Assembly: GCA_964036045.1 (NCBI GenBank)
Contig: OZ038379.1
Location: 114,045,604-114,109,603, forward strand
Direction: 5' to 3'
Origin: Eutreptiella sp. 'Long Island Sound 2002'
Lineage: Eukaryota > Euglenozoa > Euglenophyceae > Eutreptiales > Eutreptiaceae
Length of the DNA: 64,000 bases
Shown piece after piece: positions 1 to 64,000 of this stretch (positions are counted from its first letter, which is position 1; each line of letters opens with the position of its first letter). Under the pieces are notes generated by a model, which was not told the origin of the DNA, did not search any database, and worked only from the letters and a program-made list of their open reading frames with translations. A program made the position numbers and the translations under genes.

Positions 1-20
1 ACAAACGGGAAAGGTGTGAC

Positions 21-486
21 CGCTGGAACCCCTGCTGGAACCCCATGGTGGAACCCCTTTCTGCGTTGGAACCCTTTGCTGGAACCCTTTGCTCGAACCC
101 CTTCCAACGCTGGATGGTGGTGCCCGAGGGGATCGCCACCTTGGTGTTGGGTTGGGCGGCGAGATCGGTGCAGCCCAACCCATCGGGGCCAGCATAGCCC
201 CAAGTGCCCACGGCAGCCCGGGCAGCCGGCAGCCCGGGCAGCCGGCAGCCCGGGCAGCCTTGGCCCAGTCGACCAAGGGGGCCAACAAAGGCATCTGGGC
301 TGAAATGCAAGGGAACAAAGGTGAAACAAAGGTGCTGGAACCCTTGCTGGAACCCCTTGCTGGAACCCCTTTGTGCGCTGGAAACCTCTGCTGGAACCTT
401 GCTGGAAGCCGCATTCTGCGCTGGAACCCCTGCTGGAACCCCTGCTGGAACCCCCCTTTCTGCGCTCGAACCCCTGTTGGAACCCA
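21..486. repeat. 12-bp minisatellite, TGCTGGAACCCC type
   Basis: Two blocks (about 21-101 and 332-486) are built of imperfect TGCTGGAACCCC units, some with an extra TTTGTGCGC or TTTCTGCGC. Between them lies a short run of GCAGCCCGGGCAGCCG units (about 205-262). Open frames across the block only translate the repeat, so I call no gene. Confidence 0.8.
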
Positions 487-539
487 CCTTTGTGCGCTTT
501 TGGTCAGTTTTGGAAATTCAACATAGCGTGTGGCCCTTC

Positions 540-1373
540 ACAACCTAGGCTTGCTTTGGACTTAGGACACTTATAGGAACTCCTACAGTGACTCTTAGGC
601 ATTGTAAACACGTGCACATCGTGGTTCTAGTGGTACCCAAAAGGGGGGGCGGTTTCTGCGCCCACCTTCTAGCGACACACCCCATGGCGTCTAGAACCAA
701 ACACCGTGCACCCATCGGTGGACTCAGTGATTTGGTCTGGAGACTTTTGCCTAGAACCAGCCAACATTCATTTCTCCGCCCTCGTCACATTGCATTTCTT
801 ACACTTTGTATTTGGAACAATACAACAACAGATATTTAGGCAGCTTTCGAATTGCAATTAAGACACCCCGGTGCTCAGCAAAAACCTTTGCCATATTTCA
901 TCACATCCAACTCAGTACGGAAATACCCCATGCAAGTCGAAAGGTTTGGTAGGTTGGCTGAACATTGCGCATCATGTAATGCTACACAAACCCAACAATG
1001 GACGCGCCCCCCGAATCATTGAGCCACTACAAGCACTACCCCACCAAATCAAGGAATCCCGGACAAAAAGTCTAAGTGTGAAGAGATTATGCGGATGGCC
1101 CGAGGGACCCTGCGGGATGATAAAAATGCGATCTCTTCACACTTCCCTAGTGTTAGGGGTGGTTTTCCGGGCCAAATCGTGACGCATGGCAATCTCAGCA
1201 CCGTGCTCTGTCCGAATCCCTCTCAAATGAAACATGCTCACAGCATGCAACAATGCAGGACATAATGTAATGTCGATTTCTTCGATTTAGTGCACATAAA
1301 TGATCATCCAATGTCTTTCAACCATTGCAATCACATGCATAGTTCAATTTAATTGCCCCCCACAAATGTGTCA
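540..1373. other. Unannotated intergenic sequence
   Basis: No open frame here has a recognisable domain, start context or splice pattern, and I see no repeats. Confidence 0.5.
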
Positions 1374-1397
1374 TTAGGGTTAGGGTTAGGGTTAGGG
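1374..1397 (+). repeat. Interstitial telomere-like TTAGGG x4
   Basis: Four perfect TTAGGG units in tandem, with scattered half-copies (TTAGGGCTAGGG near 1,486 and TTAGGGTTAAG near 1,527). They are internal, so they may mark a healed break or an old chromosome end. Confidence 0.85.
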
Positions 1398-1786
1398 TGT
1401 GCTAAATTTGCTTTCTCTGCCAAAGGGCCCACCTTTATCATAGAGTTCTCCCTTGCACCAAACAAAAGAGTAGGAAAGCATCATTTAGGGCTAGGGTCGG
1501 GTCCTCCGCAACACCACATTGGCTCTACTTAGGGTTAAGCTCAATCCTCCTCACCCAAGCTCGTCCCAGAGCTTGCCAGCAGTAATGCAACAATTTACAT
1601 TGTTGCGCACCAACAAGGTGTTCACGCCGTGAAGCATAGCAACTTTCTGATTCACGCTATGCTTCGACCGTACACGGATGCGGTTATGGTTAGTGCGTTG
1701 GGATTCCATTGGTTGCTCATCAGCATACCCGCAAAACCAAGCAAAGTGGACACCATCTTCCAATGACTTTGGTGCGCAACCAACCC

Positions 1787-3229
1787 TCAAACGAAGGCAA
1801 TCGTATGACATGCACCATGTTCAATTTCGGCGCCTTGTTGGCCTCCCCCACTTGCAACTTCAAGAAATCGAAAGGCAACTTGAATTTTCATCGGTTCCCT
1901 TTGTGCAGCCAACACGCGCGAACTGTCCAAGAAGTTATCACCCCAATGATTAAGAAAGGAGCGTAACCCACAATCCAAAGGTGTGTCGTTTGACCGTGCT
2001 TTCCCTACAAAAAAATAGTTCTTCTTCAACCCACCCCTGGCGGCTGCCAAGCGCAAGAATTTGCTTCGCCAATCCACCTCTTTGGCCTCTTCCAAATCCT
2101 CCAACAAAGCGGCCTCCGGCCGGGCCATTTGCCACTCCTCAAGTTGAGATAGCAAGGCCCTCAACTCTCGTGCCATGGGTGGTTCCTTAGATTCCGTTTT
2201 GGAAGAGGGTCTGGCAAAAAATAATGCCTTGGGGGCAATGGCCTTGTGAGGGGTGGAAAAAGAAGAATCAGAAGGTGTGGCAATTTTCTTTTCAGAAGGT
2301 TCATTTGGGGAAGGGGAAGGCTCCAAAGGGCGCTTGGAGGACAATTGGGTGTCCCAAACCTCGGAGTTTTTACCCTTTGGAGTGGTAGGCACCCTTTGCG
2401 GCAACTCCAAATCACACTGCATGCAAGTCACAAGCAACTTGGCAACTTTCTTGGCTGTGGCCATGGCAACACCATCCTTGAAATCAATGTTCCTTTCCCT
2501 AGGAGTCAACTCATGGCACTCCTGCCAAGTAAACCCTTTGAGGTGAGCCACACACCAACCCGCGGTGGTCTTGAAGGTTGGCTTCTCACCACCTGCAAAC
2601 AAAAGGGACATAACAAATTGGAACTCCAAGGTGTGGCAATGACCAAATCGGAAATGCACAAGCAAGCATCTACCAAAACTGTTCGCAATGCCTTGGACAA
2701 TCGTGATTCGGATTGAACAACAAAGACAACCCTCACAAACCACAACCATAATTTCATCATTTATGCCGAAACCACAACTTAACCTTGCTAGATTTGAACA
2801 CATGGTAAGCACAACCCTTACCTTCGGACATATTGGTGAACTCGGCCACAGCCAGAAAAGCAACGAATCCAACTGCAAAGCACAACAAAGGCTCGGCATG
2901 AAAAGGGAATGGGTGTGTTCCCAGGTGTTCCTGGGTGGGTTGAACACCCCCCCCCCCTCCCCAACCCCTTGGCTGGCCACGGCTAGCCAAAAATGGCTGG
3001 GGGGGGAGATTTGGCCAAAATCAAGGAAAATAAACAAGAAACGGCCACACTTGCGGTCCCTAGGGGTGCAAGCCATCCCCTTTTGACTTGTGGCCATGTA
3101 TGCTGCATGAGTTGGGGCAACTAGGTTGTCTGGCCTCTTTTGAAGTGCGAAATGACCCCCCTCCCTCCCATGCTCAATATCACGTGCAGATGAGGACACA
3201 AATGTGGCATAGACATAATGCAAAGACAA
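1787..3229 (-). CDS. Hypothetical protein, probably spliced
   Basis: Unrecognised. A 480-codon open frame runs through here, but its first third reads like translated intron. A good acceptor (TTTGTTTGCAG) at about 2,593 suggests a real exon from 2,592 downward. That part encodes a Trp/Cys-containing stretch (GWCVAHLKGFTWQECHELTP), a Lys-rich block, a Pro/Ser/Lys linker and a helical Glu/Ala/Leu stretch (LRALLSQLEEWQMARPEAAL) that could be a coiled coil. The ends are uncertain; a further exon may lie at 1,551-1,800. A nuclear or mobile-element accessory protein is possible, but nothing proves it. Confidence 0.35.
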   Translation of the reverse strand: MSLHYVYATFVSSSARDIEHGREGGHFALQKRPDNLVAPTHAAYMATSQKGMACTPRDRKCGRFLFIFLDFGQISPPSHFWLAVASQGVGEGGGVFNPPRNTWEHTHSLFMPSLCCALQLDSLLFWLWPSSPICPKVRVVLTMCSNLARLSCGFGINDEIMVVVCEGCLCCSIRITIVQGIANSFGRCLLVHFRFGHCHTLEFQFVMSLLFAGGEKPTFKTTAGWCVAHLKGFTWQECHELTPRERNIDFKDGVAMATAKKVAKLLVTCMQCDLELPQRVPTTPKGKNSEVWDTQLSSKRPLEPSPSPNEPSEKKIATPSDSSFSTPHKAIAPKALFFARPSSKTESKEPPMARELRALLSQLEEWQMARPEAALLEDLEEAKEVDWRSKFLRLAAARGGLKKNYFFVGKARSNDTPLDCGLRSFLNHWGDNFLDSSRVLAAQREPMKIQVAFRFLEVASGGGQQGAEIEHGACHTIAFV

Positions 3230-3814
3230 TCATCAATGTCTCACATCGCATTGTTGTGAAGAGGAGCCCCAAACAACGGGCTACCATGAGAAAGTGAGCA
3301 AAGGACTCCCTACACACTTGGAGGCAGAATGGCAGGCCTCATTATTGGGTAAAGAGAAATTAACACCAGATGGCAAGGCACCACATTGGTGTGAAAAATA
3401 TATATCGTGACAGAAGAGGGTGCAAACTCTCAATGCTGTAATATGGGACTATGGCTATGCGTCTACCACAGCGCCCTCCTCCTCGTCATCTCCATACACC
3501 GAGCCCTCGTCATTAGCAGTGACCTCCTGATATGTCTCAGCATCAACAAAATAGTACCCTCTCCCATCCATGGAATGGGGGATAATTTCCTTTTCAACTG
3601 AACAATAAGGAACAAGGATATTACGATATTGCGATATTATGAAACAAACGCCTAATTATGCACCAACCGCGGAAAAATGTTTTGGCCTCTCTATACCATA
3701 CCACACATACAGTGCCAGTAGTAGAGGTGCTAGAGGTTCCTAACGAAAATGGAAACCGTGACATCACCAACAAAGGGAGGGTGGGAGCACTTTCTTTTGA
3801 TATGGAGAGGCCTG
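3230..3814. other. Unannotated intergenic sequence
   Basis: No supported gene or repeat. A short AT-rich stretch with GATATT repeats lies near 3,617-3,640. Confidence 0.4.
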
Positions 3815-4231
3815 CTACACCTTTTTTTTGCTTGACCCGCCCACCAAAGTGTCTGGATGGATGTTACTGCCCCGAAGCCCAGTCTGGTGACCAGAGCTGC
3901 ATAATTTGTGACTCCCTCCTACCATAATATCAACGTCATGCTTGCACCATTGGAGTACGGGGTTCGGTGATGCCCCCCCCCCCCCTTTTGAGGATGCCGG
4001 AACCCATGCATGGAATCCTCCCCAGGACTTCAAATATCCTCTAGCAGGCACAAACAACAAAAGTTGGACCGCAAAGCACAACAGAGCAACAAAACGAGAA
4101 TGGAACCACCATGTTAATCCTAGAAACGCGCCGGGGTCACAATTTGCGTCCGCTACGCCTTTGTTGAGGTAATTCGGTAGAAGGCGTCCAGTTTGCCTTG
4201 GTGCGTTTTGAAGCTTTGACAAACGCTTCAT
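3815..4231 (-). CDS. Hypothetical protein, weak
   Basis: A 138-codon frame of unknown function with a hydrophobic stretch (FVALLCFAVQLLLFVPA) at about residues 47-63 that could span a membrane. A Gly-rich segment follows, encoded by a C/G run. There is no homology I recognise and no clear start context. It lies just outside the left end of element C. It may be spurious. Confidence 0.2.
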   Translation of the reverse strand: MKRLSKLQNAPRQTGRLLPNYLNKGVADANCDPGAFLGLTWWFHSRFVALLCFAVQLLLFVPARGYLKSWGGFHAWVPASSKGGGGASPNPVLQWCKHDVDIMVGGSHKLCSSGHQTGLRGSNIHPDTLVGGSSKKKV

Positions 4232-4389
4232 CTTTTCGCACCCTTTTGCGATACCGAGTGAGTTCCTCTGTGGGTTGTGTGCTATTCAATTGCTGTCGCA
4301 ACCTTTTACTACTACCACCATGTTGCTGCTTGCATCACATGCAAGGGTCATTACAAGCTTGCAATCTTCATTTGGGAGTGGTGTGGTGT

Positions 4390-4690
4390 AGCCCTTGATA
4401 CACGCTAGAATACCCAATCTCGTTCTAGCCTAGAACAGGCTAGAGAGGCTAGAACGAAAAAAAGAGGGGGATACCCCCCCCAGAGGGGGGGGGGGATGAG
4501 GTGTCCAACCTGGGCCCCCCTATCCATACTCGGGGGCCCATACTTTTTTTTTTCACAATTTCACTTTTTTCACCTGATTTTGGAGTCCAAAATTTTTTCG
4601 TTCTAGCGGCGTTCTAGCGACGCTCGCTAGAACGTCGCTAGAACGCCGCTAGAACGGTTCGCTAGAACGCCGCTAGAACGATATATATGA
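4390..4690. repeat. Left TIR and CGCTAGAACG array of element C
   Basis: After the TIR come G/C/T homopolymer tracts and then at least eight copies of CGTTCTAGCG or CGCTAGAACG in both orientations (about 4,608-4,680). They could fold into hairpins or act as clustered protein-binding sites. Confidence 0.85.
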
Positions 4691-4927
4691 ATGCTCCGCC
4701 ACTCCTCAAAGAGAAGCTGCCCCGGCTACCATGGCCAGCCGTGGCCAATCACAGGGTCCCGATGCTGGACCCGACTCACGGAGCGCCGGGTTCCCCCCCC
4801 CCCATTGGAAGGTCACTTGGCGGGCCGGCGCCGGGTCACGTGGTGGTGGGTTAGCCCGATTAGCCCGGTTAGCCCGATTGACCCCCCTGCCCCACCAGGC
4901 CCCCATTCGCGAGTCGCGACACGCAGG

Positions 4928-5631
4928 TTACCCCTCCTGCGTGGTCGGGGGTTGCCGGGGCTCATCCTTGCTCCTGGCACCCCCCTTCACACCCCCACAC
5001 CCCGTGTCCCCTTCCTTCTCACCCCCCTTGTCACCCCCCGCCTCACCCCCCTTATCACCCCCCTCCCCCTTGTCACCACCCTCGTCCCCCTCGTCGTCCC
5101 CGTCATCCCCGTCGTCCCCGGCCTCCAAGGCCTCCCGGAGGTGGGCCTCCGCCTCCTCCCGGGTGAGGAAGAGGAGGTCCCCCGCCACCCGGAAGGTGCC
5201 GCCCTCTTTCTCCCGTATCCTCTTCTTCCCCTTCTTCCCCTTCTTCCCCCCCTCCCCCTCCCCATTGGACCCCTGCGACACCACCCACCACTCCCCCGGG
5301 TCCAACTCCTCATCCCAATCCCCCAACACCGTCACTTGGCTAACGGTCCCCCCATTGCCCCCCTCCGCCCAAGGGACATACCGGGTGTCCGCCACACCCG
5401 GCACATTCCCATAGGGGTCCCGGCCCCTTTCTTGCATAGGGGGGGCTTGGGGTTTGGGGGGGGGGGGGCTGGCTTTGCCCTTGCCCTTGGCCTGCGGCTT
5501 GGCCTTGGGCTAGCGCTTGGGGGCTTGGGGGTGCGCCTCTTCGTCGCTACTCTCGACGTGGCGGGGCGGGGTTTTTTCTTGGGGGCCTTGGGGGGGGGGT
5601 TTGGGGGCCTTGGGGGGGGGTGTCTTCCCCC

Positions 5632-5681
<50 letters not shown>

Positions 5682-7594
5682 TCATCCCCCCCCTGGTCCT
5701 GCAACCTGGCCCAGCCCTTGCGCTGCGGGTCCATGCCCCCCGCACTCCTGCCCGCTTCCCACCTACCCAAACCCTCCAGCACCGAGAGGGCCAAATTGGG
5801 GTTCGCCCCGAATATCCGGCTCAACTCGGTGACCCCCACGAGGCGCGTCCGCCCTCCACCATCGCGCCACTCCACGCGCACCCCGCGGTGGTCGCCTCCA
5901 CACGTCTGCACGCTGACAACCTGAGGAGACAAACAAAATGCAGGTGCGTTCTAGCGTCGTTCTAGGCAACTGTTCTAGCGGCGTTCTAGCGACGTTCTAG
6001 CGGCGGCGGTACGGCGATGGCTAGATCAGCGCTAGAACGGTTCGCTAGATCAACGCTAGAACGCAATTGACATACCGTGCCTTGGCGGTCCAGGGCCGGG
6101 GAGATGGCCCCCAGTGCCTTGGCGAAGGGGTCCGCGGGGTTGGGGGGGTGCGGCTGCGGGGGGCCGCCAGCGGGGGCTGCGGCGGGCTTGGGCTTGGGCT
6201 TGGGCCGGGTGGCGATGCCGTGCACCACCCCGGCATACACCCCCCGGTTCGCCGCCTCGGGGCTGAAACCCCCGAAGTCCGGCGGCGCCGACCAGGTCGG
6301 CGTCCACACCCAGGCTTTCCCCACCCACTCAACCCCCCCCAAAGCCCAACCCCTGCAAGCAGTGCGCGACGAATCGCCAGTGGTTGGCCCCCCCCTTTTT
6401 CCGCTCGGGGGTCAAGATGTTGGTTTGCGCCAACTCAAACATCTTCACCCCCCTTTCGGGGGGGTCCCCACCTCCCCCCACCGCTTGTTCCCCGGCCCCG
6501 GCAACGCACGTTGCGGCCCCCACGACCCCTCGACCACCCCAGGGCGCAGGGGCTTGTCCAGGTGGACAACCCCCTCCCCATCCACCCATACCCACCGCCC
6601 CGCCCCCAACAGCCGGTGGTGCACCCGCACCAACAAAAACCGGAGAGTCCATACCGGACTCTCCGGGGCGACGAGGAGAGGGGTGTCCATGTTTGGGGGG
6701 TGGGGGCCAGCCAGGGCTGCGGGGTCCCATGGCGGGTCCTGGAGGGCCCCCGCAGCCCTCGACCCCATCAACCCCCTGAGCCCGTCGCTCGTCCCCCCCC
6801 CCTCCCCCCGCCGGCGCCGCCTCCACCACCTTGGTCTCCTCCTCCTCATCCTTCACGCTCGCCTCCTCCTCCTCCTCGCCATGCACGTCAACCTCCACCA
6901 CCTCGTCCACCTCCTCGTCCTTCACCCTCGCCACCACCGCCGCCAACTGCCTCTCGCACTGCCTCACCGCCCGCTCGAACCCCTCCACCGCTGCCGCCTT
7001 CTCGGCCACCTTCGCCTTCGCCTTGCGAAGGTTGGCCTCCGCCCAATGCACCCTTTCCTCCTCCGCTCCATCCTGCACCAGGCTCCGCAATTTTACCTCC
7101 CTGGCCGAGGCTTTCGTCTTAGCCCGGGTCTTGGCCGCCTTGAAGGCGGCGCGGGAATCCAAGAACCCTTTGAGGTCTCCCCGCGCCGCCTCCACCTCTG
7201 CCGGTTCCTCCAACGCCGCCGCCCCCTTCCGGGCTACCAACGGGGGAGGGGGTGGCGACGATGGACGATGGGCTTGAAGTTGGGGCTTGGGCTTGGACTT
7301 GGGCTTGGGGAGGGGGGCTTTGGGGTGCGGGGCCTGCTCGGCCTTCGGCTCCTCCGCCGCACGCCTGTCCGCCTCCAGTATTTGCGCAATCATCGCCTAG
7401 GTCGCTGCGTTCTGTAGCACAAGAGCGTTCTAGCGGCGTTCTAGGCAACTGTTCTAGCGGCGTTCTAGCAACAGTCTAGCGGCCGATCGTGTTGCCTAGA
7501 TCAAGACTAGAACGATTCCCTAGATCACCGCTAGAACGCACAGCACGAAATATACCTGCCTCACCAGCTCGTCCAGCTGCTCCCGCGTAGCCAT
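4928..7594 (-). CDS. Element C accessory protein (coiled coil, poly-Ser, Lys-rich)
   Basis: Three exons: 7,594-7,556, 7,396-6,076 and 5,920 to about 4,928. The ATG at 7,594 starts MATREQLDELVRQ, which splices in frame onto AMIAQILEADRR. Next come an Ala/Lys/Glu-rich coiled coil, an acidic stretch, a domain with VKMFELAQTNILTPERKKGG, Lys-Pro repeats, a 16-residue poly-Ser, a basic KKGKKGKKR patch and an acidic Asp-Gly tail. A frameshift lies near 6,340 and another in a C run near 5,450. A TAG at 5,510-5,512 interrupts a Lys/Pro linker that stays open in frame (QAPKR, stop, PKAKPQAKGKGK). Domains resembling its VSVQTCGGDHRGVRVEW segment occur in the accessory genes of B and D. The family is unknown; a nuclear DNA- or chromatin-binding helper is my inference. 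Confidence 0.6.
5633..5683. repeat. (GCT)n microsatellite encoding poly-Ser
   Basis: About 15 GCT units read AGC on the minus strand within the element C accessory gene; one unit is altered. Confidence 0.9.
5921..6075 (-). other. Intron of element C accessory gene, filled with CTAGAACG palindromes
   Basis: 155 bp with donor ACG|GTATGTC and acceptor GTCTCCTCAG|GTTGTC on the minus strand. Splicing joins DRQGT to VVSVQ in frame. The interior holds CGTTCTAGCG units on one side and CGCTAGAACG units on the other, so the intron itself can form a hairpin. Confidence 0.85.
7397..7555 (-). other. Intron of element C accessory gene, filled with CTAGAACG palindromes
   Basis: 159 bp with donor AGGCAG|GTATATTTCG and acceptor CGACCTAG|GCGATG. 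Splicing joins the 13-codon first exon to the second in frame. The interior has the same CGTTCTAGCG word as the other two introns, so the three introns resemble each other rather than their exons. Confidence 0.85.
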
Positions 7595-7741
7595 CTTGGA
7601 TTGCAAAAGTCTGGTTACAAGAAGCCTGCATATGACCCTGGCCCCTCCTTACCTCCATGGCATCCTTGCCCGAGCATGGCACTTGCGACCGTGGCCCCCC
7701 ATGCACAACCCACGCCACGTCAAAGTACGCAAACAACCATG

Positions 7742-9684
7742 TCATGCATTGCGCTTGCACATTAGCCTCCCTGTGGATGACCGACAATTGACGACTCGAC
7801 ACCTCGTCCACCCCCTCCACCCGACAGCCCCCCCCCCCCCCCGGTTGCTGTGCTCGTTGTGACCATGTTTCAGAAAGCGGTTAATGCTTTCCGAAATGTC
7901 ACCGGAGAACATAGCCAGGCCAAAAGGCTTAATGTTGTGCAACATGGTATCTACATCGTGCTCAAGGCTTAGTAGATACAATGATGCTGTTCGAGCAGTG
8001 CGGTGTCGCCGGAAATCGCGCACAACAGCAGCAGAATTCAAAGGGTTAGGGCCCTGATATGTACAATAGAGGGCCTGCAGCAGGACCCACATGTTCGCGA
8101 TGGCCTTGTACTTGGCCGTGCTGGGCCTAATGCCGAGGCACTTAGCAATATCCGGCCATGCGTCAAAAAAATTAGCCGTCTCCTCCCCATCCGGGGGATG
8201 CTCACCCATAAACGCTCCAACCTGCACGCCTCTCCGACAGGAGAACTTGCAGGTGTCGACGGAGCGCAGGGGTGAACAACCTAGCCTCCCGAGCGACAAA
8301 CTCCCCCAACAAGCGGCCCATGGCCATTGTCAAGTGCAAAATGCACAAGACGACCAAGGCACGTGGCAATTTCAAAATGGGCTGCGTACTGCAGCCGGCG
8401 GCTTGCAAGGATGGCGTCCTAAGGAGGAAGGCCGTGTAGTTGGCCTCATCACCCTCCATGGTCCGGGGGTTAGCACTACCCTCCCAAGTCTTCGTTGGGG
8501 CATTCCATATGCCCTCATTGAACATGGAGGGCACTTGGGGGCATGTGGACACCCCGATCACCCGTCGCGTCCACGGTTGAATCCCCCCGAGGATCACCTT
8601 TGCCTTCTCCTTGGAGGCCCCCCATTGGACCAGCCCCGTGTCGATGATCTCTTGAATCACCTAAACACGAGACATGGGGGGTGGTTAATTTCGTTCTAGT
8701 CTAGTCCAATCTAGCGTCTAGCGAGCGGTGTTTGAGGCCGACTAGATCAAAACTAGAACGAGTGAAAGGCACTACGTGAGAGGACTACCTCCCAATTGCT
8801 CTTCCACCACGTCCCAAGGGTCTCCATGGCCTTGTCATCGCAATTGGCCATGCTCAACACCCAAAGGCCCGCTAGGGAGCGGGCCAAGCGCTCGAAGTTG
8901 GCCAACGAGATGGTGAGTTGGGTCCAATTGCCCCCGGCCACGGGGTAGGCATCTCCCCGGACGATGAACATCAATGGGAAGGTGCGGTTGAATGACCGCA
9001 CCAAGCCCGGCCGGGAGAGGATGTATGTGACCCATGAGGCGAAGGGCCATGAGATCCCGGTGGCCTTGGGCAACACCGTGGCAACGGGGTTGTCCACTTG
9101 CACCGGGGCGACCAACTCCTTCCAACGGGCTTGGAAAGCCCGCTCGGTACAAATTGGCCGGGAGTAAGGGCCATTAGGGACGGTGCGGTGATACTCCAAC
9201 TTACGGAGGGTGTAGAGCTCCGAGAGGGTCCTCCACGACGACTTGGGGGCCCTCATGTTGAGCACTAGTTCACACATGGCGGTAGGGGAAGTAGGGAGGC
9301 GGTGTATGCCTCAACGGCGGCCTTGCACTCCTCACCCGTGGTTTGGGTAGAAGTGGCGGAGTTCACATGTTGGACGGCGTTGTTGAATTGCCGCCGTGCT
9401 AGGGGGCATGATAGCGCCCACGTGGCCAAGTAATGGCCCACCCGCTCATCCTTGAGGTTTGAGGCCCCACTCAAACCCGTAGTGCCTTGGACAAAACGGA
9501 AGTATCCTTCCCGGGTGAGGAGGGAGCAAGGAGGGTAGTGGCGCGGCGTTTCATTGCAAAGAAATGTGCAATATCTAAGCGGGAACGAAGGAAGCATGGA
9601 ACAATGCACTACGGACAATAGCAAGCAAGCATGAACGCACGCACGCACGGAACAATGAAGAAATTGGGATATGTTGGTAGACAT
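7742..9684 (-). CDS. Transposase-like protein of element C
   Basis: Exons run from about 9,684 to 8,789 and from 8,660 to about 7,845, joined in frame by a 128-bp intron (KSNWE to VIQEI). Frameshifts lie near 9,270 and 8,240, and a C run at about 7,828-7,843 shifts the 3' end. Candidate catalytic residues are Asp in FIVRGDAYPVAGGNWT and Glu in SGDISESINRFLKHG, followed by a His/Ser/Asn/Arg/Gly tail (HNEHSNRGGG). The VILGG block resembles the second-Asp region of the transposases in A, B and D. The late motif ExxNxxxK corresponds to ExxHxxxK in those copies. A DDE-type RNase H fold is inferred from motif spacing. I could not assign it to a named superfamily; KDZ is one to test. Confidence 0.6.
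8661..8788 (-). other. Intron of element C transposase with CTAGAACG repeats
   Basis: 128 bp, donor GGGAG|GTAGTCC and acceptor GTGTTTAG|GTGATTC. It keeps the reading frame and contains a CGTTCTAGTCTAG ... CTAGAACG inverted pair. Confidence 0.85.
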
Positions 9685-9689
9685 TATAT

Positions 9690-9780
9690 CGTTCTAGTAT
9701 TGATCTAATCTAGGCTAGAACGTTCTAGCTAGAACGTTCTAGGCTAGAACGAGATTGGGTTCTCTAGCGTGTACCAAGGG
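9690..9780. repeat. Right TIR and CTAGAACG array of element C
   Basis: Inverted partner of the left end. It holds CGTTCTAG and CTAGAACG units (9,694-9,750) and ends TACCAAGGG. Confidence 0.85.
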
Positions 9781-9939
9781 AGGGAGCATTGTGCTTAGCT
9801 ACGGCTAGAGCAGAAACACGCCATGGGGGAGCACAATTGCCACCAGACTTCGGGGCAGAGGAGAAGACACCAAAAAAAGACTCTTCGAAACAAGAGGTGG
9901 CGGGGAGAACACGTAGCAGGTCCGCATCCGCATACTTAC

Positions 9940-10583
9940 TTAACGATTGTCCATCTCTTGGGGAGACTCAAGTTTCACTTTCATTGGTGAAGGGTTCTGT
10001 GGTGGTTTTGGGCAAGGTTTGGCTTTTATCTCTGGATTGGGGCACGGTTCTGCTTTGCTTTGCTCCTCCTCTTTTGCCACATTGTGTTTGCTCAAGAGCA
10101 TTGCTGCTTTGGATTTCACCTATTTGCCTTTTTGGTGATATACATTTAGTGTCCTAGGCTGCACACCGACATGCTTTGCGGCATCATGCAACGTAATCTC
10201 ATCTGCATTTGCAAGTTTGGTGAACACCACCCGTCGTGCAATAGATTTGAAAATCAACCCCCGACCAATCACTTTAGAAACCCAATTAGCTACACCACGA
10301 TAGTTGTCAAGTAGGTGGAGACGGCAACAAACACGCAAAGGACAAAGCTGCTCACACGGCCATTAGCGAAAAAATTAGACACTCAGAAAGTGCGGGTGCC
10401 GTTGGCTTGTTGAGCAACACCTTGCCGGTAATGTTTGTTAGGCTCCTCAAACATGTTGCTATTGATAGGTTCCTTGGTGTCTTCTTTCTTATCTTTGCAT
10501 TCTTGAAGTACACCAATGAATTGCTCAACACAAGATGGCGTGGGCAATTGTGCCTCGGAAACCTTGGAATCTTTCTTGGACAT
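9940..10583 (-). CDS. Small basic nuclear-type protein with an in-frame TAG
   Basis: Two coding blocks. The 5' block (10,583-10,383) starts MSKKDSKVSEAQLPTPSC and is Glu/Lys-rich. The 3' block (10,338-9,940) has a helical stretch with an HTH-like look (ITLHDAAKHVGVQPRTLNVY). The junction at about 10,339-10,382 is unresolved (intron or frameshift). At 10,120-10,122 a TAG interrupts the frame, but about 60 further codons stay open and keep a Lys/Glu/Pro-rich composition (KEEEQSKAEPCPNP) before a TAA at 9,940-9,942. That tail is strong evidence the frame is still coding. Function unknown; DNA binding is a guess. Confidence 0.45.
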
Positions 10584-10624
10584 TGTTGTGCTACTTTAGT
10601 AAACACAGAGGGAACGAAATGCAC

Positions 10625-10760
10625 ACTAACATTTCTTTGCGAAGAAATGCTATCCCCTAACATTTCTTTGCGAAGAAACGCTACCCCTTAGCGTTTTTTC
10701 GCAAAGAAATGCTATCGCGAGGAGGGTCGGCGATAGCATTTCTTTGCAAAGAAATTGTGA
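10625..10760. repeat. Palindrome cluster ATTTCTTTGCGAAGAAAT
   Basis: Four to five near-copies of the palindrome CATTTCTTTGCGAAGAAATG in tandem and inverted arrangement, with GCTATCGC at the junctions. A single related copy lies near 9,553 inside element C. It looks like the subterminal array of another, unidentified element. Confidence 0.75.
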
Positions 10761-10805
10761 GACCAATAGCGGATATTCCTTTGGCTACCATATGCGAACA
10801 TTTTC

Positions 10806-10830
10806 ACAACCGGTCCACCGGTCTTTGTTG
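10806..10830. repeat. GACCGGTC-type repeat, F dialect
   Basis: Contains ACCGGTCCACCGGTCT, matching the arrays at 13,453-13,505, 41,843-41,970 and 44,420-44,870. Confidence 0.7.
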
Positions 10831-10911
10831 ACGCACTGTTTCGGCTAGGCAAAATCACCAACTGTTCAGTTGAGACCGTTTCACACCAGTTTAGCTTTCT
10901 GTAACCAACCG

Positions 10912-11369
10912 TGTAACTACGAAGCCAACCCAAGATACTGTACATTCACCAACTCCTAGTCAACTCCATGTCGAGAGCATTCAACTTGCTTGTACTTTTG
11001 CAATGTGTTGTTGCTACGCCTTGTGCATGAAACGTGAGGAACTATCTATATTTTACAGCTTATGGTTGGGTTGCTTTGTTGCTATGTTGCCACATGTGGG
11101 TTTTTTTTGGGTCGAAGCCAACTTTTTGGAAGCCAAGTCAAAGTTGGCGCGCCAACTTGGCACTTGGCGCGCGCCAACTGCAAAGTGAGCGCGCCAACTC
11201 AAGAGTTGGCGCGCCAAGTTGGCGGGCCAAGTCCGGTTTTGGCGCGCGCCAAGTCCGGTTTTGGCGTGCGCCATCTGCCCCATTCTTTCTGTTTGTTTGC
11301 ACCCCGTGCCCCTTACACCCTTCATGCATTCCCTTTGCCTTCTAGGCATCTCACCACTTTATTCTTCTG
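10912..11369 (+). mobile_element. A-family element end (A3) with TTGGCGCGCGCCAA array
   Basis: Starts TGTAACTACGAAGCCAA and is colinear with the right ends of A1 (41,723-41,836 plus 22,620-22,980) and A2 (54,600-55,044, reversed). TTGGCGCGCGCCAA and TTGGCGCGCCAA units fill 11,143-11,272. The next TIR-like sequence (13,523) points the same way, so the partner end of A3 is missing or replaced. Confidence 0.75.
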
Positions 11370-12093
11370 ATGCCTGCAAAGCAACCCGAGAAGGGCAAGG
11401 GGAAGAAGGTGACAGTCGTCCCTGACCCCACGTCTGCCCCACCCCCAGCCCCCGCTGCAGCACCTAACCCCGAGGTGCACGCGGTTTTCGACGCCCACAT
11501 CGCCAACGTCGGCTCCGAGCACTTCCCCGCGGGTTATTTTCCCATCCCCTACACCCTCCCCCCCCCGGACGCCGAATCCTTCCCCCAGCTCCCCCCCCTC
11601 CGCCAACCCCTGGAGGCCGCCCTCTTCGGCAAGTGGGACCAGCCGGGGAATACCTACTTGGTCTGGCGAATTGACGCCACCCGCGTCAACTTCGCCCTGA
11701 CCGCGGGGGTTCTGAGCAGGTTCTGCTGTGGCGTGATGGGGCGGTACCCCACGACGCTCGCGGTCGAGTTGAAGCTGTCGCAAGTCACCCTTGCGGGCCT
11801 CAACAAGACCCTGAAGCTGTGCACTGCTGCAGCGTCAAAAAAGTTCGTCAACGTTCTCGTGCCGCCTCAGAGTCTCGACCCCGAGGAGCAGTGGTTGTGG
11901 GTGGATCAAGTCAAAAAAAGTGGCTTGAAGCACCCCACGGCCACTGACGCCGTCGTGGGGTACAAGACGGTGAAGGTGCGGGCGTGGGATGCAGTAGCTC
12001 CCACGGAGTTCTCCACCAAGCGTCGCCTGCGCACCCACATCCCTGACATCACCCACCCCACCCTCTACACCACCAACGCCCCCTTCACCAATT
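11370..12093 (+). CDS. A-family first-exon protein, MPAKQP type
   Basis: Starts MPAKQPEKGKGKKVTVV, followed by an Ala/Pro linker and a folded-looking region. The same start occurs in A1 (22,670, minus) and, 5'-disrupted, in A2 (54,570, minus), so it belongs to the A family. Those copies are truncated; this is the longest. A block with HIPDITHPTLYTT resembles HVPDVTHPTFYST in the large gene of element B, so part of it is probably an accessory domain shared between elements. The frame breaks near 12,090, where piggyBac similarity begins. It could be a fusion with piggyBac, or piggyBac may have inserted into it. Confidence 0.5.
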
Positions 12094-13298
12094 TTGGAAG
12101 CAATGACGCTGTGTTTGGAAGAGGCCAACCGGGTAGACCTAGTGGACCTTCTTCCCCGTTACGTGCTGTTTCGAATTGGCTTGGGCATGCTGCAGCCGCG
12201 CAAAATGGATGACGTGTGGGACAAAGAGAGTATCCACTACAATGCATACATGGCGGAATGGTTCCCAAGCAGGAGAAATTTTTATGTGCTGCAGCGACTT
12301 GCGGACCCGGATGCGGATGCGTTGATTGAGTTGTGCACGGTGCATTGGCAAGGCGGATGGGAACTAGGTGACGTGGTGTGCGTGGATGAGACCGTGGTCC
12401 CCCACAAGGGGTTGTTTGTTATCCGCCATTCATACCGTGCAAGCCTCACAGCACCGGTGTGAAACTGTATGCATTGTGTGACGCACAAAGCCATTACATT
12501 TGGCACGTGTATTTGTACCTTGGTGCAGCCCCTCGTGTGGGTCCGGAGTCCCGGAGCCAGTTTGCAGGCCACTACGATGCCTTTGAAATCGCGCAACTTT
12601 CGAATGATGTAACTCCACCCGGAAAAGTGCTTGTGGCGGACTCATTGTTCGGATCTGATGATGCGGCGGCGATGCTAAGTGCACAAGAACGTCCGTTCTT
12701 GATGCTGACTTCCACAAGTGCCTTGGTGCAAGATGGGAACGTTGGATTAGACCCGGGGAGTGTGCACACGGTGGTACATAAGGAACATCGGTATGGACTC
12801 TCGGTATACAAAAACCCCAAAAATGGGGCGCAAGCCGGCAAAGGTGGTACCACCACTAACCAATTGCTTGACTGGAGGTCCGCTCCCACACCGAAGTGGA
12901 CGATACCACCTACCGGGGATAATTGCCAACTACCGTAGGTTTGCCCCGGGGGTGGATACGTTTGACCATATGTGCTTACAACACCGGGAAGAGCACCGGT
13001 CTCAATCATGGTGGAAGGCACTGGGGGGATGGTGTTAAGGATAGCGGCAACGAATGCATTTACGTCATGCCAAGCGTTGCGCCTTAGTCCGGGAGGTGAA
13101 ACAATGTGTCACTGGCAATGGAAGTTGATGAGACACATTTTTCCGGCAAGGCAAATTGAGGTGGCGGACAAGCATGTACCAATAGTGGTTGGGAAATGGG
13201 GCTCTTGTGTACATTGTGGCATGGGCACCACTCGATACATGTGCAAAGCATGTGGGTGCTATCTACACGTCGAATGCTTTGCGGACCATCATGAATGA
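12094..13298 (+). pseudogene. PiggyBac transposase, frameshifted
   Basis: PiggyBac enzymes cut and paste DNA at TTAA using three Asp residues. All three landmarks are visible: VDETVVPHKG (about 12,380), VADSLFGSDDA (about 12,640) and APGVDTFDH (about 12,950). After the second one comes an LYALCDAQSHYIWHVYLY-type strand region. The C-terminus has the Cys/His-rich module CVHCG ... CKACGCYLHVECFADHHE (13,206-13,297), as in typical piggyBac enzymes. The frame shifts near 12,450, 12,890 and 13,030, so the gene is broken unless some shifts are introns or errors. It ends in TGA. I found no TTAA-bounded TIR pair around it. Confidence 0.8.
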
Positions 13299-13370
13299 GC
13301 CATGAATAGATGTCTTGTGAGGATTGACTCCCATGCATTGCAATGTTTGTGCAAAGGTGTGAACACTCAC

Positions 13371-13425
13371 AACACAACACACACACACACACAACACACA
13401 CATGGGGACACACACACTACACACA
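13371..13425. repeat. (AC)n microsatellite
   Basis: An interrupted CA/ACAC run directly after the piggyBac gene. Confidence 0.85.
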
Positions 13426-13452
13426 CATCACCAAGTGCTCCAAAGTGTGCTA

Positions 13453-13505
13453 AAGTGGTCCGGTCCGTTCACTTTGCAAAGACCGGTCGGACCGGTCCGA
13501 CTGGT
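13453..13505. repeat. GACCGGTC palindrome array, F dialect
   Basis: Several overlapping ACCGGTC / GACCGGT units. The lead-in AAGTGCTCCAAAGTGT is shared with the array at 44,640, so the two come from one family. Confidence 0.8.
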
Positions 13506-13762
13506 CTCCCCGAACTAACCGCGTAACTACAAAGCCAAGAGACATTCGCCAACTTGCTTCGGAATGCAGCCAAATCATGGCGGGTGTCTATTATGTTGTT
13601 ACACTGGCTACCTAGGGATTTTTCCTCCTTTTTGGTGTAAATGAAAACTTTTTACCCTGAAAAACCCCGGGTTTCATGCCCCTCTCGTGCTGAAAACACT
13701 CCTACACGGTAAAAAAGTCCCAAAGTTGGCTTCCTGGGCCTTGGCTCGCGCAAATTGACAAG

Positions 13763-13840
13763 TTGGCGCGCCAAGTTGCAAGTTGGCGCGCGCCAACTCC
13801 GGAGTTGGCGCGCCAAGTCCGGACTTGGCGCGCGCCAAGT
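13763..13840. repeat. Element A1 left TTGGCGCGCGCCAA array
   Basis: Four palindromic units, alternating 12-bp TTGGCGCGCCAA and 14-bp TTGGCGCGCGCCAA forms, spaced by short words such as AGTCCGGAC that are palindromic themselves. Confidence 0.9.
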
Positions 13841-14172
13841 GTCCCCCACCGATCCAACCATCGACTTGCACACTATTGTTGTCACTGGAAATTCCGTCCC
13901 TCACCTGCCCTTGCACACTTGGCACGAAGAAAGCATGGTTCCATGTTTTTTTGTGGAATGTGCAAAAGAATGTGTAAAACAATGTGCAAGAGATGTGCTT
14001 CCCGATGATGAAAGTAGTATACATTGTGGAGCCGTAGCTCAAAATTGCCTTGCTGGGGGCCATGGAGGCATAGCAGTCATATATAGAGGTCAGATGTCTT
14101 GCTGTGGTCCCAGGGTCATCTGGCAAGTGGGTTGCCGGGAGAATGCCGGGCGGCACTGAATGAATCATTAGG

Positions 14173-15834
14173 TTAGTACCCGTGTTCGGCCTGGACGAAG
14201 ACCCCCTTATTCTCTATGCACCCCCTTTGCTTCGTCCACGACGACTCCCAAACAGAAAATTTTTTCTTATACAACCCCCAGTCCAGATTATCTGAGCGGA
14301 TCACCTCCCCCCACCCCTTCCGCGTGCGATCCCCCTTGCCCCCCTTCACCCGCACTCTGGCCCCCCGCAGTCTGGACACCCAACCGCCTTTACTTCCACC
14401 TCGAAAGCTGCGCTTGGAAATTTCACATTTCACGGCTTTGTGGCGCCCCTCTCCTTTGAAGGCGGCAAAAATGCCAATGTGCCCCCACCTGCGGGCCCAT
14501 CCCAACAGGTGGTCAATCCATAGATGGCCCCACAGGGTGACGTTCATTTCACAGGCCTTATGGGCCTCTACATTTTTTTCAATTCTGTTCGCAGAATTTT
14601 CATGTAGGGCAACTGCAATGGTCCCGATTTCCAGACGACATCGCTTGTTGCCAACAGGGATTTTCCCCATTGCCGGAAGGCGTCCGTCCAGGACACCTGG
14701 ACCCCCCCCATGTCAACGACATGCTGCAGGAGGCCCTGCCCCTCCAGATGGTCACACATGGTGTCCCATCCCTCACTCTTCACCCACTCTGCAGCCGCCG
14801 TCTGCTCGATTTTCAGGGGCACCTTCTTCTTATCCTTCCTCTCGTCTTCCAACGCCACACCGGTGGCGGTCCGTGCCTGGATCCGAATGGGATCCAAGAA
14901 CCATTGCACCCACCTCATGGCCTTTCCCTTCTTCCACCGATGCACCGTGTGGAGGCTGGTCACGAGGGCTGAAAGCCCATTGTGCACTTGCCGGTGCACG
15001 CCATGCAGCCCATAATCGGGGGCCCGCTGGGGGGGGGGGGCGCACGATCGGGTATATCATCCCTGCCCAGAGCTACTCCTTGACAATCACCCCCATCCCG
15101 CAACCAAATTCGTGCAGGATGGTTGCCCAATTTTTCCCACACAGCCAACAAACAGTGGCTGCAGGGTTTTTGGCTGTGAACGAGGAGCAACCCCCCAAAA
15201 TGACCTGCGCTTTGGTGTCTGCTATAAAAAAAGGAATCACCTCACGCAGGTAGCCCCCTTTATCGGGAATTTGCTGCTGCGCCACCTCGATGAGGTCCGC
15301 GTTGAGGTCATACATCTCGGCACATAGACCACATCACCTGTGCCAAAAAACAGGGCGTGTGTAACGGGTCACCGTGAACGGTCGCCGGGAAACGCTTTGG
15401 TGCAGGATGAAAATACCTCCGGTTTCTGCCACAGATTGCATGCGGCCCCAAAAATGTCATTGTCCTTGTCGGTCCGAAAATGGACCTCCGTGACGCGGGG
15501 GGCGGACAATGCCTTTCGCACCTGCATCAGGGTTCCCCATGGGCACTTCCATTGGCTGTGGCCCCGGCTGTACTGCAGTTTGCGGAAGCTTTGCCATTTT
15601 TGCGGCTCTCCCACAGAATGGCCGCGGCCAACGGCTCCAAATCGGGGGTGGGGGGTTCGTGCTCCCCGCAAACGAGGTGGATGCGGCGGCGGCCGGGTTT
15701 AACGTGTACTTGCCAATGTGGCCCCAGGATCTCTCCGACGGCTTGGCGAAGGCGCGCCAGCCGCACGCGCCTGTCGCGGTAGTTCGATGGCGCCAGGTGC
15801 TCAAAGGCCCGCTGCATCGTGCACAAACAAAGAC
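14173..15834 (-). pseudogene. Transposase of element A1, internally deleted
   Basis: N-terminal block HLAPSNYRDRRVRLARLRQ matches the start of the element B enzyme (LLADHTRRRRLQELQE). A GAAC block (about 15,440) follows. The frame then jumps to the second-Asp region (FFIADTKAQVILGGCS, VCWLC, about 15,150-15,230), skipping the segment that carries the first Asp in B. The C-terminal half has LWGHLWIDHLLGWARRWG and FKGEGRHKAVK (ExxHxxxK), then KGWGEVIRSDNLDWGL, shared with E. Frameshifts lie near 15,010 and 14,590. The missing first Asp and the shifts suggest a dead enzyme. The last frame ends in TAA. Confidence 0.7.
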
Positions 15835-15947
15835 CTGTGGCACGTGAGGACGTGGCAGGCGGGTTGGATCATACAAGGGAAGGTTGGCGCACGTTGGCAC
15901 AGAGTTGGCACACAGTTGGCACGCAGTTGGCGCGCGCCAACTCAGGA

Positions 15948-16438
15948 TCAAAAAGGACAAAGCACCAAGGTAATCCAACAATTCACCTGTGGCCGACCAA
16001 AACAGTCAGAGTGCTGCGGGCGACCTCATCGCCTGCAATAGATCTAAAGCTGTACTCGCCCATAGCGCCACAGGCCTTAGTGTGCGCTCTCCAAAAGACC
16101 CCGCCGGGTCTATGGGACACAACCACACACGTACACACACCGCCGATCCAAACACGTGAAGCAGCACTGATGCAGGCCTAAGCCCCAAAATTATAACAAC
16201 TGACAGAAATATACCGCAAGTATCGACAACCCACCAACAAAGAATCTCAGACTCATATGCACCGCCGCACACAATGAGGGGGCGGGCGCGGGGGCGGGTG
16301 GTGGGAACACAATAAATTTTCAACAAATCTGTACACACACAGAGATAGTGATCCCCTGTTCGTAAACGAAAAGGGGGCAAGACAAACAGGGGATCACAAA
16401 GGACAAAGCACCAAGGCAATTCAACAATTCACCTCTGG
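15948..16438. repeat. Split direct repeats B2, A2, B1 of the retrotransposon
   Basis: B2 (15,948-15,992) and B1 (16,394-16,438) share AAAGGACAAAGCACCAAGG and the sequence after it. A2 (16,306-16,393) shares AACACAATAAATTTTCAAC onward with A1 at 21,902. A2 and B1 abut at CAGGGGATCAC, the expected circle-type junction. Confidence 0.9.
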
Positions 16439-17486
16439 TACCCCTCATCCTTGTCCCCATCCACAGACCATACACGCTCACCAAGTTGGAACCTACATAC
16501 ATACGAACCCAAACTGGGTTAGTGCTCGGCGCACGCAGCCAAGCAGCCACAGCACCGGCGTGAATCCCAGCGTGCGAGCTCATTGCGCTGTAGTCCCATT
16601 GGTCAAAACCCCCCACCGACGTCTTCACCTCAGCGGCCCCTATCAGCGCACGACCACACCGCATCAGCACACATGTTGATCCTACTCAAGCAATCCAGAC
16701 CGGATGGTGATTCCAACCACCTGGATATAGCACATGCATTGCAGCAAACTCGCGCACCCCTTGGTCCCATTCACAGGAAAAAGGCATGGGGCCGCAGCCA
16801 TGGCGCCCGAATCCACATGGGGGCAGCTTCTGGTGCCCGCAGACAAACATCCACGGCGCCGGCGCCAACCACAGGGTACAGTGCTCGCATGCACAGGCCC
16901 CAAACTCCAGACCCCGCATATTCAGAAACGGCGGGCGCTCACAAAGCACGGAACATGAAGCACACGCGCCGTACCAACACCTGGTTCCCTTGGACCCATA
17001 TATAGGGCAGACGCTAGCCCCCAGCCTTCGTGTGCGACGACAGACTAAGGTACAGCCTACTATCCCCAACCCTCACAATCCAAGGATGGCGGCACAGGTG
17101 ATTCCCGCCCATCCCCTTAACATTCGCATCACTGGACGGGGTCTTCTGCTGCTCCGCAACACCATGCAGACGGCCCGCCAGGTCGTGCGCCGCTAGCTGC
17201 AGCACCCCCGGAGCATCCTCCTTCGAGCAAGGCCGCATGAAGACCAGCCTAGCAGCCAGACCCAACCAGATCCGCTTCACCGGCCGCCAATCAGGCGCCT
17301 CTCCAGCACAACCCTGAGGTGCTGTTGCGCACGTTCCCGCCTGCGCTGCAGCGCCTCCACCGACCGGCGGTGACGAAATTTTCCACGCCTGCGGCGGCGG
17401 CGTTTCCCACGTTTAGGCATGGCAAAAGCACTTAGCACCGCCAAAATGGCGAACCATGTGTTTCTCTAAAACTAATAGAGAACACC
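16439..17486. other. Retrotransposon 3' region, no clear gene
   Basis: Minus-strand open frames at 17,280-17,014, 17,069-16,686 (Cys-rich) and 16,670-16,320 are colinear with the element. I recognise no domain and cannot tell coding from untranslated sequence. Arg-rich codons near 17,340-17,420 may be a tail of the upstream frame. Confidence 0.35.
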
Positions 17487-18377
17487 TCACAATACCAACC
17501 CTCCCACCGACACCACTTCGCGAGGGTGCTTCAGCAGCACCCGCCAGAGTTGAAACGCACGGAAACACGCCCGTTGCACATTAGACTGGAAATTGGAGTC
17601 CAACCTACTTGGCGGGTCAGCCGGCTGTAACACGCCCGGCAGCAGCCGGACCTCGACAATCAAACCAAACTGCAACAACCTCAGAACCAGGGCCCTCAGT
17701 AGCTTCTGCTGCCTTGACAGCCACGTGGACGCCCGCAGGGCCACCAACTGGCACGCAGATACCTGGGAGTCCGTGACCAGCACAACATAACTCCACCCCA
17801 ACGTGATTGCCAACCGTACCAACCACACCAAGACCCAAAGCTCGGCGCTCTGCTGCGTGTGACGTGCAGGGGGGATCACCTGGGAACGGACACCTGACAA
17901 TCGCGGGATGAATGCCCCCCCTCTATATCGAATGATATCCAATGCAGCATCCCCAAACATCACACAGTGTCGAACAGCCCATAAATCGGGCGTAGCAGAC
18001 AATGCATGAAACACAGCAAGGCGTGCCGGTGTTGGGGGTTCCCAAGTATCCATACAACGGACGATCGCGGTACACAGTCCATGCAGCACCTTCAGTGGCG
18101 TGGGTCTCTCAAACCCCCCCCCACCGATCACAACAAAAGCTTCCCGCGAGCAGTGGGCCCCCCCCCAGACGGGGTCTAAAGTGCCAATGGATGAAGCCCA
18201 ATGCCTTGGAGAGTAACCGGGAAGAAGGCCTGGACCTCGTGGCCAGCCTGAGCCAAATGTTGAACATCTGGAGAAAGGCCCTTGGATGTAAACGGATCGT
18301 GCGTACTCCCAAATTGATGTACTTCCCCAGGAAAAATATATCCGTAACCGGCTCCAACGTACTCTTTCCTGACACAA
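17487..18377 (-). CDS. RNase H domain of the PAT-like retrotransposon
   Basis: RNase H removes the RNA strand during reverse transcription. Candidate acidic residues occur in order: MFGDAALDI (about 17,960), QQSAELWVLVWLV, LVTDSQVSACQLV (about 17,775) and LQPADPPSRLDS (about 17,615). The last motif is typical of DIRS-order RNase H. The frame is open from 18,109 down to a TGA at 17,487. It joins the reverse transcriptase through a G run at 18,113-18,121 that shifts the frame by one. Confidence 0.75.
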   Translation of the reverse strand: MCQERVRWSRLRIYFSWGSTSIWEYARSVYIQGPFSRCSTFGSGWPRGPGLLPGYSPRHWASSIGTLDPVWGGAHCSREAFVVIGGGGFERPTPLKVLHGLCTAIVRCMDTWEPPTPARLAVFHALSATPDLWAVRHCVMFGDAALDIIRYRGGAFIPRLSGVRSQVIPPARHTQQSAELWVLVWLVRLAITLGWSYVVLVTDSQVSACQLVALRASTWLSRQQKLLRALVLRLLQFGLIVEVRLLPGVLQPADPPSRLDSNFQSNVQRACFRAFQLWRVLLKHPREVVSVGGLVL

Positions 18378-20213
18378 TAAAACCAGCCTCCTCTAGCGCC
18401 CTGACCACGCAGGCAGTCACAACACGCAAACGCGCTAGATCCGGCCCCAAAATCAAAAAATCGTCTAAATGATGGAAGAGGGTGTACCCCTCCGGGATCA
18501 AGGGTCGCACTATCCTTCCCAACGCCGTCTGACAGAACAACGGGGAATGTTTCCAACCAAACGGCATCCGCGACATACAAAACACCCTCTCCACACCTTC
18601 CCAACGCATCCGGAATCGAAAGGCTCTCTCGTGTCGTCTTGGCAACTTAAAACTGCAAAAGGCGTTTTTAAGGTCCACGTGTGTACAAAACAACGGCCTA
18701 TCGGCCGGCCAATCTGCCAACTTCTTGGAGATTTGCTCTCAACCATCCAACGAGAAAGACAGCGGGTTATGTAAGCTCCCGTTGAACTCAACGAGATTAA
18801 ATATAAGGGACACTTTTTCTGTGGACTTTGGGATCACAAACGGCCAGCACGTCGCCCTCAAAGGGCAATTTTCATCCATAATGGTAACTATCTCCTCACG
18901 CAATAACCATTGAACCATGGGTCGCACCAAAGCCTCCCTATTAGACGAGTGACTTTCTCTCTCCAAGTGAAAATCGGACACAGACGCCTTGAAATCAAGG
19001 GGGGCCAACTCACACCACAGATCATCGGAAATCATGTAGTTTCCCACCGCCCCTAAACCCCTCTCCACCAGCCGCGGGTCCACCCTGCCCACCTGCGGCA
19101 CTGGCGACGTAGACAAATGCAAAAGAGCCTGCCAAGACTCAGCGGTAAATTCTGACAGCGCGTTAAAAATTATATCCGGCGCTGACCGCAAACGGTAGTC
19201 CTCACACGTCACAAACAAGCGAAGCACAAACAAATGGAGTCCCTTCAAGAGCAGCAGAACCCCGCAAGACAGTGCCTGGTGAAGCCACGGTAAGAAGGTA
19301 AAGAAGGCTTGCAAAAATTGCGCAAATAACGGAACTGGTTCCGAACGAACATACAACAGTTCTGCCCTGGTCAGAGGGCGGGGCCCCCCATCCGCTAATG
19401 TGATAACCTGCAGTGATCCCTGCGCTGAACTCAGCACTGGGCCACCAACAGGCCCATCACAGGCAGATGGGGTTTCGCGAATCGCCCCCACGGGGGGCGA
19501 ATTTCCAGGCGACCCCCCCCCCCCCGCGCTTGCCTGCCGCCGCACTGCCGCCTTGGCCCTGATTCTCCGCTGGGGAACGCATAGCCACTTTGCTAGCAGG
19601 CCCGACTGGAGGCCCAGCAGGATGCCTCCTCTTGGGGGCAGGCCGTCTGGCTTTTGCATTACCCAGGCCCACCTTCGCGCTCGCCGCATGATGCCGCTAG
19701 ACAGATATGGAACCGCCAAGACCAACGACTCGCCGCTTGGGCCTCGGTTTACCGTCGCCGTCGACCTCTGCTGCGCCACTTCTCGGTGTCTTGCCGGCTC
19801 CCTTAGATCGCAGCCTCCTCTTGCCGCCCCCGACCTGAGTTCCGGTTCCCGGCGTGAATTGTGGAGGACGTTCCCCCGGGACATCGGGCGGTGCGGGCTC
19901 CGCGGGGGAGCCACGGGCGCCTGCTGTGGACACAGCGGAGGCCGAAGACTCCGAGGGGACGGACGAAGAATCCGAATCAGACTCCACGTCTTCCATTTCC
20001 CCTTGATGCGGCGCCACATCCATATCAGGAAGAGATACCACAGGCCCCGCAGGCACAGGGGCAGCGATTTCCAGCGACGCCTTCGGGTACTTCCTTTCGG
20101 GATTAGCATACATGGGGTCACCCCACAGGTCGGCCAGCAGCACAGCCAACCGCTCACCAGGAGTCTGGCCACCCACAGGCCATGGAAGCACCAAAGCCCC
20201 AACCACCGCAGGG
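18109..20213 (-). pseudogene. Reverse transcriptase of the PAT-like retrotransposon
   Basis: The polymerase copies element RNA to DNA. Visible motifs are FVIPKSTEKVSLIFNLVEFN, FCTHVDLKNAFCSFKLP (motif A), RMPFGWKHSPLFCQ (motif B) and FHHLDDFLILG (catalytic LDD, about 18,468). One in-frame TGA lies near 18,740, between SFSLDG and EQISKKLADW, where Trp would fit. Another shift sits in a C run near 19,516. The stretch upstream of the motifs (about 19,000-19,400) is probably a linker from the recombinase. If the TGA is real the copy is inactive. Confidence 0.8.
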
Positions 20214-21210
20214 TCAGAGTAGCCCAGAGCGTACTCCAACGCCGTGGCCAGCCGTTTCCACCTCCCCCACCAAACGAAAGAGGCCACATTTGGAGAGCGG
20301 CGGAAGGCGGCCGCAGCGCCCCCCCCGCCGCAGGGAATGCCACCGATGGTCACTATACGGGGAATCACTGAGGAGTTCTGCGAAGATCTTCTCCACTGTC
20401 TCAACCCCTCCCCTAACCAACGGTTGACCCTCCGGGACGCAGCTTGCCGAGGCGTAGGATCTAAGGAATCGGACCCACGAGCGTCCCCACTCATAAAGCG
20501 GGCGCCGCACTTCCCTGTGGCCTCCAACCTTGGTAGTGACGAACAGAACCACGGAATCGCTTGCCGGTCCCGCTGGCGTGATGGACACCGCTTCAGAGAC
20601 TCGCAAGAAGAGAAGCCAACTGAGGTTCGCCAACGCCGCCACTGCCTGCTCAACCGGTGAGGCCGCTTTGGCCCACAGGAGGCTGAGACCCTCCGGTCCC
20701 AGGTATGGCTGTCCCGGTGTCGGTTTTCCAGACTTTGCAAGTCTCCAGTGGATGGCCTGAACACAGGCCAGGAGCAGCCTGATATCTTCCGCCGCTCGAG
20801 TCGCGGACACATAACCCCTGAGGGTGGACCTGGCCTGCCCCATAGAGACCCTTGACGCCCCATAGAGACCCTTGACGCCAAGAAGTCAGACAACGTGTCA
20901 GTAAGCGGCGTCCGCAAAGCCCTGGTTCCCTCATACTTCGCCACCGCGGACAGGGCGGAACGGTATCGGGCTTGCGTTTTTGGGGCCCAGCCCCGAACGC
21001 CCACGGGCGCCACCCTAAACGATCCAACAGCCGCCATCGCCATTGCCCACCCCGCCGCCGCCGCGCTGAAGGTCGCTCTGGTAGCGAGTAAGGCCACGCG
21101 GGTGGGGATTGGACGCGCGGGTCGGGAATCTTCACACCAACACGGCCATCCCCATCCCGCCCTGTCGCAGTGGCGACAGTCCCGTCAGGACCAGTGGGGA
21201 CACTGGACAT
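19457..21210 (-). pseudogene. Tyrosine recombinase of the PAT-like retrotransposon
   Basis: Tyrosine recombinases integrate the circular DNA of DIRS-order elements. Catalytic landmarks: LFLRVSEAVSI (first Arg, about 20,606), WHSLRRGG (HxxR, about 20,340), then, after a shift in a C run near 20,320, VWWGRWKRLATALEYALGY with the Tyr nucleophile. A long Ser/Glu- and Arg/Lys-rich tail follows. A TAG at 19,697-19,699 breaks that tail, but the frame stays open for about 80 codons with the same basic composition (KARRPAPKRRHPAGPP). Frames 21,210-20,650 and 20,843-20,214 overlap with shifts, so the reading frame is broken or misread in homopolymers. Confidence 0.75.
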
Positions 21211-21889
21211 GCCAGTGCCGCAACTGCTCTGATGGGACGCCCTCTTTGGCGCATCTCTGGCAGTCGCCAGACGGGCGGGCGGATATTGGTACCCACCTTC
21301 CCTTCTTCGTCATCCAATGAAGGACGCCTTGTCGCATAGCGAAGTCGATGCCCTTATACTTAAAGGACGGTCCCCCGTTTTTGACCGCGTTGGGCCAGCT
21401 CATGGCATCCAGCGGGTTGGACGGGTCCACCCGACTGCTGAACTCCGGCGCGAACCTCTGGGCGTACACTTGCTGGGAGTCGAGGATGATACCCCAAATC
21501 CTGTAGGCCAGCCTGTCGCCCCTCGGGCATTCCATCGCATTGCCCATCACGTCGGACGGCCTGGCCGGTGCAGCACTTGCGCTTCTAACGTAGTCCCGCA
21601 CCGCCTCGCCTGACTGGCGCATCCAACTAGCTACTTTGTCGCCCCCCAGCATCTGCTCCATTGCCTCTGCGGTCAAGTCCGGCACTGAATTTCTCTCCGC
21701 GACGGCCAGGCTCTCCAACCGTGCTTGTAGGTGCCCGATCGCCTCTTGCTGGGACTGCAGCAACGCGCGCAGCTCCTCAGGCGACATCTGGCTGGTGTCC
21801 TGCACCGGCGCGTCCGCTCCAGAGCCCGAAGCTCCTTCGTCTGGGGCCCCACACGACGCACTCTTAAACGGGGAGCGAAAGACCTGCAT
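21185..21889 (-). CDS. Gag-like protein of the PAT-like retrotransposon
   Basis: The first open frame after the A1 repeat, starting MQVFRSPFKSASCG. It has an acidic start, a helical Gln/Glu/Leu region (EELRALLQSQQEAIGHLQAR) able to form a coiled coil, and a C-terminal zinc-knuckle-like cluster (CQRCAKEG ... HWHVQCPHW). Position and composition fit a particle-forming protein; the assignment is by order, not sequence identity. It ends in TGA. Confidence 0.6.
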   Translation of the reverse strand: MQVFRSPFKSASCGAPDEGASGSGADAPVQDTSQMSPEELRALLQSQQEAIGHLQARLESLAVAERNSVPDLTAEAMEQMLGGDKVASWMRQSGEAVRDYVRSASAAPARPSDVMGNAMECPRGDRLAYRIWGIILDSQQVYAQRFAPEFSSRVDPSNPLDAMSWPNAVKNGGPSFKYKGIDFAMRQGVLHWMTKKGRWVPISARPSGDCQRCAKEGVPSEQLRHWHVQCPHWS

Positions 21890-21901
21890 GCCGCTTCACG
21901 A

Positions 21902-21990
21902 AAACACAATAAATTTTCAACAAATCTGTACACACACAGAGATAGTGATCCCCTGTTCGTAAACGAAAATGGGGCAAGAAAAACAGGGGA
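21902..21990. repeat. A1 copy of the split direct repeat
   Basis: Near-identical to 16,306-16,393. It marks the upstream end of the minus-strand retrotransposon and directly abuts TTGGCGCGCGCC at 21,992. Confidence 0.9.
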
Positions 21991-22198
21991 CTTGGCGCGC
22001 GCCAACTCGTCAGTTGGCGCACGCCAATTCCTGAGTGTGCGCGTGCCAGCTCGTCAGTTGGCGCGCGCCAAGTCCTGAGTTGGCGCGCCAACTTCTCATT
22101 TGGTGCGCGCCAACTCCCCTGTTGGCTCACGCCAAATCAGGAGTTGGCGCGCCAACTTACCACTTGGCGCGCGCCAAAGCCATGTCGACGCGCAGTAC

Positions 22199-22670
22199 CT
22201 GCTCATTTCTGGCACCCGCTTGCTGCCCTGACTCCCCTCGCCCTCTTCCGCCCGCCTGCGCTTGGGGTCCAGCAGTTGCGCAACCGGGTGCTTGTCCAGC
22301 AGGCCCTTCAGCTCCGTGAGGGTGGTCTCTTTGACCCCCATGTTGAGGGCCACATGGCGCTAGGCGCTGAGTGCAGAGTGCAACTCAACCTCCGCGGCCT
22401 GCAGGTACAGCACATGGTCGCGGTCGGCGCCACCCTCTGCGCCCCCCCCCCCCGACTGCACGCACCTGCGCCGTGGCGGACAGCTGCTGCTGCAACTCCG
22501 CCCTTTGCTTTTCCCACCCCTTCTGCCGCCGCTCCCACGCGGCGCGCTCGCCGGTGAGTGCCTCTTGCGCCGTCTTGCGGGCGGCCTCCGCCGCCTTCAG
22601 CTGCTCGCGTGGGGTCAGGGACGACTGTCACCTTCTTCCCCTTGCCCTTCTTGGGTTGCTTTGCAGGCAT
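22199..22670 (-). pseudogene. MPAKQP first exon of element A1
   Basis: Starts MPAKQPKKGKGKKVTVV at 22,670, then diverges from the 11,370 copy. After a frameshift in a C run near 22,445 it reads a helical segment, LYLQAAEVELHSALSA, then TAG (22,360-22,362), then RHVALNMGVKETTLTELKGL in the same frame. The helix runs straight through the TAG, so it is either a sense codon or a recent lesion. It ends at the donor at 22,198. Confidence 0.55.
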
Positions 22671-22758
22671 CAGAAGAATAAAGTGGTGGGATGCCTAGAA
22701 GGGAATGCATGAAGGGTGTAAGGGGCACGGGGTGCAAGCAAACAGGAAGAATGGGGCA

Positions 22759-22879
22759 GTTGGCGCGCGCCAAAACAGGACTTGGCGCGCGCCAAAACCG
22801 GACTTGGCGTGCCAACTCTTGAGTTGGCGCGCCAACTTTGCAGTTGGCGCGCGCCAAGTGCCAACTTGGCGCGCCAACT
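22759..22879. repeat. Element A1 right TTGGCGCGCGCCAA array
   Basis: Seven or so palindromic units in the 5' leader of the A1 gene, colinear with 11,143-11,272 and 54,683-54,816. Confidence 0.9.
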
Positions 22880-22980
22880 TTGACTTGGCTTCCACAAAGT
22901 TGGCTTCGACCCAAAAAACCCACATATTGCAACATAACAACAAAGCAACGCAACCATAAGCTGCAAAATATACATAGTTC

Positions 22981-23570
22981 TATCTTGTTAATCTGATTTT
23001 CCCACTACTTTGCGTCGACGGGTGGGGACCGGGTTTTGCTGTTTATTGAACTACTGGACGAGTGGATGGGTTGAACACTGGAAGCGCCCAAAGCCAGCAG
23101 ACATGCAGCAATACACAAAGAACAGCAGCAACCACTAGGCCGCGGCCTTTCTGCAAAGCATGAGTGTGCATGCCATGGGGAATCAGCATGGCGTGGCACG
23201 AGAGTTTCTTCCCGTAGTCACCCTGCCAGGTTCCCAAGTGTGCACACGATGAAAACCATTATTTGATAGGCCGCCTAAGTCAATGCGTCATGAGCGTGTC
23301 ACACGCGCACTTGTACACGGTTGGATGTATTACACTCGGGGCTGTGATAGTGATATACCCATTCGTGCTTCCCAAACTAGGTCGTACCCTGCACTTTTTG
23401 CCATGAGGCAGGGTTTCCACCACTGAGTTGGGTAAAGCTTGCGTGCGAAAACTGACGTGACGATGCGTACATTGTTTACAAAACCGAGAGGGGTGAAGCG
23501 GTAGAAGGCGCACTTTTTGAAAAAATTCGGAACAAGTGAGTGTAGCATGGACAGAATATTCGGTGACCAT
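22981..23570 (-). repeat. Downstream pseudo-LTR copy of the Penelope-like element
   Basis: Direct repeat partner of 41,134-41,722. It contains the last 80 or so codons of the polymerase frame and the 3' region. Confidence 0.9.
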
Positions 23571-25990
23571 CGGTCCATTAGTCGTGTGTCTGATGGTGGT
23601 GTAGAGTCGCCTGGCTTGGCAGTGAAGGTGGGTTCTCGGAGACCGATGTCAGGCACCCCATCCGTGAAGAAGACCTGTGATTCCAGGAAGGGGAGTGATC
23701 TGCCCCAACCTTCCATTGTGAGTTTCAGCGACGATGCCTTTTCAATCGTGCGTTTCACCTTAGACATGAAGAGCTGTGAAGGGGTTTCAGGTGGTGGGCA
23801 TGGTATGCTGGACCCCCGCACGGGGGTCCAGGATGGGGACATATAGATCAGGTAGTTGTCCCGGTACCTACACATGGGAGGGAGGGTGGACCGGTCGACG
23901 TCCCGCTCAAGGTAGTTGAGCACCAGGCTCGCGTACTGGGCTGAGCAGGACCCTCCCGTAGGGCATCCGGTTGTTTGGTTATATATACTCGAAAAACTGA
24001 TAAGTCTGGCGTTGAAACACAGGTCCCACTAGATGAAAGCAAGCAGGTCCTGGAGTGTGAAACGGAAACAAGCATCTGTTTTGCGTGGCCTAGCTACGTG
24101 GTCTAGCGTTTTATCCCCTGACTTGTGCAAGAAAAACACGAAGTCTTTCGGTGTCCCCTGTTTTTGGCGGCACAGTAACCCCCAGTAAAAGCTTACTGCT
24201 TCTGCGATGAGGGGTTTTGGTATGTTGGGAAACATTTCCTCCACATCCAGTTCTCCCCACAAGGCGTCTCCCGTTGGCGCACATTGATGGGCTTGTTTCC
24301 TGAGCGTTTCCACAAATCCTTTTATTTCGTGCATAGCGAGCACCTCGATGGAGGATGGGTGGGCTGTGACGAATTTCCATAGTACAGAGATGCAGCGGCT
24401 CATTTTGCGAGCCAGCGGCTTGAAATGATGTGAGCCGTGTCTAATCATCTCACGTACCTTGACTTTTGCATCAGGGTGGTGTTCGAGGTACTTATGTTTT
24501 AGGAGAACCATGGCGTCTGGGACACCGAACTTGACAGCATATTTAGGGGAAGGGGCAGGTTGTGCGCACTGGGAGCGGGTCTTTTGGGCAGGGGCTGTCT
24601 CAGGGGCTGCAGTGAGGGAGTGGACATGTGTCAGCAGGGTACGCTTGGCAGGGGGGTTGGGGTGTGTGGGAGTCATGCAGGACTCGGGATGGTGTGAGGG
24701 TGCATCCGCTGCTTGTTTGATAGCGCTGGAGATGCTTCGATGGACTGAGTCCTCGAGGAGGTCGTGGTCGGTAAAAATTGTACGCCATCGATGCGATGAC
24801 CGGACCGTGTTCGCCGGCTGGGTGCGGCGGCGGGTGTGTGTCGGTTGTGTTGAGTGGGTGCGGTCTCTCTCCTAGCGCAACGGGGCGTTATCTGTGTGCG
24901 GGGGGAGCTCTGGGTGTGGCGTGGGTTCATCATCAAAGAAAGGTACAGACACGCTGATTGAGCGTAGGGAGGTGGTGTGCAGCAGGGGGAGTGTGGGTGG
25001 AGCGCTGGGCGCTTCTAACATACATGGAGTAGGTCCCGCAGATTTTAGTTTCTTGCATCCTGTGTCTAGCAAGGGCTGCAACACACGTTTTGCAGCTGGG
25101 GAGGGAGGGTATGTAGTGTACACTCTGTATGCTTTACCTGATTCGGCATTGCTCAGCGGTGTGCAGCGCCAAAAAACACTGAAGCGGCAGTAGTTGCCTG
25201 TCAGGGCGAGGGAAATGGAGTCGCATAGTTGCCAAAACAGCCAACACTTCGCGTCCAGGTGGTGGCTGAAGGTCGCAAGCTCAACAAAGCGGGGTGACTC
25301 GTGGAAGAGGCTTTTGAAAACCTGTTTCCACGCCAGGGGGCAGGCAAAGTTAGCCACTGTGGGTCCTTTATCGAAGACTCCGACGGTGACGTCGGGGGGC
25401 AGTCGACGGGCTTGTTTCGCCAGATAAGGGGCGTACACATGGCGAGGGAAGGCCTCAGCAAAACGCTTGTAATTATGCTCACACACGTCGGCGATGCGCT
25501 GTGCTATACCGCGAGTTACTCTACTGCGTGTGTCGGGTAACGAGCCGGACAGTTGCTGCAGGCTGGTGTGGAGCGTTGTTTTAAAACTTTTGAACGCCGG
25601 GACCGTGGCATTTTTCATGTTCTGGCTGAATACGCTCCAGTCACATTTGGAGTTTGGGGGGAGGACGCGAGGGAGTACTCGAGGGTCTCGAAAGAAGGCG
25701 TGGCTCCTTAGGCTGCCGACCCCAGGGAGGTGGGCCCATCGTTGGCAGGGGCAGCGTTCCGGAGTGGTTCTGTGGAGTATGCTCGTTGGGAGGTCAGAGA
25801 GTTGTGCCGTAGTTAGCACAGTGCGAACAGTTGATGTGCGTTGGGAGATCAGCTGGACCCTTGATTTCACATAGGACCTCAGGCTGGGTGGCCATGAGGT
25901 GTCATCGTCTATGGCGGACCAAATTTCCGTGTGCAGGGACTTTTTCAGGGGTCCAGTGAGCAAGGGTATTTTCAGGGGCACACGATATGG
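23330..25990 (-). CDS. Penelope-type reverse transcriptase, with two in-frame TAGs
   Basis: One continuous frame if two TAG codons are read through (24,872-24,874 and 24,029-24,031). Landmarks: VGVFDKGPTVANFACP (fingers, about 25,370), WGELDVEEMFPNIP (motif A, about 24,240), YNQTTGCPTGGSCSAQ (motif B, about 23,980), CRYRDNYLIYM (motif C, where YRDN replaces the usual YxDD, about 23,860) and LPFLESQVFF. The second TAG lies between LLAFI and WDLCFNARL, inside the conserved domain. The last Asp of the catalytic pair is Asn here. The frame ends in TAA. Joining across G1 with one retained TA gives RQCKV-PYRVPLK in frame with the nuclease segment. Confidence 0.8.
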
Positions 25991-26389
25991 TATATTCCAT
26001 TGTGTACGGAGGGGACATTTCCGTCCGGAAGCCCTCCGCGCGGCACAATACGTGCCGCGCGTGTTGGTTCATAACGCGCAGCACGCGCAGCACGTGCAGA
26101 ACGCAAACAACACATGCATCACGCGCAGAACGCGCAGAACGCGCAGCACGGCGTTCTAGAGGCAGACTTAGAAGCAGACTTCCGGCACGCGCAAAACGCG
26201 TAGCACGCGGAGCACGTCACTATTGCACACGCACGCACTTTTGGGGGGCCGCGTCATCACAGTTTGGGTATCCAGCCTACGCGGTTGTCCCCCAGGGTTC
26301 GCACTGGTCCCATGGGTAGGGATGGCAGAGGCTTGGCGGCCGTGAAGTTCACGATTCCACCACGTCCGCCCTCCACCACCTTCTCCTTC

Positions 26390-29300
26390 CTAATCTTCGT
26401 CATCCTCCATGTCCTCGTTCTCTTCCCCGTCACTCTCCTCCTCCTCCTCACTCTCTTCCTCCTCATCCTCCTCCCCCTCCTCCTCACTCTCCTCCTCCGT
26501 GTAATCTTCACTCTCCTCCCTCTCGCTTCCATCCTCCTCGGCCTCGTCACCCTCCTCCTCCACATCCGCCTCTACCACCCCGGTCACCCCATGCGCCACG
26601 GCAAAGCACCCCACATGGTACCACTTGCCGCACCCACAACAATCCGTATCTGGATCCCCCTCCGGTTCGGCATGGTGTGCCGGGGAGTCGGGGGGCTCCT
26701 CCTTCACTCGCACAGGCGCCTGCAGAACGCGGAAAACGGGGTGCTGTCCTCCAGAGGAAGGCCAGAATCAAGACACGTGTAACGCGTAACACGTGCAGAA
26801 CGCGCAACACATGCCAGGGCGGATTCCAGAGGCACAACAGAACCATACGGGCATGACGCGCAAACAGCAGTGACCCCGCAACGCGCACCTGCTCACCTGC
26901 CGGAGCACCATCGCCCCCTGGTGAGGCCTCCGCACGTGCGGCTTCGCCTTGTGCAGCGCCTTCTGCGGGCTCCTTGGGTCCTTCTTTGGCCCCCTGACCT
27001 TCCGTCTCCGGGGGAGGCTTCTGAAGAACACGAACGACGTGACGTCTGTCCTCCAGAGGCACGGCGGAGGCAAGACATGTAGGACGCGGAGAACGCGCAA
27101 CACGCGCAACAGGGTGCGCACCGGCCTCTGGAGGCGACAAAGAAGCACGCGTGGAGTACACGCAGCACAGCGACCTGCTCCACCTCCATCCCAATGGCGC
27201 TAGATCCTCCTGTTTTGATGCTCTGGGGATCGTCCCGCGTCTCGCCCGTCTCCTGCGGATCCTGTGGAAACACAAGGGGGGCAACCAAGTGGCAGAACAT
27301 CGGGCAGACGAGACCGGGGCTCCACATACATGTGACTAACGGCTCCGTACAAACCACGCATTGAAAGCCGCAACGGAGGACGTACGATCCGGTTGGTTCC
27401 GCAGCCGCCCACGCACCTTCTTGCTCTCTGCCACATGGGTGAATGGGCCGAGCACCGCCTTCGGACGAAGCTCCGGCGGCTCGCGCGATGCGCCGGGGGG
27501 CGCGCCATAGGGCAGGGGAGGCGGGGGACCCCGCGGCGGCGCGCCATACGGCAGGGGAGGGGGGTGGCCCCGCGGCGGCGCGCCATAGGGCAAGGGAGGC
27601 GGGTGGCCCCGCGGCGGCTTGCCATGCGGCGGCGGCGGAGGGGGGCCCCGCGGCTGTGGCGGATAGCTGGGCCGCTGCGGGTCTTCGTCGTACGACTGTT
27701 GGTACTGCGGTGGTGGGGCCGGCAGGTGCGGGTACCCGCTCATGTGCGGGGGCGCCCAATCCCAAGCGGCAGTCTGCACAACGTGTAACACGGCAAGTCC
27801 TCCTCCGAAAGCGTGCAAGGAATCATACGTGTAACACGCGTAGAACGCGCATCACGTTACCATGGGCCTCCAGAGGCGGCGCGGAGGCACCAGCGCGCAC
27901 ACCACCGAGACCACAAAGCACATAGATACCCGCGGTTTCTTCGCCGCCAGCTCTCAAGTGCGCACCAACAACCATGCTCCAGATGCCGGAAGTTCGAGTT
28001 GCCGTTCCTCTTCCAATTCGTACGCCATCAGGCCGGCCATCCGGACAAACCGGACAAACTTCTCCTGCAGAACGCGGAAAACAAGATTGGTCCTCCAGAG
28101 GCACAGTAGAAGCAAACACGCAGAACGCGCACAACGCGCATGACGCGCGGAGCGACTACGTAGAAACACAACATAGGACGCGCGCAACACCTGCAAAACA
28201 TCCGTGTCCATGTCAACGATGTCTTCGATGCCCATTGCGCTCACCCGATCGCTGACCCCACCTCCACGACCACCTCGCAGGCCCTCCATTTTCAGCTTGG
28301 CCAAACTGAGGCCCTGCGCCGGCGGGCTGAGATCCGCCGGCCATTGCGGCGCGGCGGCACAACCCGTACCAACCGACAGGCCCTTCAAAATCCCCTCCGC
28401 CACTTGTCTCGGGCCGCTCGATGGGTAGCGCTTCTCGAAGTGCTCACGGGCTGCTGCAGCCGACTGGGCGTTCTTGGTCCCGCATCTCAGCACGCTTTGC
28501 ACGCTCAGGGCCCGCACACTGGTGTGCAGCAGCAGGGCCAACCCAAGTTCTTGCTTGGACTTGGGTTCCTCCGACAGGCACTCCTTGTAGTGCATCACCA
28601 GGCGAACCACGGTCGCGTTGAAGTCCGTCTCCAAAATTCTCTGCATCGTCACCAGATCACGGTCGTACCCGCCTTCATGCTGGAACTTCTCTGCTCTTGT
28701 CGGTGCGGCGCTGATGCTCTTCTGCGGGCCCTTCCCGCCGATCGCAAAGGACACGTGCCCACGGGCCGGCTTGTCCTTGTCCTTCTTTTTCTTGGGCATC
28801 TCGGCCTCGGACTTCTTCAGTGGCATCTTGGGCGGGCTCCGCTCCTCTGCCTTCCGCTTCTTCTTCTCTGCCATTGTCTGCGGCTCCTGCTTGACCTCCA
28901 GCATGGTGGACCGTGCGGCCTTTGCAGAAGCCTTTGCAGAAGAAGAGGAGTGTTCCTCCGGCACATCATCTGGCTCGTCCTCTGAATGGTCCCTCTTCAC
29001 TGTGCCTCGGGCATGCTTCTTGCCATGGGGTGTCAATGGCACGTCGTCGTCTTCCTCCTCTTCCTCCTCCTCGTCTCCGTCGTCCACTGCCTCCTCCTCC
29101 TCCTCCTCCTCCTCCTCACTCTCTTCTGCCTCGCCTTCCAACCAGGTCCACAACCGGTTCGCTTGGATCTGTAGAACGCGCAGCACGCCAACACGGTGGT
29201 GGTGCCCCCAGACGCGGAGGGAGAGGCACATCGGCGGAACGTGCAGAACGCGCAACACGCACAACACGCGTATAACAGGGGTCAAAATCACGTACAGATG

Positions 29301-29837
29301 CGACACGCAGCACGCCTAGAACAACCTTTGTGTACTCGAACCATCCATCCGGCTTGGCGCGGCAATCTTGGACTTCTGCGGGATCCCGGGGCTTGCTTGG
29401 CTTCGTCTCGATCTGCAGGCATTTGGTGGGGTAAGCAGCTTATCGAAAATGGAGACTAGGGACCGTCACACAAAACAAAAAATGTGAAATGAACGACATC
29501 GACGTTGGAGACATCCAAAGGCACAACACCCGTACTCCACCCCATTGAACAATCACATACATGTCTATTGTTTGATCTAGAACTCGATGAACGCGTTGTG
29601 CTTCAGCGTGGCCGCGTTCCCCCAACTGCCCAGGTGGCCCCCCTTGGCCAGCCACTGCTTGTGGCTGTCCGGGAAAAGCGGTGCGGGCATAAAGAAAGGG
29701 CTGAGGTACAGGAGGACGCGTGGCTCGCGCAAAACGTGGGTTCCGGTCTCCAAAAGCGTGATGTCGGTTACGTGCGGAACGCGGAACACGCCTTGCACGG
29801 ATATGCGACACCAGTTATTCGAGTTCCAGAGGCACAC
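26390..29837 (-). CDS. Element G1 protein: acidic, Lys-rich, PHD-like C-terminus
   Basis: Exons from good splice sites: about 29,837-29,57x, 29,412-29,326, 29,168-28,191, 28,064-27,966, 27,773-27,351, 27,261-27,175, 27,021-26,889 and 26,719-26,390. All junctions from 29,412 on keep frame (EYTK-IQANRLW, DVLQ-EKFVRF, AWLL-TAAWDW, NAWF-DPQETG). The product has a WFEYTK/RLWTWLEG start, a long Glu run, Lys-rich nuclear-type stretches, a helical domain (MQRILETDFNATVVRLVMHY), four Gly-Ala-Pro-Pro-Arg-Gly-type repeats, then CCGCGKWYHVGCFAV, which resembles the second half of a PHD finger, and a long acidic tail. A TAG at 26,390-26,392 may not be the end (see findings). No catalytic transposase motif is visible. 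The first exon is uncertain. Confidence 0.6.
26720..26888 (-). other. Intron of the G1 gene, AACGCG type
   Basis: Donor GAGCAG|GTGCGCGTTGCG, acceptor CGCGTTCTGCAG|GCGCC. Interior carries GTGTTGCGCGTTCTGCACG and CCTCTGGAGG. Confidence 0.8.
27022..27174 (-). other. Intron of the G1 gene, AACGCG type
   Basis: Donor GAGCAG|GTCGCTGTGCTG, acceptor GTTCTTCAG|AAGCC. Contains GTTGCGCGTGTTGCGCGTTC and two copies of the Cys-Leu-Trp-coding GCCTCTGGAGG word. Confidence 0.8.
27262..27350 (-). other. Intron of the G1 gene without the repeat
   Basis: 89 bp, donor TGGTTT|GTACGG, acceptor GTTTCCACAG|GATCC. It lacks the AACGCG word, which shows the other introns are special rather than typical of the gene. 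Confidence 0.75.
27774..27965 (-). other. Intron of the G1 gene, AACGCG type
   Basis: Donor TTGTTG|GTGCGCACTT, acceptor GTTGTGCAG|ACTGCC. Interior has GTGATGCGCGTTCTACGCG and CCTCTGGAGG. The junction AWLL-TAAWDW is in frame. Confidence 0.75.
28065..28190 (-). other. Intron of the G1 gene, AACGCG type
   Basis: 126 bp, donor TTTTGCAG|GTGTTGCGCGCG, acceptor CCGCGTTCTGCAG|GAGAAG. The two ends are near inverted copies (CTGCAGGTGTTGCGCG against GCGTTCTGCAG). Confidence 0.85.
29169..29325 (-). other. Intron of the G1 gene, AACGCG type
   Basis: Donor ACAAAG|GTTGTTCTAGG, acceptor GCGTTCTACAG|ATCC. The interior is GTGTTGTGCGTGTTGCGCG repeats plus the GCCTCTCC word. Confidence 0.75.
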
Positions 29838-30082
29838 CTAGAAGCGAACGCTTAGAACGCGTAACACGCGTAACACGCGCGGCAAACGGAGCACGAAAGC
29901 CAAGGTAGAGGCAACGGCACAGTACGCTTCTCACATGGAAAACGGTGGAAATGAACAAAACGGATGGTTCCATGACGTCCGGCACGTTTGGAAACCCCCC
30001 GGAACAACAAAACTTTATGGATTCATTTTTGACGAACAAAAAACGTTGATTCCGTTCTGCGCGTGGTAGACAAAGGAATATA

Positions 30083-31789
30083 TACTTTGCACTGGCGCAC
30101 AAAGAGGGCGGAGATTTTGTCGAAAAGTGTTTTATGGTCCGCCGCCGGTATGAAGCGGGCGGATCCTTGGAGGGCCGCTAAGAGCAAGGGTGGGGGGTGG
30201 GTATCAGGGTGCAGAGGTTTGCTTGTCTGTAGAATATTTTTGGCGTAGCTGAGCAGTGAGCCCCCCTGTGTTTCGAGTTCTTTAACCCACAGCTTGCGTG
30301 TGTTCAGGAAATCCCATCTGCTTGAGGATACGGAGGGGACATCGATATTGAACAGATGCCCAACACCCCATTTGAGCATCCAGTAGCGCTCACGGGAAGT
30401 GACCGCTGATGGGGCACAATACTCTAGTGGGGTGAGAATGAAGTTTTCAACCCCTTTCGTGGCCACCCACAGGTACACGCTATTTGGTAGGTAGACTTTA
30501 CGTCCCCCGCTGAGGCGGAGGTAGTCCATTGCTAAGCAGACGTGCTCAGCGCCGCGGTCAAAGACGCGACGGAAGAATTGGCGGCCGCTGGTCTGGGCCA
30601 CGTATACCCTGTGGTCGTGTAGGCACCAGAGCACGTAAACCCAGCACCCTTCCGCAAAGACTGAGAAATCCCCTAGTCTGTTTGTGTGGATTTTACGCGT
30701 GTGGGCCGACGTGCATTCGTGTAGGTGTTTGTTGATGCGGTCCCATGACCTGAAAATTGTAGTCCATGCTTTGGTGGTAACTAGACGGCGTGTTTTCGTG
30801 TTCCACCGGGGCGCCAGGGTGGTGCGGCGTTTCTCAACTTCCGCTTCCTATATTTCAGAAAACGTGGTTACGCTGGGGCAGGGTGTGGTGCAGGGGGTTG
30901 GTTGCACTGATGGGTGGGTGAACAGTGGGCTCAACAGGGCGGTGTCGAGGACCGCACCGGATAGTTGGTAGAGGCTGCGTGTCGTGTAAAATACAGACGA
31001 TAGCCAGCTGCGCTCTAAGGGTGCTTTATGGGTTATCCATAGTGTGCAGCGGCTTTCTGGTCCCTTCAATGCCACAGACACGGGGAAAGACGCCCCCAGC
31101 TTGGTGATGTGCAGTTTGAGTAGTTTGGCCAATGCAAGATGGCGCCTGGTGGCCAGGGATTCTGGCAGCATTAAATATGTACAGCCCTGATGGGTACTGG
31201 ACAACAGGCGGCGCATACATCGGCGGACTGCATTCCAGTCAATGGACCAAGATTCTGAAAGGGGGGAGAAACACGGCAGAACTATGGAAGGATACGGGCT
31301 GGGCAGCCAGGCGAGGGGGAGCCTGGGGTCGTCGCTCAGGAGGGTACTAGCCAATAACATCGGTGTGTGCTGTGTTGTTATCCCCAGGGCCCGCGAGAAC
31401 ATTTGGGCCCATTTGACATCAAGGAACACGGGTACGGAGTCCGACATCTGTTGGTCTATCCAGCTTTGCGCCACAGTGCAGAGGTCTCTAATAAATCTGA
31501 TTATGTGGGATGTGGACACCTGGTACCAAGTTAATGTGAGGTGGCAGTCACACCATTTCTGCAGTGCCACTTGGAGGCGCGAGTTTTGGCATACAAGGTC
31601 TCTAAAGAATACAACAATGGAGGAGGTGGGGGAGGAGGTTTTTGGGTGGTAGGGAGAGTAGCATTGGAACAGGCCCCCCATGGGGGAGCCTAGCGCCGCC
31701 GGGCCGTGGTGGGTTGCGACGTCGTAGGCGGTAAACGTTGCATCGAGGTGGCAGCGGATCGCTTCAATTGACTCGCTGAATATTTTCAC
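30083..31789 (-). CDS. GIY-YIG nuclease region of the Penelope-like element, with one in-frame TAG
   Basis: GIY-YIG enzymes nick DNA to prime copying. The motif reads CWVYVLWCLHDHRVYVAQT (about 30,610-30,660), with WVY for GIY and YVA for YIG. It is followed by Arg in FFRRVFDRGAEHV and the metal-ligand Glu in SRERYWMLKWG (about 30,390). The Gly of YIG is Ala here, so activity is uncertain. An upstream block (31,789-30,851) with LDVKWAQMFSRALG is open in the same frame; the two are separated only by TAG at 30,848-30,850, after which EAEVEKRRTTLAPRWNTK continues. The 3' side runs up to the G1 insertion. Confidence 0.75.
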
Positions 31790-32173
31790 AGCGGCTTGTA
31801 GTGGTTGGGGGGCATCAGTAGTTTTTCACAGCGCGCACGCTTGCGAGAAAACCGGCATGCATGCTATCCCCTTCTCAATGGGCTTGAGCAACAACAAAAA
31901 CCATTTGCCTGACTTAAAGTGGGCGTATGGGAGTAAATTCTCAACCAGGGTTGAGACCAGGGGCGACAGGCCCACGAGGGCGTCAACGTCGCGTCGTCGC
32001 TGAAGTTCACATGTGAAAGGTGTCGGGTGCATGCACGAGAGGAGCTGCTCGGCTAGGGTGGCATAGGTGGTTGCTGGGGCAGATGGGGGTGGGCAGCACG
32101 GTTGTTGCAGGCTGTCCGGCGGGCATGGTGATTTTCTCTTTAGTTTGGGCCACTCAGTGTGGCAGCCAACAGT

Positions 32174-33037
32174 TCATTCAAGCGGACGATGGCTTCGTTG
32201 ACGAAAGGTCTCAGAGCCAAAGATCCAATTTTTGTCAAAGACTTCAAGGTCCGGGTCCTCGCAGGTGGCTGCCACGGCGATATTGGGGACCACTTTAATG
32301 TACACATAGGTCCCTTCGGTACGGTCCACGATCCCCCTGATATAGATGTACGAGTTCCTGGGCGGGGCCAGTTTGATCGCAAACACGCTGGCCCCGTCCT
32401 GGGGGTTCCGGACAGATTTCGTGAGGGCTTGTCGGGCTGGGAGGTCCAGGGTTCCGGCTTCGTGGAGCTCCTTCGCCATGTTTTTCGGGACGCGTTTGGC
32501 CGTTGGTTTGGGCGCCCTAGATGCCATACAGTCTTCGAGCAGTTTTTTATATTCTTCAAGTTGGCGCTCCAGGGCTTGGACGTGGGTATTGGTCGCCGGG
32601 GCGGATTGGGGCATTTCGGTCTCCGGTGCGCAAGCGAGAGTCAGCGGCGTGGCAGGTTCGGAATCGGGGGCTGAGGAGGACCGCAGTGTTCATTTCGAGG
32701 CAGGCGTGGATGTTTCGTCCACGTTAATGGACGACTGCTTTTGGGCCGCTGCGGTGCAGTTGTTCCTGGTACGCTTAGGCAAGGCGTTCTCCCTGTCATC
32801 CTCCATGGCATCAGTATCCACGGATATGGCAGATTGGGACGATGACCCTGCGCTATTGCCTGGGGCACTTGCTGCCTGTGGCATAGCCCGGGGCTTTGGG
32901 ACAGCGAAGAATTCAGGCACGTCTGGTGGTCCTGGGGGGCAGTTTTTTCGCTGCTCACTCAGCAATCGTTGGATGGCTGCTTCAGCGGCTTTTGAGCGTG
33001 CATCTCCTGCGTCGAGTGTACTGCTGCGCGCTGGTTT
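32174..33037 (-). CDS. Penelope-like element upstream ORF, middle part
   Basis: Two colinear frames. 33,037-32,690 reads KPARSSTLDAGDARSKAAEA and an acidic Ser/Asp-rich stretch. 32,614-32,174 reads a coiled coil (HVQALERQLEEYKKLLEDC) and a compact domain (SVFAIKLAPPRNSYIYIRGI). A shift near 32,190 would extend it to a helix (EAIVRLNELLAATLSG). It is probably the continuation of the zinc-knuckle ORF at 39,982-40,849, interrupted by element B. Function is likely structural or RNA-binding, by position only. Confidence 0.45.
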
Positions 33038-33072
33038 GTACCCTTCGTGAACGGCCGTTAAGTGGCCGTTTG

Positions 33073-33393
33073 AATAATTGCGTGAATTTCACGTGAATTT
33101 ACCCAAATTTTGAGGTTTTTGGGGGAAAATGCCATATTCTTGGTTCATTTCAAGGGCTTTGAGGGGCCAAAATTCCTCCCCTAGCTTTGTTACGCATCAT
33201 CCAATGAAAGTCCCGCCCCAAAAGCATCCATCATGTCCGCACCGTGCCCGAAACGAGAGGTGCTGGAACCCGGCAAGCCTGTAGCCGATTCACAGCCGTG
33301 AATTCACGTGAATTCGTACGAAATTCGCACGAATTTCGCAAGAATTTTGTACGAATTTCGTACAAATTTCACGTGAATTCACGTGATTTTACA
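33073..33393. repeat. Element B left subterminal TTCACGTGAATT / TTCGTACGAA arrays
   Basis: Blocks at 33,073-33,115 and 33,297-33,393 of GTGAATTTCACGTGAATT and AATTCGTACGAAATTCG units around an otherwise unique stretch. Confidence 0.85.
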
Positions 33394-33499
33394 CAAATGT
33401 TACCGGTGTGCATCCCCTGATTTGTCCTCACACCCCTAGTAAGCCCCCCAGCATGCACCCCGGTCACAGGCAACAATGGTTTGGGTTCGTAAGGTGATC

Positions 33500-35263
33500 T
33501 CATGTCCGTCTCTTGCGGCACCGGAACCGCCGCTGTAGAGTCTGAAGGTGCTGCATGTCGGTTAGAAGCTGTCTTCTTGTGCGGCTTGCATATGTTTGTA
33601 CACTTATGGGCCCTTGCCCATGTTGAGCCCTTTTGGTCGCATCCCACCCATGGGACCAAAGGCTATCGTCAATGGTGTGGTTGTCCACAACCACTTGCAC
33701 CCCTAGTCTCCCCCGGAGGAGGCTTAGGCCCCCGCTGTTGCGCCACATGCGCTTCAGCCTCCGGTGACTTCCCTCCATGGCAAAGCAGGAGAACTTTGAC
33801 AAGATTCTCCACTTCTTTGCAAAATAATACATGTGGTCGATCCAAAGATGCGTCCACAAAAGTTTGCCCCACTGGAGCTCATTGTGGGCAGCGCCCATGG
33901 CTATGCTATGGTTCCGGAGCCGCCACAAGTCGGCCCCGGAGAACCATGCGGAACGCCACGCGTATACACACATGCTTGCAAAATTCTCCCACCACGTTTT
34001 GCACACCGACTCCCAACTTTTTCCCCCTACTTGATGCTGCCTCACACTAGGCTGCTCTAGGCAAGCATCTATTATCTTCTTCCAACCCCTATTCCGCATG
34101 AAATGGATGGCAGCAGCACACTCCATCCTCACCTTCCCCTTGCCGTTTGCCTTGTCATTATTTAATGAGGCACGGGTGCAAGTTCGTGCAGCAAGCCGTG
34201 CCTCATCTAGAACCGGTTGCAGCATGGTGCGTGCCACAGTGGCCGGTGCCTTCCCTGTCAATTGTACAACTAGGTCCCGTGTCCCGTTGACTGCACACAA
34301 CAGGACACGAAGGACCCCATGGAGGCCATAATCAGGCACTCGCCTATCACTCGTAATGGTCCTATATATAGCGTTTATGGCAACGGCCGGTTGCCTGTTG
34401 CCGTCTATCGCACTTGCTCTGCCAAAGGTAGCAAGGCACAGAGCACGGTTCCGCATGCAGACCCAACACACCGTGGCATCAGGGGATTCTGCCTTGCAGT
34501 TTTGGCAGCCCGCCATGAGCACCTGTGCTTTACCATCTGCACACAGAAAAAAAAGGGACTGCCTATCGTTCCCTGCCGTATCCTTAAAACTTACGGTTGC
34601 GGCCTTGCACAACTCATCATCAAAATCAATTTCTTGGGAGGCCGCGTAGAGGGTCTCCCACTTTTCACTGCCCCCTAGTAGCCACCAACTAGATAGTTCG
34701 TTGGGGCTGGCGGTGCCACCAAGCGTGCAATGGACGTACGAGGCCTCATGCCTCGATGTACCGTCCACCGCAATAGGCAACCAATGCAGCCGTCGGTCCC
34801 CGGGCTGCATGATGTCCGAGGGTGGGGGTAGTCGACACTTGAATAGGTGGCCGATGCGGTCAGGTAGGTAGCAGGCCGCACCATTGATGGCCGTGTCGTC
34901 TCCCGTATAGGCGGTGAACGCCCGGGACTCCGGCAACGCTAGCTGCCGAAGCATGCCGTACACTTGGTCCCATACCACACCGTACGTCATGTTCCCCACT
35001 AGGTACCGGGACTCTGTCCTAGAGAGGTGCAATGACCGGATCCTCCAGACGGCCATGATCAACTTCTCCTCCTGGGTGGGGTCAGGCTGGACGGTGGCTA
35101 CAACTCTTCTATCGGGGGTAAGCACTATTTGCCCCGTGTCGGGCAGGTACTTGACGGTGTAGGGTGCTGCAAGGTCCTTGGTAACAACCTCCTGGAGCTC
35201 TTGTAGGCGCCGCCGTCGTGTATGATCCGCTAGCAGATGAAATGGCTCCTTGTTCCGCGGCAT
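33500..35263 (-). CDS. Transposase-like protein of element B, intact 587-aa frame
   Basis: The best-preserved member of the family. Order: basic N-terminus (LLADHTRRRRLQELQEVV, about 10-27), GAAC block (about 135), first Asp in LPIAVDGTSRHEASYVHC (about 185), second Asp in FFLCADGKAQVLMAGC, a Cys knuckle C-x2-C-x9-C-x2-C ending VCWVC (about 255-285), DRRVPDYGLHGVLR, a long helical region, LLWTHLWIDHMYYFAKKW and FAMEGSHRRLK (ExxHxxxK, about 525). A DDE-type RNase H fold with a zinc insert is the natural reading. There are no internal stops and it ends in TGA. The start ATG at 35,263 follows an array, as expected for a 5' leader. KDZ-type or an unnamed family; needs profile search. Confidence 0.75.
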   Translation of the reverse strand: MPRNKEPFHLLADHTRRRRLQELQEVVTKDLAAPYTVKYLPDTGQIVLTPDRRVVATVQPDPTQEEKLIMAVWRIRSLHLSRTESRYLVGNMTYGVVWDQVYGMLRQLALPESRAFTAYTGDDTAINGAACYLPDRIGHLFKCRLPPPSDIMQPGDRRLHWLPIAVDGTSRHEASYVHCTLGGTASPNELSSWWLLGGSEKWETLYAASQEIDFDDELCKAATVSFKDTAGNDRQSLFFLCADGKAQVLMAGCQNCKAESPDATVCWVCMRNRALCLATFGRASAIDGNRQPAVAINAIYRTITSDRRVPDYGLHGVLRVLLCAVNGTRDLVVQLTGKAPATVARTMLQPVLDEARLAARTCTRASLNNDKANGKGKVRMECAAAIHFMRNRGWKKIIDACLEQPSVRQHQVGGKSWESVCKTWWENFASMCVYAWRSAWFSGADLWRLRNHSIAMGAAHNELQWGKLLWTHLWIDHMYYFAKKWRILSKFSCFAMEGSHRRLKRMWRNSGGLSLLRGRLGVQVVVDNHTIDDSLWSHGWDATKRAQHGQGPISVQTYASRTRRQLLTDMQHLQTLQRRFRCRKRRT

Positions 35264-35374
35264 GGTATGAGATACAAGACCTGTTGAATGGGGAGGCAGT
35301 CATCGCAAGGTTTCTACCATCCCCCTCCCGCAGACAACTCTCTCTACTGTGATTCGCATGCAATTTGAGGAAAT

Positions 35375-35525
35375 TCACATAAATTCGTACGAAATTCGTG
35401 CGAATTGTGTGCGAATTTCGTGCGAATTTCCCGTGAATAGAATTGTGTGAAAATTCTGAAAATGTGAAATTCGCACGAAATTCGCACGAAATTCGTACGA
35501 ATTTCGTACGAACTTCACATCACTG
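35375..35525. repeat. Element B internal TTCGTACGAA array
   Basis: About eight AATTCGTACGAAATTCGTGCG-like units of both polarities (each word 20 bp or less) between the accessory gene and the transposase. Confidence 0.9.
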
Positions 35526-35905
35526 TCACAGAATTGTTGCCGAAGCCTCATCCTTCTGCCCTCGTTGACCCTCACAAAGCAAGCTCATGATGGTGCTCAT
35601 GGGTTATCACACACCTAGTCCAGTGGTTGTCATTCCGGCTGACACTCAGCCAGCAATGTAACACATCAAGGGGCATAGCATACCCCAAATGAAATACAAG
35701 CAGTTCCGCAAAAAATATCGCAAACAGGTCAGGGGGCATAGCGTACCCCAAATAATGTACAAACAGTGCTACAGAAAATTTCGCACAGTGGGGGGGGAGT
35801 GCCCCACATGTCGGTCAAACTGCCCATGCTTGGGGGGGGGGGGGGGGGCAGGATGACATTCGTGGTGGTTAGAAAGGACAGGTGGTCCGGAGGGTAAAGG
35901 GTGAG
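35526..35905. other. Element B spacer
   Basis: No gene. A repeated word GGGGCATAGCRTACCCCAAAT occurs twice (about 35,672 and 35,726) with CAAGCAGT/CAAACAGT after each, then a G run of 16 at about 35,832-35,848. Confidence 0.6.
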
Positions 35906-37399
35906 CTACGCACCCCCCGCCCCCCCTGGGGCAGAGCTCCGGCTAGCGGAGCCCTGGGAGCTCTGCTCCCCCACCGCCTCCACAAAGGAGGGGTCCATGG
36001 CCGCCGACGTGAGGCGGTGGGGGGGGTAATGCCGGCGCACTTCCTCCATTGCGGCAGTCACCTTGGGGGCGTCGGGGGCCACGCTGTCCACATCGACCTG
36101 CTGGCCACTGCCCAACATGGCCATCCGCAGGCCGATGGACACTGCCTACATCTGGCCGGCGCACGCCTCGGCCTGGGCATGCCACGCCTATGCGCCGGCC
36201 AGGAGGTTCCGGACACCGGCGGCACTGGCCCCCCCCTTGTCACCCGGGGGGGCCTCGGCACCCTCAGCCCTCTCCACTGCCTCTGCTGGCTGTGCCGCTG
36301 GCTTTGCCTTGCCGACGTCGCCACGTCGCGCTCAAGAGTTTTCACCTTGGCGGCCAGCCGGTCAGGCTCCTTGGTGACGTCTGCCAACCGCGACTCGGAG
36401 TCCCGCCTGTCCTCGTTGGCCCTGGACACACGGGCCTCGAGGTCGCGGTTGGCGGCCTCCGCGCTGATCGCGCGTGCCTCCCACGCCCCCGCCCGCTGCT
36501 GGTCCACCCACTCCTGCACCACCCCCCTCTGCCCCCGCCCCCCCACCGGCTCCGCCTGCTCCGCCCCCACTGCCCGCTCCGCCGGGGTGGCCGTACGCGG
36601 GGCTTTGGTGGGGGGGGGGGGGTGTCCCCTTCGGGGCGCCCTTTCCGCGTGGGGGGTTCGTCCTCCTCGACGTCAATGACGTCAGCCACCCCCATCTTCC
36701 GCTGCCTCCCCACATGGACGCGCATGGCAAGCCATGCCACGTCTGCCCACTCCGGCCTCCGCTGCTCCCAACCCGTGAGCACATTCAGCCCAAAAACCCC
36801 AGCCGTGGTCAGCGTCCCCTCCTCCCCGATCCGCGACACCCCGGTCTGCACCCGCCAATGCCCACTCACAAGCCGGTAGGCAAACATGCCCACCAGCTCC
36901 TGCCCCGCAGGCAGGTTGGCCCCCCCCCTGACCACAATGGGGCAGGGAAAGGAGATGCGGAAGGTGCCGTGCAACCCCCGGGACTCCAACACCATGTCCC
37001 ACACGGCACTGAGATGCCGCTGCCGCCCATCGGGCCCGGGCGGCACTTGTTGGGTCTAGGCCGGATCCGGCTGCCTGGCGGCCAGGGTGACCTGGTCCAG
37101 GGGGGGGTCGGTGTGGGCGTCGCCCAAATCGTCGCGGGACGGCATGGGCACCACCACCTCGCGCGCCACATGCCCCGTGGCGGTGCTGGCCTCGCTGCCT
37201 CCCGAACGTCCAGAGCGCCGCGACCCCTCATTGCGCACACTGCCGGCCTCGCTCGGCGGCCGTCCACCACCGGAGCCTGCGGGCTGGTAGCCACCGGGGC
37301 CTTCGGGGGGCTCGGCGTGCTCCTCGGGCAATCGGGGCCGGGGCTTGTACTTGCGCTTGGTGTGGTGCCGAATATCCGGCGACCAAGCGGTGAACGGGA
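35906..37399 (-). CDS. Element B accessory protein (coiled coil)
   Basis: Reads from about 37,399: VPFTAWSPDIRHHTKRKYK, a Pro/Gly/Ser linker, then (37,046-36,620) a compact domain with LVGMFAYRLVSGHWRVQTG and FGLNVLTGWEQRRPEWADV, an acidic DVIDVEEDEPPT patch, and after a G-run shift near 36,610 a coiled coil (AANRDLEARVSRANEDRRDS). The domain order matches the accessory genes of C and D (barrel-like domain with GVxxV strands, acidic/basic linker, coiled coil). Several shifts fall in C/G runs. Likely a DNA- or transposase-binding partner, by inference. Confidence 0.45.
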
Positions 37400-37690
37400 C
37401 TTGCAGATGTGGGGAGGTGTGCAAGGCACAAATTGAGAAAGGGGGAGTGCACACGAGGCAACGCAAGAGCAAAAGGAGCACATTGGACGAAATTCACAGA
37501 AATTCGTACGAAATTCGTACGAAATTGGTGCGAATTTCGTACGAATTTCTCATTTCCAGAATATTCACACAAATTTATTCACGTGAAATTCGTGCGAAAT
37601 TCGTACGAAATTCGCACGAATTTCGTACGAATTTCACGTGAATTTCGTCCAATTTGCCAATATACAAAGCAAACACACAAGCAAGCCCAC
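37400..37690 (-). other. Element B intron filled with TTCGTACGAA words
   Basis: Donor TGCAAG|GTGGGCTTG (37,690) and acceptor near ACATCTGCAAG (37,400) on the minus strand. The middle (37,487-37,650) is almost entirely AATTCGTACGAATTTC and TTCACGTGAA units. The acceptor phase is uncertain. Confidence 0.7.
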
Positions 37691-39597
37691 CTTGCACTCG
37701 CATGGGCAGGTGATGCTCCATGCCCCGGTCTTCGCGCACTTGGGCGACCGCCACGCTGGGACCGTGTTCACCAGGTGCCACAGCGTGGTCAGCCGCACCG
37801 GGGGGGCAATGCCGGTCATGGCGAAGTGGATCTCCGACTCCGCATCGAGATTGTCCCCCTTGCAGACCTCCAGCTGGTGCACGCTGCCCACGAAGAACAG
37901 CATGCACTGCTCGCCGACCTCGATGACGGCGAGGTCGGAGGCCGGGACCGACCGGGAGATGAAGGTTGGGTGGAAGGGGCAGGTGGGGGGCCCTGATTGT
38001 CTGAGGGGGGTCGGCGAAGAGGGCCTGGGCAGCCTCCCCTCCCACAACCCCACCCTCCCCTTCCCCACCCACAACACTTGGTCCACGCTGGGGCACTCCC
38101 AGCTGGACAAATCCCAAGCAAGGTCCAGGGCCTCCTTGGGGGGGGTGGCGTCCAAGTGTGTGGTGTTGGCCTCGTGGTGTTTGTGTCGGGGGTCGGGGGT
38201 CCACAAGTCAAAAAGAGCCCCCTGCAGCCCATCCTTGGAGTCGGGGACGGCAGTCAATCCATGATGGCGGACGGCCACCATCAGCAGCATCTCCCCCCGA
38301 TGCAGCTCAACGGTGTCCCAGCGCGCCTCCCCCGCCTCCCCCAGGGCCGTCCCCGCCTGCACCGCCACCTGGTAGTCCTCTGACGAGCAGAGGAAGCTAC
38401 TCAGGTGGCACCCCGAGACCTCCCTGTCGCTGGGGGGGGAGGACCTCGGGGTGGGTGGCGACGTCGGTGTGGGGGAGCTGCGGCCGGCCCACTCCCCACA
38501 CTCGCCACAATGACGCTGCCCGGCGTCATTGGGTGGAGGTCCCCAACCCCAGGGCCACTTTCGGTGAGGTGGGGGTGGAACTTCTTGAAGAGAGGCCCCC
38601 CCACCCCCGACCCCAAGGTGCTCTTGCTTTGCCAACGGCGGGGGAGCCCAGGATCCTTGGCCTGCTCCTCACTCCGCGGGGCGTTGAAAAGGGGCTCAGA
38701 ATTTTTTGCGACGACTTTTTCGTCGCCGCTGCCCCACGCCTTGATCACCTTGTTCCACCCCACCGCACAATCCCGTGCCTCCACAAGCCCCCGAAGCACA
38801 ATGTAGCCGTTCCCATCAACAAAGTTGAGGGGCGGCTGAGAGGGGCCAACCCTGTCGGGGGTGGGGTCAGAGCTGCCCATCACCCCATGAGGGGGGTCGG
38901 GAAGGGGTTCGGTGCGGACGGGGGGCTCACTTGAAATGAAGGGGGGGGCGCATGAGGCACCACGGTACAATTGCAAAGAAGTTGTGCTATAGAAGGTGGG
39001 GTGGGTGACGTCGGGGACGTGCACCTGGGGGGGGATGGTGGGATGGAAAGGGGCGATGCCCAAAGCATCCCACCACCGGGGGTTGGCAAGATGCCAAGAA
39101 AAGGGGAAAAAAGAGTGGTCTGCTAGTGCACCTGCAGCAAGATCCTGCAGGCACAGCATATCGCAGTGGGGGGGTGGGTGGACGAGGTTAGTGGTGGGGT
39201 ACACCTGGACGTGGGCGTCCTTAGGCTTCCCCACAGGGTTAGTCCTCATCAAGTTGAGGAGCTGGTCAACACTGGAGGGGAGAGGGGTTAGATGCAGAAA
39301 TTTAAGGGAGGGGAGTTGGCGGCGCAGTTCCCTCCACAGGGTTGTGGCCCATCCCCTCCCCCCGAGGTAGGAGTTGTGGGTGGGGCTGCGCATGTCGATG
39401 TGGATGACATCAGGGGAGGGGTCGAGGGAGGCTGCCCAGCCCACGATGTCATCCACCCTCAGTGCCCCCGACTCGTACGTCGCCTCCTCCAATTGATGGT
39501 GGGCGACGGGGAGGGCTTGGTAGTGGGCGAGGGCGTCGGCTGCGGGGTCGGGGCGCGAGGCCAGGCTGGCGAGGTGGGACATAGTCTGCTGGGACAT
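37691..39597 (-). CDS. Element B large protein, possible 2-oxoglutarate dioxygenase
   Basis: Starts MSQQTMSHLASLASRPD at 39,597, directly after an array. It contains YLGGRGWATTLWRELRRQLP, VHVPDVTHPTFYST (shared with the A-family protein at 11,370), then DGNGYIVLRGLVEARDC, which resembles the start of phytanoyl-CoA-dioxygenase-like domains. After a shift in a G run near 38,430 it reads TVELHRGEMLLMVAVRHHGL, like the distal His region of such enzymes, and ends VHQLEVCKGDNLDAE ... ITCPCECK at the donor. I could not find a clear HxD pair, so the dioxygenase call is tentative. Confidence 0.45.
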
Positions 39598-39661
39598 GAT
39601 TCAAAGAGAAGAATGCGAAGGCTTTGAGAGCTGTAACAAAGCGAAAGAGTGGAAAGGAGGG

Positions 39662-39960
39662 TAAATTCGTGCGAAATTCGTACGAAATTCGTACGAAATT
39701 CGTGCGAACTTCACATTCTCGTGAATATGTGAATCTACCGTGAATTTCTGCGTGAATCTGGGTGCGTGAATTTCACATTCACGCGAATCTCACCAAATGT
39801 GTTAAACCATGCGGGGACTTCAAACCTCTAAATTGCACATATTTGTTGGATCTTACTTTGGGCGAAGGTAGCACAACAAAAGCACACGATAGCACCAAGT
39901 TACGAGCAAAACACAGCAAAATTGGGTGAAATTCACGGAACCGTGAATCTCGGATTCAAA
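39662..39960. repeat. Element B right subterminal arrays
   Basis: AATTCGTGCGAAATTCGTACG units (39,662-39,715) and GTGAATTTCACATTCACG-type units up to the TIR at 39,955. Confidence 0.8.
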
Positions 39961-39981
39961 CGGCCGGTTCACGAAGGGTAC

Positions 39982-40849
39982 ATTGGGGTGCATGCTTCGG
40001 CAGTGGGGCCTGGGCCGTGACATCGTCTGTACGGTTGTGGCCCTCTGGGTTTGCAGGAGGTGGTGGCTGGGTTTCAACAAGTGGCAGGGCCACAAGAGAT
40101 GTGTGCACAGGCATGGGTGGCGTTTGGTGTTCTTGAGGGGCATGTTGATGGACTCCGGGCGCCATTAGGAGAGCATTCTGTACGGAGGGTGCGCACGTGT
40201 TGTTGTTTGCAATGGAATTGATGACCCTTGTTTGGGATTGGACGCTGGGCGCTGGCGCGGTATTAGCAATGCCCAACGAGTGGAATAGTGCTTGTAGGTT
40301 ACCAGCAGCTGGGCCTTCTGCGTTAGCCCGTGCGTGACCTGGCATGGGCACTGCAGTGTGTGGCGCGGTTGCCATCGGCACTGCAGGTTGGTGGCTCAGG
40401 CCTTGCTGGTTGTTGCCCAGTGAATTTGTGAGTGCTGCAGCGAGTGCTGCTGCAGCCCTAGTCGGAGAGTTGTCGGACTTGTCCTTCGGGTTTCCAACTC
40501 CGAGTGCTGCAGGGCTTAGCCCCAGTTGTAGCAGTGTGTCCGAGACGCGCTGGAGGTTGGATTCGGTATTAGCCTGTTCTTGTTTCGACATGATGAGGGA
40601 TACAATCACATTGACGACATTCAGCTGGGGACATCTCGACCAGTTGTGTCCCATTCGTTTACAGGATCTGCATGGCCATTTCCTTCTGCCCCCATTGCAT
40701 GAGGAGTCGTCGCCATTCAGGCCTTTGAGCAGGGCCCCAATCACAAAATTATTTCCGCTTTGCAGAAGCTGGGCGACTGAGTCGTTGAGGTTGGGGCTGC
40801 CTGACGTTGATGAAGGGGATGTTGCTGGGGAGAGGTTCGGCACTGGCAT
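39982..40849 (-). CDS. Penelope-like element upstream ORF with CCHC zinc knuckle
   Basis: A Ser/Pro-rich start (MPVPNLSPATSPSSTSGSPN), then WPCRSCKRMGHNWSRCPQ (C-x2-C-x4-H-x4-C, about 40,625-40,680), a helical region (LQRVSDTLLQLGLSPAALG) and a long Ala/Pro/Gln tail. Zinc knuckles bind nucleic acid and are common in retroelement Gag-like proteins. The frame runs into element B at 39,981; the stop after it belongs to B's TIR. Confidence 0.6.
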
Positions 40850-41133
40850 GGAGCTTTGGCTTGGCGTTCAAGGCACGATGCCCGCGAGTACAGACCGGAT
40901 TGCGTGCATCGGAGGTCCACTCTCGTGTTGGGTCTGTGGAACCGCAGTCGGGGAAGATATTCCAGGCATTGGTGGTGTATTTTGGGAGGATGTTCCAGGT
41001 ACAGGCGGCGTGCTTTGGGGGGATCCCTGGGAAGATTGCGACTGTTGTGCAAGGTGATTCTGGAGATTGTTGAGGAGATTCTGTAATAGGTCCGATATAT
41101 CGCTCAGGTCTTTTTCGATCCGAGGTGACGCGA

Positions 41134-41722
41134 TATCTTGTTAATCTGATTTTCCCACTCCTTTGCGTCGACGGGTGGAGACCGGGTTTTGCTATTTATT
41201 GAATTACTGGACGAGTGGATGGGTTGAACACTGGAAGCGCCCAAAGCCAGCAAACATGCAGAATACACAAAGAACAGCAGGAACCACTAGGCCACGGCCT
41301 TTCTGCAAAGCATGAGTGTGCATGCCATGGGGAATCAGCATGGCGTCGCACGAGAGTTTCTTCCCGTCGTCACCCTGCCAGGTTCCCAAGTGTGCACACG
41401 ATGAAAACCATTATTTGATAGGCCGCCTAAGTCAATGCGTCATGAGCGTGTCACACGCGCACTTGTACACGGTTGGATGTATTACACTCGGGGCTGTGAT
41501 AGTGATATACCCATTCGTGCTTCCCGAACTAGGTCGTACCCTGCACTTTTTGCCATGAGGCAGGGTTTCCACCACTGAGTTGGGTAAAGCTTGCGTGCGA
41601 AAACTGACGTGACGATGCGTACATTGTTTACAAAACCGAGAGGGGTGAAGCGGTAGGAGGGGCACTTTTTGAAAAAATTCGGAACAAGTGAGTGTAGCAT
41701 GGACAGAATATTCGGTGACCAT
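41134..41722 (-). repeat. Upstream pseudo-LTR copy of the Penelope-like element
   Basis: About 97% identical to 22,981-23,570, including codons for the polymerase C-terminus (VRIVTSVFARKLYPTQWW). It ends at the A1 right arm. Confidence 0.9.
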
Positions 41723-41842
41723 GCACAAGGCGTAGCAACAACACAGTGCACAAGTACAAGCAAGTTGAATGCTCTCGACATGGAGTTGACCAGGAGTCGG
41801 CGAATGTACAGTATCTGGGGTTGGCTTCGTAGTTACATAAAG

Positions 41843-41970
41843 TGGACCGGTCCGAACGGTTTACGACAGCTTGTACAGACCGGTCCGACCGGTCTTCGTG
41901 TGAAGTGTGCTAAAGTAAGCCGGTCCGAACGGTTGGACGCAGTTTGCACAGACCGGTCAGAGTGGTCCCT
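41843..41970. repeat. GACCGGTC palindrome array, F dialect
   Basis: Six ACCGGTCCGA / GACCGGTC units directly after the A1 right end. The block AAGTGTGCTAAAGT is shared with 13,440. Confidence 0.85.
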
Positions 41971-42121
41971 GTATCACCTGATCTAAACCACACACCTGCG
42001 TATTCCTCGTATTGGGGACCACCCGCTTGACGAAGTGGATCCATGCACTTGCGCTGCGCCACGATGTAATCCGACCGAATACACAAAGGAGCACGAAGAA
42101 TGCTGTTCGGGCACTGGAACA

Positions 42122-42902
42122 TCAACTGCAGCGCTGCCGCCAAAAGTGTCTTGGCGTGGGGTTGGCCACGGAGGCATTGGCGTACGCGTGTTGCCCAAGC
42201 TTGAACAAGGTGGTGCCATACTCCTCCAACGTGTTGTTCATGCGCACCTCTTCCACCGACCTCTCTTCGTCCTCGGTGGAGGCCTTCCTGCCATTCTTGC
42301 TTGTGCGGGGCGACGAGGCGGCCTCACTACCGTCGGCTTTGATTTCACGGAAAAAAGGGACCGGCAACCGCTTTTTGGTGGCGTGTTTCTCCTTCGCCGG
42401 CTTCTTTTTCTTCCTCTCTTTCTCTTCCTCCTTTGCCTCTTCTTCTCGGATCTCTATCATGCTTTCTTCCTCCTCCTCCTCCTCGTCTTCTTCCTCGTCT
42501 TCTTCCTCGTCTTCGTCTTCGTCTTCGTCCTCCTCGTCCACTTTCCGTTTGCGGGACTCCGCTGCTCGGGCCGCAATTCTCTGCCCCGGAGTAGAAGTCT
42601 TTGCTTCCGAGATGACCCAACATCCGATGACGTCCTCCGAAACAAAATCCATGTCGCCTTTGGAGATGTTTCTCTTGAGGGCCCCAGTCTTTGCAACTTC
42701 GGTGTAATAGCTTGTGGCTTACAGCGACATCTTGCCCGAACCTTGGCTCTCGCACTTCCCGGTACGTGTAACGGCCGCCGTGGGAGCCCTTCAACAGCAC
42801 AACGACGCGGTCACCAGCCCGTACCTTCTTGAACGACGTGGGCACGGGCGTCTCTCCATCCTTCATGCCTGGGATCTTGCAGCCGGGGCCTGAAACAGGC
42901 AT
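42122..42902 (-). CDS. Acidic nuclear-type protein, region F
   Basis: Two parts, joined by a likely short intron or shift near 42,740. First, KVRAGDRVVVLLKGSHGGRY, a small beta-rich looking domain. Second, SYYTEVAKTGALKRNISKGD, DVIGCWVISEAK, a basic RKRKV patch, a 25-residue Asp/Glu run, Lys-rich KKKKPAKEKHATKKR, and a helical end. The mixed acid/base tracts look like a histone- or DNA-associated protein. No family assigned. It ends in TGA. It is flanked by GACCGGTC arrays. Confidence 0.45.
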
Positions 42903-43021
42903 TAGAGAACACTAAGCAACAAACCAGGGCAGAGCGGTGTGACCGGTTGGGGTGTAACACAGTAAGGGGGTGATTAGCAACCCCCCCAAAATGGACACCT
43001 CTGCCATTACCCGATCTCCCC

Positions 43022-43566
43022 ATATTCCTTTGTCTACAGAAGCGCCATTTTTGGGCCTCCGCTCCGTACGTTATCCCCGTAAGCTAGGAGAACGCGCATA
43101 ACGACAATAACACTCCGTAACGCTCCGGAACGCAGATAACGCGGAGAACGCGGAAAACGCTTCCACAAGCACGACCAGAAGCAGAAAACCGGAACGCGGA
43201 TAACGCGGATAACGCGGAACACGCTTCCAGAAGAACAACCAGAAGCAGAAAACCGGAACGCGGATAACGCGGATAACGCAGAAAACGAGGGAACCGCTTC
43301 CAGAAGCACCACCGGAAGCACAGAAGCGGAACGTAGAAAACGCGGCCAACAAACGAACCCCATACGACGCTAAGAACGGTGGAAGCAAAGCGGGAGGCAA
43401 CATGCAAAGTGCTTTTCTCCTTGAAAGTGGCTGAACCGCATAAAAACTCATGCGCGAGTGCGTCGGGCTACCTCAAAAACTCCCAGAAGCGCTGTAAAAA
43501 CAAGGGTGTTTTTCCCGACCCCTAGAAGCCCCCATTTCGTCATCTACGTCGTAGACAAAGGAATAT
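43022..43566. mobile_element. 545-bp G-family MITE
   Basis: Perfect inverted ends ATATTCCTTTGTCTAC (43,022 and 43,551-43,566), the same as G1. The interior is tandem AACGCGGATAACGCGG units (about 43,100-43,300) with CTTCCAGAAGCA words, so it keeps the G dialect but has no gene. Confidence 0.85.
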
Positions 43567-43677
43567 TGCTAGGACCTAGGCGTATATTTATGTTGTCCAT
43601 GTCCAAAATAGGGGAGGACATGTGTCTCTCCGCCCGTATGCCCTCGGTAGACAAAGTTGAAAAAAGTCAGTAACCCC

Positions 43678-43866
43678 CCCCGTTCGGGTCAGCAAGGGTT
43701 ACTGACCTTGGGTCAGTAACCCCCTTACTGAGAAGTAACTCCCCTTACTGAACCCCCCTTACTGACTCCATAACCCCCTTACTGACTCAGTAACCCCCCC
43801 CTCACTGACTCAGTAACCCCCCCCTTACTGACTCAGTAACCCCCTTACTGACCCCCCTTACTGAGT
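43678..43866. repeat. Minisatellite CAGTAACCCCCTTACTGACT
   Basis: About nine imperfect 18-24-bp units. Each contains the inverted pair CAGTAA ... TTACTG around a C run, so every unit can form a small hairpin. Confidence 0.85.
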
Positions 43867-43874
43867 TTTGCGAT

Positions 43875-44392
43875 GTGTCCTTCCTGCACACTTTTGTTCT
43901 CCTTTTAGACTTTTTGTGGCCCCGGAGTGCCATGGCTTGTGCTGGGCTGCTGGCTGCCTTCCCGCCCGTCCTAACGTGGGTCAACCATGTCAATAACCTA
44001 GTTGGGACACGCGGGTACGGGGGGGGGATGGGTTTGTCGAGCATGGTGCGGTCGTTAAGCATGCGAGTGAGTTCGTTGAGTTTCCCGCGGATACGGATTT
44101 TGGTTCCGTCAAGGTGACTTTCCCCCTCTTCGACAAAAGGGAACCGTGTGTGTTTTCCAATTTTATCCTCGACATCGCAGCTCGCCACCCCCACGTGCCG
44201 TGTTTCCAGATGCGCCTCCCTTTCGCAGAGTATGACCACCTTACCAAAGTGCTCGATAAGGAAATCACTACAACAGTGAACAAAACCCAAAAACTTTGGG
44301 TTGCAGCGTTGCATGGTGCAGTTCAATTTAGTGTTCAGAAGCCGAAACCTCGCGATTTTCAAGAGGGACAATGGTGCCCCACAGTCCTATGA
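43875..44392 (+). pseudogene. Truncated relative of the element D dioxygenase N-terminus
   Basis: In one frame it reads HGAVVKHASEFVEFPADTDF, VTFPLFDKREPCVFSNFILD and AEYDHLTKVLDKE. SNFILDIAARHPHVPCFQMR lines up residue by residue with SNYIFELLEVNPGLLDFLIQ of the element D gene (57,500-57,420), as does FDKREPCVFSN with MADKRDPLVLSN. The 5' part is in another frame. It ends in TGA at 44,392, well short of the D gene. Confidence 0.55.
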
Positions 44393-44419
44393 AAAGACAC
44401 CAGGAAGCAGGGGACCGGG

Positions 44420-44870
44420 TGTGAGGTTCGGAAGACCGGTCTGACCGGTCTGCATGAAACTGTTTGAACCGATTCGGTTTACTTACTAATTGTGCATCCC
44501 ACCCATCATGCATCATTCAAACACCCAAGAGGACGTGGGAAGCAAAGTCTGTGTTTGTGTGTGTGGTTTGCGCATGGTGTGTGGTGGCGTGCATGCTGCA
44601 ACGAGCGCGCAAAGGTAGGTTTGGGAGGCAAGTGTAACAAAGTGCTCCAAAGTGTCCCGAAGTGGTCCTGTCCATTCAGTTTGCAAAGACCGGTCCCACC
44701 GGTCTCTGAAATTGGTCTTATTGTTTTTCTCTAAAATCCTATTGAATCTAAGAAAACCACCAAAACCATCCTTTCCGCCACGTTCAAAAACCCTTGACAC
44801 AATCCTTTCCCAGAAAGTGTTGTTTTTGCCCACAAGACCAGACCGGTCCTCCGTCCGGTCTGGTAGCCAA
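44420..44870. repeat. GACCGGTC arrays closing region F
   Basis: Clusters at 44,434-44,452, 44,686-44,704 and 44,846-44,868. With 41,843-41,970 they bracket a 3-kb region that may be one element; I found no matching TIRs. Confidence 0.7.
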
Positions 44871-45146
44871 CGGAATATAAAAATAACGCGTAGGCGCTGC
44901 AAGGGAGGGGCCACTTCGGACTAAGTCCATACTTGTACCATCAATTGCCAAGGCGGCCATTGGGTTTTGGGCCCAATGGGAGAGGCGCTACCGGTATTCA
45001 AGCACAACTGGACCGGCCTCATGCACGGAGGCTTCCTGGGCGGACAAGTCTTTGAAGCAAGGCTTGCCCCAATTTGCCCCAATAAACAACTGTGGAGGAC
45101 AGTGTTTGTGTGCAAATACACTTTGCCTATGTTAGAGAGAAACCAT

Positions 45147-45395
45147 GTAACTGCTAAGATGTGGCCTTTTTTGTTCACATGGGCACGTACGCGTTGAATT
45201 CTCAACTCGTACGCACTGATTTTCCACACCGTACGCACTCGGTACCAAACGCGCACGCGCGGCGTACGATTTTGCGCCAAACGCATCCGCAGTGCGTACG
45301 GTTTGGTAAATCAGTGCGTACGAGTTGGGATTTCAACACGTACGTGTCGGGACTTTAACACGTATGTGCCCATGTGAACAGATCTTAGCAGTTAC
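45147..45395. repeat. 249-bp inverted repeat at the left end of E
   Basis: GTAACTGCTAAGAT at 45,147 has an inverted copy at 45,382-45,395, with CGTACGCG words between. It is either a MITE at the same spot or a duplicated end. The longer CCATGTAAC match pairs 45,143 with 58,304 rather than with 45,395. Confidence 0.75.
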
Positions 45396-45484
45396 ACAAT
45401 TACGAATACCTTACATTAGCACGATACCGCGATCCTTTAAACAAAGAAGGAGCCTTCCAAATATTAATATTTTTTTGCCAGCCC

Positions 45485-45736
45485 TTACACTTTAGAACCA
45501 AAGCATGACACCGAGTCTTCCACTTCTTTCACACTTGCTTTCAATTTGTTAAGAGAAACTTGTTGCACCTTACTTCGAAATCTTACTTCCTTCAAAGAAT
45601 CATTTGCCTTGCGGTTCAAGGCCCTCTCCGCAACACTACGGCGATGACATTTGGAGGCATGGTCCTCCAAGTGGTGCAGCCTTTCCTTTGCTCCCTCCAA
45701 CAACTTTTCGATCTACACAAAGGCAAAACACCAATG
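45485..45736 (-). CDS. Small coiled-coil protein or exon
   Basis: Reads LEGAKERLHHLEDHASKCHR, then RKANDSLKEVRFRSKVQQVS and LKASVKEVEDSVS, ending in TAA. Heptad-like Leu/Val spacing suggests a coiled coil. It lies in element E on the opposite strand to the TET/JBP gene. The 5' end is unknown and it could be part of a spliced gene. Confidence 0.35.
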
Positions 45737-45902
45737 AACAAGGAATAAAATGGGAAAACTTATTCGTGGGACCTCATTGTAGGCATGCACAAAGGCAAAT
45801 GATCGCAATGAGAGCATCAAGCATTTTAATGATCACACTTTTGCAATGTGACCCTTTTGCGAATGTACACTTCCTCTTGCCCTCTTTAGGGCATTAGATA
45901 GC

Positions 45903-46382
45903 TTGAGCAGCCTAGAAACAAAGCAATGCCGGGCCATCAACGCCTACGGGCGCGCACGGTTGCCATCGTGGTTCACTTGGACTGCCGTCCAAGTGAACCA
46001 TGGTATTTCCCCTTCAAGCACTATGCCAGGGCACAAGCACCAGGACCACTTGCCCTTGAGTGCCATTGTGACTGTTGGTGATTTTTCAGGTGGGGAGTTT
46101 TGTGTGGAAGAGGCGGGGCTCGTGTTCCCCACAAAGGGAACCCGTCCCTACACAATGGCATGTGTTGCAGGGCCAGAGGGCCGGGAAAGAGTGGATGAGG
46201 ATGGGGTGGCATTGGATGCCCGGAATGGGGTTGTTTTTTTCAGTGGTGCTTTGCACATGCCAGCCCCGTGGCGTGGTGAGCGCTACGCACTGGTGTTTTT
46301 TACCCAAGTCGGTCTCGGCAAGGTGTCCTGGGAGGACCTCGTACTGCTGCGCAGTCTTGGGTTCCGGCTATGTGCCGGGTAG
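45903..46382 (+). CDS. TET/JBP-like 2-oxoglutarate Fe(II) dioxygenase of element E
   Basis: TET/JBP enzymes oxidise the methyl group of modified pyrimidines in DNA. The compact core is here: AINAYGRARLPSWFTWTAVQ, then the Fe-ligand HxD in PGHKHQDHLPLSAIV, strand VGDFSGGEFCVEE, the distal His in VFFSGALHMPAPW and the 2-oxoglutarate Arg in GERYALVFFTQVG. At 160 aa it covers only the double-stranded beta-helix, as in short TET/JBP proteins of algae and fungi. The N-terminus is probably an upstream exon. The first stop is TAG (46,380-46,382); reading it would add nine codons before TGA. The transposase follows on the same strand after an ACGCGTACGCGT array. Confidence 0.75.
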   Translation: MSSLETKQCRAINAYGRARLPSWFTWTAVQVNHGISPSSTMPGHKHQDHLPLSAIVTVGDFSGGEFCVEEAGLVFPTKGTRPYTMACVAGPEGRERVDEDGVALDARNGVVFFSGALHMPAPWRGERYALVFFTQVGLGKVSWEDLVLLRSLGFRLCAG

Positions 46383-46429
46383 CATGTGCACGCATTGTGC
46401 ATTGATGATTGATGGGTGAAGTGTGCCTC

Positions 46430-46660
46430 AACACGCGCGCGTTGTGGCAGGGGCGCGTACGCGCTGGCGTACGTGGTGCATACACGTTACGGTGTTGCAT
46501 CGTACGCGTTGCTGTGTTGGGGCGTACGCGCTGGGGTCATGACGCGTACCATTCCCTGTTGTGGCGCGTACGCGTTGGGTTCATGAAACGTACCATTTGG
46601 TGTTGTGGAATGTACGCATTAAGAATGGAACGCGTACGCGGCTCGTACGCGCAGGCGTAC
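46430..46660. repeat. Element E ACGCGTACGCGT array between dioxygenase and transposase
   Basis: Ten or more GCGTACGCG-containing units, spaced 15-35 bp, such as GGCGCGTACGCGTTGG. No splice pair was fixed, but the position matches the intron or spacer arrays of D and B. Confidence 0.85.
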
Positions 46661-46829
46661 GTGTTGCATGTTGCCTATACGGGTGCAGACCCATGTTAGC
46701 ATGTAAATCCTTGCAGGCCGGGTTGCCTCACACAGTGTTGCACCGCAAGACATCGCAGGGCAGGCGGGTGACAAACCGTCACTCCGTTGTGAACAGAGCG
46801 CAGCAATTCTATTTGTTTCGACAAAGGCC

Positions 46830-47399
46830 TGGGGTCCCCTCATTGTAGGGCTGAACAATGAAGGTCTCTTGCAACATGTCGTGGAAGGGGGTCACACTTG
46901 GGCGCAAAATTTTGATTCGTGGTGGGACTGTCTGCACAAAAGTGCAACCATTGCCAAAAAGGAGGGGCTGTTAGGAGCCCAAGAGATTGACACCCTAAAA
47001 AATGTGCTACCCCAACTGGCAGTGCATCACAAAAGGTGCCAACTGGGGCAAACCCTGTGGGTGCACCTTTGGGTTGACCACATGCTTGGGTATGCTAAGC
47101 AGTGGCATGCCCTTGGCGCCTTTGCTGCCTTCAAGGCAGAAGAAAGGCACAAGACTCTGAAAACAGAGATTCGGTTTAGGAGCTTCAAGGGGGGGGCAAG
47201 GAAAGTAAAAGGGAGGGTACGGGGACGGAGAGGTAGACTGGTAAGGCAAGTTTTCGTGAAAGGGTGGAGGGAAGTTGTAAAGAATGATAATCTGGATTGG
47301 GGTTTGTTAAAGAGGGGGTGGGATGTATCGGTGCGTGCATGGACACAACAACCACACGTGAAAGAACACAAAACGTATTGGAAGGCCAACGCGCCTTAG
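46830..47399 (+). pseudogene. Transposase C-terminal part of element E
   Basis: Begins GLLQHVVEGGHTWAQNFDSW, matching GLLQHVVDMGG in A1. Then come TLWVHLWVDHMLGYAKQW, FKAEERHKTLK (ExxHxxxK) and GWREVVKNDNLDWGLLKRGW. The two Asp blocks and the Cys knuckle expected upstream are absent; unrelated sequence sits at 46,690-46,830. The first stop is TAG at 47,397; reading it adds ten codons before TGA. Alone it would be inactive. Confidence 0.7.
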
Positions 47400-47559
47400 C
47401 AGTCAGCATGGTGTTTCAGCTCTTGTGTATGATATTTGATTTGGGATTCCATTGAATTGCTTTGGGCAAGTATACTACGTCTTCAATGCACATTGCATTC
47501 AACATGGTGTTCTGGTGCAGTGATGTGCTTTGCAAGGGAGGGAGCGACCAACCTGAGCA

Positions 47560-47790
47560 ACGTTCGTCTGTGGATGAGTGGTTATGGGCGTAGACTCCGG
47601 CGGCAGGGCTCCTTGGTTCGAACCCTGGCCTGGCCAACTCCAAAAATAGCTCCAGCCCTGCACCTGCCACCTCGTCGTCAAACAGCCTCCAGCACAGGGA
47701 TGGTGGCTCCAACAAGACCAGCCCAGCCCACGCTGGGACAGCCACAACAGACTAGCCCTCGGTAGGCCTTATTACTAAAAAACCAAGGGC
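47560..47790 (+). repeat. tRNA-derived SINE candidate
   Basis: A-box-like TGGATGAGTGGTTATGGGCG and a perfect B box GGTTCGAACCC 35 nt later, followed by a unique body and a short A-rich end (TACTAAAAAACC). The acceptor stem does not pair, so it is not a working tRNA. Confidence 0.45.
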
Positions 47791-47994
47791 AGCTGGTGGT
47801 CACATTTCAATGCCTGTCTTCAGCGTCTGTGTTTGTTGGTTGCCCCACTAGGTAGGTCTTAGGCAAGCATCTCCTCATCGCCTCTTCGGCCGGATCCACC
47901 TCCTTTGTGGGCCCCTAGTCATGCGGTTGGGGTCGCCTCACGATCTTCCCTCTCCTCGTGGTCTTGTGTGTCCTCATCCTAAGGTGCAGACACA

Positions 47995-48078
47995 GTGCGT
48001 ATGCAAGGGTTCGAACCCAGGGTTCCGAAACGCAAGGAACATGCACATACCTCTAGACCAACCAGCTGCCATACCACA
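47995..48078 (-). repeat. tRNA-like sequence, degenerate
   Basis: On the minus strand GGTCTAGAGGTATG (A box) and GGGTTCGAACCC (B box) with a GTTCC/GGAAC anticodon-like stem but a 9-nt loop and unpaired acceptor. A tRNA relic or SINE head. Confidence 0.4.
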
Positions 48079-48089
48079 TAACACGTAGG

Positions 48090-48268
48090 CGGTGCGTACG
48101 AACTGCGTACGCACCAGCAGATCAACGCGTACGCGTCGGTAATCTAACACGTACGCGTTGATGTTTCGACGCGTACGTGTTAAGTTACTAACGCGTACGC
48201 GTCGAAACACCAACACGTACGCGCCACGCACCCAACGCGTACGCGTTGCACTTCCAACACGCACGCGT
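48090..48268. repeat. Element E right-side ACGCGTACGCGT array
   Basis: Six ACGCGTACGCGT units alternating with AACAC spacers. Element D inserted at its end (48,283). Confidence 0.9.
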
Positions 48269-48479
48269 CAGAGGACAATCTGTGGGATGCAGCGTTCTAG
48301 GGCGTGGTGCGGAACCTCTAGTTAGAACGCAATTTCTGGAACACCCACCTACCCTCAATTTGGGGGCAAACCACCTAAAAAAATGGATTCAGCACCCCCA
48401 AAAACCCCCCATCCCCTTTCTTTCCCCACATAACCCTCATTGTAGGGGTGGTTTTTTTGGGGGGGGGGGTCAAAGAGTT

Positions 48480-48605
48480 AGAGCACAGTTAGAAGAGAGT
48501 TAGAACGCAGTTAGAGCACCTTGCTCTAACTATATAGTTATGGCGCTAGTTATCGCGCGATAAGTCAGTTATCGCGTAGTTATCGCGTGTAGTTATCGCG
48601 CACCC
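48480..48605. repeat. Element D right-end (3') array
   Basis: GTTAGAGC/GCTCTAAC units followed by GTTATCGCGCGATAA and TAGTTATCGCG units. Confidence 0.9.
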
Positions 48606-48670
48606 CTCCTCCCTCCCTCCCTGGGACAAACAACACAAAACACTTGGCACAAACCATGTGTGGTCGTTTT

Positions 48671-50392
48671 TCATACAAAGTCATCAATGTCTGAGGCCTT
48701 GGCTGCCTCCAGTCCCAAAAGCCCTTGCTCCAGGGCGTTCATGGACATGCAATGGTGCATGTGGCGGAGGAACACACTTGGCCTCACCAAGGACCAACCC
48801 TTAAAACAATTTTTGAGCCTCCTTTTGTAAGGCCCATGCCGATACTCCGCTGGGATGGAGGAAAACTGAAAAATGTTCCTCCATTTCTCGGCAAAAAAGG
48901 TGGAATGTGCCAAGCACCAATGGATCCACCTGGTGGGGGACCAACCTGAGTCTCCCCACGCTTTTGAAAATTTTGTGGCCAACGCACGGTGGCGTTCCAC
49001 TTGGGTTAGAGTGTACAACTCCCTCACCCTCCAAAGCTCATACAAACCCTCAATGCATTTCACCATGACATGCACAACAACCCATAACATAGGTCCCCCA
49101 GGGGTCCTCACTGTGGGGACATGCTCTTTGAGGCAATCCACAAATTGCCTTTGGAAGGGGGGGGGGGTTAGGAAAACTTTGGTGCTTGTTAGATCAAAAT
49201 CTTTTTCTGTGGCCCTCGAGGCCGAAGGGAGGCGTTCCCTGAGAGGGATGCCTGAGGTCTCATCCTTGAGGGCTTGTTTGAAGGCCTGCAAAGCTGCAAG
49301 AGCTTGGGCCTTACCAGGGGTACCAGGGGTGAGGGTCTGAAGGGTGGTCTCAATGCGCTTTGCAATGCCGTTTAGGATGCGGCATGCTGCATGTTGGTAG
49401 TCCCCCGGCCGCCTATCAGGGGTCACACTTCTCAAGAATGCCCCCCATCTTGAGGTGGACTCCACCCCCCTTTGCTCAACAATCCCATTGGGGTCTTTGC
49501 ACAACCAACACTTAGACCCAGCCCCCCCCATTGCTTCCATCCCCTTCCCATCCCCTGTCAAAATGACAGTGCAAGTCAAAAATTGGTTTGGAAAGAGGAC
49601 AACGTCCTCTTCCACATCCCTCACCTCTTGGTTGAGGTTGGCGGAGATGTCCAGGCTTCTCAAAAAAGCCTGTTCATCCCCGCCATCCATGCAAAACCAT
49701 GAGGCCCATAGCTTCACCTTCGAAGCATATTTTGCCCCCCCCCCATACATTAACCCATACATCCGCACGGGTGGAGGATGCCTTCCACAGGGAAGTCGCA
49801 TCAACTGAAATAACAACAATGGCAACGCCACTAGGGGGGGGTTTCCCGATAACTCGGGCCATAGATATTGCATTTTGCACAATTGATTGCAAAGGCACAT
49901 GGGCAGCTGCCCTATTGCGGCCTGTGGTAGACTTTACAATGGTTGTTTGGGGAAAGTAGGGCATGATCCGTTGCCGAACGGTCCTTAGGTCCCGTTGTGT
50001 GCAACGGCGGGGCATTCGCAAAAGGGCCCGTTGGGAGAGATGCATGCTGCATGCCATGCGTAGCATGCTCAGGGCCTCATGCTCCTGAGCTGTTAATGCA
50101 AGATGGCCGCCAAGTGGGCCAGACAGGGCAGTGCACTCCCACCACTTAAACAAACTTCTCCTTTGGTGTTGGTGCCACACACAACGTTTGGGTCACCCAA
50201 TAGAACTCGCACCAGCCGCTGAACCGCCTTCAAACGCCGCCGCCGGGCCTTGGGGCACTGCAGATCGGTGTAGCGTCGGAGGTTAGCTGTGTTGAGAGCC
50301 CGCAGGGCCTCGTTGAGAGCACTATCCATGAAGAATAAGAGGACCTGGGCAGGAAATGAGGGAGGGTTTTGAAGCAAGGGCCCAAGAAACAC
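48671..50392 (-). pseudogene. Transposase-like protein of element D, frameshifted
   Basis: Starts near MFLGPLLQNPPSFPAQ (50,392). Basic block CPKARRRRLKAVQRLVR matches B. After a shift near 50,170 it reads the first Asp in VVISVDATSLWKASSTRADV. After a shift in the G run at 49,735-49,744 it reads VILTGDGKGMEAMGGAGSKC with CWLC (second Asp and knuckle), TPDRRPGDYQHAACRILNG, WIHWCLAHSTFFAEKW and IPAEYRHGPYK (ExxHxxxK). D, D and E are all kept. Both shifts lie at or near homopolymers, so it may be intact in reality. It ends in TGA. Confidence 0.7.
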
Positions 50393-50600
50393 ACGCGATA
50401 ACCCACGCGGTAACCCCCGCGATAACTAGGTTATCACGCGATAACCTCCGCGATAACCCCCCGCGAGAACTAGTTAGAGCGCGATAACCCCCCGCGATAA
50501 CTAGTTAGAGCACCGAGTTATCGCGCGATAACCCCCGCGATAACTAGTTAGAGCAGGGGTTAGTGCGCACTAATTGGAGGGGTTAGAGCAAGCGTTGGGC
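50393..50600. repeat. Element D array between TET/JBP and transposase
   Basis: CGCGATAACCCCCGCGATAA and TAGTTAGAGC units, eight or more. It occupies the 5' leader of the transposase frame. Confidence 0.9.
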
Positions 50601-50828
50601 ACCCTAAAACCTTCACGAACGTTGATTTTGCACCCAGGAAACCTTGGAGATGTCAACAATGTGCAGGCACGGGGTATATGGCGCCACAATCACAAATTCA
50701 AATCAGTCAAATGGACATGTTCCGGGCTACTTGCCCCTCCTCAGAGTACACAATGACAAACCATGGTGGGCATCCCACCAAAGCAGAAAAAATAGAAACA
50801 GTGAACAATAATCGAATCACAAATTACA

Positions 50829-51463
50829 CTAGCTGGAGGGGTTGGAGGAAGCATTGGGCACCCTAAAACCCATGGACACCAGCTGCTGCCGCCACACAGG
50901 CGTGCAGTGCAGAACCCCCCCCGCACTATAAAAAATCACGCTCCATCGCTCGCCCTCCCATGGCAATGGAGCGTGTAGTGCCCTGGTGTTGAACAACACC
51001 GGGGCTTGGGGGGTGGCGGTGCATGCCCAACCCTCCACCGCCCTACCCTTGCACACACGGGTGTGCCGCTTTTTTTCCCTCATGGAGGGATTCAGCAGGC
51101 CACCACTCTCCACCCAAAACTCACCCCCCGTGAAAGACCCCACACACACAATAAGCGCCATGGGCGCCCCATCCCGCAAATGGGAGTGGAGGCCCATGGT
51201 GTCCGTCCCTTGGGGGCAAACAATTTGGATGCTACACCATGTGTCAACCATGGTGGAGCATTGGAGGTGCAATACCCATTGAGGTCTGCAACCAAGGGGG
51301 TGAGGGCAGGCCTGAGGGTAGCAGCGGCCACGTGGGTCACCCTAAAATTAGAGGGGTTGGGGTTTCCACTTCCCACGAGGCCGAAGTGGCAAATGTCCAG
51401 TTGGGCCCCATATCGCTCCTCCCCACGAAAAATGCCCTTGGACAACCCCCTTAGCAAACCCAC
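50829..51463 (-). pseudogene. TET/JBP-like dioxygenase of element D, altered HxD
   Basis: Same fold region as the element E enzyme. After LNGYCTSNAPPWLT a one-base shift near 51,245 leads into CSIQIVCPQGTDTM, then LHSHLRDGAPMALIVCVGSF, TGGEFWVESGG, VLFNTRALHAPLPW (distal His) and EGERWSVIFYSAGG (Arg). Where E has HKHQD, this copy has HSHLRD, with one extra residue between the His and Asp positions, so iron binding may be lost. Without the shift the frame would be complete. The first stop is TAG at 50,829-50,831, with TGA three codons on. Confidence 0.65.
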
Positions 51464-51466
51464 GAG

Positions 51467-52388
51467 TCATTGGCTCCCACTCCTACTCCCGCTACCCTGA
51501 CTCTGCAACCCTTGCGGCGCCAGCCCCTGCTGGGCGGTGAAGGAGGCACTGAGGGTGGAGGTGAGGCTGCGCACCTGCGCCTCAGCCACCCCCAAGCGCT
51601 GCTGGAGGTCATCCCCCCTCCTCCGCTGCCCCTCCACCTCCATCCTAAGCTGGGCCGCCTCCACCTCCGCCTTCCGCCTCCCCTCCTGGGCCTCCCTCAA
51701 GGCCTCCCTCATCGCCTCCACCTCCTCACCCCTCTTGGCGGCCAGGTTGAGGGCCTGGTCCAGGGCACGCTGGGTGTTGCCCTGGGCCTTTTCGGCCTTC
51801 GCCAAGGCCGACTTGTGGTCGGCCGACCGATCCTTGGCCAGTGCGGCCTCGACCCCCGTGGCGGCCGCCTGCTCCACCAAAACCTGGCAAGCGTCCGTCA
51901 CATGGGTGGCCACACTGGCCCCCAAGGCCTCCACGTCCAGGGCCTCATGGGGGGGTTGGGCCGCCGCCACCTTTGCCACCTTCGATGGCTTGGGGGAGGG
52001 CTTGGGGGCGGGGGTTTGGCCCTTACCCCTAAGGGGGGGGGGGCATCCCGCTCAACCACCACCATGTCTGGTCCCCGCTTCGTCTGGCCTTTTCCCGGCC
52101 TTCCCCCCTTGGGTGCATACTGCCGAACCCAATCGGCAGTGGCGTCCACCACAGAAGGGGGGGGGTCATACCCGCCAACCTGGTGGATGCCCCCCCCCCT
52201 ATGCAGCTTCTGCCACACTTCCCTCCCCGTATACTCCCCCTCCCACAAAAAACACACCCTCAAAAGGAAATAAGATTTCCTTTGGGGGGGGTCGCTCATC
52301 CCAAACAAACACAAAAAAGCCGCAACCGTTTCCCCCTCTGCGGCATTCGGCCACTTGGCCGTTTCCCCCCCAACCCACACATAGGAGT
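51467..52388 (-). CDS. Element D accessory protein, C-terminal part (coiled coil)
   Basis: Continues the exon at 55,045-55,325 across A2. Reads VCFLWEGEYTGREVWQKLHR, GGYDPPPSVVDATADWVRQY, a basic KGGRPGKGQTKRGPD patch, and after a C-run shift near 52,035 a long coiled coil: EALGASVATHVTDACQVLVE, LAKAEKAQGNTQRALDQALN, EAMREALREAQEGRRKAEVE. It ends GSGSRSGSQ and TGA. Its architecture matches the accessory genes of B and C. Confidence 0.55.
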
Positions 52389-52626
52389 GTAATTACGAAG
52401 CCAAGAGACATTCGCCAACTTGCTTCGGAATGCAGCCAAATCATGGCGGGTGTCTATTATGTTGTTACACTGGCTACCTAGGGATTTTTTCCTCCTTTTT
52501 GGTGTAAATGGAAACTTCTTACCCTGAAAAAACCCGGGTTTCATGCCCCTCTCGTGCTGAAAACACTCCTACACGGTACAAAAGTCCCAAAGTTGGCTTC
52601 CCGGACCTGGGCTCGCGCAAATTCAC

Positions 52627-52747
52627 AAGTTGGCGCGCCAAGTCGCAAGTTGGCGCGCCAAGTCCGGACTTGGCGCGCGCCAATTGGGAAGTTGGCGCGC
52701 GCCAAGTCCGGACTTGGCGCGCCAACTTGCGACTTGGCGCGCGCCAA
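52627..52747. repeat. Element A2 left TTGGCGCGCGCCAA array
   Basis: Six palindromic units, colinear with 13,763-13,840. Confidence 0.9.
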
Positions 52748-53214
52748 ATGTCCCCCCACCGATCAAACCATCGACTTGCATACCATTGTTGTCACTGGAA
52801 ATTCCGTCCCTCACCTGCCCTTGCACACTTGGCACGAAGAAAGCATTGTTCCATCTTTTTTTGATTAATGTGCAAAAGACTGCGAATGTGCAAGAAGCTG
52901 TCAAATCAATTATATAAATCATATATAGAGGTCACATGCCTTGTTCAGCCCGGACGCAGACCCCCTTATTCTCTATGTACCCCCTTTGCTTCGTCCACGA
53001 CGACTCCCAAACCGAAAATTTTTTATTATATAACCCTTAGTCCAGATTATCTGAGCGGATCACTTCCCCCCACCCCTTCCTCGTGCGATCCCCCTTGCCC
53101 CCCTTCACCCGCACTCTGGCCCCCCGCAGTCTGGACACCCGGCCGCCTTTACTTCCACCTCGATTTCACATTTCAGGGCTTTGTGCCGCCCCTCTCCTTT
53201 GAAGGCGGCAAAAA

Positions 53215-53989
53215 CGTGGTGCACGTGCTTTTGCAGTAAACAGTACATTACGTGAAGATGATGTAACCCACTTGATGGCGTCGGGACATGCCACTGTGCA
53301 ACTGATGCACAAGACGCCTTCCTTGTGGAGAAGGGCTAAAATGCCGTGGATTTTTGGAAATGCCAAACAAATACAGAAGCAGCACCCCTCCCTGTGTGCA
53401 CCTCAAGATATTTGAAACGAGCAAAACTTGAGCATGAAATTATGGGCAAAATTGTGCACCCACTGAGTAGTGGTTGAAAACAAGCTCTATGAGGCAATGC
53501 CACTCGGCTTTGTGCGCCGAATAATGCCTCTAAACAAAGTTTGAGCATGTCCCAGGAGTTGATGACTATGGCTGTTGGACACTGCAGCAATGTACAGGAA
53601 GGTGGGTGGCACTTTGCAGTGCAGAAGAAATGTGTGGACAGGCAAACAGTGGGGATCACTGTCATTCTTCTTCCATGTACTGACCACACATAATCTGCGT
53701 TGCAAAGCTCCCAGAAGTTGATCACTATGGCTGTCGAATGCTGCAGCAAAGCAGGGGCAGCTGGGTGGCACAATGCACTCCAGAAGAAATGAGCAGAAAC
53801 AACCCGGCTGGATGTAGTCCCTTCCTCAAACCCGAGACCTTGGTTCCCCGGAAACATGCAATTGTGCACATTGGGGGGGGGGGGGGGCGTTGTTGTCCTG
53901 CACACCTGAATAGCTGTCCTACATCCACCAGAACCATCAAAAACCCATTACCCTGGAAAAAGAAGGTGATGTGGAAATGACCCCAGGCC
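53215..53989. repeat. Filler in A2 with a 157-bp tandem repeat
   Basis: No A-family similarity. Two diverged copies (about 53,548-53,650 and 53,706-53,800) share TTGATNACTATGGCTGT and GGGTGGCAC...GCAGAAGAAAT. A minus-strand frame crosses both but is not a convincing gene. Confidence 0.6.
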
Positions 53990-54102
53990 TGCATGGTGCA
54001 CAAACAAAGACCTGCGGCACGTGAGGACGTGGCAGGCGGGTTGGATCATGCAACGGAACGTTGTTGCACGTTCGCACACAGATGGCACACAGTTGGCAGG
54101 CA

Positions 54103-54284
54103 GTTGGCGCGCGCCAATTCAGGATTTGGCGCGCGCCAACTCGTCAGTTGGCGCGCGCCAAGTCCTGAGTTGGCGCGCGCCAAGTGGCAAGTTGGCGCGC
54201 CAACTTCCCATTTGGCGCGCGCCAACTCCCCTGTTGGCGCACGCCAAATCAGGATTTGGCGCGCCAACTTACCACTTGGCGCGC
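54103..54284. repeat. Element A2 middle array, the uninterrupted insertion site
   Basis: Colinear with the A1 intron array. At 54,121 it reads CAGGATTTGGCGCG without the retrotransposon found at the same place in A1. Confidence 0.9.
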
Positions 54285-54610
54285 CTGGTCAGGGCGAAGT
54301 TAACACGGGTGGCGTCAATTCGCCAAACCAAGTGGGGCTGCCCGCCTGGTCCCACTTGCCGAAGAGGGCGGCCTCCAGGGGTTCGCGGAGGGGGGGGAGC
54401 TGGGGGAAGGATTCGGCGTCCGGGGAGGTGAGGGTGTAGGGGATGGGAAAATAGCCCCCGGGGAAGTGCTCGGAGCCCACGTTGGCGATGTGGGCATCGA
54501 CCCCGGCTGCACCTCGGGGTTAGGTGGTGCAGCGGGGGCTGGGGCTGGGGCAGACGTGGGGTCGGTGACTGTCACCTTCTTCCCCTTGCCCTTCTAGGGT
54601 TGCTTTGGAG
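54285..54610 (-). pseudogene. MPAKQP first-exon remnant in A2
   Basis: Keeps HFPGGYFPIPYTLTSPDAES and FPQLPPLREPLEAALFGKWD of the 11,370 copy, in two frames, and stops at VWRIDATRVNFALT against the array. The expected start codon region reads CATGCCTCCAAAGCAACCCT (minus strand ATGCCTCC...), and TAG interrupts it early. Confidence 0.6.
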
Positions 54611-54682
54611 GCATGATAACGTGAAATGCCTAGAAGGGAAAGGGAATGCATAAAGGGTGCAAAAGAAGAGGAAGAATGGGGC

Positions 54683-54816
54683 ACTTGGCGCGCGCCAAAA
54701 CCGGAGTTGGCGCGCGCCAACTCAAGAGTTGGCGCGCCAAGTTGGCGCGCCAACTTGGCAGTTGGCGCGCCAACTCTTGACTTGGCGCGCGCCAACTGCA
54801 AAGTTGGCGCGCCAAC
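54683..54816. repeat. Element A2 right TTGGCGCGCGCCAA array
   Basis: Eight palindromic units in the leader region, colinear with 11,143-11,272. Confidence 0.9.
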
Positions 54817-55044
54817 TTTGACTTGGCTTCCAAAAAGTTGGCTTCGACCCAAAAAACCCACATATTGCATCATAACAACAACGCAACGCAACCGAAAGCT
54901 GTAAAATATCAATAGTTCCTCACGTTTCATGCACAAGGCGTAGCAACAACACAGTGCACAAGTACAAGCAAGTTGAATGCTCTCGACATGGAGTTGACCA
55001 GGAGTTGGCGAATGTACAGTATCTGGGGTTGGCTTCGTAGTTAC

Positions 55045-55325
55045 AAGGGGAGGGTGAGGTTGGTCTTCCTCTCCACCCCCCCCTCCTTCTCGGTGATGGT
55101 GACCTGCCCGTACCATCCCGTCCCCCCCATCCTGCAGGCCTCATCCCCAGGCTCCCCCCACCGCCACGACGCCCCCTCCGGCAACCTCTTCGCCCCCTCC
55201 AGCTCCAACCGGGCCGCCACCGGCTTGGCGGGCCGTGCCCCTGCTGCTTCTGCTACTCCGCATGCTGCCTCGGCTGCCTGGGCGTCGTCCTTGACGAAGA
55301 TACGGGGTAGCTGCAAGATGGTAGC
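55045..55325 (-). CDS. Element D accessory protein, exon split by A2
   Basis: Begins ATILQLPRIFVKDDAQAAEA, spliced in frame from CPCHQ of the dioxygenase exon, so both may be one protein. It continues with GASWRWGEPGDEACRMGGTG, WYGQVTITEKEGG and ERKTNLTLP, where A2 cuts in. The WYGQVTITEKEGG strand resembles GGTVSQVTVLGDWDEE in the element C accessory protein. Confidence 0.6.
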
Positions 55326-55561
55326 CTGAAAAAAACAAAAGAAACAAAAAAAAACACGCGATAACCCGCGCGATAACCCCTGCGATAACTAGGTTATCGC
55401 GCGATAACCCCCGCAATAACCCCGCGATAACTAGTTAGAACTCGATAACCTAGCGCGATAACTAGTTAGAGCGCCTAGTTAAAACGCGATAACCTAGCGC
55501 GATAATTAGTTAACTAGTTAGAGCAGGGGTTAGAGCAGGGTGTTGTGGGAAGTTTTCACAC
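55326..55561 (-). other. Element D intron filled with CGCGATAAC words
   Basis: 236 bp. Donor TCACCAG|GTGTGAAAAC, acceptor TTTGTTTTTTTCAG|GCTACC. Splicing keeps frame (CPCHQ-ATILQ). About 12 GTTATCGCG / CGCGATAAC and TAGTTAGAGC units fill it. Confidence 0.85.
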
Positions 55562-57733
55562 CTGGTGACATGGACACATGCCTTGGCCCTCCTTCTTGGC
55601 GTCATCCAGCACCAGGCCCAGCCTCCGCAGCCACACGAAGTCCGTGACGGCCGCATACTCCCCCACCTGCCGCCACTCCACCACCTGGGCCACCCCCTCC
55701 ACCTCAGGGGCCACCCTTGCCACTCCCCCATACAACCCCCTCCTCACCACCAAAATGGTGCCCGCCGGCACCTTAATCCCAACATGCCCTTGCAAGGTGG
55801 GCCAGGGCAGTGCCTCCCCATGGCACACCTTGGCCAAGGGGCACTGATCGGGGTGGCCTGCGACCGCCCCCGCCTCCTCATTAGTGAGGGGGGCAATCAC
55901 CTCCCTCCCAATCCCCCACCCCGACAACAAAAAATGCCCTGTGGTTGTTCCCACCGGGAGCAAGCACTGAGCAGATTGCTCAATGCTGACCCCATTGGGG
56001 TCCACCACCACCTCCTCCTCCTCCCCCCCCTCCACCTCCTCCCCCTCCTGGCATGGCACACAAAGGCCATCTTTGTGGGCGGTGCACAAAATCAGCCGAT
56101 TGCATCCGTAGCAATTGGCTACCACCTTCCCCCTACACCTAACCGCCCCATCACACTGGACTGTCCTGGCCACCCGGCCACCACGTGCCCACAGCTGGGG
56201 CCTTTTAATGGACTGCGTCACGTGCAGGTTGGGGAATCGAAGATTCCCCCCCTGGGTAAGCTCAATGGCAAAAAATGCCATGAGGCGGGGGTCCCTTACC
56301 CCCATGGGGGAGGCCTTGGGAATCCCCGACCCCCTGTGGACATCAAGGGCATTAAAAAAAAAAGGCAGTGCCCCTCTTGAATGGCACAGCCCTCTCCACC
56401 CAAGGGTCAGGGAACCCCGAACTGCTGGAGGGCACAAAAAGAAAATGTGACCCATCCTCCTCCTCATGATTATGGGTTAGCATAATAAGGCAATTGACAA
56501 TCAATGTGCCTTCAGGAATGGTGTAGGGGGGGGCGTCGCGATGGAGGTGCTGCGGGGTGTGGTCATAGCTCGAAATTTCGGCCATGTCAAGGATGGTGCA
56601 GCTCCATCCGAACCCCCCCCACCACAGTCTTCTTCGCGGTCTCAAGCACACGATCTGCCACCCTTTTGAGGACTAGCAGATCATGGAGCTTGTGGAGGTT
56701 GTGCTTGTGGTGGTTGGCACCCCCATAGTTGCCATACAATGTGCGGCGGGTCCCAGAATCTTGGGGCCTGCCGACAATGGGGGGGGTCACATTCAAAATG
56801 GGTGCCTTCTCTGAGAGAGGCACCCTATCCAAATCATCCAAAAGACTTTGCAGCTGAATGTCACTCAAAAAATCGTGTTCCAGCAGGTGGTTGACCACCA
56901 GCTTTCCCCCCACCGTGAGCACAAGGTCATTGGGGTCCCTATTAAAGGCCCCCAAGGACTCGGCCGCAACCACCTCCTCTGCCTCCCCAATAAGGGGGGG
57001 TGTTGCCCCAAATGGAAAAAGAATCACCCCCTGCCCCGAAATAATGTTGGGAGTGGTGACCCCATACCACTCACGCTCCCACTCCCTTGTGGGGCAAAGG
57101 GAGTGCATGGGGAGCTTGTTTTCGGGGTCGTCAGTGCAGACCCGGCGGGTGTTGTGGGTGAGGGGTTGGGGGAACCAACCATCCGACTTCCCCTTCCCCT
57201 TACCAGGTCTCACCCTTACCTTGTGGACACTAATCATGAGGGGGTTGTGGGGCTTCTCCTTCCTCCCCCTAGCCCCCACCCCCCCCGCATCCTCCTCCTC
57301 CTCCTCCACTTCCTCCTCCTCCTCCTCCTCACCCACATAGAGGGTCCTCTTCGTCCCCGCACCCTTCTTGGCATGAGCGGTGACGGACTCCACCACCGCG
57401 TCCACATCCTCGGTATGAAGCTGGATCAAAAAATCCAGCAAGCCCCGGATTTACCTCTAGCAACTCGAAGATGTAGTTGCTGAGAACCAGGGGGTCTCGC
57501 TTGTCCGCCATGAAGGGGGACTTATGGACAAGGAGTCCAAAGTCCACACCATGTTCAAAGCGGGTCGCCACAGGGCGCCTCACATTGGCATCACCCATCG
57601 TAAACCCCTCAGGACCGCCAAGGCGACGGACCCCAAGGAGCTTTTGATGGTGCTCGCACCAAGCGTGGGCAGCAGCAAGGGCCATTACGAAGAATATGAA
57701 AGCTTTGAGAGCTAAAGCGAAAAGGGGAAACAT
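55562..57733 (-). CDS. Element D dioxygenase with Cys-rich cluster
   Basis: N-terminal block TRFEHGVDFGLLVHKSPFMA and SNYIFELLEVNPGL (57,580-57,440), one-base shift near 57,440, LDFLIQLHTEDVDAVVESVT, a Glu run, and a central region. Then a 2-oxoglutarate Fe(II) dioxygenase core: HxD in TPQHLHRDAPPYTIPEG, GSHFLFVPSSSSGFP, a shift in an A10 run (56,354-56,363), FFNALDVHRGSGIP (distal His) and RDPRLMAFFAIELTQ (Arg). A Cys cluster follows: QCDGAVRCRGKVVANCYGC, LCTAHKDGLCVPC. A barrel-like region (GGVARVAPEVEGVAQVVEW) leads to the splice donor. The substrate is unknown; a nucleic acid base or a protein are both possible. It starts just after a D array. Confidence 0.6.
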
Positions 57734-57734
57734 A

Positions 57735-57862
57735 AAATGAAGCGCGATAACCTACGCGATAACCCCCGCGATAACCCCCGCGATAACTAGGTCATCGCGC
57801 GATAACCCACGCCATAACTAGTGCTCTAACCCCGTTCTAACCCCGTTCTAACTAGTTAGAGC
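57735..57862. repeat. Element D left-gene (5') array
   Basis: CGCGATAACCCCCGCGATAA and GTTCTAACTAGTTAGAGC units upstream of the first D gene. Confidence 0.9.
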
Positions 57863-58304
57863 ACACAAAGATCAAATCGCAAAAAGTGCAAAACGGGCAA
57901 TATCGAGCAAACGAAACATGGAAGGCACATTGTTGCATCATAGTGCACCCATGTAACATGTGAAATTCCGGGTTCCAACCATATTAACAACACCCAAAAT
58001 TGGGGGGGTTCCGCACCACGCCCTAGAACGCTGCATCCCATGAAAGCAAAGTTTTGGGAAATTCAGTATGGTTTTTGGGACACTCTGCACAGGGAGAAGG
58101 CGACCTACGGTCGGCAATGTTTGCAGTGGCACCCAGTGGTGTAAGGGAAGTGCAAAGTTGGGTTGGGTTGAATTTTCCATGAAAAATGACAAATTTCCAA
58201 CAAAGAAAAAACCGACGCGTACGTGTTGAGATTTCAATTTAACACGTTAAAGTTCAAGTTAAACACGTACGCGTCTATGTGAACAGATCTTAGCGGTTAC
58301 ATGG

Positions 58305-59048
58305 GCAGTGTAGCACAACGCGAATGCTACAATCCTTATGAATGGTGTTGACAAATCAAGACATGCTAACAACCCGCTGACATGCATGTGGCATGGGCTT
58401 GGGTTGCTTGTGTTGAAGGGTCACATTGTGCCTTGTTCGACTTGAAACTGGCCCTAGGGTGGTCGATTCGCCTCTAGTTGTCTTCAGTAGGTGTCGGCCA
58501 ACAGTACGACACATTCCTCTATAGCACCATTGTGCCCCTTTAGGTGCATTGAGGATGGAGGGCACCCTGCGCCATGACGCTAACTTCCTTCTCGCAATGC
58601 TTCTGTTTCAGGTCCGTGGCCATAAATCTAAATACATGAGCGTGATGGTCATCGTAATAAAATGTCGTTCATAAAAAAAATCTTGGCATCTGTGCTGGAT
58701 TTGGATATTTCACTTAATTAGACCTAAAACCAGGAAAATTGGTCCCAGAATCTAGTTCAAAAGCCAATCCAGCATAACTGGAGGCTCCAGCCAGTACTAT
58801 GGGTTCAAACAGCGCCCAGTGGCCCATTTCCAGCTTTCCACAACGGTTGTAGGGGGGAAGGTTTGGACCTAAGTGGACCGCAAGGTTTGTCGGGACCCGC
58901 CATCGTCTCGTGAAAGGTTGGTTTTTCTTGAAAAACGTAGCTCGACTCCAGGAGAATTGGAGCCCCCGCCCACACTTGTCACGCTTGGGGCCAAAACAGC
59001 CCCAGTTTTGCGCTACTCCCCCTAGCTTGTAAAACCTGCGAATCGATA
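58305..59048. other. Unannotated sequence
   Basis: No gene, array or end that I can support. A minus-strand frame at 59,400-58,714 crosses it but looks like translated repeat. Confidence 0.5.
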
Positions 59049-60080
59049 TTTCTGCGACCTTTGAAAATGTTTTTTGAATTAATTTTGTGCGAATATGCGA
59101 GCCTGCTGCAGCATCTCTCTCTCTCTTAATATATTTAATTGTGGTATGGACGTTCGTTGTCGTCGTTTGTCGTTGTCGTCGTTCGTCATACCCCAAAAAT
59201 CCTCCCAATTGTGCACGCTGCTGCTGGCGCGCGCGCGTGCTGCCTGTGGAATTTTTGGATTTGCAAATGCGTTTTGGATTTGCAAATGCGATGTCTGGGA
59301 ATGTTAGATTTGCAAATGTACTTTTGTTTTTCGAATACTGATACTGTGCGTAGCATTTAGGGTTTTGCTGCAAGCGGTAACGGATCCGGCCGGTCCGCAA
59401 ACCGCCTGGTTAAGCGTTCTGATGCACTTGATGGGTAGTTATGCAGTCCAATGATGACAATGACTGACGATGCATGCTATGGCGGGCAACACGTCACTGG
59501 GTGAAGATTTTTAGATTTAGATTTTGATTTGGTTAGAATGAACAATTCAGAAAAAACAAACATTTTTCTGCGACCTTTGAAAATGTTTTTTGAATTAATT
59601 TTGTGCGAATATGCGAGCCTGCTGCAGCATCTCTCTCTCTCTTAATATATTTAATTGTGGTATGGACGTTCGTTGTCGTCGTTTGTCGTTGTCGTCGTTC
59701 GTCATACCCCAAAAATCCTCCCAATTGTGCACGCTGCTGCTGGCGCGCGCGCGTGCTGCCTGTGGAATTTTTGGATTTGCAAATGCGTTTTGGATTTGCA
59801 AATGCGATGTCTGGGAATGTTAGATTTGCAAATGTACTTTTGTTTTTCGAATACTGATACTGTGCGTAGCATTTAGGGTTTTGCTGCAAGCGGTAACGGA
59901 TCCGGCCGGTCCGCAAACCGCCTGGTTAAGCGTTCTGATGCACTTGATGGGTAGTTATGCAGTCCAATGATGACAATGACTGACGATGCATGCTATGGCG
60001 GGCAACACGTCACTGGGTGAAGATTTTTAGATTTAGATTTTGATTTGGTTAGAATGAACAATTAAGAAAAAACAAACATG
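59049..60080. repeat. 516-bp tandem duplication
   Basis: 59,049-59,564 and 59,565-60,080 are nearly identical at a constant 516-bp offset. Each contains three GATTTGCAAATG words, a GCGCGCGCG run, and a GTCGTCGTTCGTCATACC block that recurs at 63,540 and inverted at 62,940. Confidence 0.95.
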
Positions 60081-60094
60081 TAACACATGTCGAA

Positions 60095-60880
60095 ATGGCA
60101 TTCGATTCTAGCTTCTTCTTGCATAATGAGCAGTCCGTGGTTCTGTTAGCGGATTTCGAGAAAAAGGAAGATGTGAAGGACGATGCGAAACCTGTCAATA
60201 AGTACAGTGCACGCGGGAAGATCTGGGAAGATTTGGGAAGATCCGCCTGTTCAACGCGAGTGGTAAGAAAGTCGTGGAAATTTCTGCGCACTGCCGCTGG
60301 ATCAACGCAATTGACTATTGCGCAAAGACTAATATGGTATGTGACTGCCCCTGTTTGTATTGCCCCGCTGAAGCGCCTGCCTGTGAAGATTGCCAAGATT
60401 TGGAGCGGAGATATGCTCGTCAAGACGGCTTGTGGCTCTCCGAATTACGTTGCGCCAGAAGTTCTATTAAACGACATGCACCGCTACAACTTTGCATGCG
60501 ATATGTGGAGCGTAGGTGTGAACATGAATCCGCGGACGACAAAAAGAAATGGTTCGTGCACTGGAAGCGTCAGAAATTTCAACTGTCAGCCTCCAACTTC
60601 CAGTGTTCTCACGCACCGTTGCTTAGCGCGTCAGTTGCGTGCGCGGTATCGTTTCAGCTTTCGCTCGATTTGCGTTGGCACGGTTGCGAAGCACCTGTTT
60701 TCTTGTCGTGTAGATTAACCAGGCGCTTGACGCCGTGGACCAGAAGATTCAACCAAACTGTATGAAGAGATGCAAGCACTTCGATACAGTACCAAGCAAG
60801 CGCAAGAAGGAGATGTTCAAGCGTCTATCGCCGAGAACATGGCACTGGCTCTCTCCTCTGAAGGTATGTGAAGGACGATG
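60095..60880 (+). pseudogene. Protein kinase fragment
   Basis: About 60,395-60,520 encodes KTACGSPNYVAPEVLLND and YNFACDMWSVGV, the activation-loop end (APE) and the following helix (DxWSxGV) of a Ser/Thr kinase, closest in style to the CAMK/AMPK group. The preceding VKIA is followed by KIWSGDMLV instead of DFG. The N-lobe and catalytic loop are not recognisable. A possible exon YEEMQALRYSTKQAQEGDVQ (60,765-60,868) ends at GTATGTG. A captured or decayed gene piece. Confidence 0.6.
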
Positions 60881-61399
60881 CGAAACCTGTCGACAAGTAT
60901 AGAAGGTACAGAAGGTACAGAAGGTCATGAAGTCGCGATTTCTGGCACGACAAATCGATCTGAAATCATGGATTCATGTAATCTGAATGTACTGTACAAT
61001 CGATTTTTTTGATGCATGGGGGTTGCCCCCTGGCGAGCATAACACAGAAGCGGCCTGACCACGGGCAAGTGAGCGTTCATGGCGAGCCGAAGTTCATCGA
61101 AGGACAGCAGCCGTATGTACAGTAACTCAGGGGGTGTGACCCTGCTCCAAAATGCACCAAAGGCCTGGTTACTGTGGGCTGTGGCTTCGCCATTGGCCCT
61201 ATGGTCGGTGTTATGGCGCGTACTGTACAATCGATTATCCGGGTATCTGCACGAATAATCCCGCCTGTTGACTTTTGGCGATTTTAGCCAACAGGCAGCA
61301 GTGGCGACAGTTCTCTCGCTTATACAGTACGGGATATGAGGTTGGAGACATGAGTCATGAGGTACGGGATACGAGGTACGGGATATGCGGTATGTTGTA

Positions 61400-61616
61400 A
61401 GGTAAACGGACCAGTTAGTCCCCCGTGCCCTAATAGTCCCCACTAGACGAATAGGTGCTTTTTTGCGAACCACTAGAAAAAGGTACGAGACATTTTGGTA
61501 GAAGATATAATAAGTTGTATGATACCATTGTGTTTCAAAGTAATTGTTGAGCATGTCGTAGATTTTTTTGAGGTGGGGCTGATCGGGTCAAGAGGGATTA
61601 ATTGGTCCGTTTACCT
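61400..61616. mobile_element. 217-bp MITE with TA target duplication
   Basis: Ends AGGTAAACGGACCAGTTAGT and the inverse of AGGTAAACGGACCAATTAAT, flanked by TA on both sides. The other repeat units read TGTTGTACACAGTG at the same place (61,790 and 63,222) without the insert. Confidence 0.9.
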
Positions 61617-62198
61617 TACATAGTGTGAGGCATGGGTGATGTGTTTGGAAATATGGATTATGCGAATCGCGGTGTCAAATGTGGTGTCAGAGTACAATTG
61701 AGGAGGGGTAAATTTGACTCATAGAGTACGGGATATGATGTTTGAGTGTGGTACGGGATACGAGGTACGGGATATGCGGTATGTTGTACACAGTGTGAGG
61801 TATGGGTGATGTGTTGGGAAATATGGATTATGCGAATCGCGGTGTCAAATGTGGTGTCAGAGTACAGTTTAGGAGGGATAGGTTTCACTCATAGAGTATG
61901 GGATATGATGTTTGAGACATGAGTCAGATGGCACGGGATATGAGGTACGGGACATGAGGTGTGTTGTATTGGGTATGCGAAATGCGGTGCGGTGTGAGAT
62001 ATGGTGCTATGGTGATATGGTGATATGGCCCGCGCTTCAAGCGCGGGCATTCGCATGGTAAATACAGTTTAGGAGGGGTAAATTTCACTCATAGAGTACG
62101 GGATATGATGTTTGAGACATGAGTCAGGTGGCACAGGATATGAGGTACGGGACATGAGGTATGTTGTATTGGGTATGCGAAATGCGGTGCGGTGTGAG

Positions 62199-62332
62199 AT
62201 ATGGTGCTATGGTGATATGGTGATGTGGCCCGCGCTTCAAGCGCGGGCATTCGCACTAGTTATCTTAATATACTAGTGCCAATGCCCGCGCTTGAAGCGC
62301 GGGCCATATCACCATATCACCATAGCACCATA
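62199..62332. repeat. 134-bp hairpin around ACTAGT
   Basis: Arms of about 62 bp (62,199-62,261 and 62,270-62,332) pair with a few mismatches around a short ATCTTAAT centre. Each arm holds the perfect palindrome CCCGCGCTTCAAGCGCGGG, so cruciforms are possible at two scales. Confidence 0.9.
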
Positions 62333-62912
62333 TTCCATTGTCTACAGAGGGGACGTTTCTGTCCGGAAGCGCTCTACGCGGCACAATACGTGCTGCGCGT
62401 GTTGCTTCAAAACGCGCAGCACGCGCAGCACGTGCAGAACGCAAACAACACACGCATCACGCGCAGAACGCGCAGAACGCACAGCACGGAGTTCTAGAGG
62501 CAGACTTAGAAGCAGACTTCCGGCACGCGCAAAACGCGTAGCACGCGGAGCACGTCACTATTGCACACGCGCGCACTTTTGGGGGGCCGCGTCCTCACAG
62601 TTTGGGTATCCAGCCTACGCGGTTGTCCCCCAGGGTTCGCACTGGTCCGAGCCGTACCAGCCTCTAGAGGCGACAAAGAAGCACGCGTGGAGAACACGCA
62701 GCACAGCGACCTGCTCCACCTCCATCCCAACGGCGCCAGATCCTTCTGTTTTGACCCTCTGGGGATCGTCCCGCGTCTCGCCCGTCTCCTGCGGATCCTG
62801 TGGAAACACGAGGGGGGCCAACCAAGTGGCAGAACATCGGGCAGACGAGACCGGGGCTCCACATACATGTGACTCACGGCTCCATACAAACCACGCATTG
62901 AAAGCCGCACAG
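62330..62912. mobile_element. Deleted copy of element G
   Basis: Starts ATATTCCATTGTCTAC and matches 25,992-26,310, then jumps to 27,130-27,370 of G1. It keeps the AACGCG intron words, so it is a DNA-level deletion and not a spliced copy. The right TIR is missing. Confidence 0.85.
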
Positions 62913-64000
62913 CAACAGCGTGCACAATTGGGAGGATTTTTTTTTCGGTATGACGAACGACGACGACGACTTCCATACCGCAATTTCGACTTCTGGCACG
63001 AGAAATCGATCTGAAATCATGGAATTGTGTGTTTTAAAAATCTGGATGTACTGTACAATCGATTATCCGGGTATCTGCACGAATAATCCCGCCTGTTGAC
63101 TTTTGGCGATTTTAGCCAACAGGCAGCAGTGGCGACAGTTCTCTCGCTTATAGATTACGGGATATGAGGTTTGAGACATGAGTCATGAGTTACGGGATAC
63201 GAGGTACGGGATATGCGGTACGTTGTACACAGTGTGAGGTATGGGTGATGTGTTTGGAAATATCGATTATGCGAATCGCGGTGTCAAATGTGGTGTCAGA
63301 GTACAGTTTAGGGGGGGTAAATTTCACTCATAGAGTACGGAATGTGATGTTTGAGACATGAGTCATGCCGCACGGGATATGAGGTACGGGACATGAGGTG
63401 TGCTGTATTGGGTATGCGAAATGCGGTGCCGCGTGAGATATGGTGCTATGGTGATATGGTGATATGGCCCGTGCTTCAAGCGTGGGCATTCGCACTAGTT
63501 AATATATTTAATTGTGGTATGGACGTTCGTTCGTCGTCGTCGTCGTCGTCGTTGTGGTCGTTCGTCATATCCAAAAAATCCTCCCAATTGTGCACGTTGC
63601 TGCTGGCGCGCGCGCGTGCCCGTCAAATGGCATCTGGCGGAGTTGCGATTTCGATTTCTGGCACGAGAAATCGATCTGAAATCATGGAATCATGTGTTTT
63701 AAAAATCAGTATGTACTGCACAATCGATTATCCGGGTATCTGCACGAATAATTCCGCTTGTTGACTTTTGGCCATTTTAGCCAACAGGCAGCAGTGGCGC
63801 TCTCGCTTATAGGGTACGGGATAAGAGGTTTGAGACATGAGTCATGAGGTGCGGGATACGAGGTACGGGATATGCGGTATGTTTTACACATTGTGAGGCA
63901 TGGGTGATGTGTTTGGAAATATGGAATATGCGAATCGCGGTGTGAAATGTGGTGTCAGAGTACAGTTTAGGAGGGGTAACTTTAACTCATAGAGTACGGG

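Follow-up and report, generated by a model that had tools for sequence, protein, structure and literature searches.

Private, mostly palindromic CpG words form arrays at the ends and in interior noncoding places of five DNA transposons of Eutreptiella

The analysed window, a stretch of 64,000 nucleotides of Eutreptiella sp. DNA, contains five DNA transposons (A to E), each of which has a private short word repeated in arrays at both ends and at separate interior places of the element. On balance we lean, with limited confidence, towards reading these arrays as docking sites of a DNA-binding protein encoded by the same family, probably an accessory protein, which would serve mobilisation and anti-silencing.

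A scan of the window placed all 22 exact sites of the A word TTGGCGCGCGCCAA inside A copies, and all 23 sites of the B word AATTCGTACGAATT (up to two mismatches, one exact) inside B. The D half-word CGCGATAAC has its 25 sites inside D, the full 16-mer having two exact copies, and the E word ACGCGTACGCGT (up to two mismatches, three exact) and the C word CGTTCTAGCG (up to one mismatch) have 17 of 19 and 23 of 27 sites inside their own elements, respectively. The chance level over the whole window is 0 to 2.3 sites per word (first-order Markov, mean of three simulated sequences). With the five words pooled, the own family holds 116 of 122 sites, whereas 5,000 circular shifts average 11.7, and 116 is reached in 4 of these; the private word per element family, as claimed in a preliminary description of this DNA, is thus borne out in the window. 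The same counts largely uphold its claim that words mix only through nesting, except for a minor mixing, in which near matches of the C word occur in both D TIRs (48298 and 58026). CpG is present in all five main words, as had been stated, although a second D repeat, the palindrome TAACTAGTTA with six copies, is CpG-free. The words are mostly dyad-symmetric, but the description of every word as a palindrome fails for the C word, which is not itself palindromic. Perfect palindromes of at least 10 bp number 160 in the window, compared to 55-76 in ten simulated sequences. In a CpG-decay test, the CpG positions within the words were not uniformly better conserved than the remaining positions. In IMG/VR, the A word alone is found in at least 120 stretches, at a single place in 79 of the 80 matches listed.

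The elements are nested more deeply than first described: E contains D, and D contains A2, a deletion derivative of A. Moreover, the main copy A1 holds a reverse-transcriptase element (~16306-21990) and a 590-bp direct-repeat element (22981-41721), and B (33037-39982) sits within the latter. The boundaries by which A starts at 10912 and E ends near 48290 were rejected; 10912-~12116 is a separate inverted A fragment, A3, and E runs to 58301. The features of elements C, A and B are as follows.

4392-9780: element C; TIR CCCTTGRTACACGCTAGA by alignment, TSD AG from the flanks
4400-4685: C word clusters, left end
5940-6065: C word cluster within the second-gene region
7420-7545: C spacer word cluster, flanked by the second gene and the transposase-like gene
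7745-9540, minus strand: C transposase-like gene; frame-shifted in the window copy, split by the intron, 27 relatives
8661-8788, minus strand: C intron of 128 bp, GT..AG, with degenerate C words
9690-9755: C word cluster, right end
10912-~12116, minus strand: A3, inverted A end fragment; contains a single A word cluster (11150-11268) and a portion of the second gene
~13522-41837: A1, main A copy; insertions at ~16306-21990 and 22981-41721, TSD not seen
13741-13845: A word cluster, A1 left end
14176-15333, minus strand: A transposase; D2, C2C, H4H and E present, D1 not recovered
15883-15950, resuming at 21990-22180: A spacer word cluster, split by the inserted reverse-transcriptase element
22756-22890: A word cluster, A1 right end
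52388-55045: A2, A deletion derivative within D; TSD AG
33037-39982: element B; TIR TGTACCCTTCGTGAAC, TSD TT
33300-33380: B word cluster, left end
33503-35263, minus strand: B transposase; 587 aa in a single open frame, CMCT signature complete
35380-35520: B word cluster between genes; P0013 likewise has one upstream of its transposase
35860-39600, minus strand: B second-gene region; N-terminal ORF 38404-39600, with a 34-residue match to A3 (E 2e-4)
37480-37655: B word cluster within the second-gene region; an intron is possible
39660-39800: B word cluster, right end

The second genes of A and B are linked by that one weak match of 34 residues (E 2e-4). A2 has lost most of the transposase and retains three A clusters (52636-52740, 54110-54282 and 54692-54810). 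Elements D and E each have a further, dioxygenase-like ORF.

45146-58301: element E; TIR TGTAACTGCTAAGAT, interrupted by D, TSD not seen
45180-45375: E word cluster, left end
45852-46379, plus strand: E dioxygenase-like ORF; motif-level assignment only, from 24 relatives and an alignment
46430-46680: E word cluster between the dioxygenase-like ORF and the transposase part
46707-47396, plus strand: E transposase, C-terminal part only, with H4H and E
48090-48275: E word cluster adjoining the D insertion
58210-58290: E word cluster, right end
48283-58040: element D; TIR TGGGATGCAGCG, TSD TG, contains A2
48480-48610: D word cluster, left end
48674-50192, minus strand: D transposase; two overlapping frames, every signature residue present
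50384-50570: D word cluster, flanked by the transposase and the dioxygenase-like ORF
50832-51341, minus strand: D dioxygenase-like ORF; 35% identity with the E ORF over 136 residues
55350-55545: D word cluster in the second-gene region
57740-57870: D word cluster, right end

The CMCT class (EnSpm/CACTA, Mirage, Chapaev, Transib) is described in passages of PMC12730594 by the signature D, D, C(2)C, H(3-4)H and E, in this order. This signature is complete in B and D, and partial in A (D1 not recovered) and E (H4H and E only). The transposases of A, B, D and E form one family, assigned to the CMCT class, a membership that rests on the motif signature because no curated family matched. The single transposase family proposed for all five elements was rejected: it stands for these four, but the C transposase-like protein, with no significant match to their profile and no detectable relation to them, falls outside. 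That the transposons differ in their termini, as described, is supported. The termini are TGT..ACA in A2 and B, TGG..CCA in D and CCC..GGG in C, and 2-bp TSDs are found in A2, B, C and D, with none seen in E and A1. Pfam search of 20 long ORFs gave no match, and that of the B transposase with 14 relatives gave three chance matches and no Plavaka or other transposase model. Among 20 further ORFs, only three matches were above the cut-off: RVT_1 at 18112-18738, DDE_Tnp_1_7 at 12390-12935 and Pkinase at 60053-60715; the small ORFs of D and E and the other second-gene ORFs searched had none. PDB sequence searches returned one chance match and nothing else, and Foldseek with a transposase model (pLDDT 49.8) listed 342 matches up to E 10, none of them at 0.001. 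No relative of the B transposase was confirmed in IMG/VR (48 pattern matches) or in prokaryote genomes (82). In addition, Rfam gave no match at gathering score, and ARAGORN gave none.

With looser site merging, 138 of 146 sites belong to the own family, and these 138 fall into 25 clusters. None of the 25 clusters overlaps a homology-backed coding span, compared to an expectation of 42.6 of the 138 sites (P ~8e-5, uniform clusters), where two of the coding spans used depend on one weak 34-residue match. The noncoding placement claimed for the words is supported. Their presence in "every noncoding segment" is too strong a claim, since 53215-53988 in A2 and ~47400-48090 in E contain neither a recognised gene nor an array. 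As for words inside introns, the claim is supported for one array, that of C at 8661-8788; across residue 271 of the C transposase-like protein, at most four residues are aligned in any homolog, which supports this intron. The interior positions recur in database copies: the C spacer cluster (7420-7545) in P0078, P0079, P0080, P0082 and P0094, and weakly in P0083, and the E cluster at 46430-46680 in P0064 and P0071, and weakly in P0065. Furthermore, 12 of 99 database proteins contain array-encoded sequence of their own family and, at the threshold applied, none that of a different family, which agrees with privacy in this small protein sample.

This distribution bears on what might bind the words. 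They could be no more than binding sites that the transposase uses in excision and integration, with interior arrays as by-products of end duplication or as aids to the synapsis of several transposase units. Arrays at both ends of all five elements and their retention in A2 fit such a role, and clustered subterminal sites are known in many DNA transposons according to passages of PMC2613891; here too, clusters lie near both termini and are retained in the nonautonomous A2. However, the interior arrays stand at separate places in each element, the C intron included, and at the same places in database copies, and we hold this explanation to be rather unlikely. The transposase is not our first choice as binder because arrays in spacers and an intron exceed the needs of end recognition, and because in the two closest known cases, as far as described in parts of PMC2613891 and PMC5735166, it is an accessory protein that binds. 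Alternatively, the arrays may be targets of a host factor, of host silencing or a structural feature (cruciforms, promoters), with no element protein involved. CpG palindromes would be plausible host regulatory or methylation sites, and the arrays adjoin genes, where promoters would sit; a common host factor, however, is not expected to give family-specific, almost unshared words, which leaves this alternative very unlikely.

The arrays have a regular internal organization. Of 29 short linkers that separate palindromes in A, 27 have a length of exactly 8 bp, with 23 different sequences, and the centre-to-centre spacing is 20-22 bp in 38 of 41 cases. The corresponding spacing in B is 11 bp in 17 of 20. 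In C, D and E the regularity is only partial, with 11 bp in 7 of 18, 12 bp in 5 of 21 and 22 bp in 6 of 13 cases, respectively. Comparison of A copies revealed that 5 of 90 word positions but 17 of 41 linker positions differ between A3 and A2, and 1 of 78 against 18 of 40 between A2 and A1; between A3 and A1 this difference is absent (5 of 78 versus 2 of 40, p 1.0). Across copies, the divergence is thus 1-6% in words, and 41-45% in linkers in two of the three comparisons. Tandem Repeats Finder calls many of the arrays as repeats with periods of 11-24 bp, and the array stretch is less alike between A3 and A2 (85%) than the neighbouring stretches (92% and 95%), as would befit functionless repeats that arose in noncoding DNA by ordinary slippage and were homogenised within each element. 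Against this, the A linkers are fixed in length and free in sequence, the words are conserved with changed linkers in two of three A comparisons, and one word recurs at several separated places per element. Simple slippage repeats were rejected on the fixed-length, free-sequence linkers, and the slippage origin as a whole appears most improbable.

In the docking-site reading that we favour, the accessory protein would dock as dimers in a regular row on the private dyad words. The end arrays would mark the element, deletion derivatives such as A2 included, for mobilisation, and the interior arrays would keep it accessible along its full length by opposing methylation-based silencing, like TnpA of Spm and VANC of VANDAL. 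Related elements would drift to different words, so that each protein serves its own family; it is plausible that protein and word have co-evolved. We infer the binding by a protein, the identity of the binder and the anti-silencing role.

The closest known system is VANDAL (MuDR)/VANC of Arabidopsis, for which parts of PMC5735166 and PMC10398659 describe family-private motifs in introns, intergenic and terminal noncoding DNA, with an accessory, anti-silencing protein, VANC, as motif reader (PMC5735166). For introns, spacers and ends alike, private motifs thus have a published precedent in VANDAL/VANC, and family-private motifs were found in all three positions here, in an intron in C only. 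As far as these sources describe VANDAL, both systems have motifs in noncoding parts, related families with different motifs, tandem-repeat turnover and an element-encoded reader, a putative one here; they differ in transposase class, and in that the present words are mostly palindromic with CpG, at fixed spacing in A and B. Similarly, TnpA-like proteins bind private subterminal motifs in CACTA elements, and the TnpA binder of maize En/Spm is separate from the transposase (both in passages of PMC2613891) and linked to demethylation (passages of PMC2613891 and PMC10398659). The broad transposase class by motif signature, the private subterminal motifs and a separate reader, again putative here, are thus shared with En/Spm-CACTA. 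By contrast, the CACTA sites described in the same passages of these two sources are subterminal, whereas the arrays here are also internal, and the TSD is of two bases here but of three in CACTA. A third likeness is with Plavaka and other fungal transposons, some of which carry TET/JBP dioxygenase genes according to passages of PMC12730594, comparable to the dioxygenase-like ORF of D and E; PlavakaA, in the same passages, has a 2-bp TSD and TGT..ACA termini, both also found in A2 and B. Unlike PlavakaA, C and D have other termini, and the TET-bearing Plavaka in these passages is PlavakaB; no Pfam Plavaka model matched, and the term "subterminal" is absent from the accessible text of PMC12730594. 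Literature searches over open-licence PMC text listed no account of such arrays in elements of this type.

The dioxygenase-like ORFs of D and E offer a candidate effector. The motif HxD..H..R characterises the 2-oxoglutarate/Fe(II) oxygenase fold of TET/JBP dioxygenases, and this pattern is visible by eye in the family of the E ORF, the D ORF having one extra residue at HxD. The ORFs have no Pfam match, no PDB sequence match and no structural support, the structure model having a pLDDT of 31.9. As a motif-level guess, their product might act as effector in D and E. An extension that we regard as unlikely, and offer as speculation, is an address for demethylation in each family, in which an element-encoded reader would bind the private CpG dyads, regularly spaced across the noncoding DNA of the element, and an element-encoded TET/JBP-like dioxygenase, with a candidate in D and E, would clear 5mC there. 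Reader and word would then drift together, so that a genome could have many reader-word pairs that do not interfere.

If confirmed, the arrays would extend sequence-specific self-recognition beyond the transposase class and the lineage of Arabidopsis VANDAL, and would suggest that transposons have repeatedly arrived at a means of addressing themselves alone. The five adjacent private words would then allow a direct test of the joint drift of DNA-binding specificity and target, and the elements would be a possible source of dyad-binding proteins for epigenome work.

The layout of the window was obtained by self-alignment, terminus alignment and direct sequence reading, and comprises the following elements, in which A to E denote five transposon families:

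4392–9780, element C
10912 to ~12116, A3, an A end fragment in inverted orientation
about 12116–13520, remnant carrying a DDE_Tnp_1_7 (piggyBac-type transposase) domain
about 13522–41837, A1, the main A copy, split by two insertions (~16306–21990 and 22981–41721)
~16306–21990, reverse-transcriptase element (RVT_1) interrupting A1
22981–41721, element with 590-bp direct repeats, interrupting A1 and containing B
33037–39982, element B, inside the element with 590-bp direct repeats
45146–58301, element E, containing D
48283–58040, element D, inside E and containing A2
52388–55045, A2, a deletion derivative of A, inside D

The window has a G+C content of 55.7%, and its reverse-transcriptase, piggyBac-type and CACTA-class genes, together with a GT..AG intron, identify it at the sequence level as eukaryotic mobile DNA. 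Two-base target duplications flank A2 (AG), B (TT), C (AG) and D (TG), and none was visible in the inspected flanks of E and A1. The derivative A2 has lost most of the transposase gene and retains three clusters of word sites; over 118 bp its end matches that of A1 at 99% identity, which indicates that A2 and A1 are recently related. The 16306–21990 insertion, which has 88-bp direct repeats at its ends, an RVT_1 domain (18112–18738) and an ORF (20217–20885) that is tyrosine-recombinase-like by eye, looks like a DIRS-like element inserted into a spacer array of A1. The 22981–41721 element, the direct repeats of which are 98% identical, sits in the right end of A1; it contains a sub-threshold reverse-transcriptase match (23333–24028), and no clean target duplication was seen at its flanks. 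The left end of E (45188–45345) is a long near-palindrome, with TIR-like sequence and E words mirrored in about 260 bp (45146–45405), and resembles a miniature element within the end.

As the preliminary description had claimed, each family has its own word, a short CpG-containing repeat: 116 of the 122 pooled sites in the window lie in their own family, a count equalled in 4 of 5,000 circular shifts (mean 11.7). All sites are own-family for the exact A word (22/22), the B word at up to two mismatches (23/23) and the D half-word (25/25), compared to 17/19 for the E word at up to two mismatches and 23/27 for the C word at up to one. The six strays comprise two C sites in D, which are near matches located one in each D TIR, two C sites outside all five families, and two E sites outside. 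The exact words first proposed are scarce in the window for B (one copy), D (two) and E (three), and the privacy signal in these families is carried by half-sites and near matches. A second B dyad, TTCACGTGAA, has five copies beside the main B word, all in B (33088–33377; 37578–37642).

The arrays recur in database proteins, in a small sample of 99 fetched by protein similarity (including P0001, the window's own) that is no genome count. Fourteen of the 99 overlap an array span (tblastn against the window, E 0.01, at least 45 bp overlap). The overlap of P0010 and P0016 is attributable to transposase homology, whereas in each of the remaining 12 the array-encoded sequence is that of its own family, namely B (P0013), E (P0064, P0065, P0071) or C (P0078, P0079, P0080, P0082, P0083, P0089, P0090, P0094), with low-identity alignments for P0065 (51%), P0083 (30%) and P0089 (36%). 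At these thresholds, none of the 12 carries array-encoded sequence of another family.

Merging of near matches gave 146 sites (138 own-family) and 25 clusters. None of the 25 clusters overlaps the homology-set coding spans (uniform-cluster P about 8e-5), where 42.6 of the 138 own-family sites would be expected; two of these spans (38404–39600 and 11370–12116) depend on a single 34-residue match (E 2e-4). Looser, hand-drawn ORF spans, with borders set with the arrays in view, hold 0 of 138 sites versus 72.1 expected. The proposal that words occupy every noncoding segment does not hold: 53215–53988 and about 47400–48090 are arrayless. As read, A, B and D appear to share one order, in which terminal arrays enclose, in turn, the transposase gene, an interior array and further genes. 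Degenerate C words lie within a 128-bp GT..AG intron of C (8661–8788). Among 27 C homologs from 8,000 candidates scored, no alignment crosses residue 271 of the C protein by more than four residues; alignments to the N-terminal half stop at or before 275 and those to the C-terminal half start at or after 268, and the homolog P0097 has pieces on either side of 271 and lacks residues 163–341. Introns at other places are plausible.

The A palindromes, of 12 or 14 bp, consist of the half-site TTGGCG and 0–2 free central bases. Seven A arrays contain 40 palindromes and 29 gaps of at most 25 bp, 27 of which are exactly 8 bp, in 23 different sequences. The nearest centre spacing is 20–22 bp in 38/41 cases for A, 11 bp in 17/20 for B, 22 bp in 6/13 for E, 11 bp in 7/18 and 24 bp in 3/18 for C, and 12 bp in 5/21 and 24 bp in 3/21 for D. 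Such spacing by one or two helix turns would fit proteins abreast on one DNA face, strongly only for A and B. Comparison of the homologous end arrays of A1, A2 and A3 revealed that words are retained while linkers vary in two of three pairs: A3/A2 (words 5/90 versus linkers 17/41, p 1e-6) and A2/A1 (1/78 versus 18/40, p 2e-9). The pair A3/A1 gave no contrast (5/78 versus 2/40, p 1.0). The flanks differ by 8.9%, 11.9% and 6.5% for A3/A2, A2/A1 and A3/A1, respectively. Unit exchange within the array may contribute to the contrast.

The B transposase is an open frame of 587 residues with at least 48 matches, the window's own included, and neither it nor 14 relatives matched a curated family in Pfam beyond chance hits. 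A profile built from these relatives recovers the A, D and E transposases, so the single transposase family proposed for all five elements extends to A, B, D and E, whereas C has no detectable relation. The signature D, D, C(2)C, H(4)H, E is entire in B and D and lacks the first D in A; for E, the C-terminal part alone was found, with H(4)H and E. A second gene is discernible in A and B through one weak match. A small ORF common to D and E (35% identity over 136 residues) has an HxD..H..R pattern, which we take to be that of 2-oxoglutarate/Fe(II) oxygenases; Pfam, a PDB search and a structure model gave no confirmation of this identity. If an oxygenase, it would resemble the TET/JBP genes of fungal transposons, as described in PMC12730594.

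The piggyBac-type domain (12390–12935) adjoins GACCGGTC palindromes, and of the window's 11 GACCGGTC sites, 10 lie at 12116–13520, beside A1 (41845–41951) or near 44400–44850 (44434–44841). This remnant and its palindrome may represent a sixth element that belongs to another superfamily and has a CpG word of its own. Outside A–E there are also a CpG-word array with AACGCGGAT units (43125–43345) and two copies, 95% identical, of a 319-bp stretch containing ACGCGCAGC units (25992–26310 and 62330–62648). The right flank is rich in tandem repeats, and its ORF at 60053–60715 has a protein-kinase match barely over the Pfam cut-off.

Overall, the original observation is sound, and sharper than first stated, given the fixed A linkers, the word conservation, the deletion copy that kept its arrays and the recurrence in database copies. 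According to PMC5735166 and PMC10398659, short motifs in Arabidopsis are bound by the VANC proteins of VANDAL elements; these motifs vary from one related family to another and evolve as tandem repeats, and VANC21 accumulates in introns as well as in noncoding regions that are intergenic or terminal. Studies of maize Spm describe TnpA binding to subterminal repeats that vary among CACTA families (PMC2613891) and link TnpA to demethylation (PMC10398659). As the array anatomy here fits the VANDAL/VANC and Spm/TnpA kind, we take the arrays as candidate sites of an element-encoded reader, which would serve mobilisation and anti-silencing. The D transposase span is CpG-poor (observed/expected 0.36; TpG+CpA 1.40), as CpG methylation would be expected to leave it, whereas CpG is abundant in the D arrays; CpG positions within words are not uniformly better retained than other positions, so this contrast does not decide the methylation reading. 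The idea of such a reader is itself already known in kind; as far as literature searches show, what is new is the setting, the form of the words as dyads and how many private words lie next to one another.
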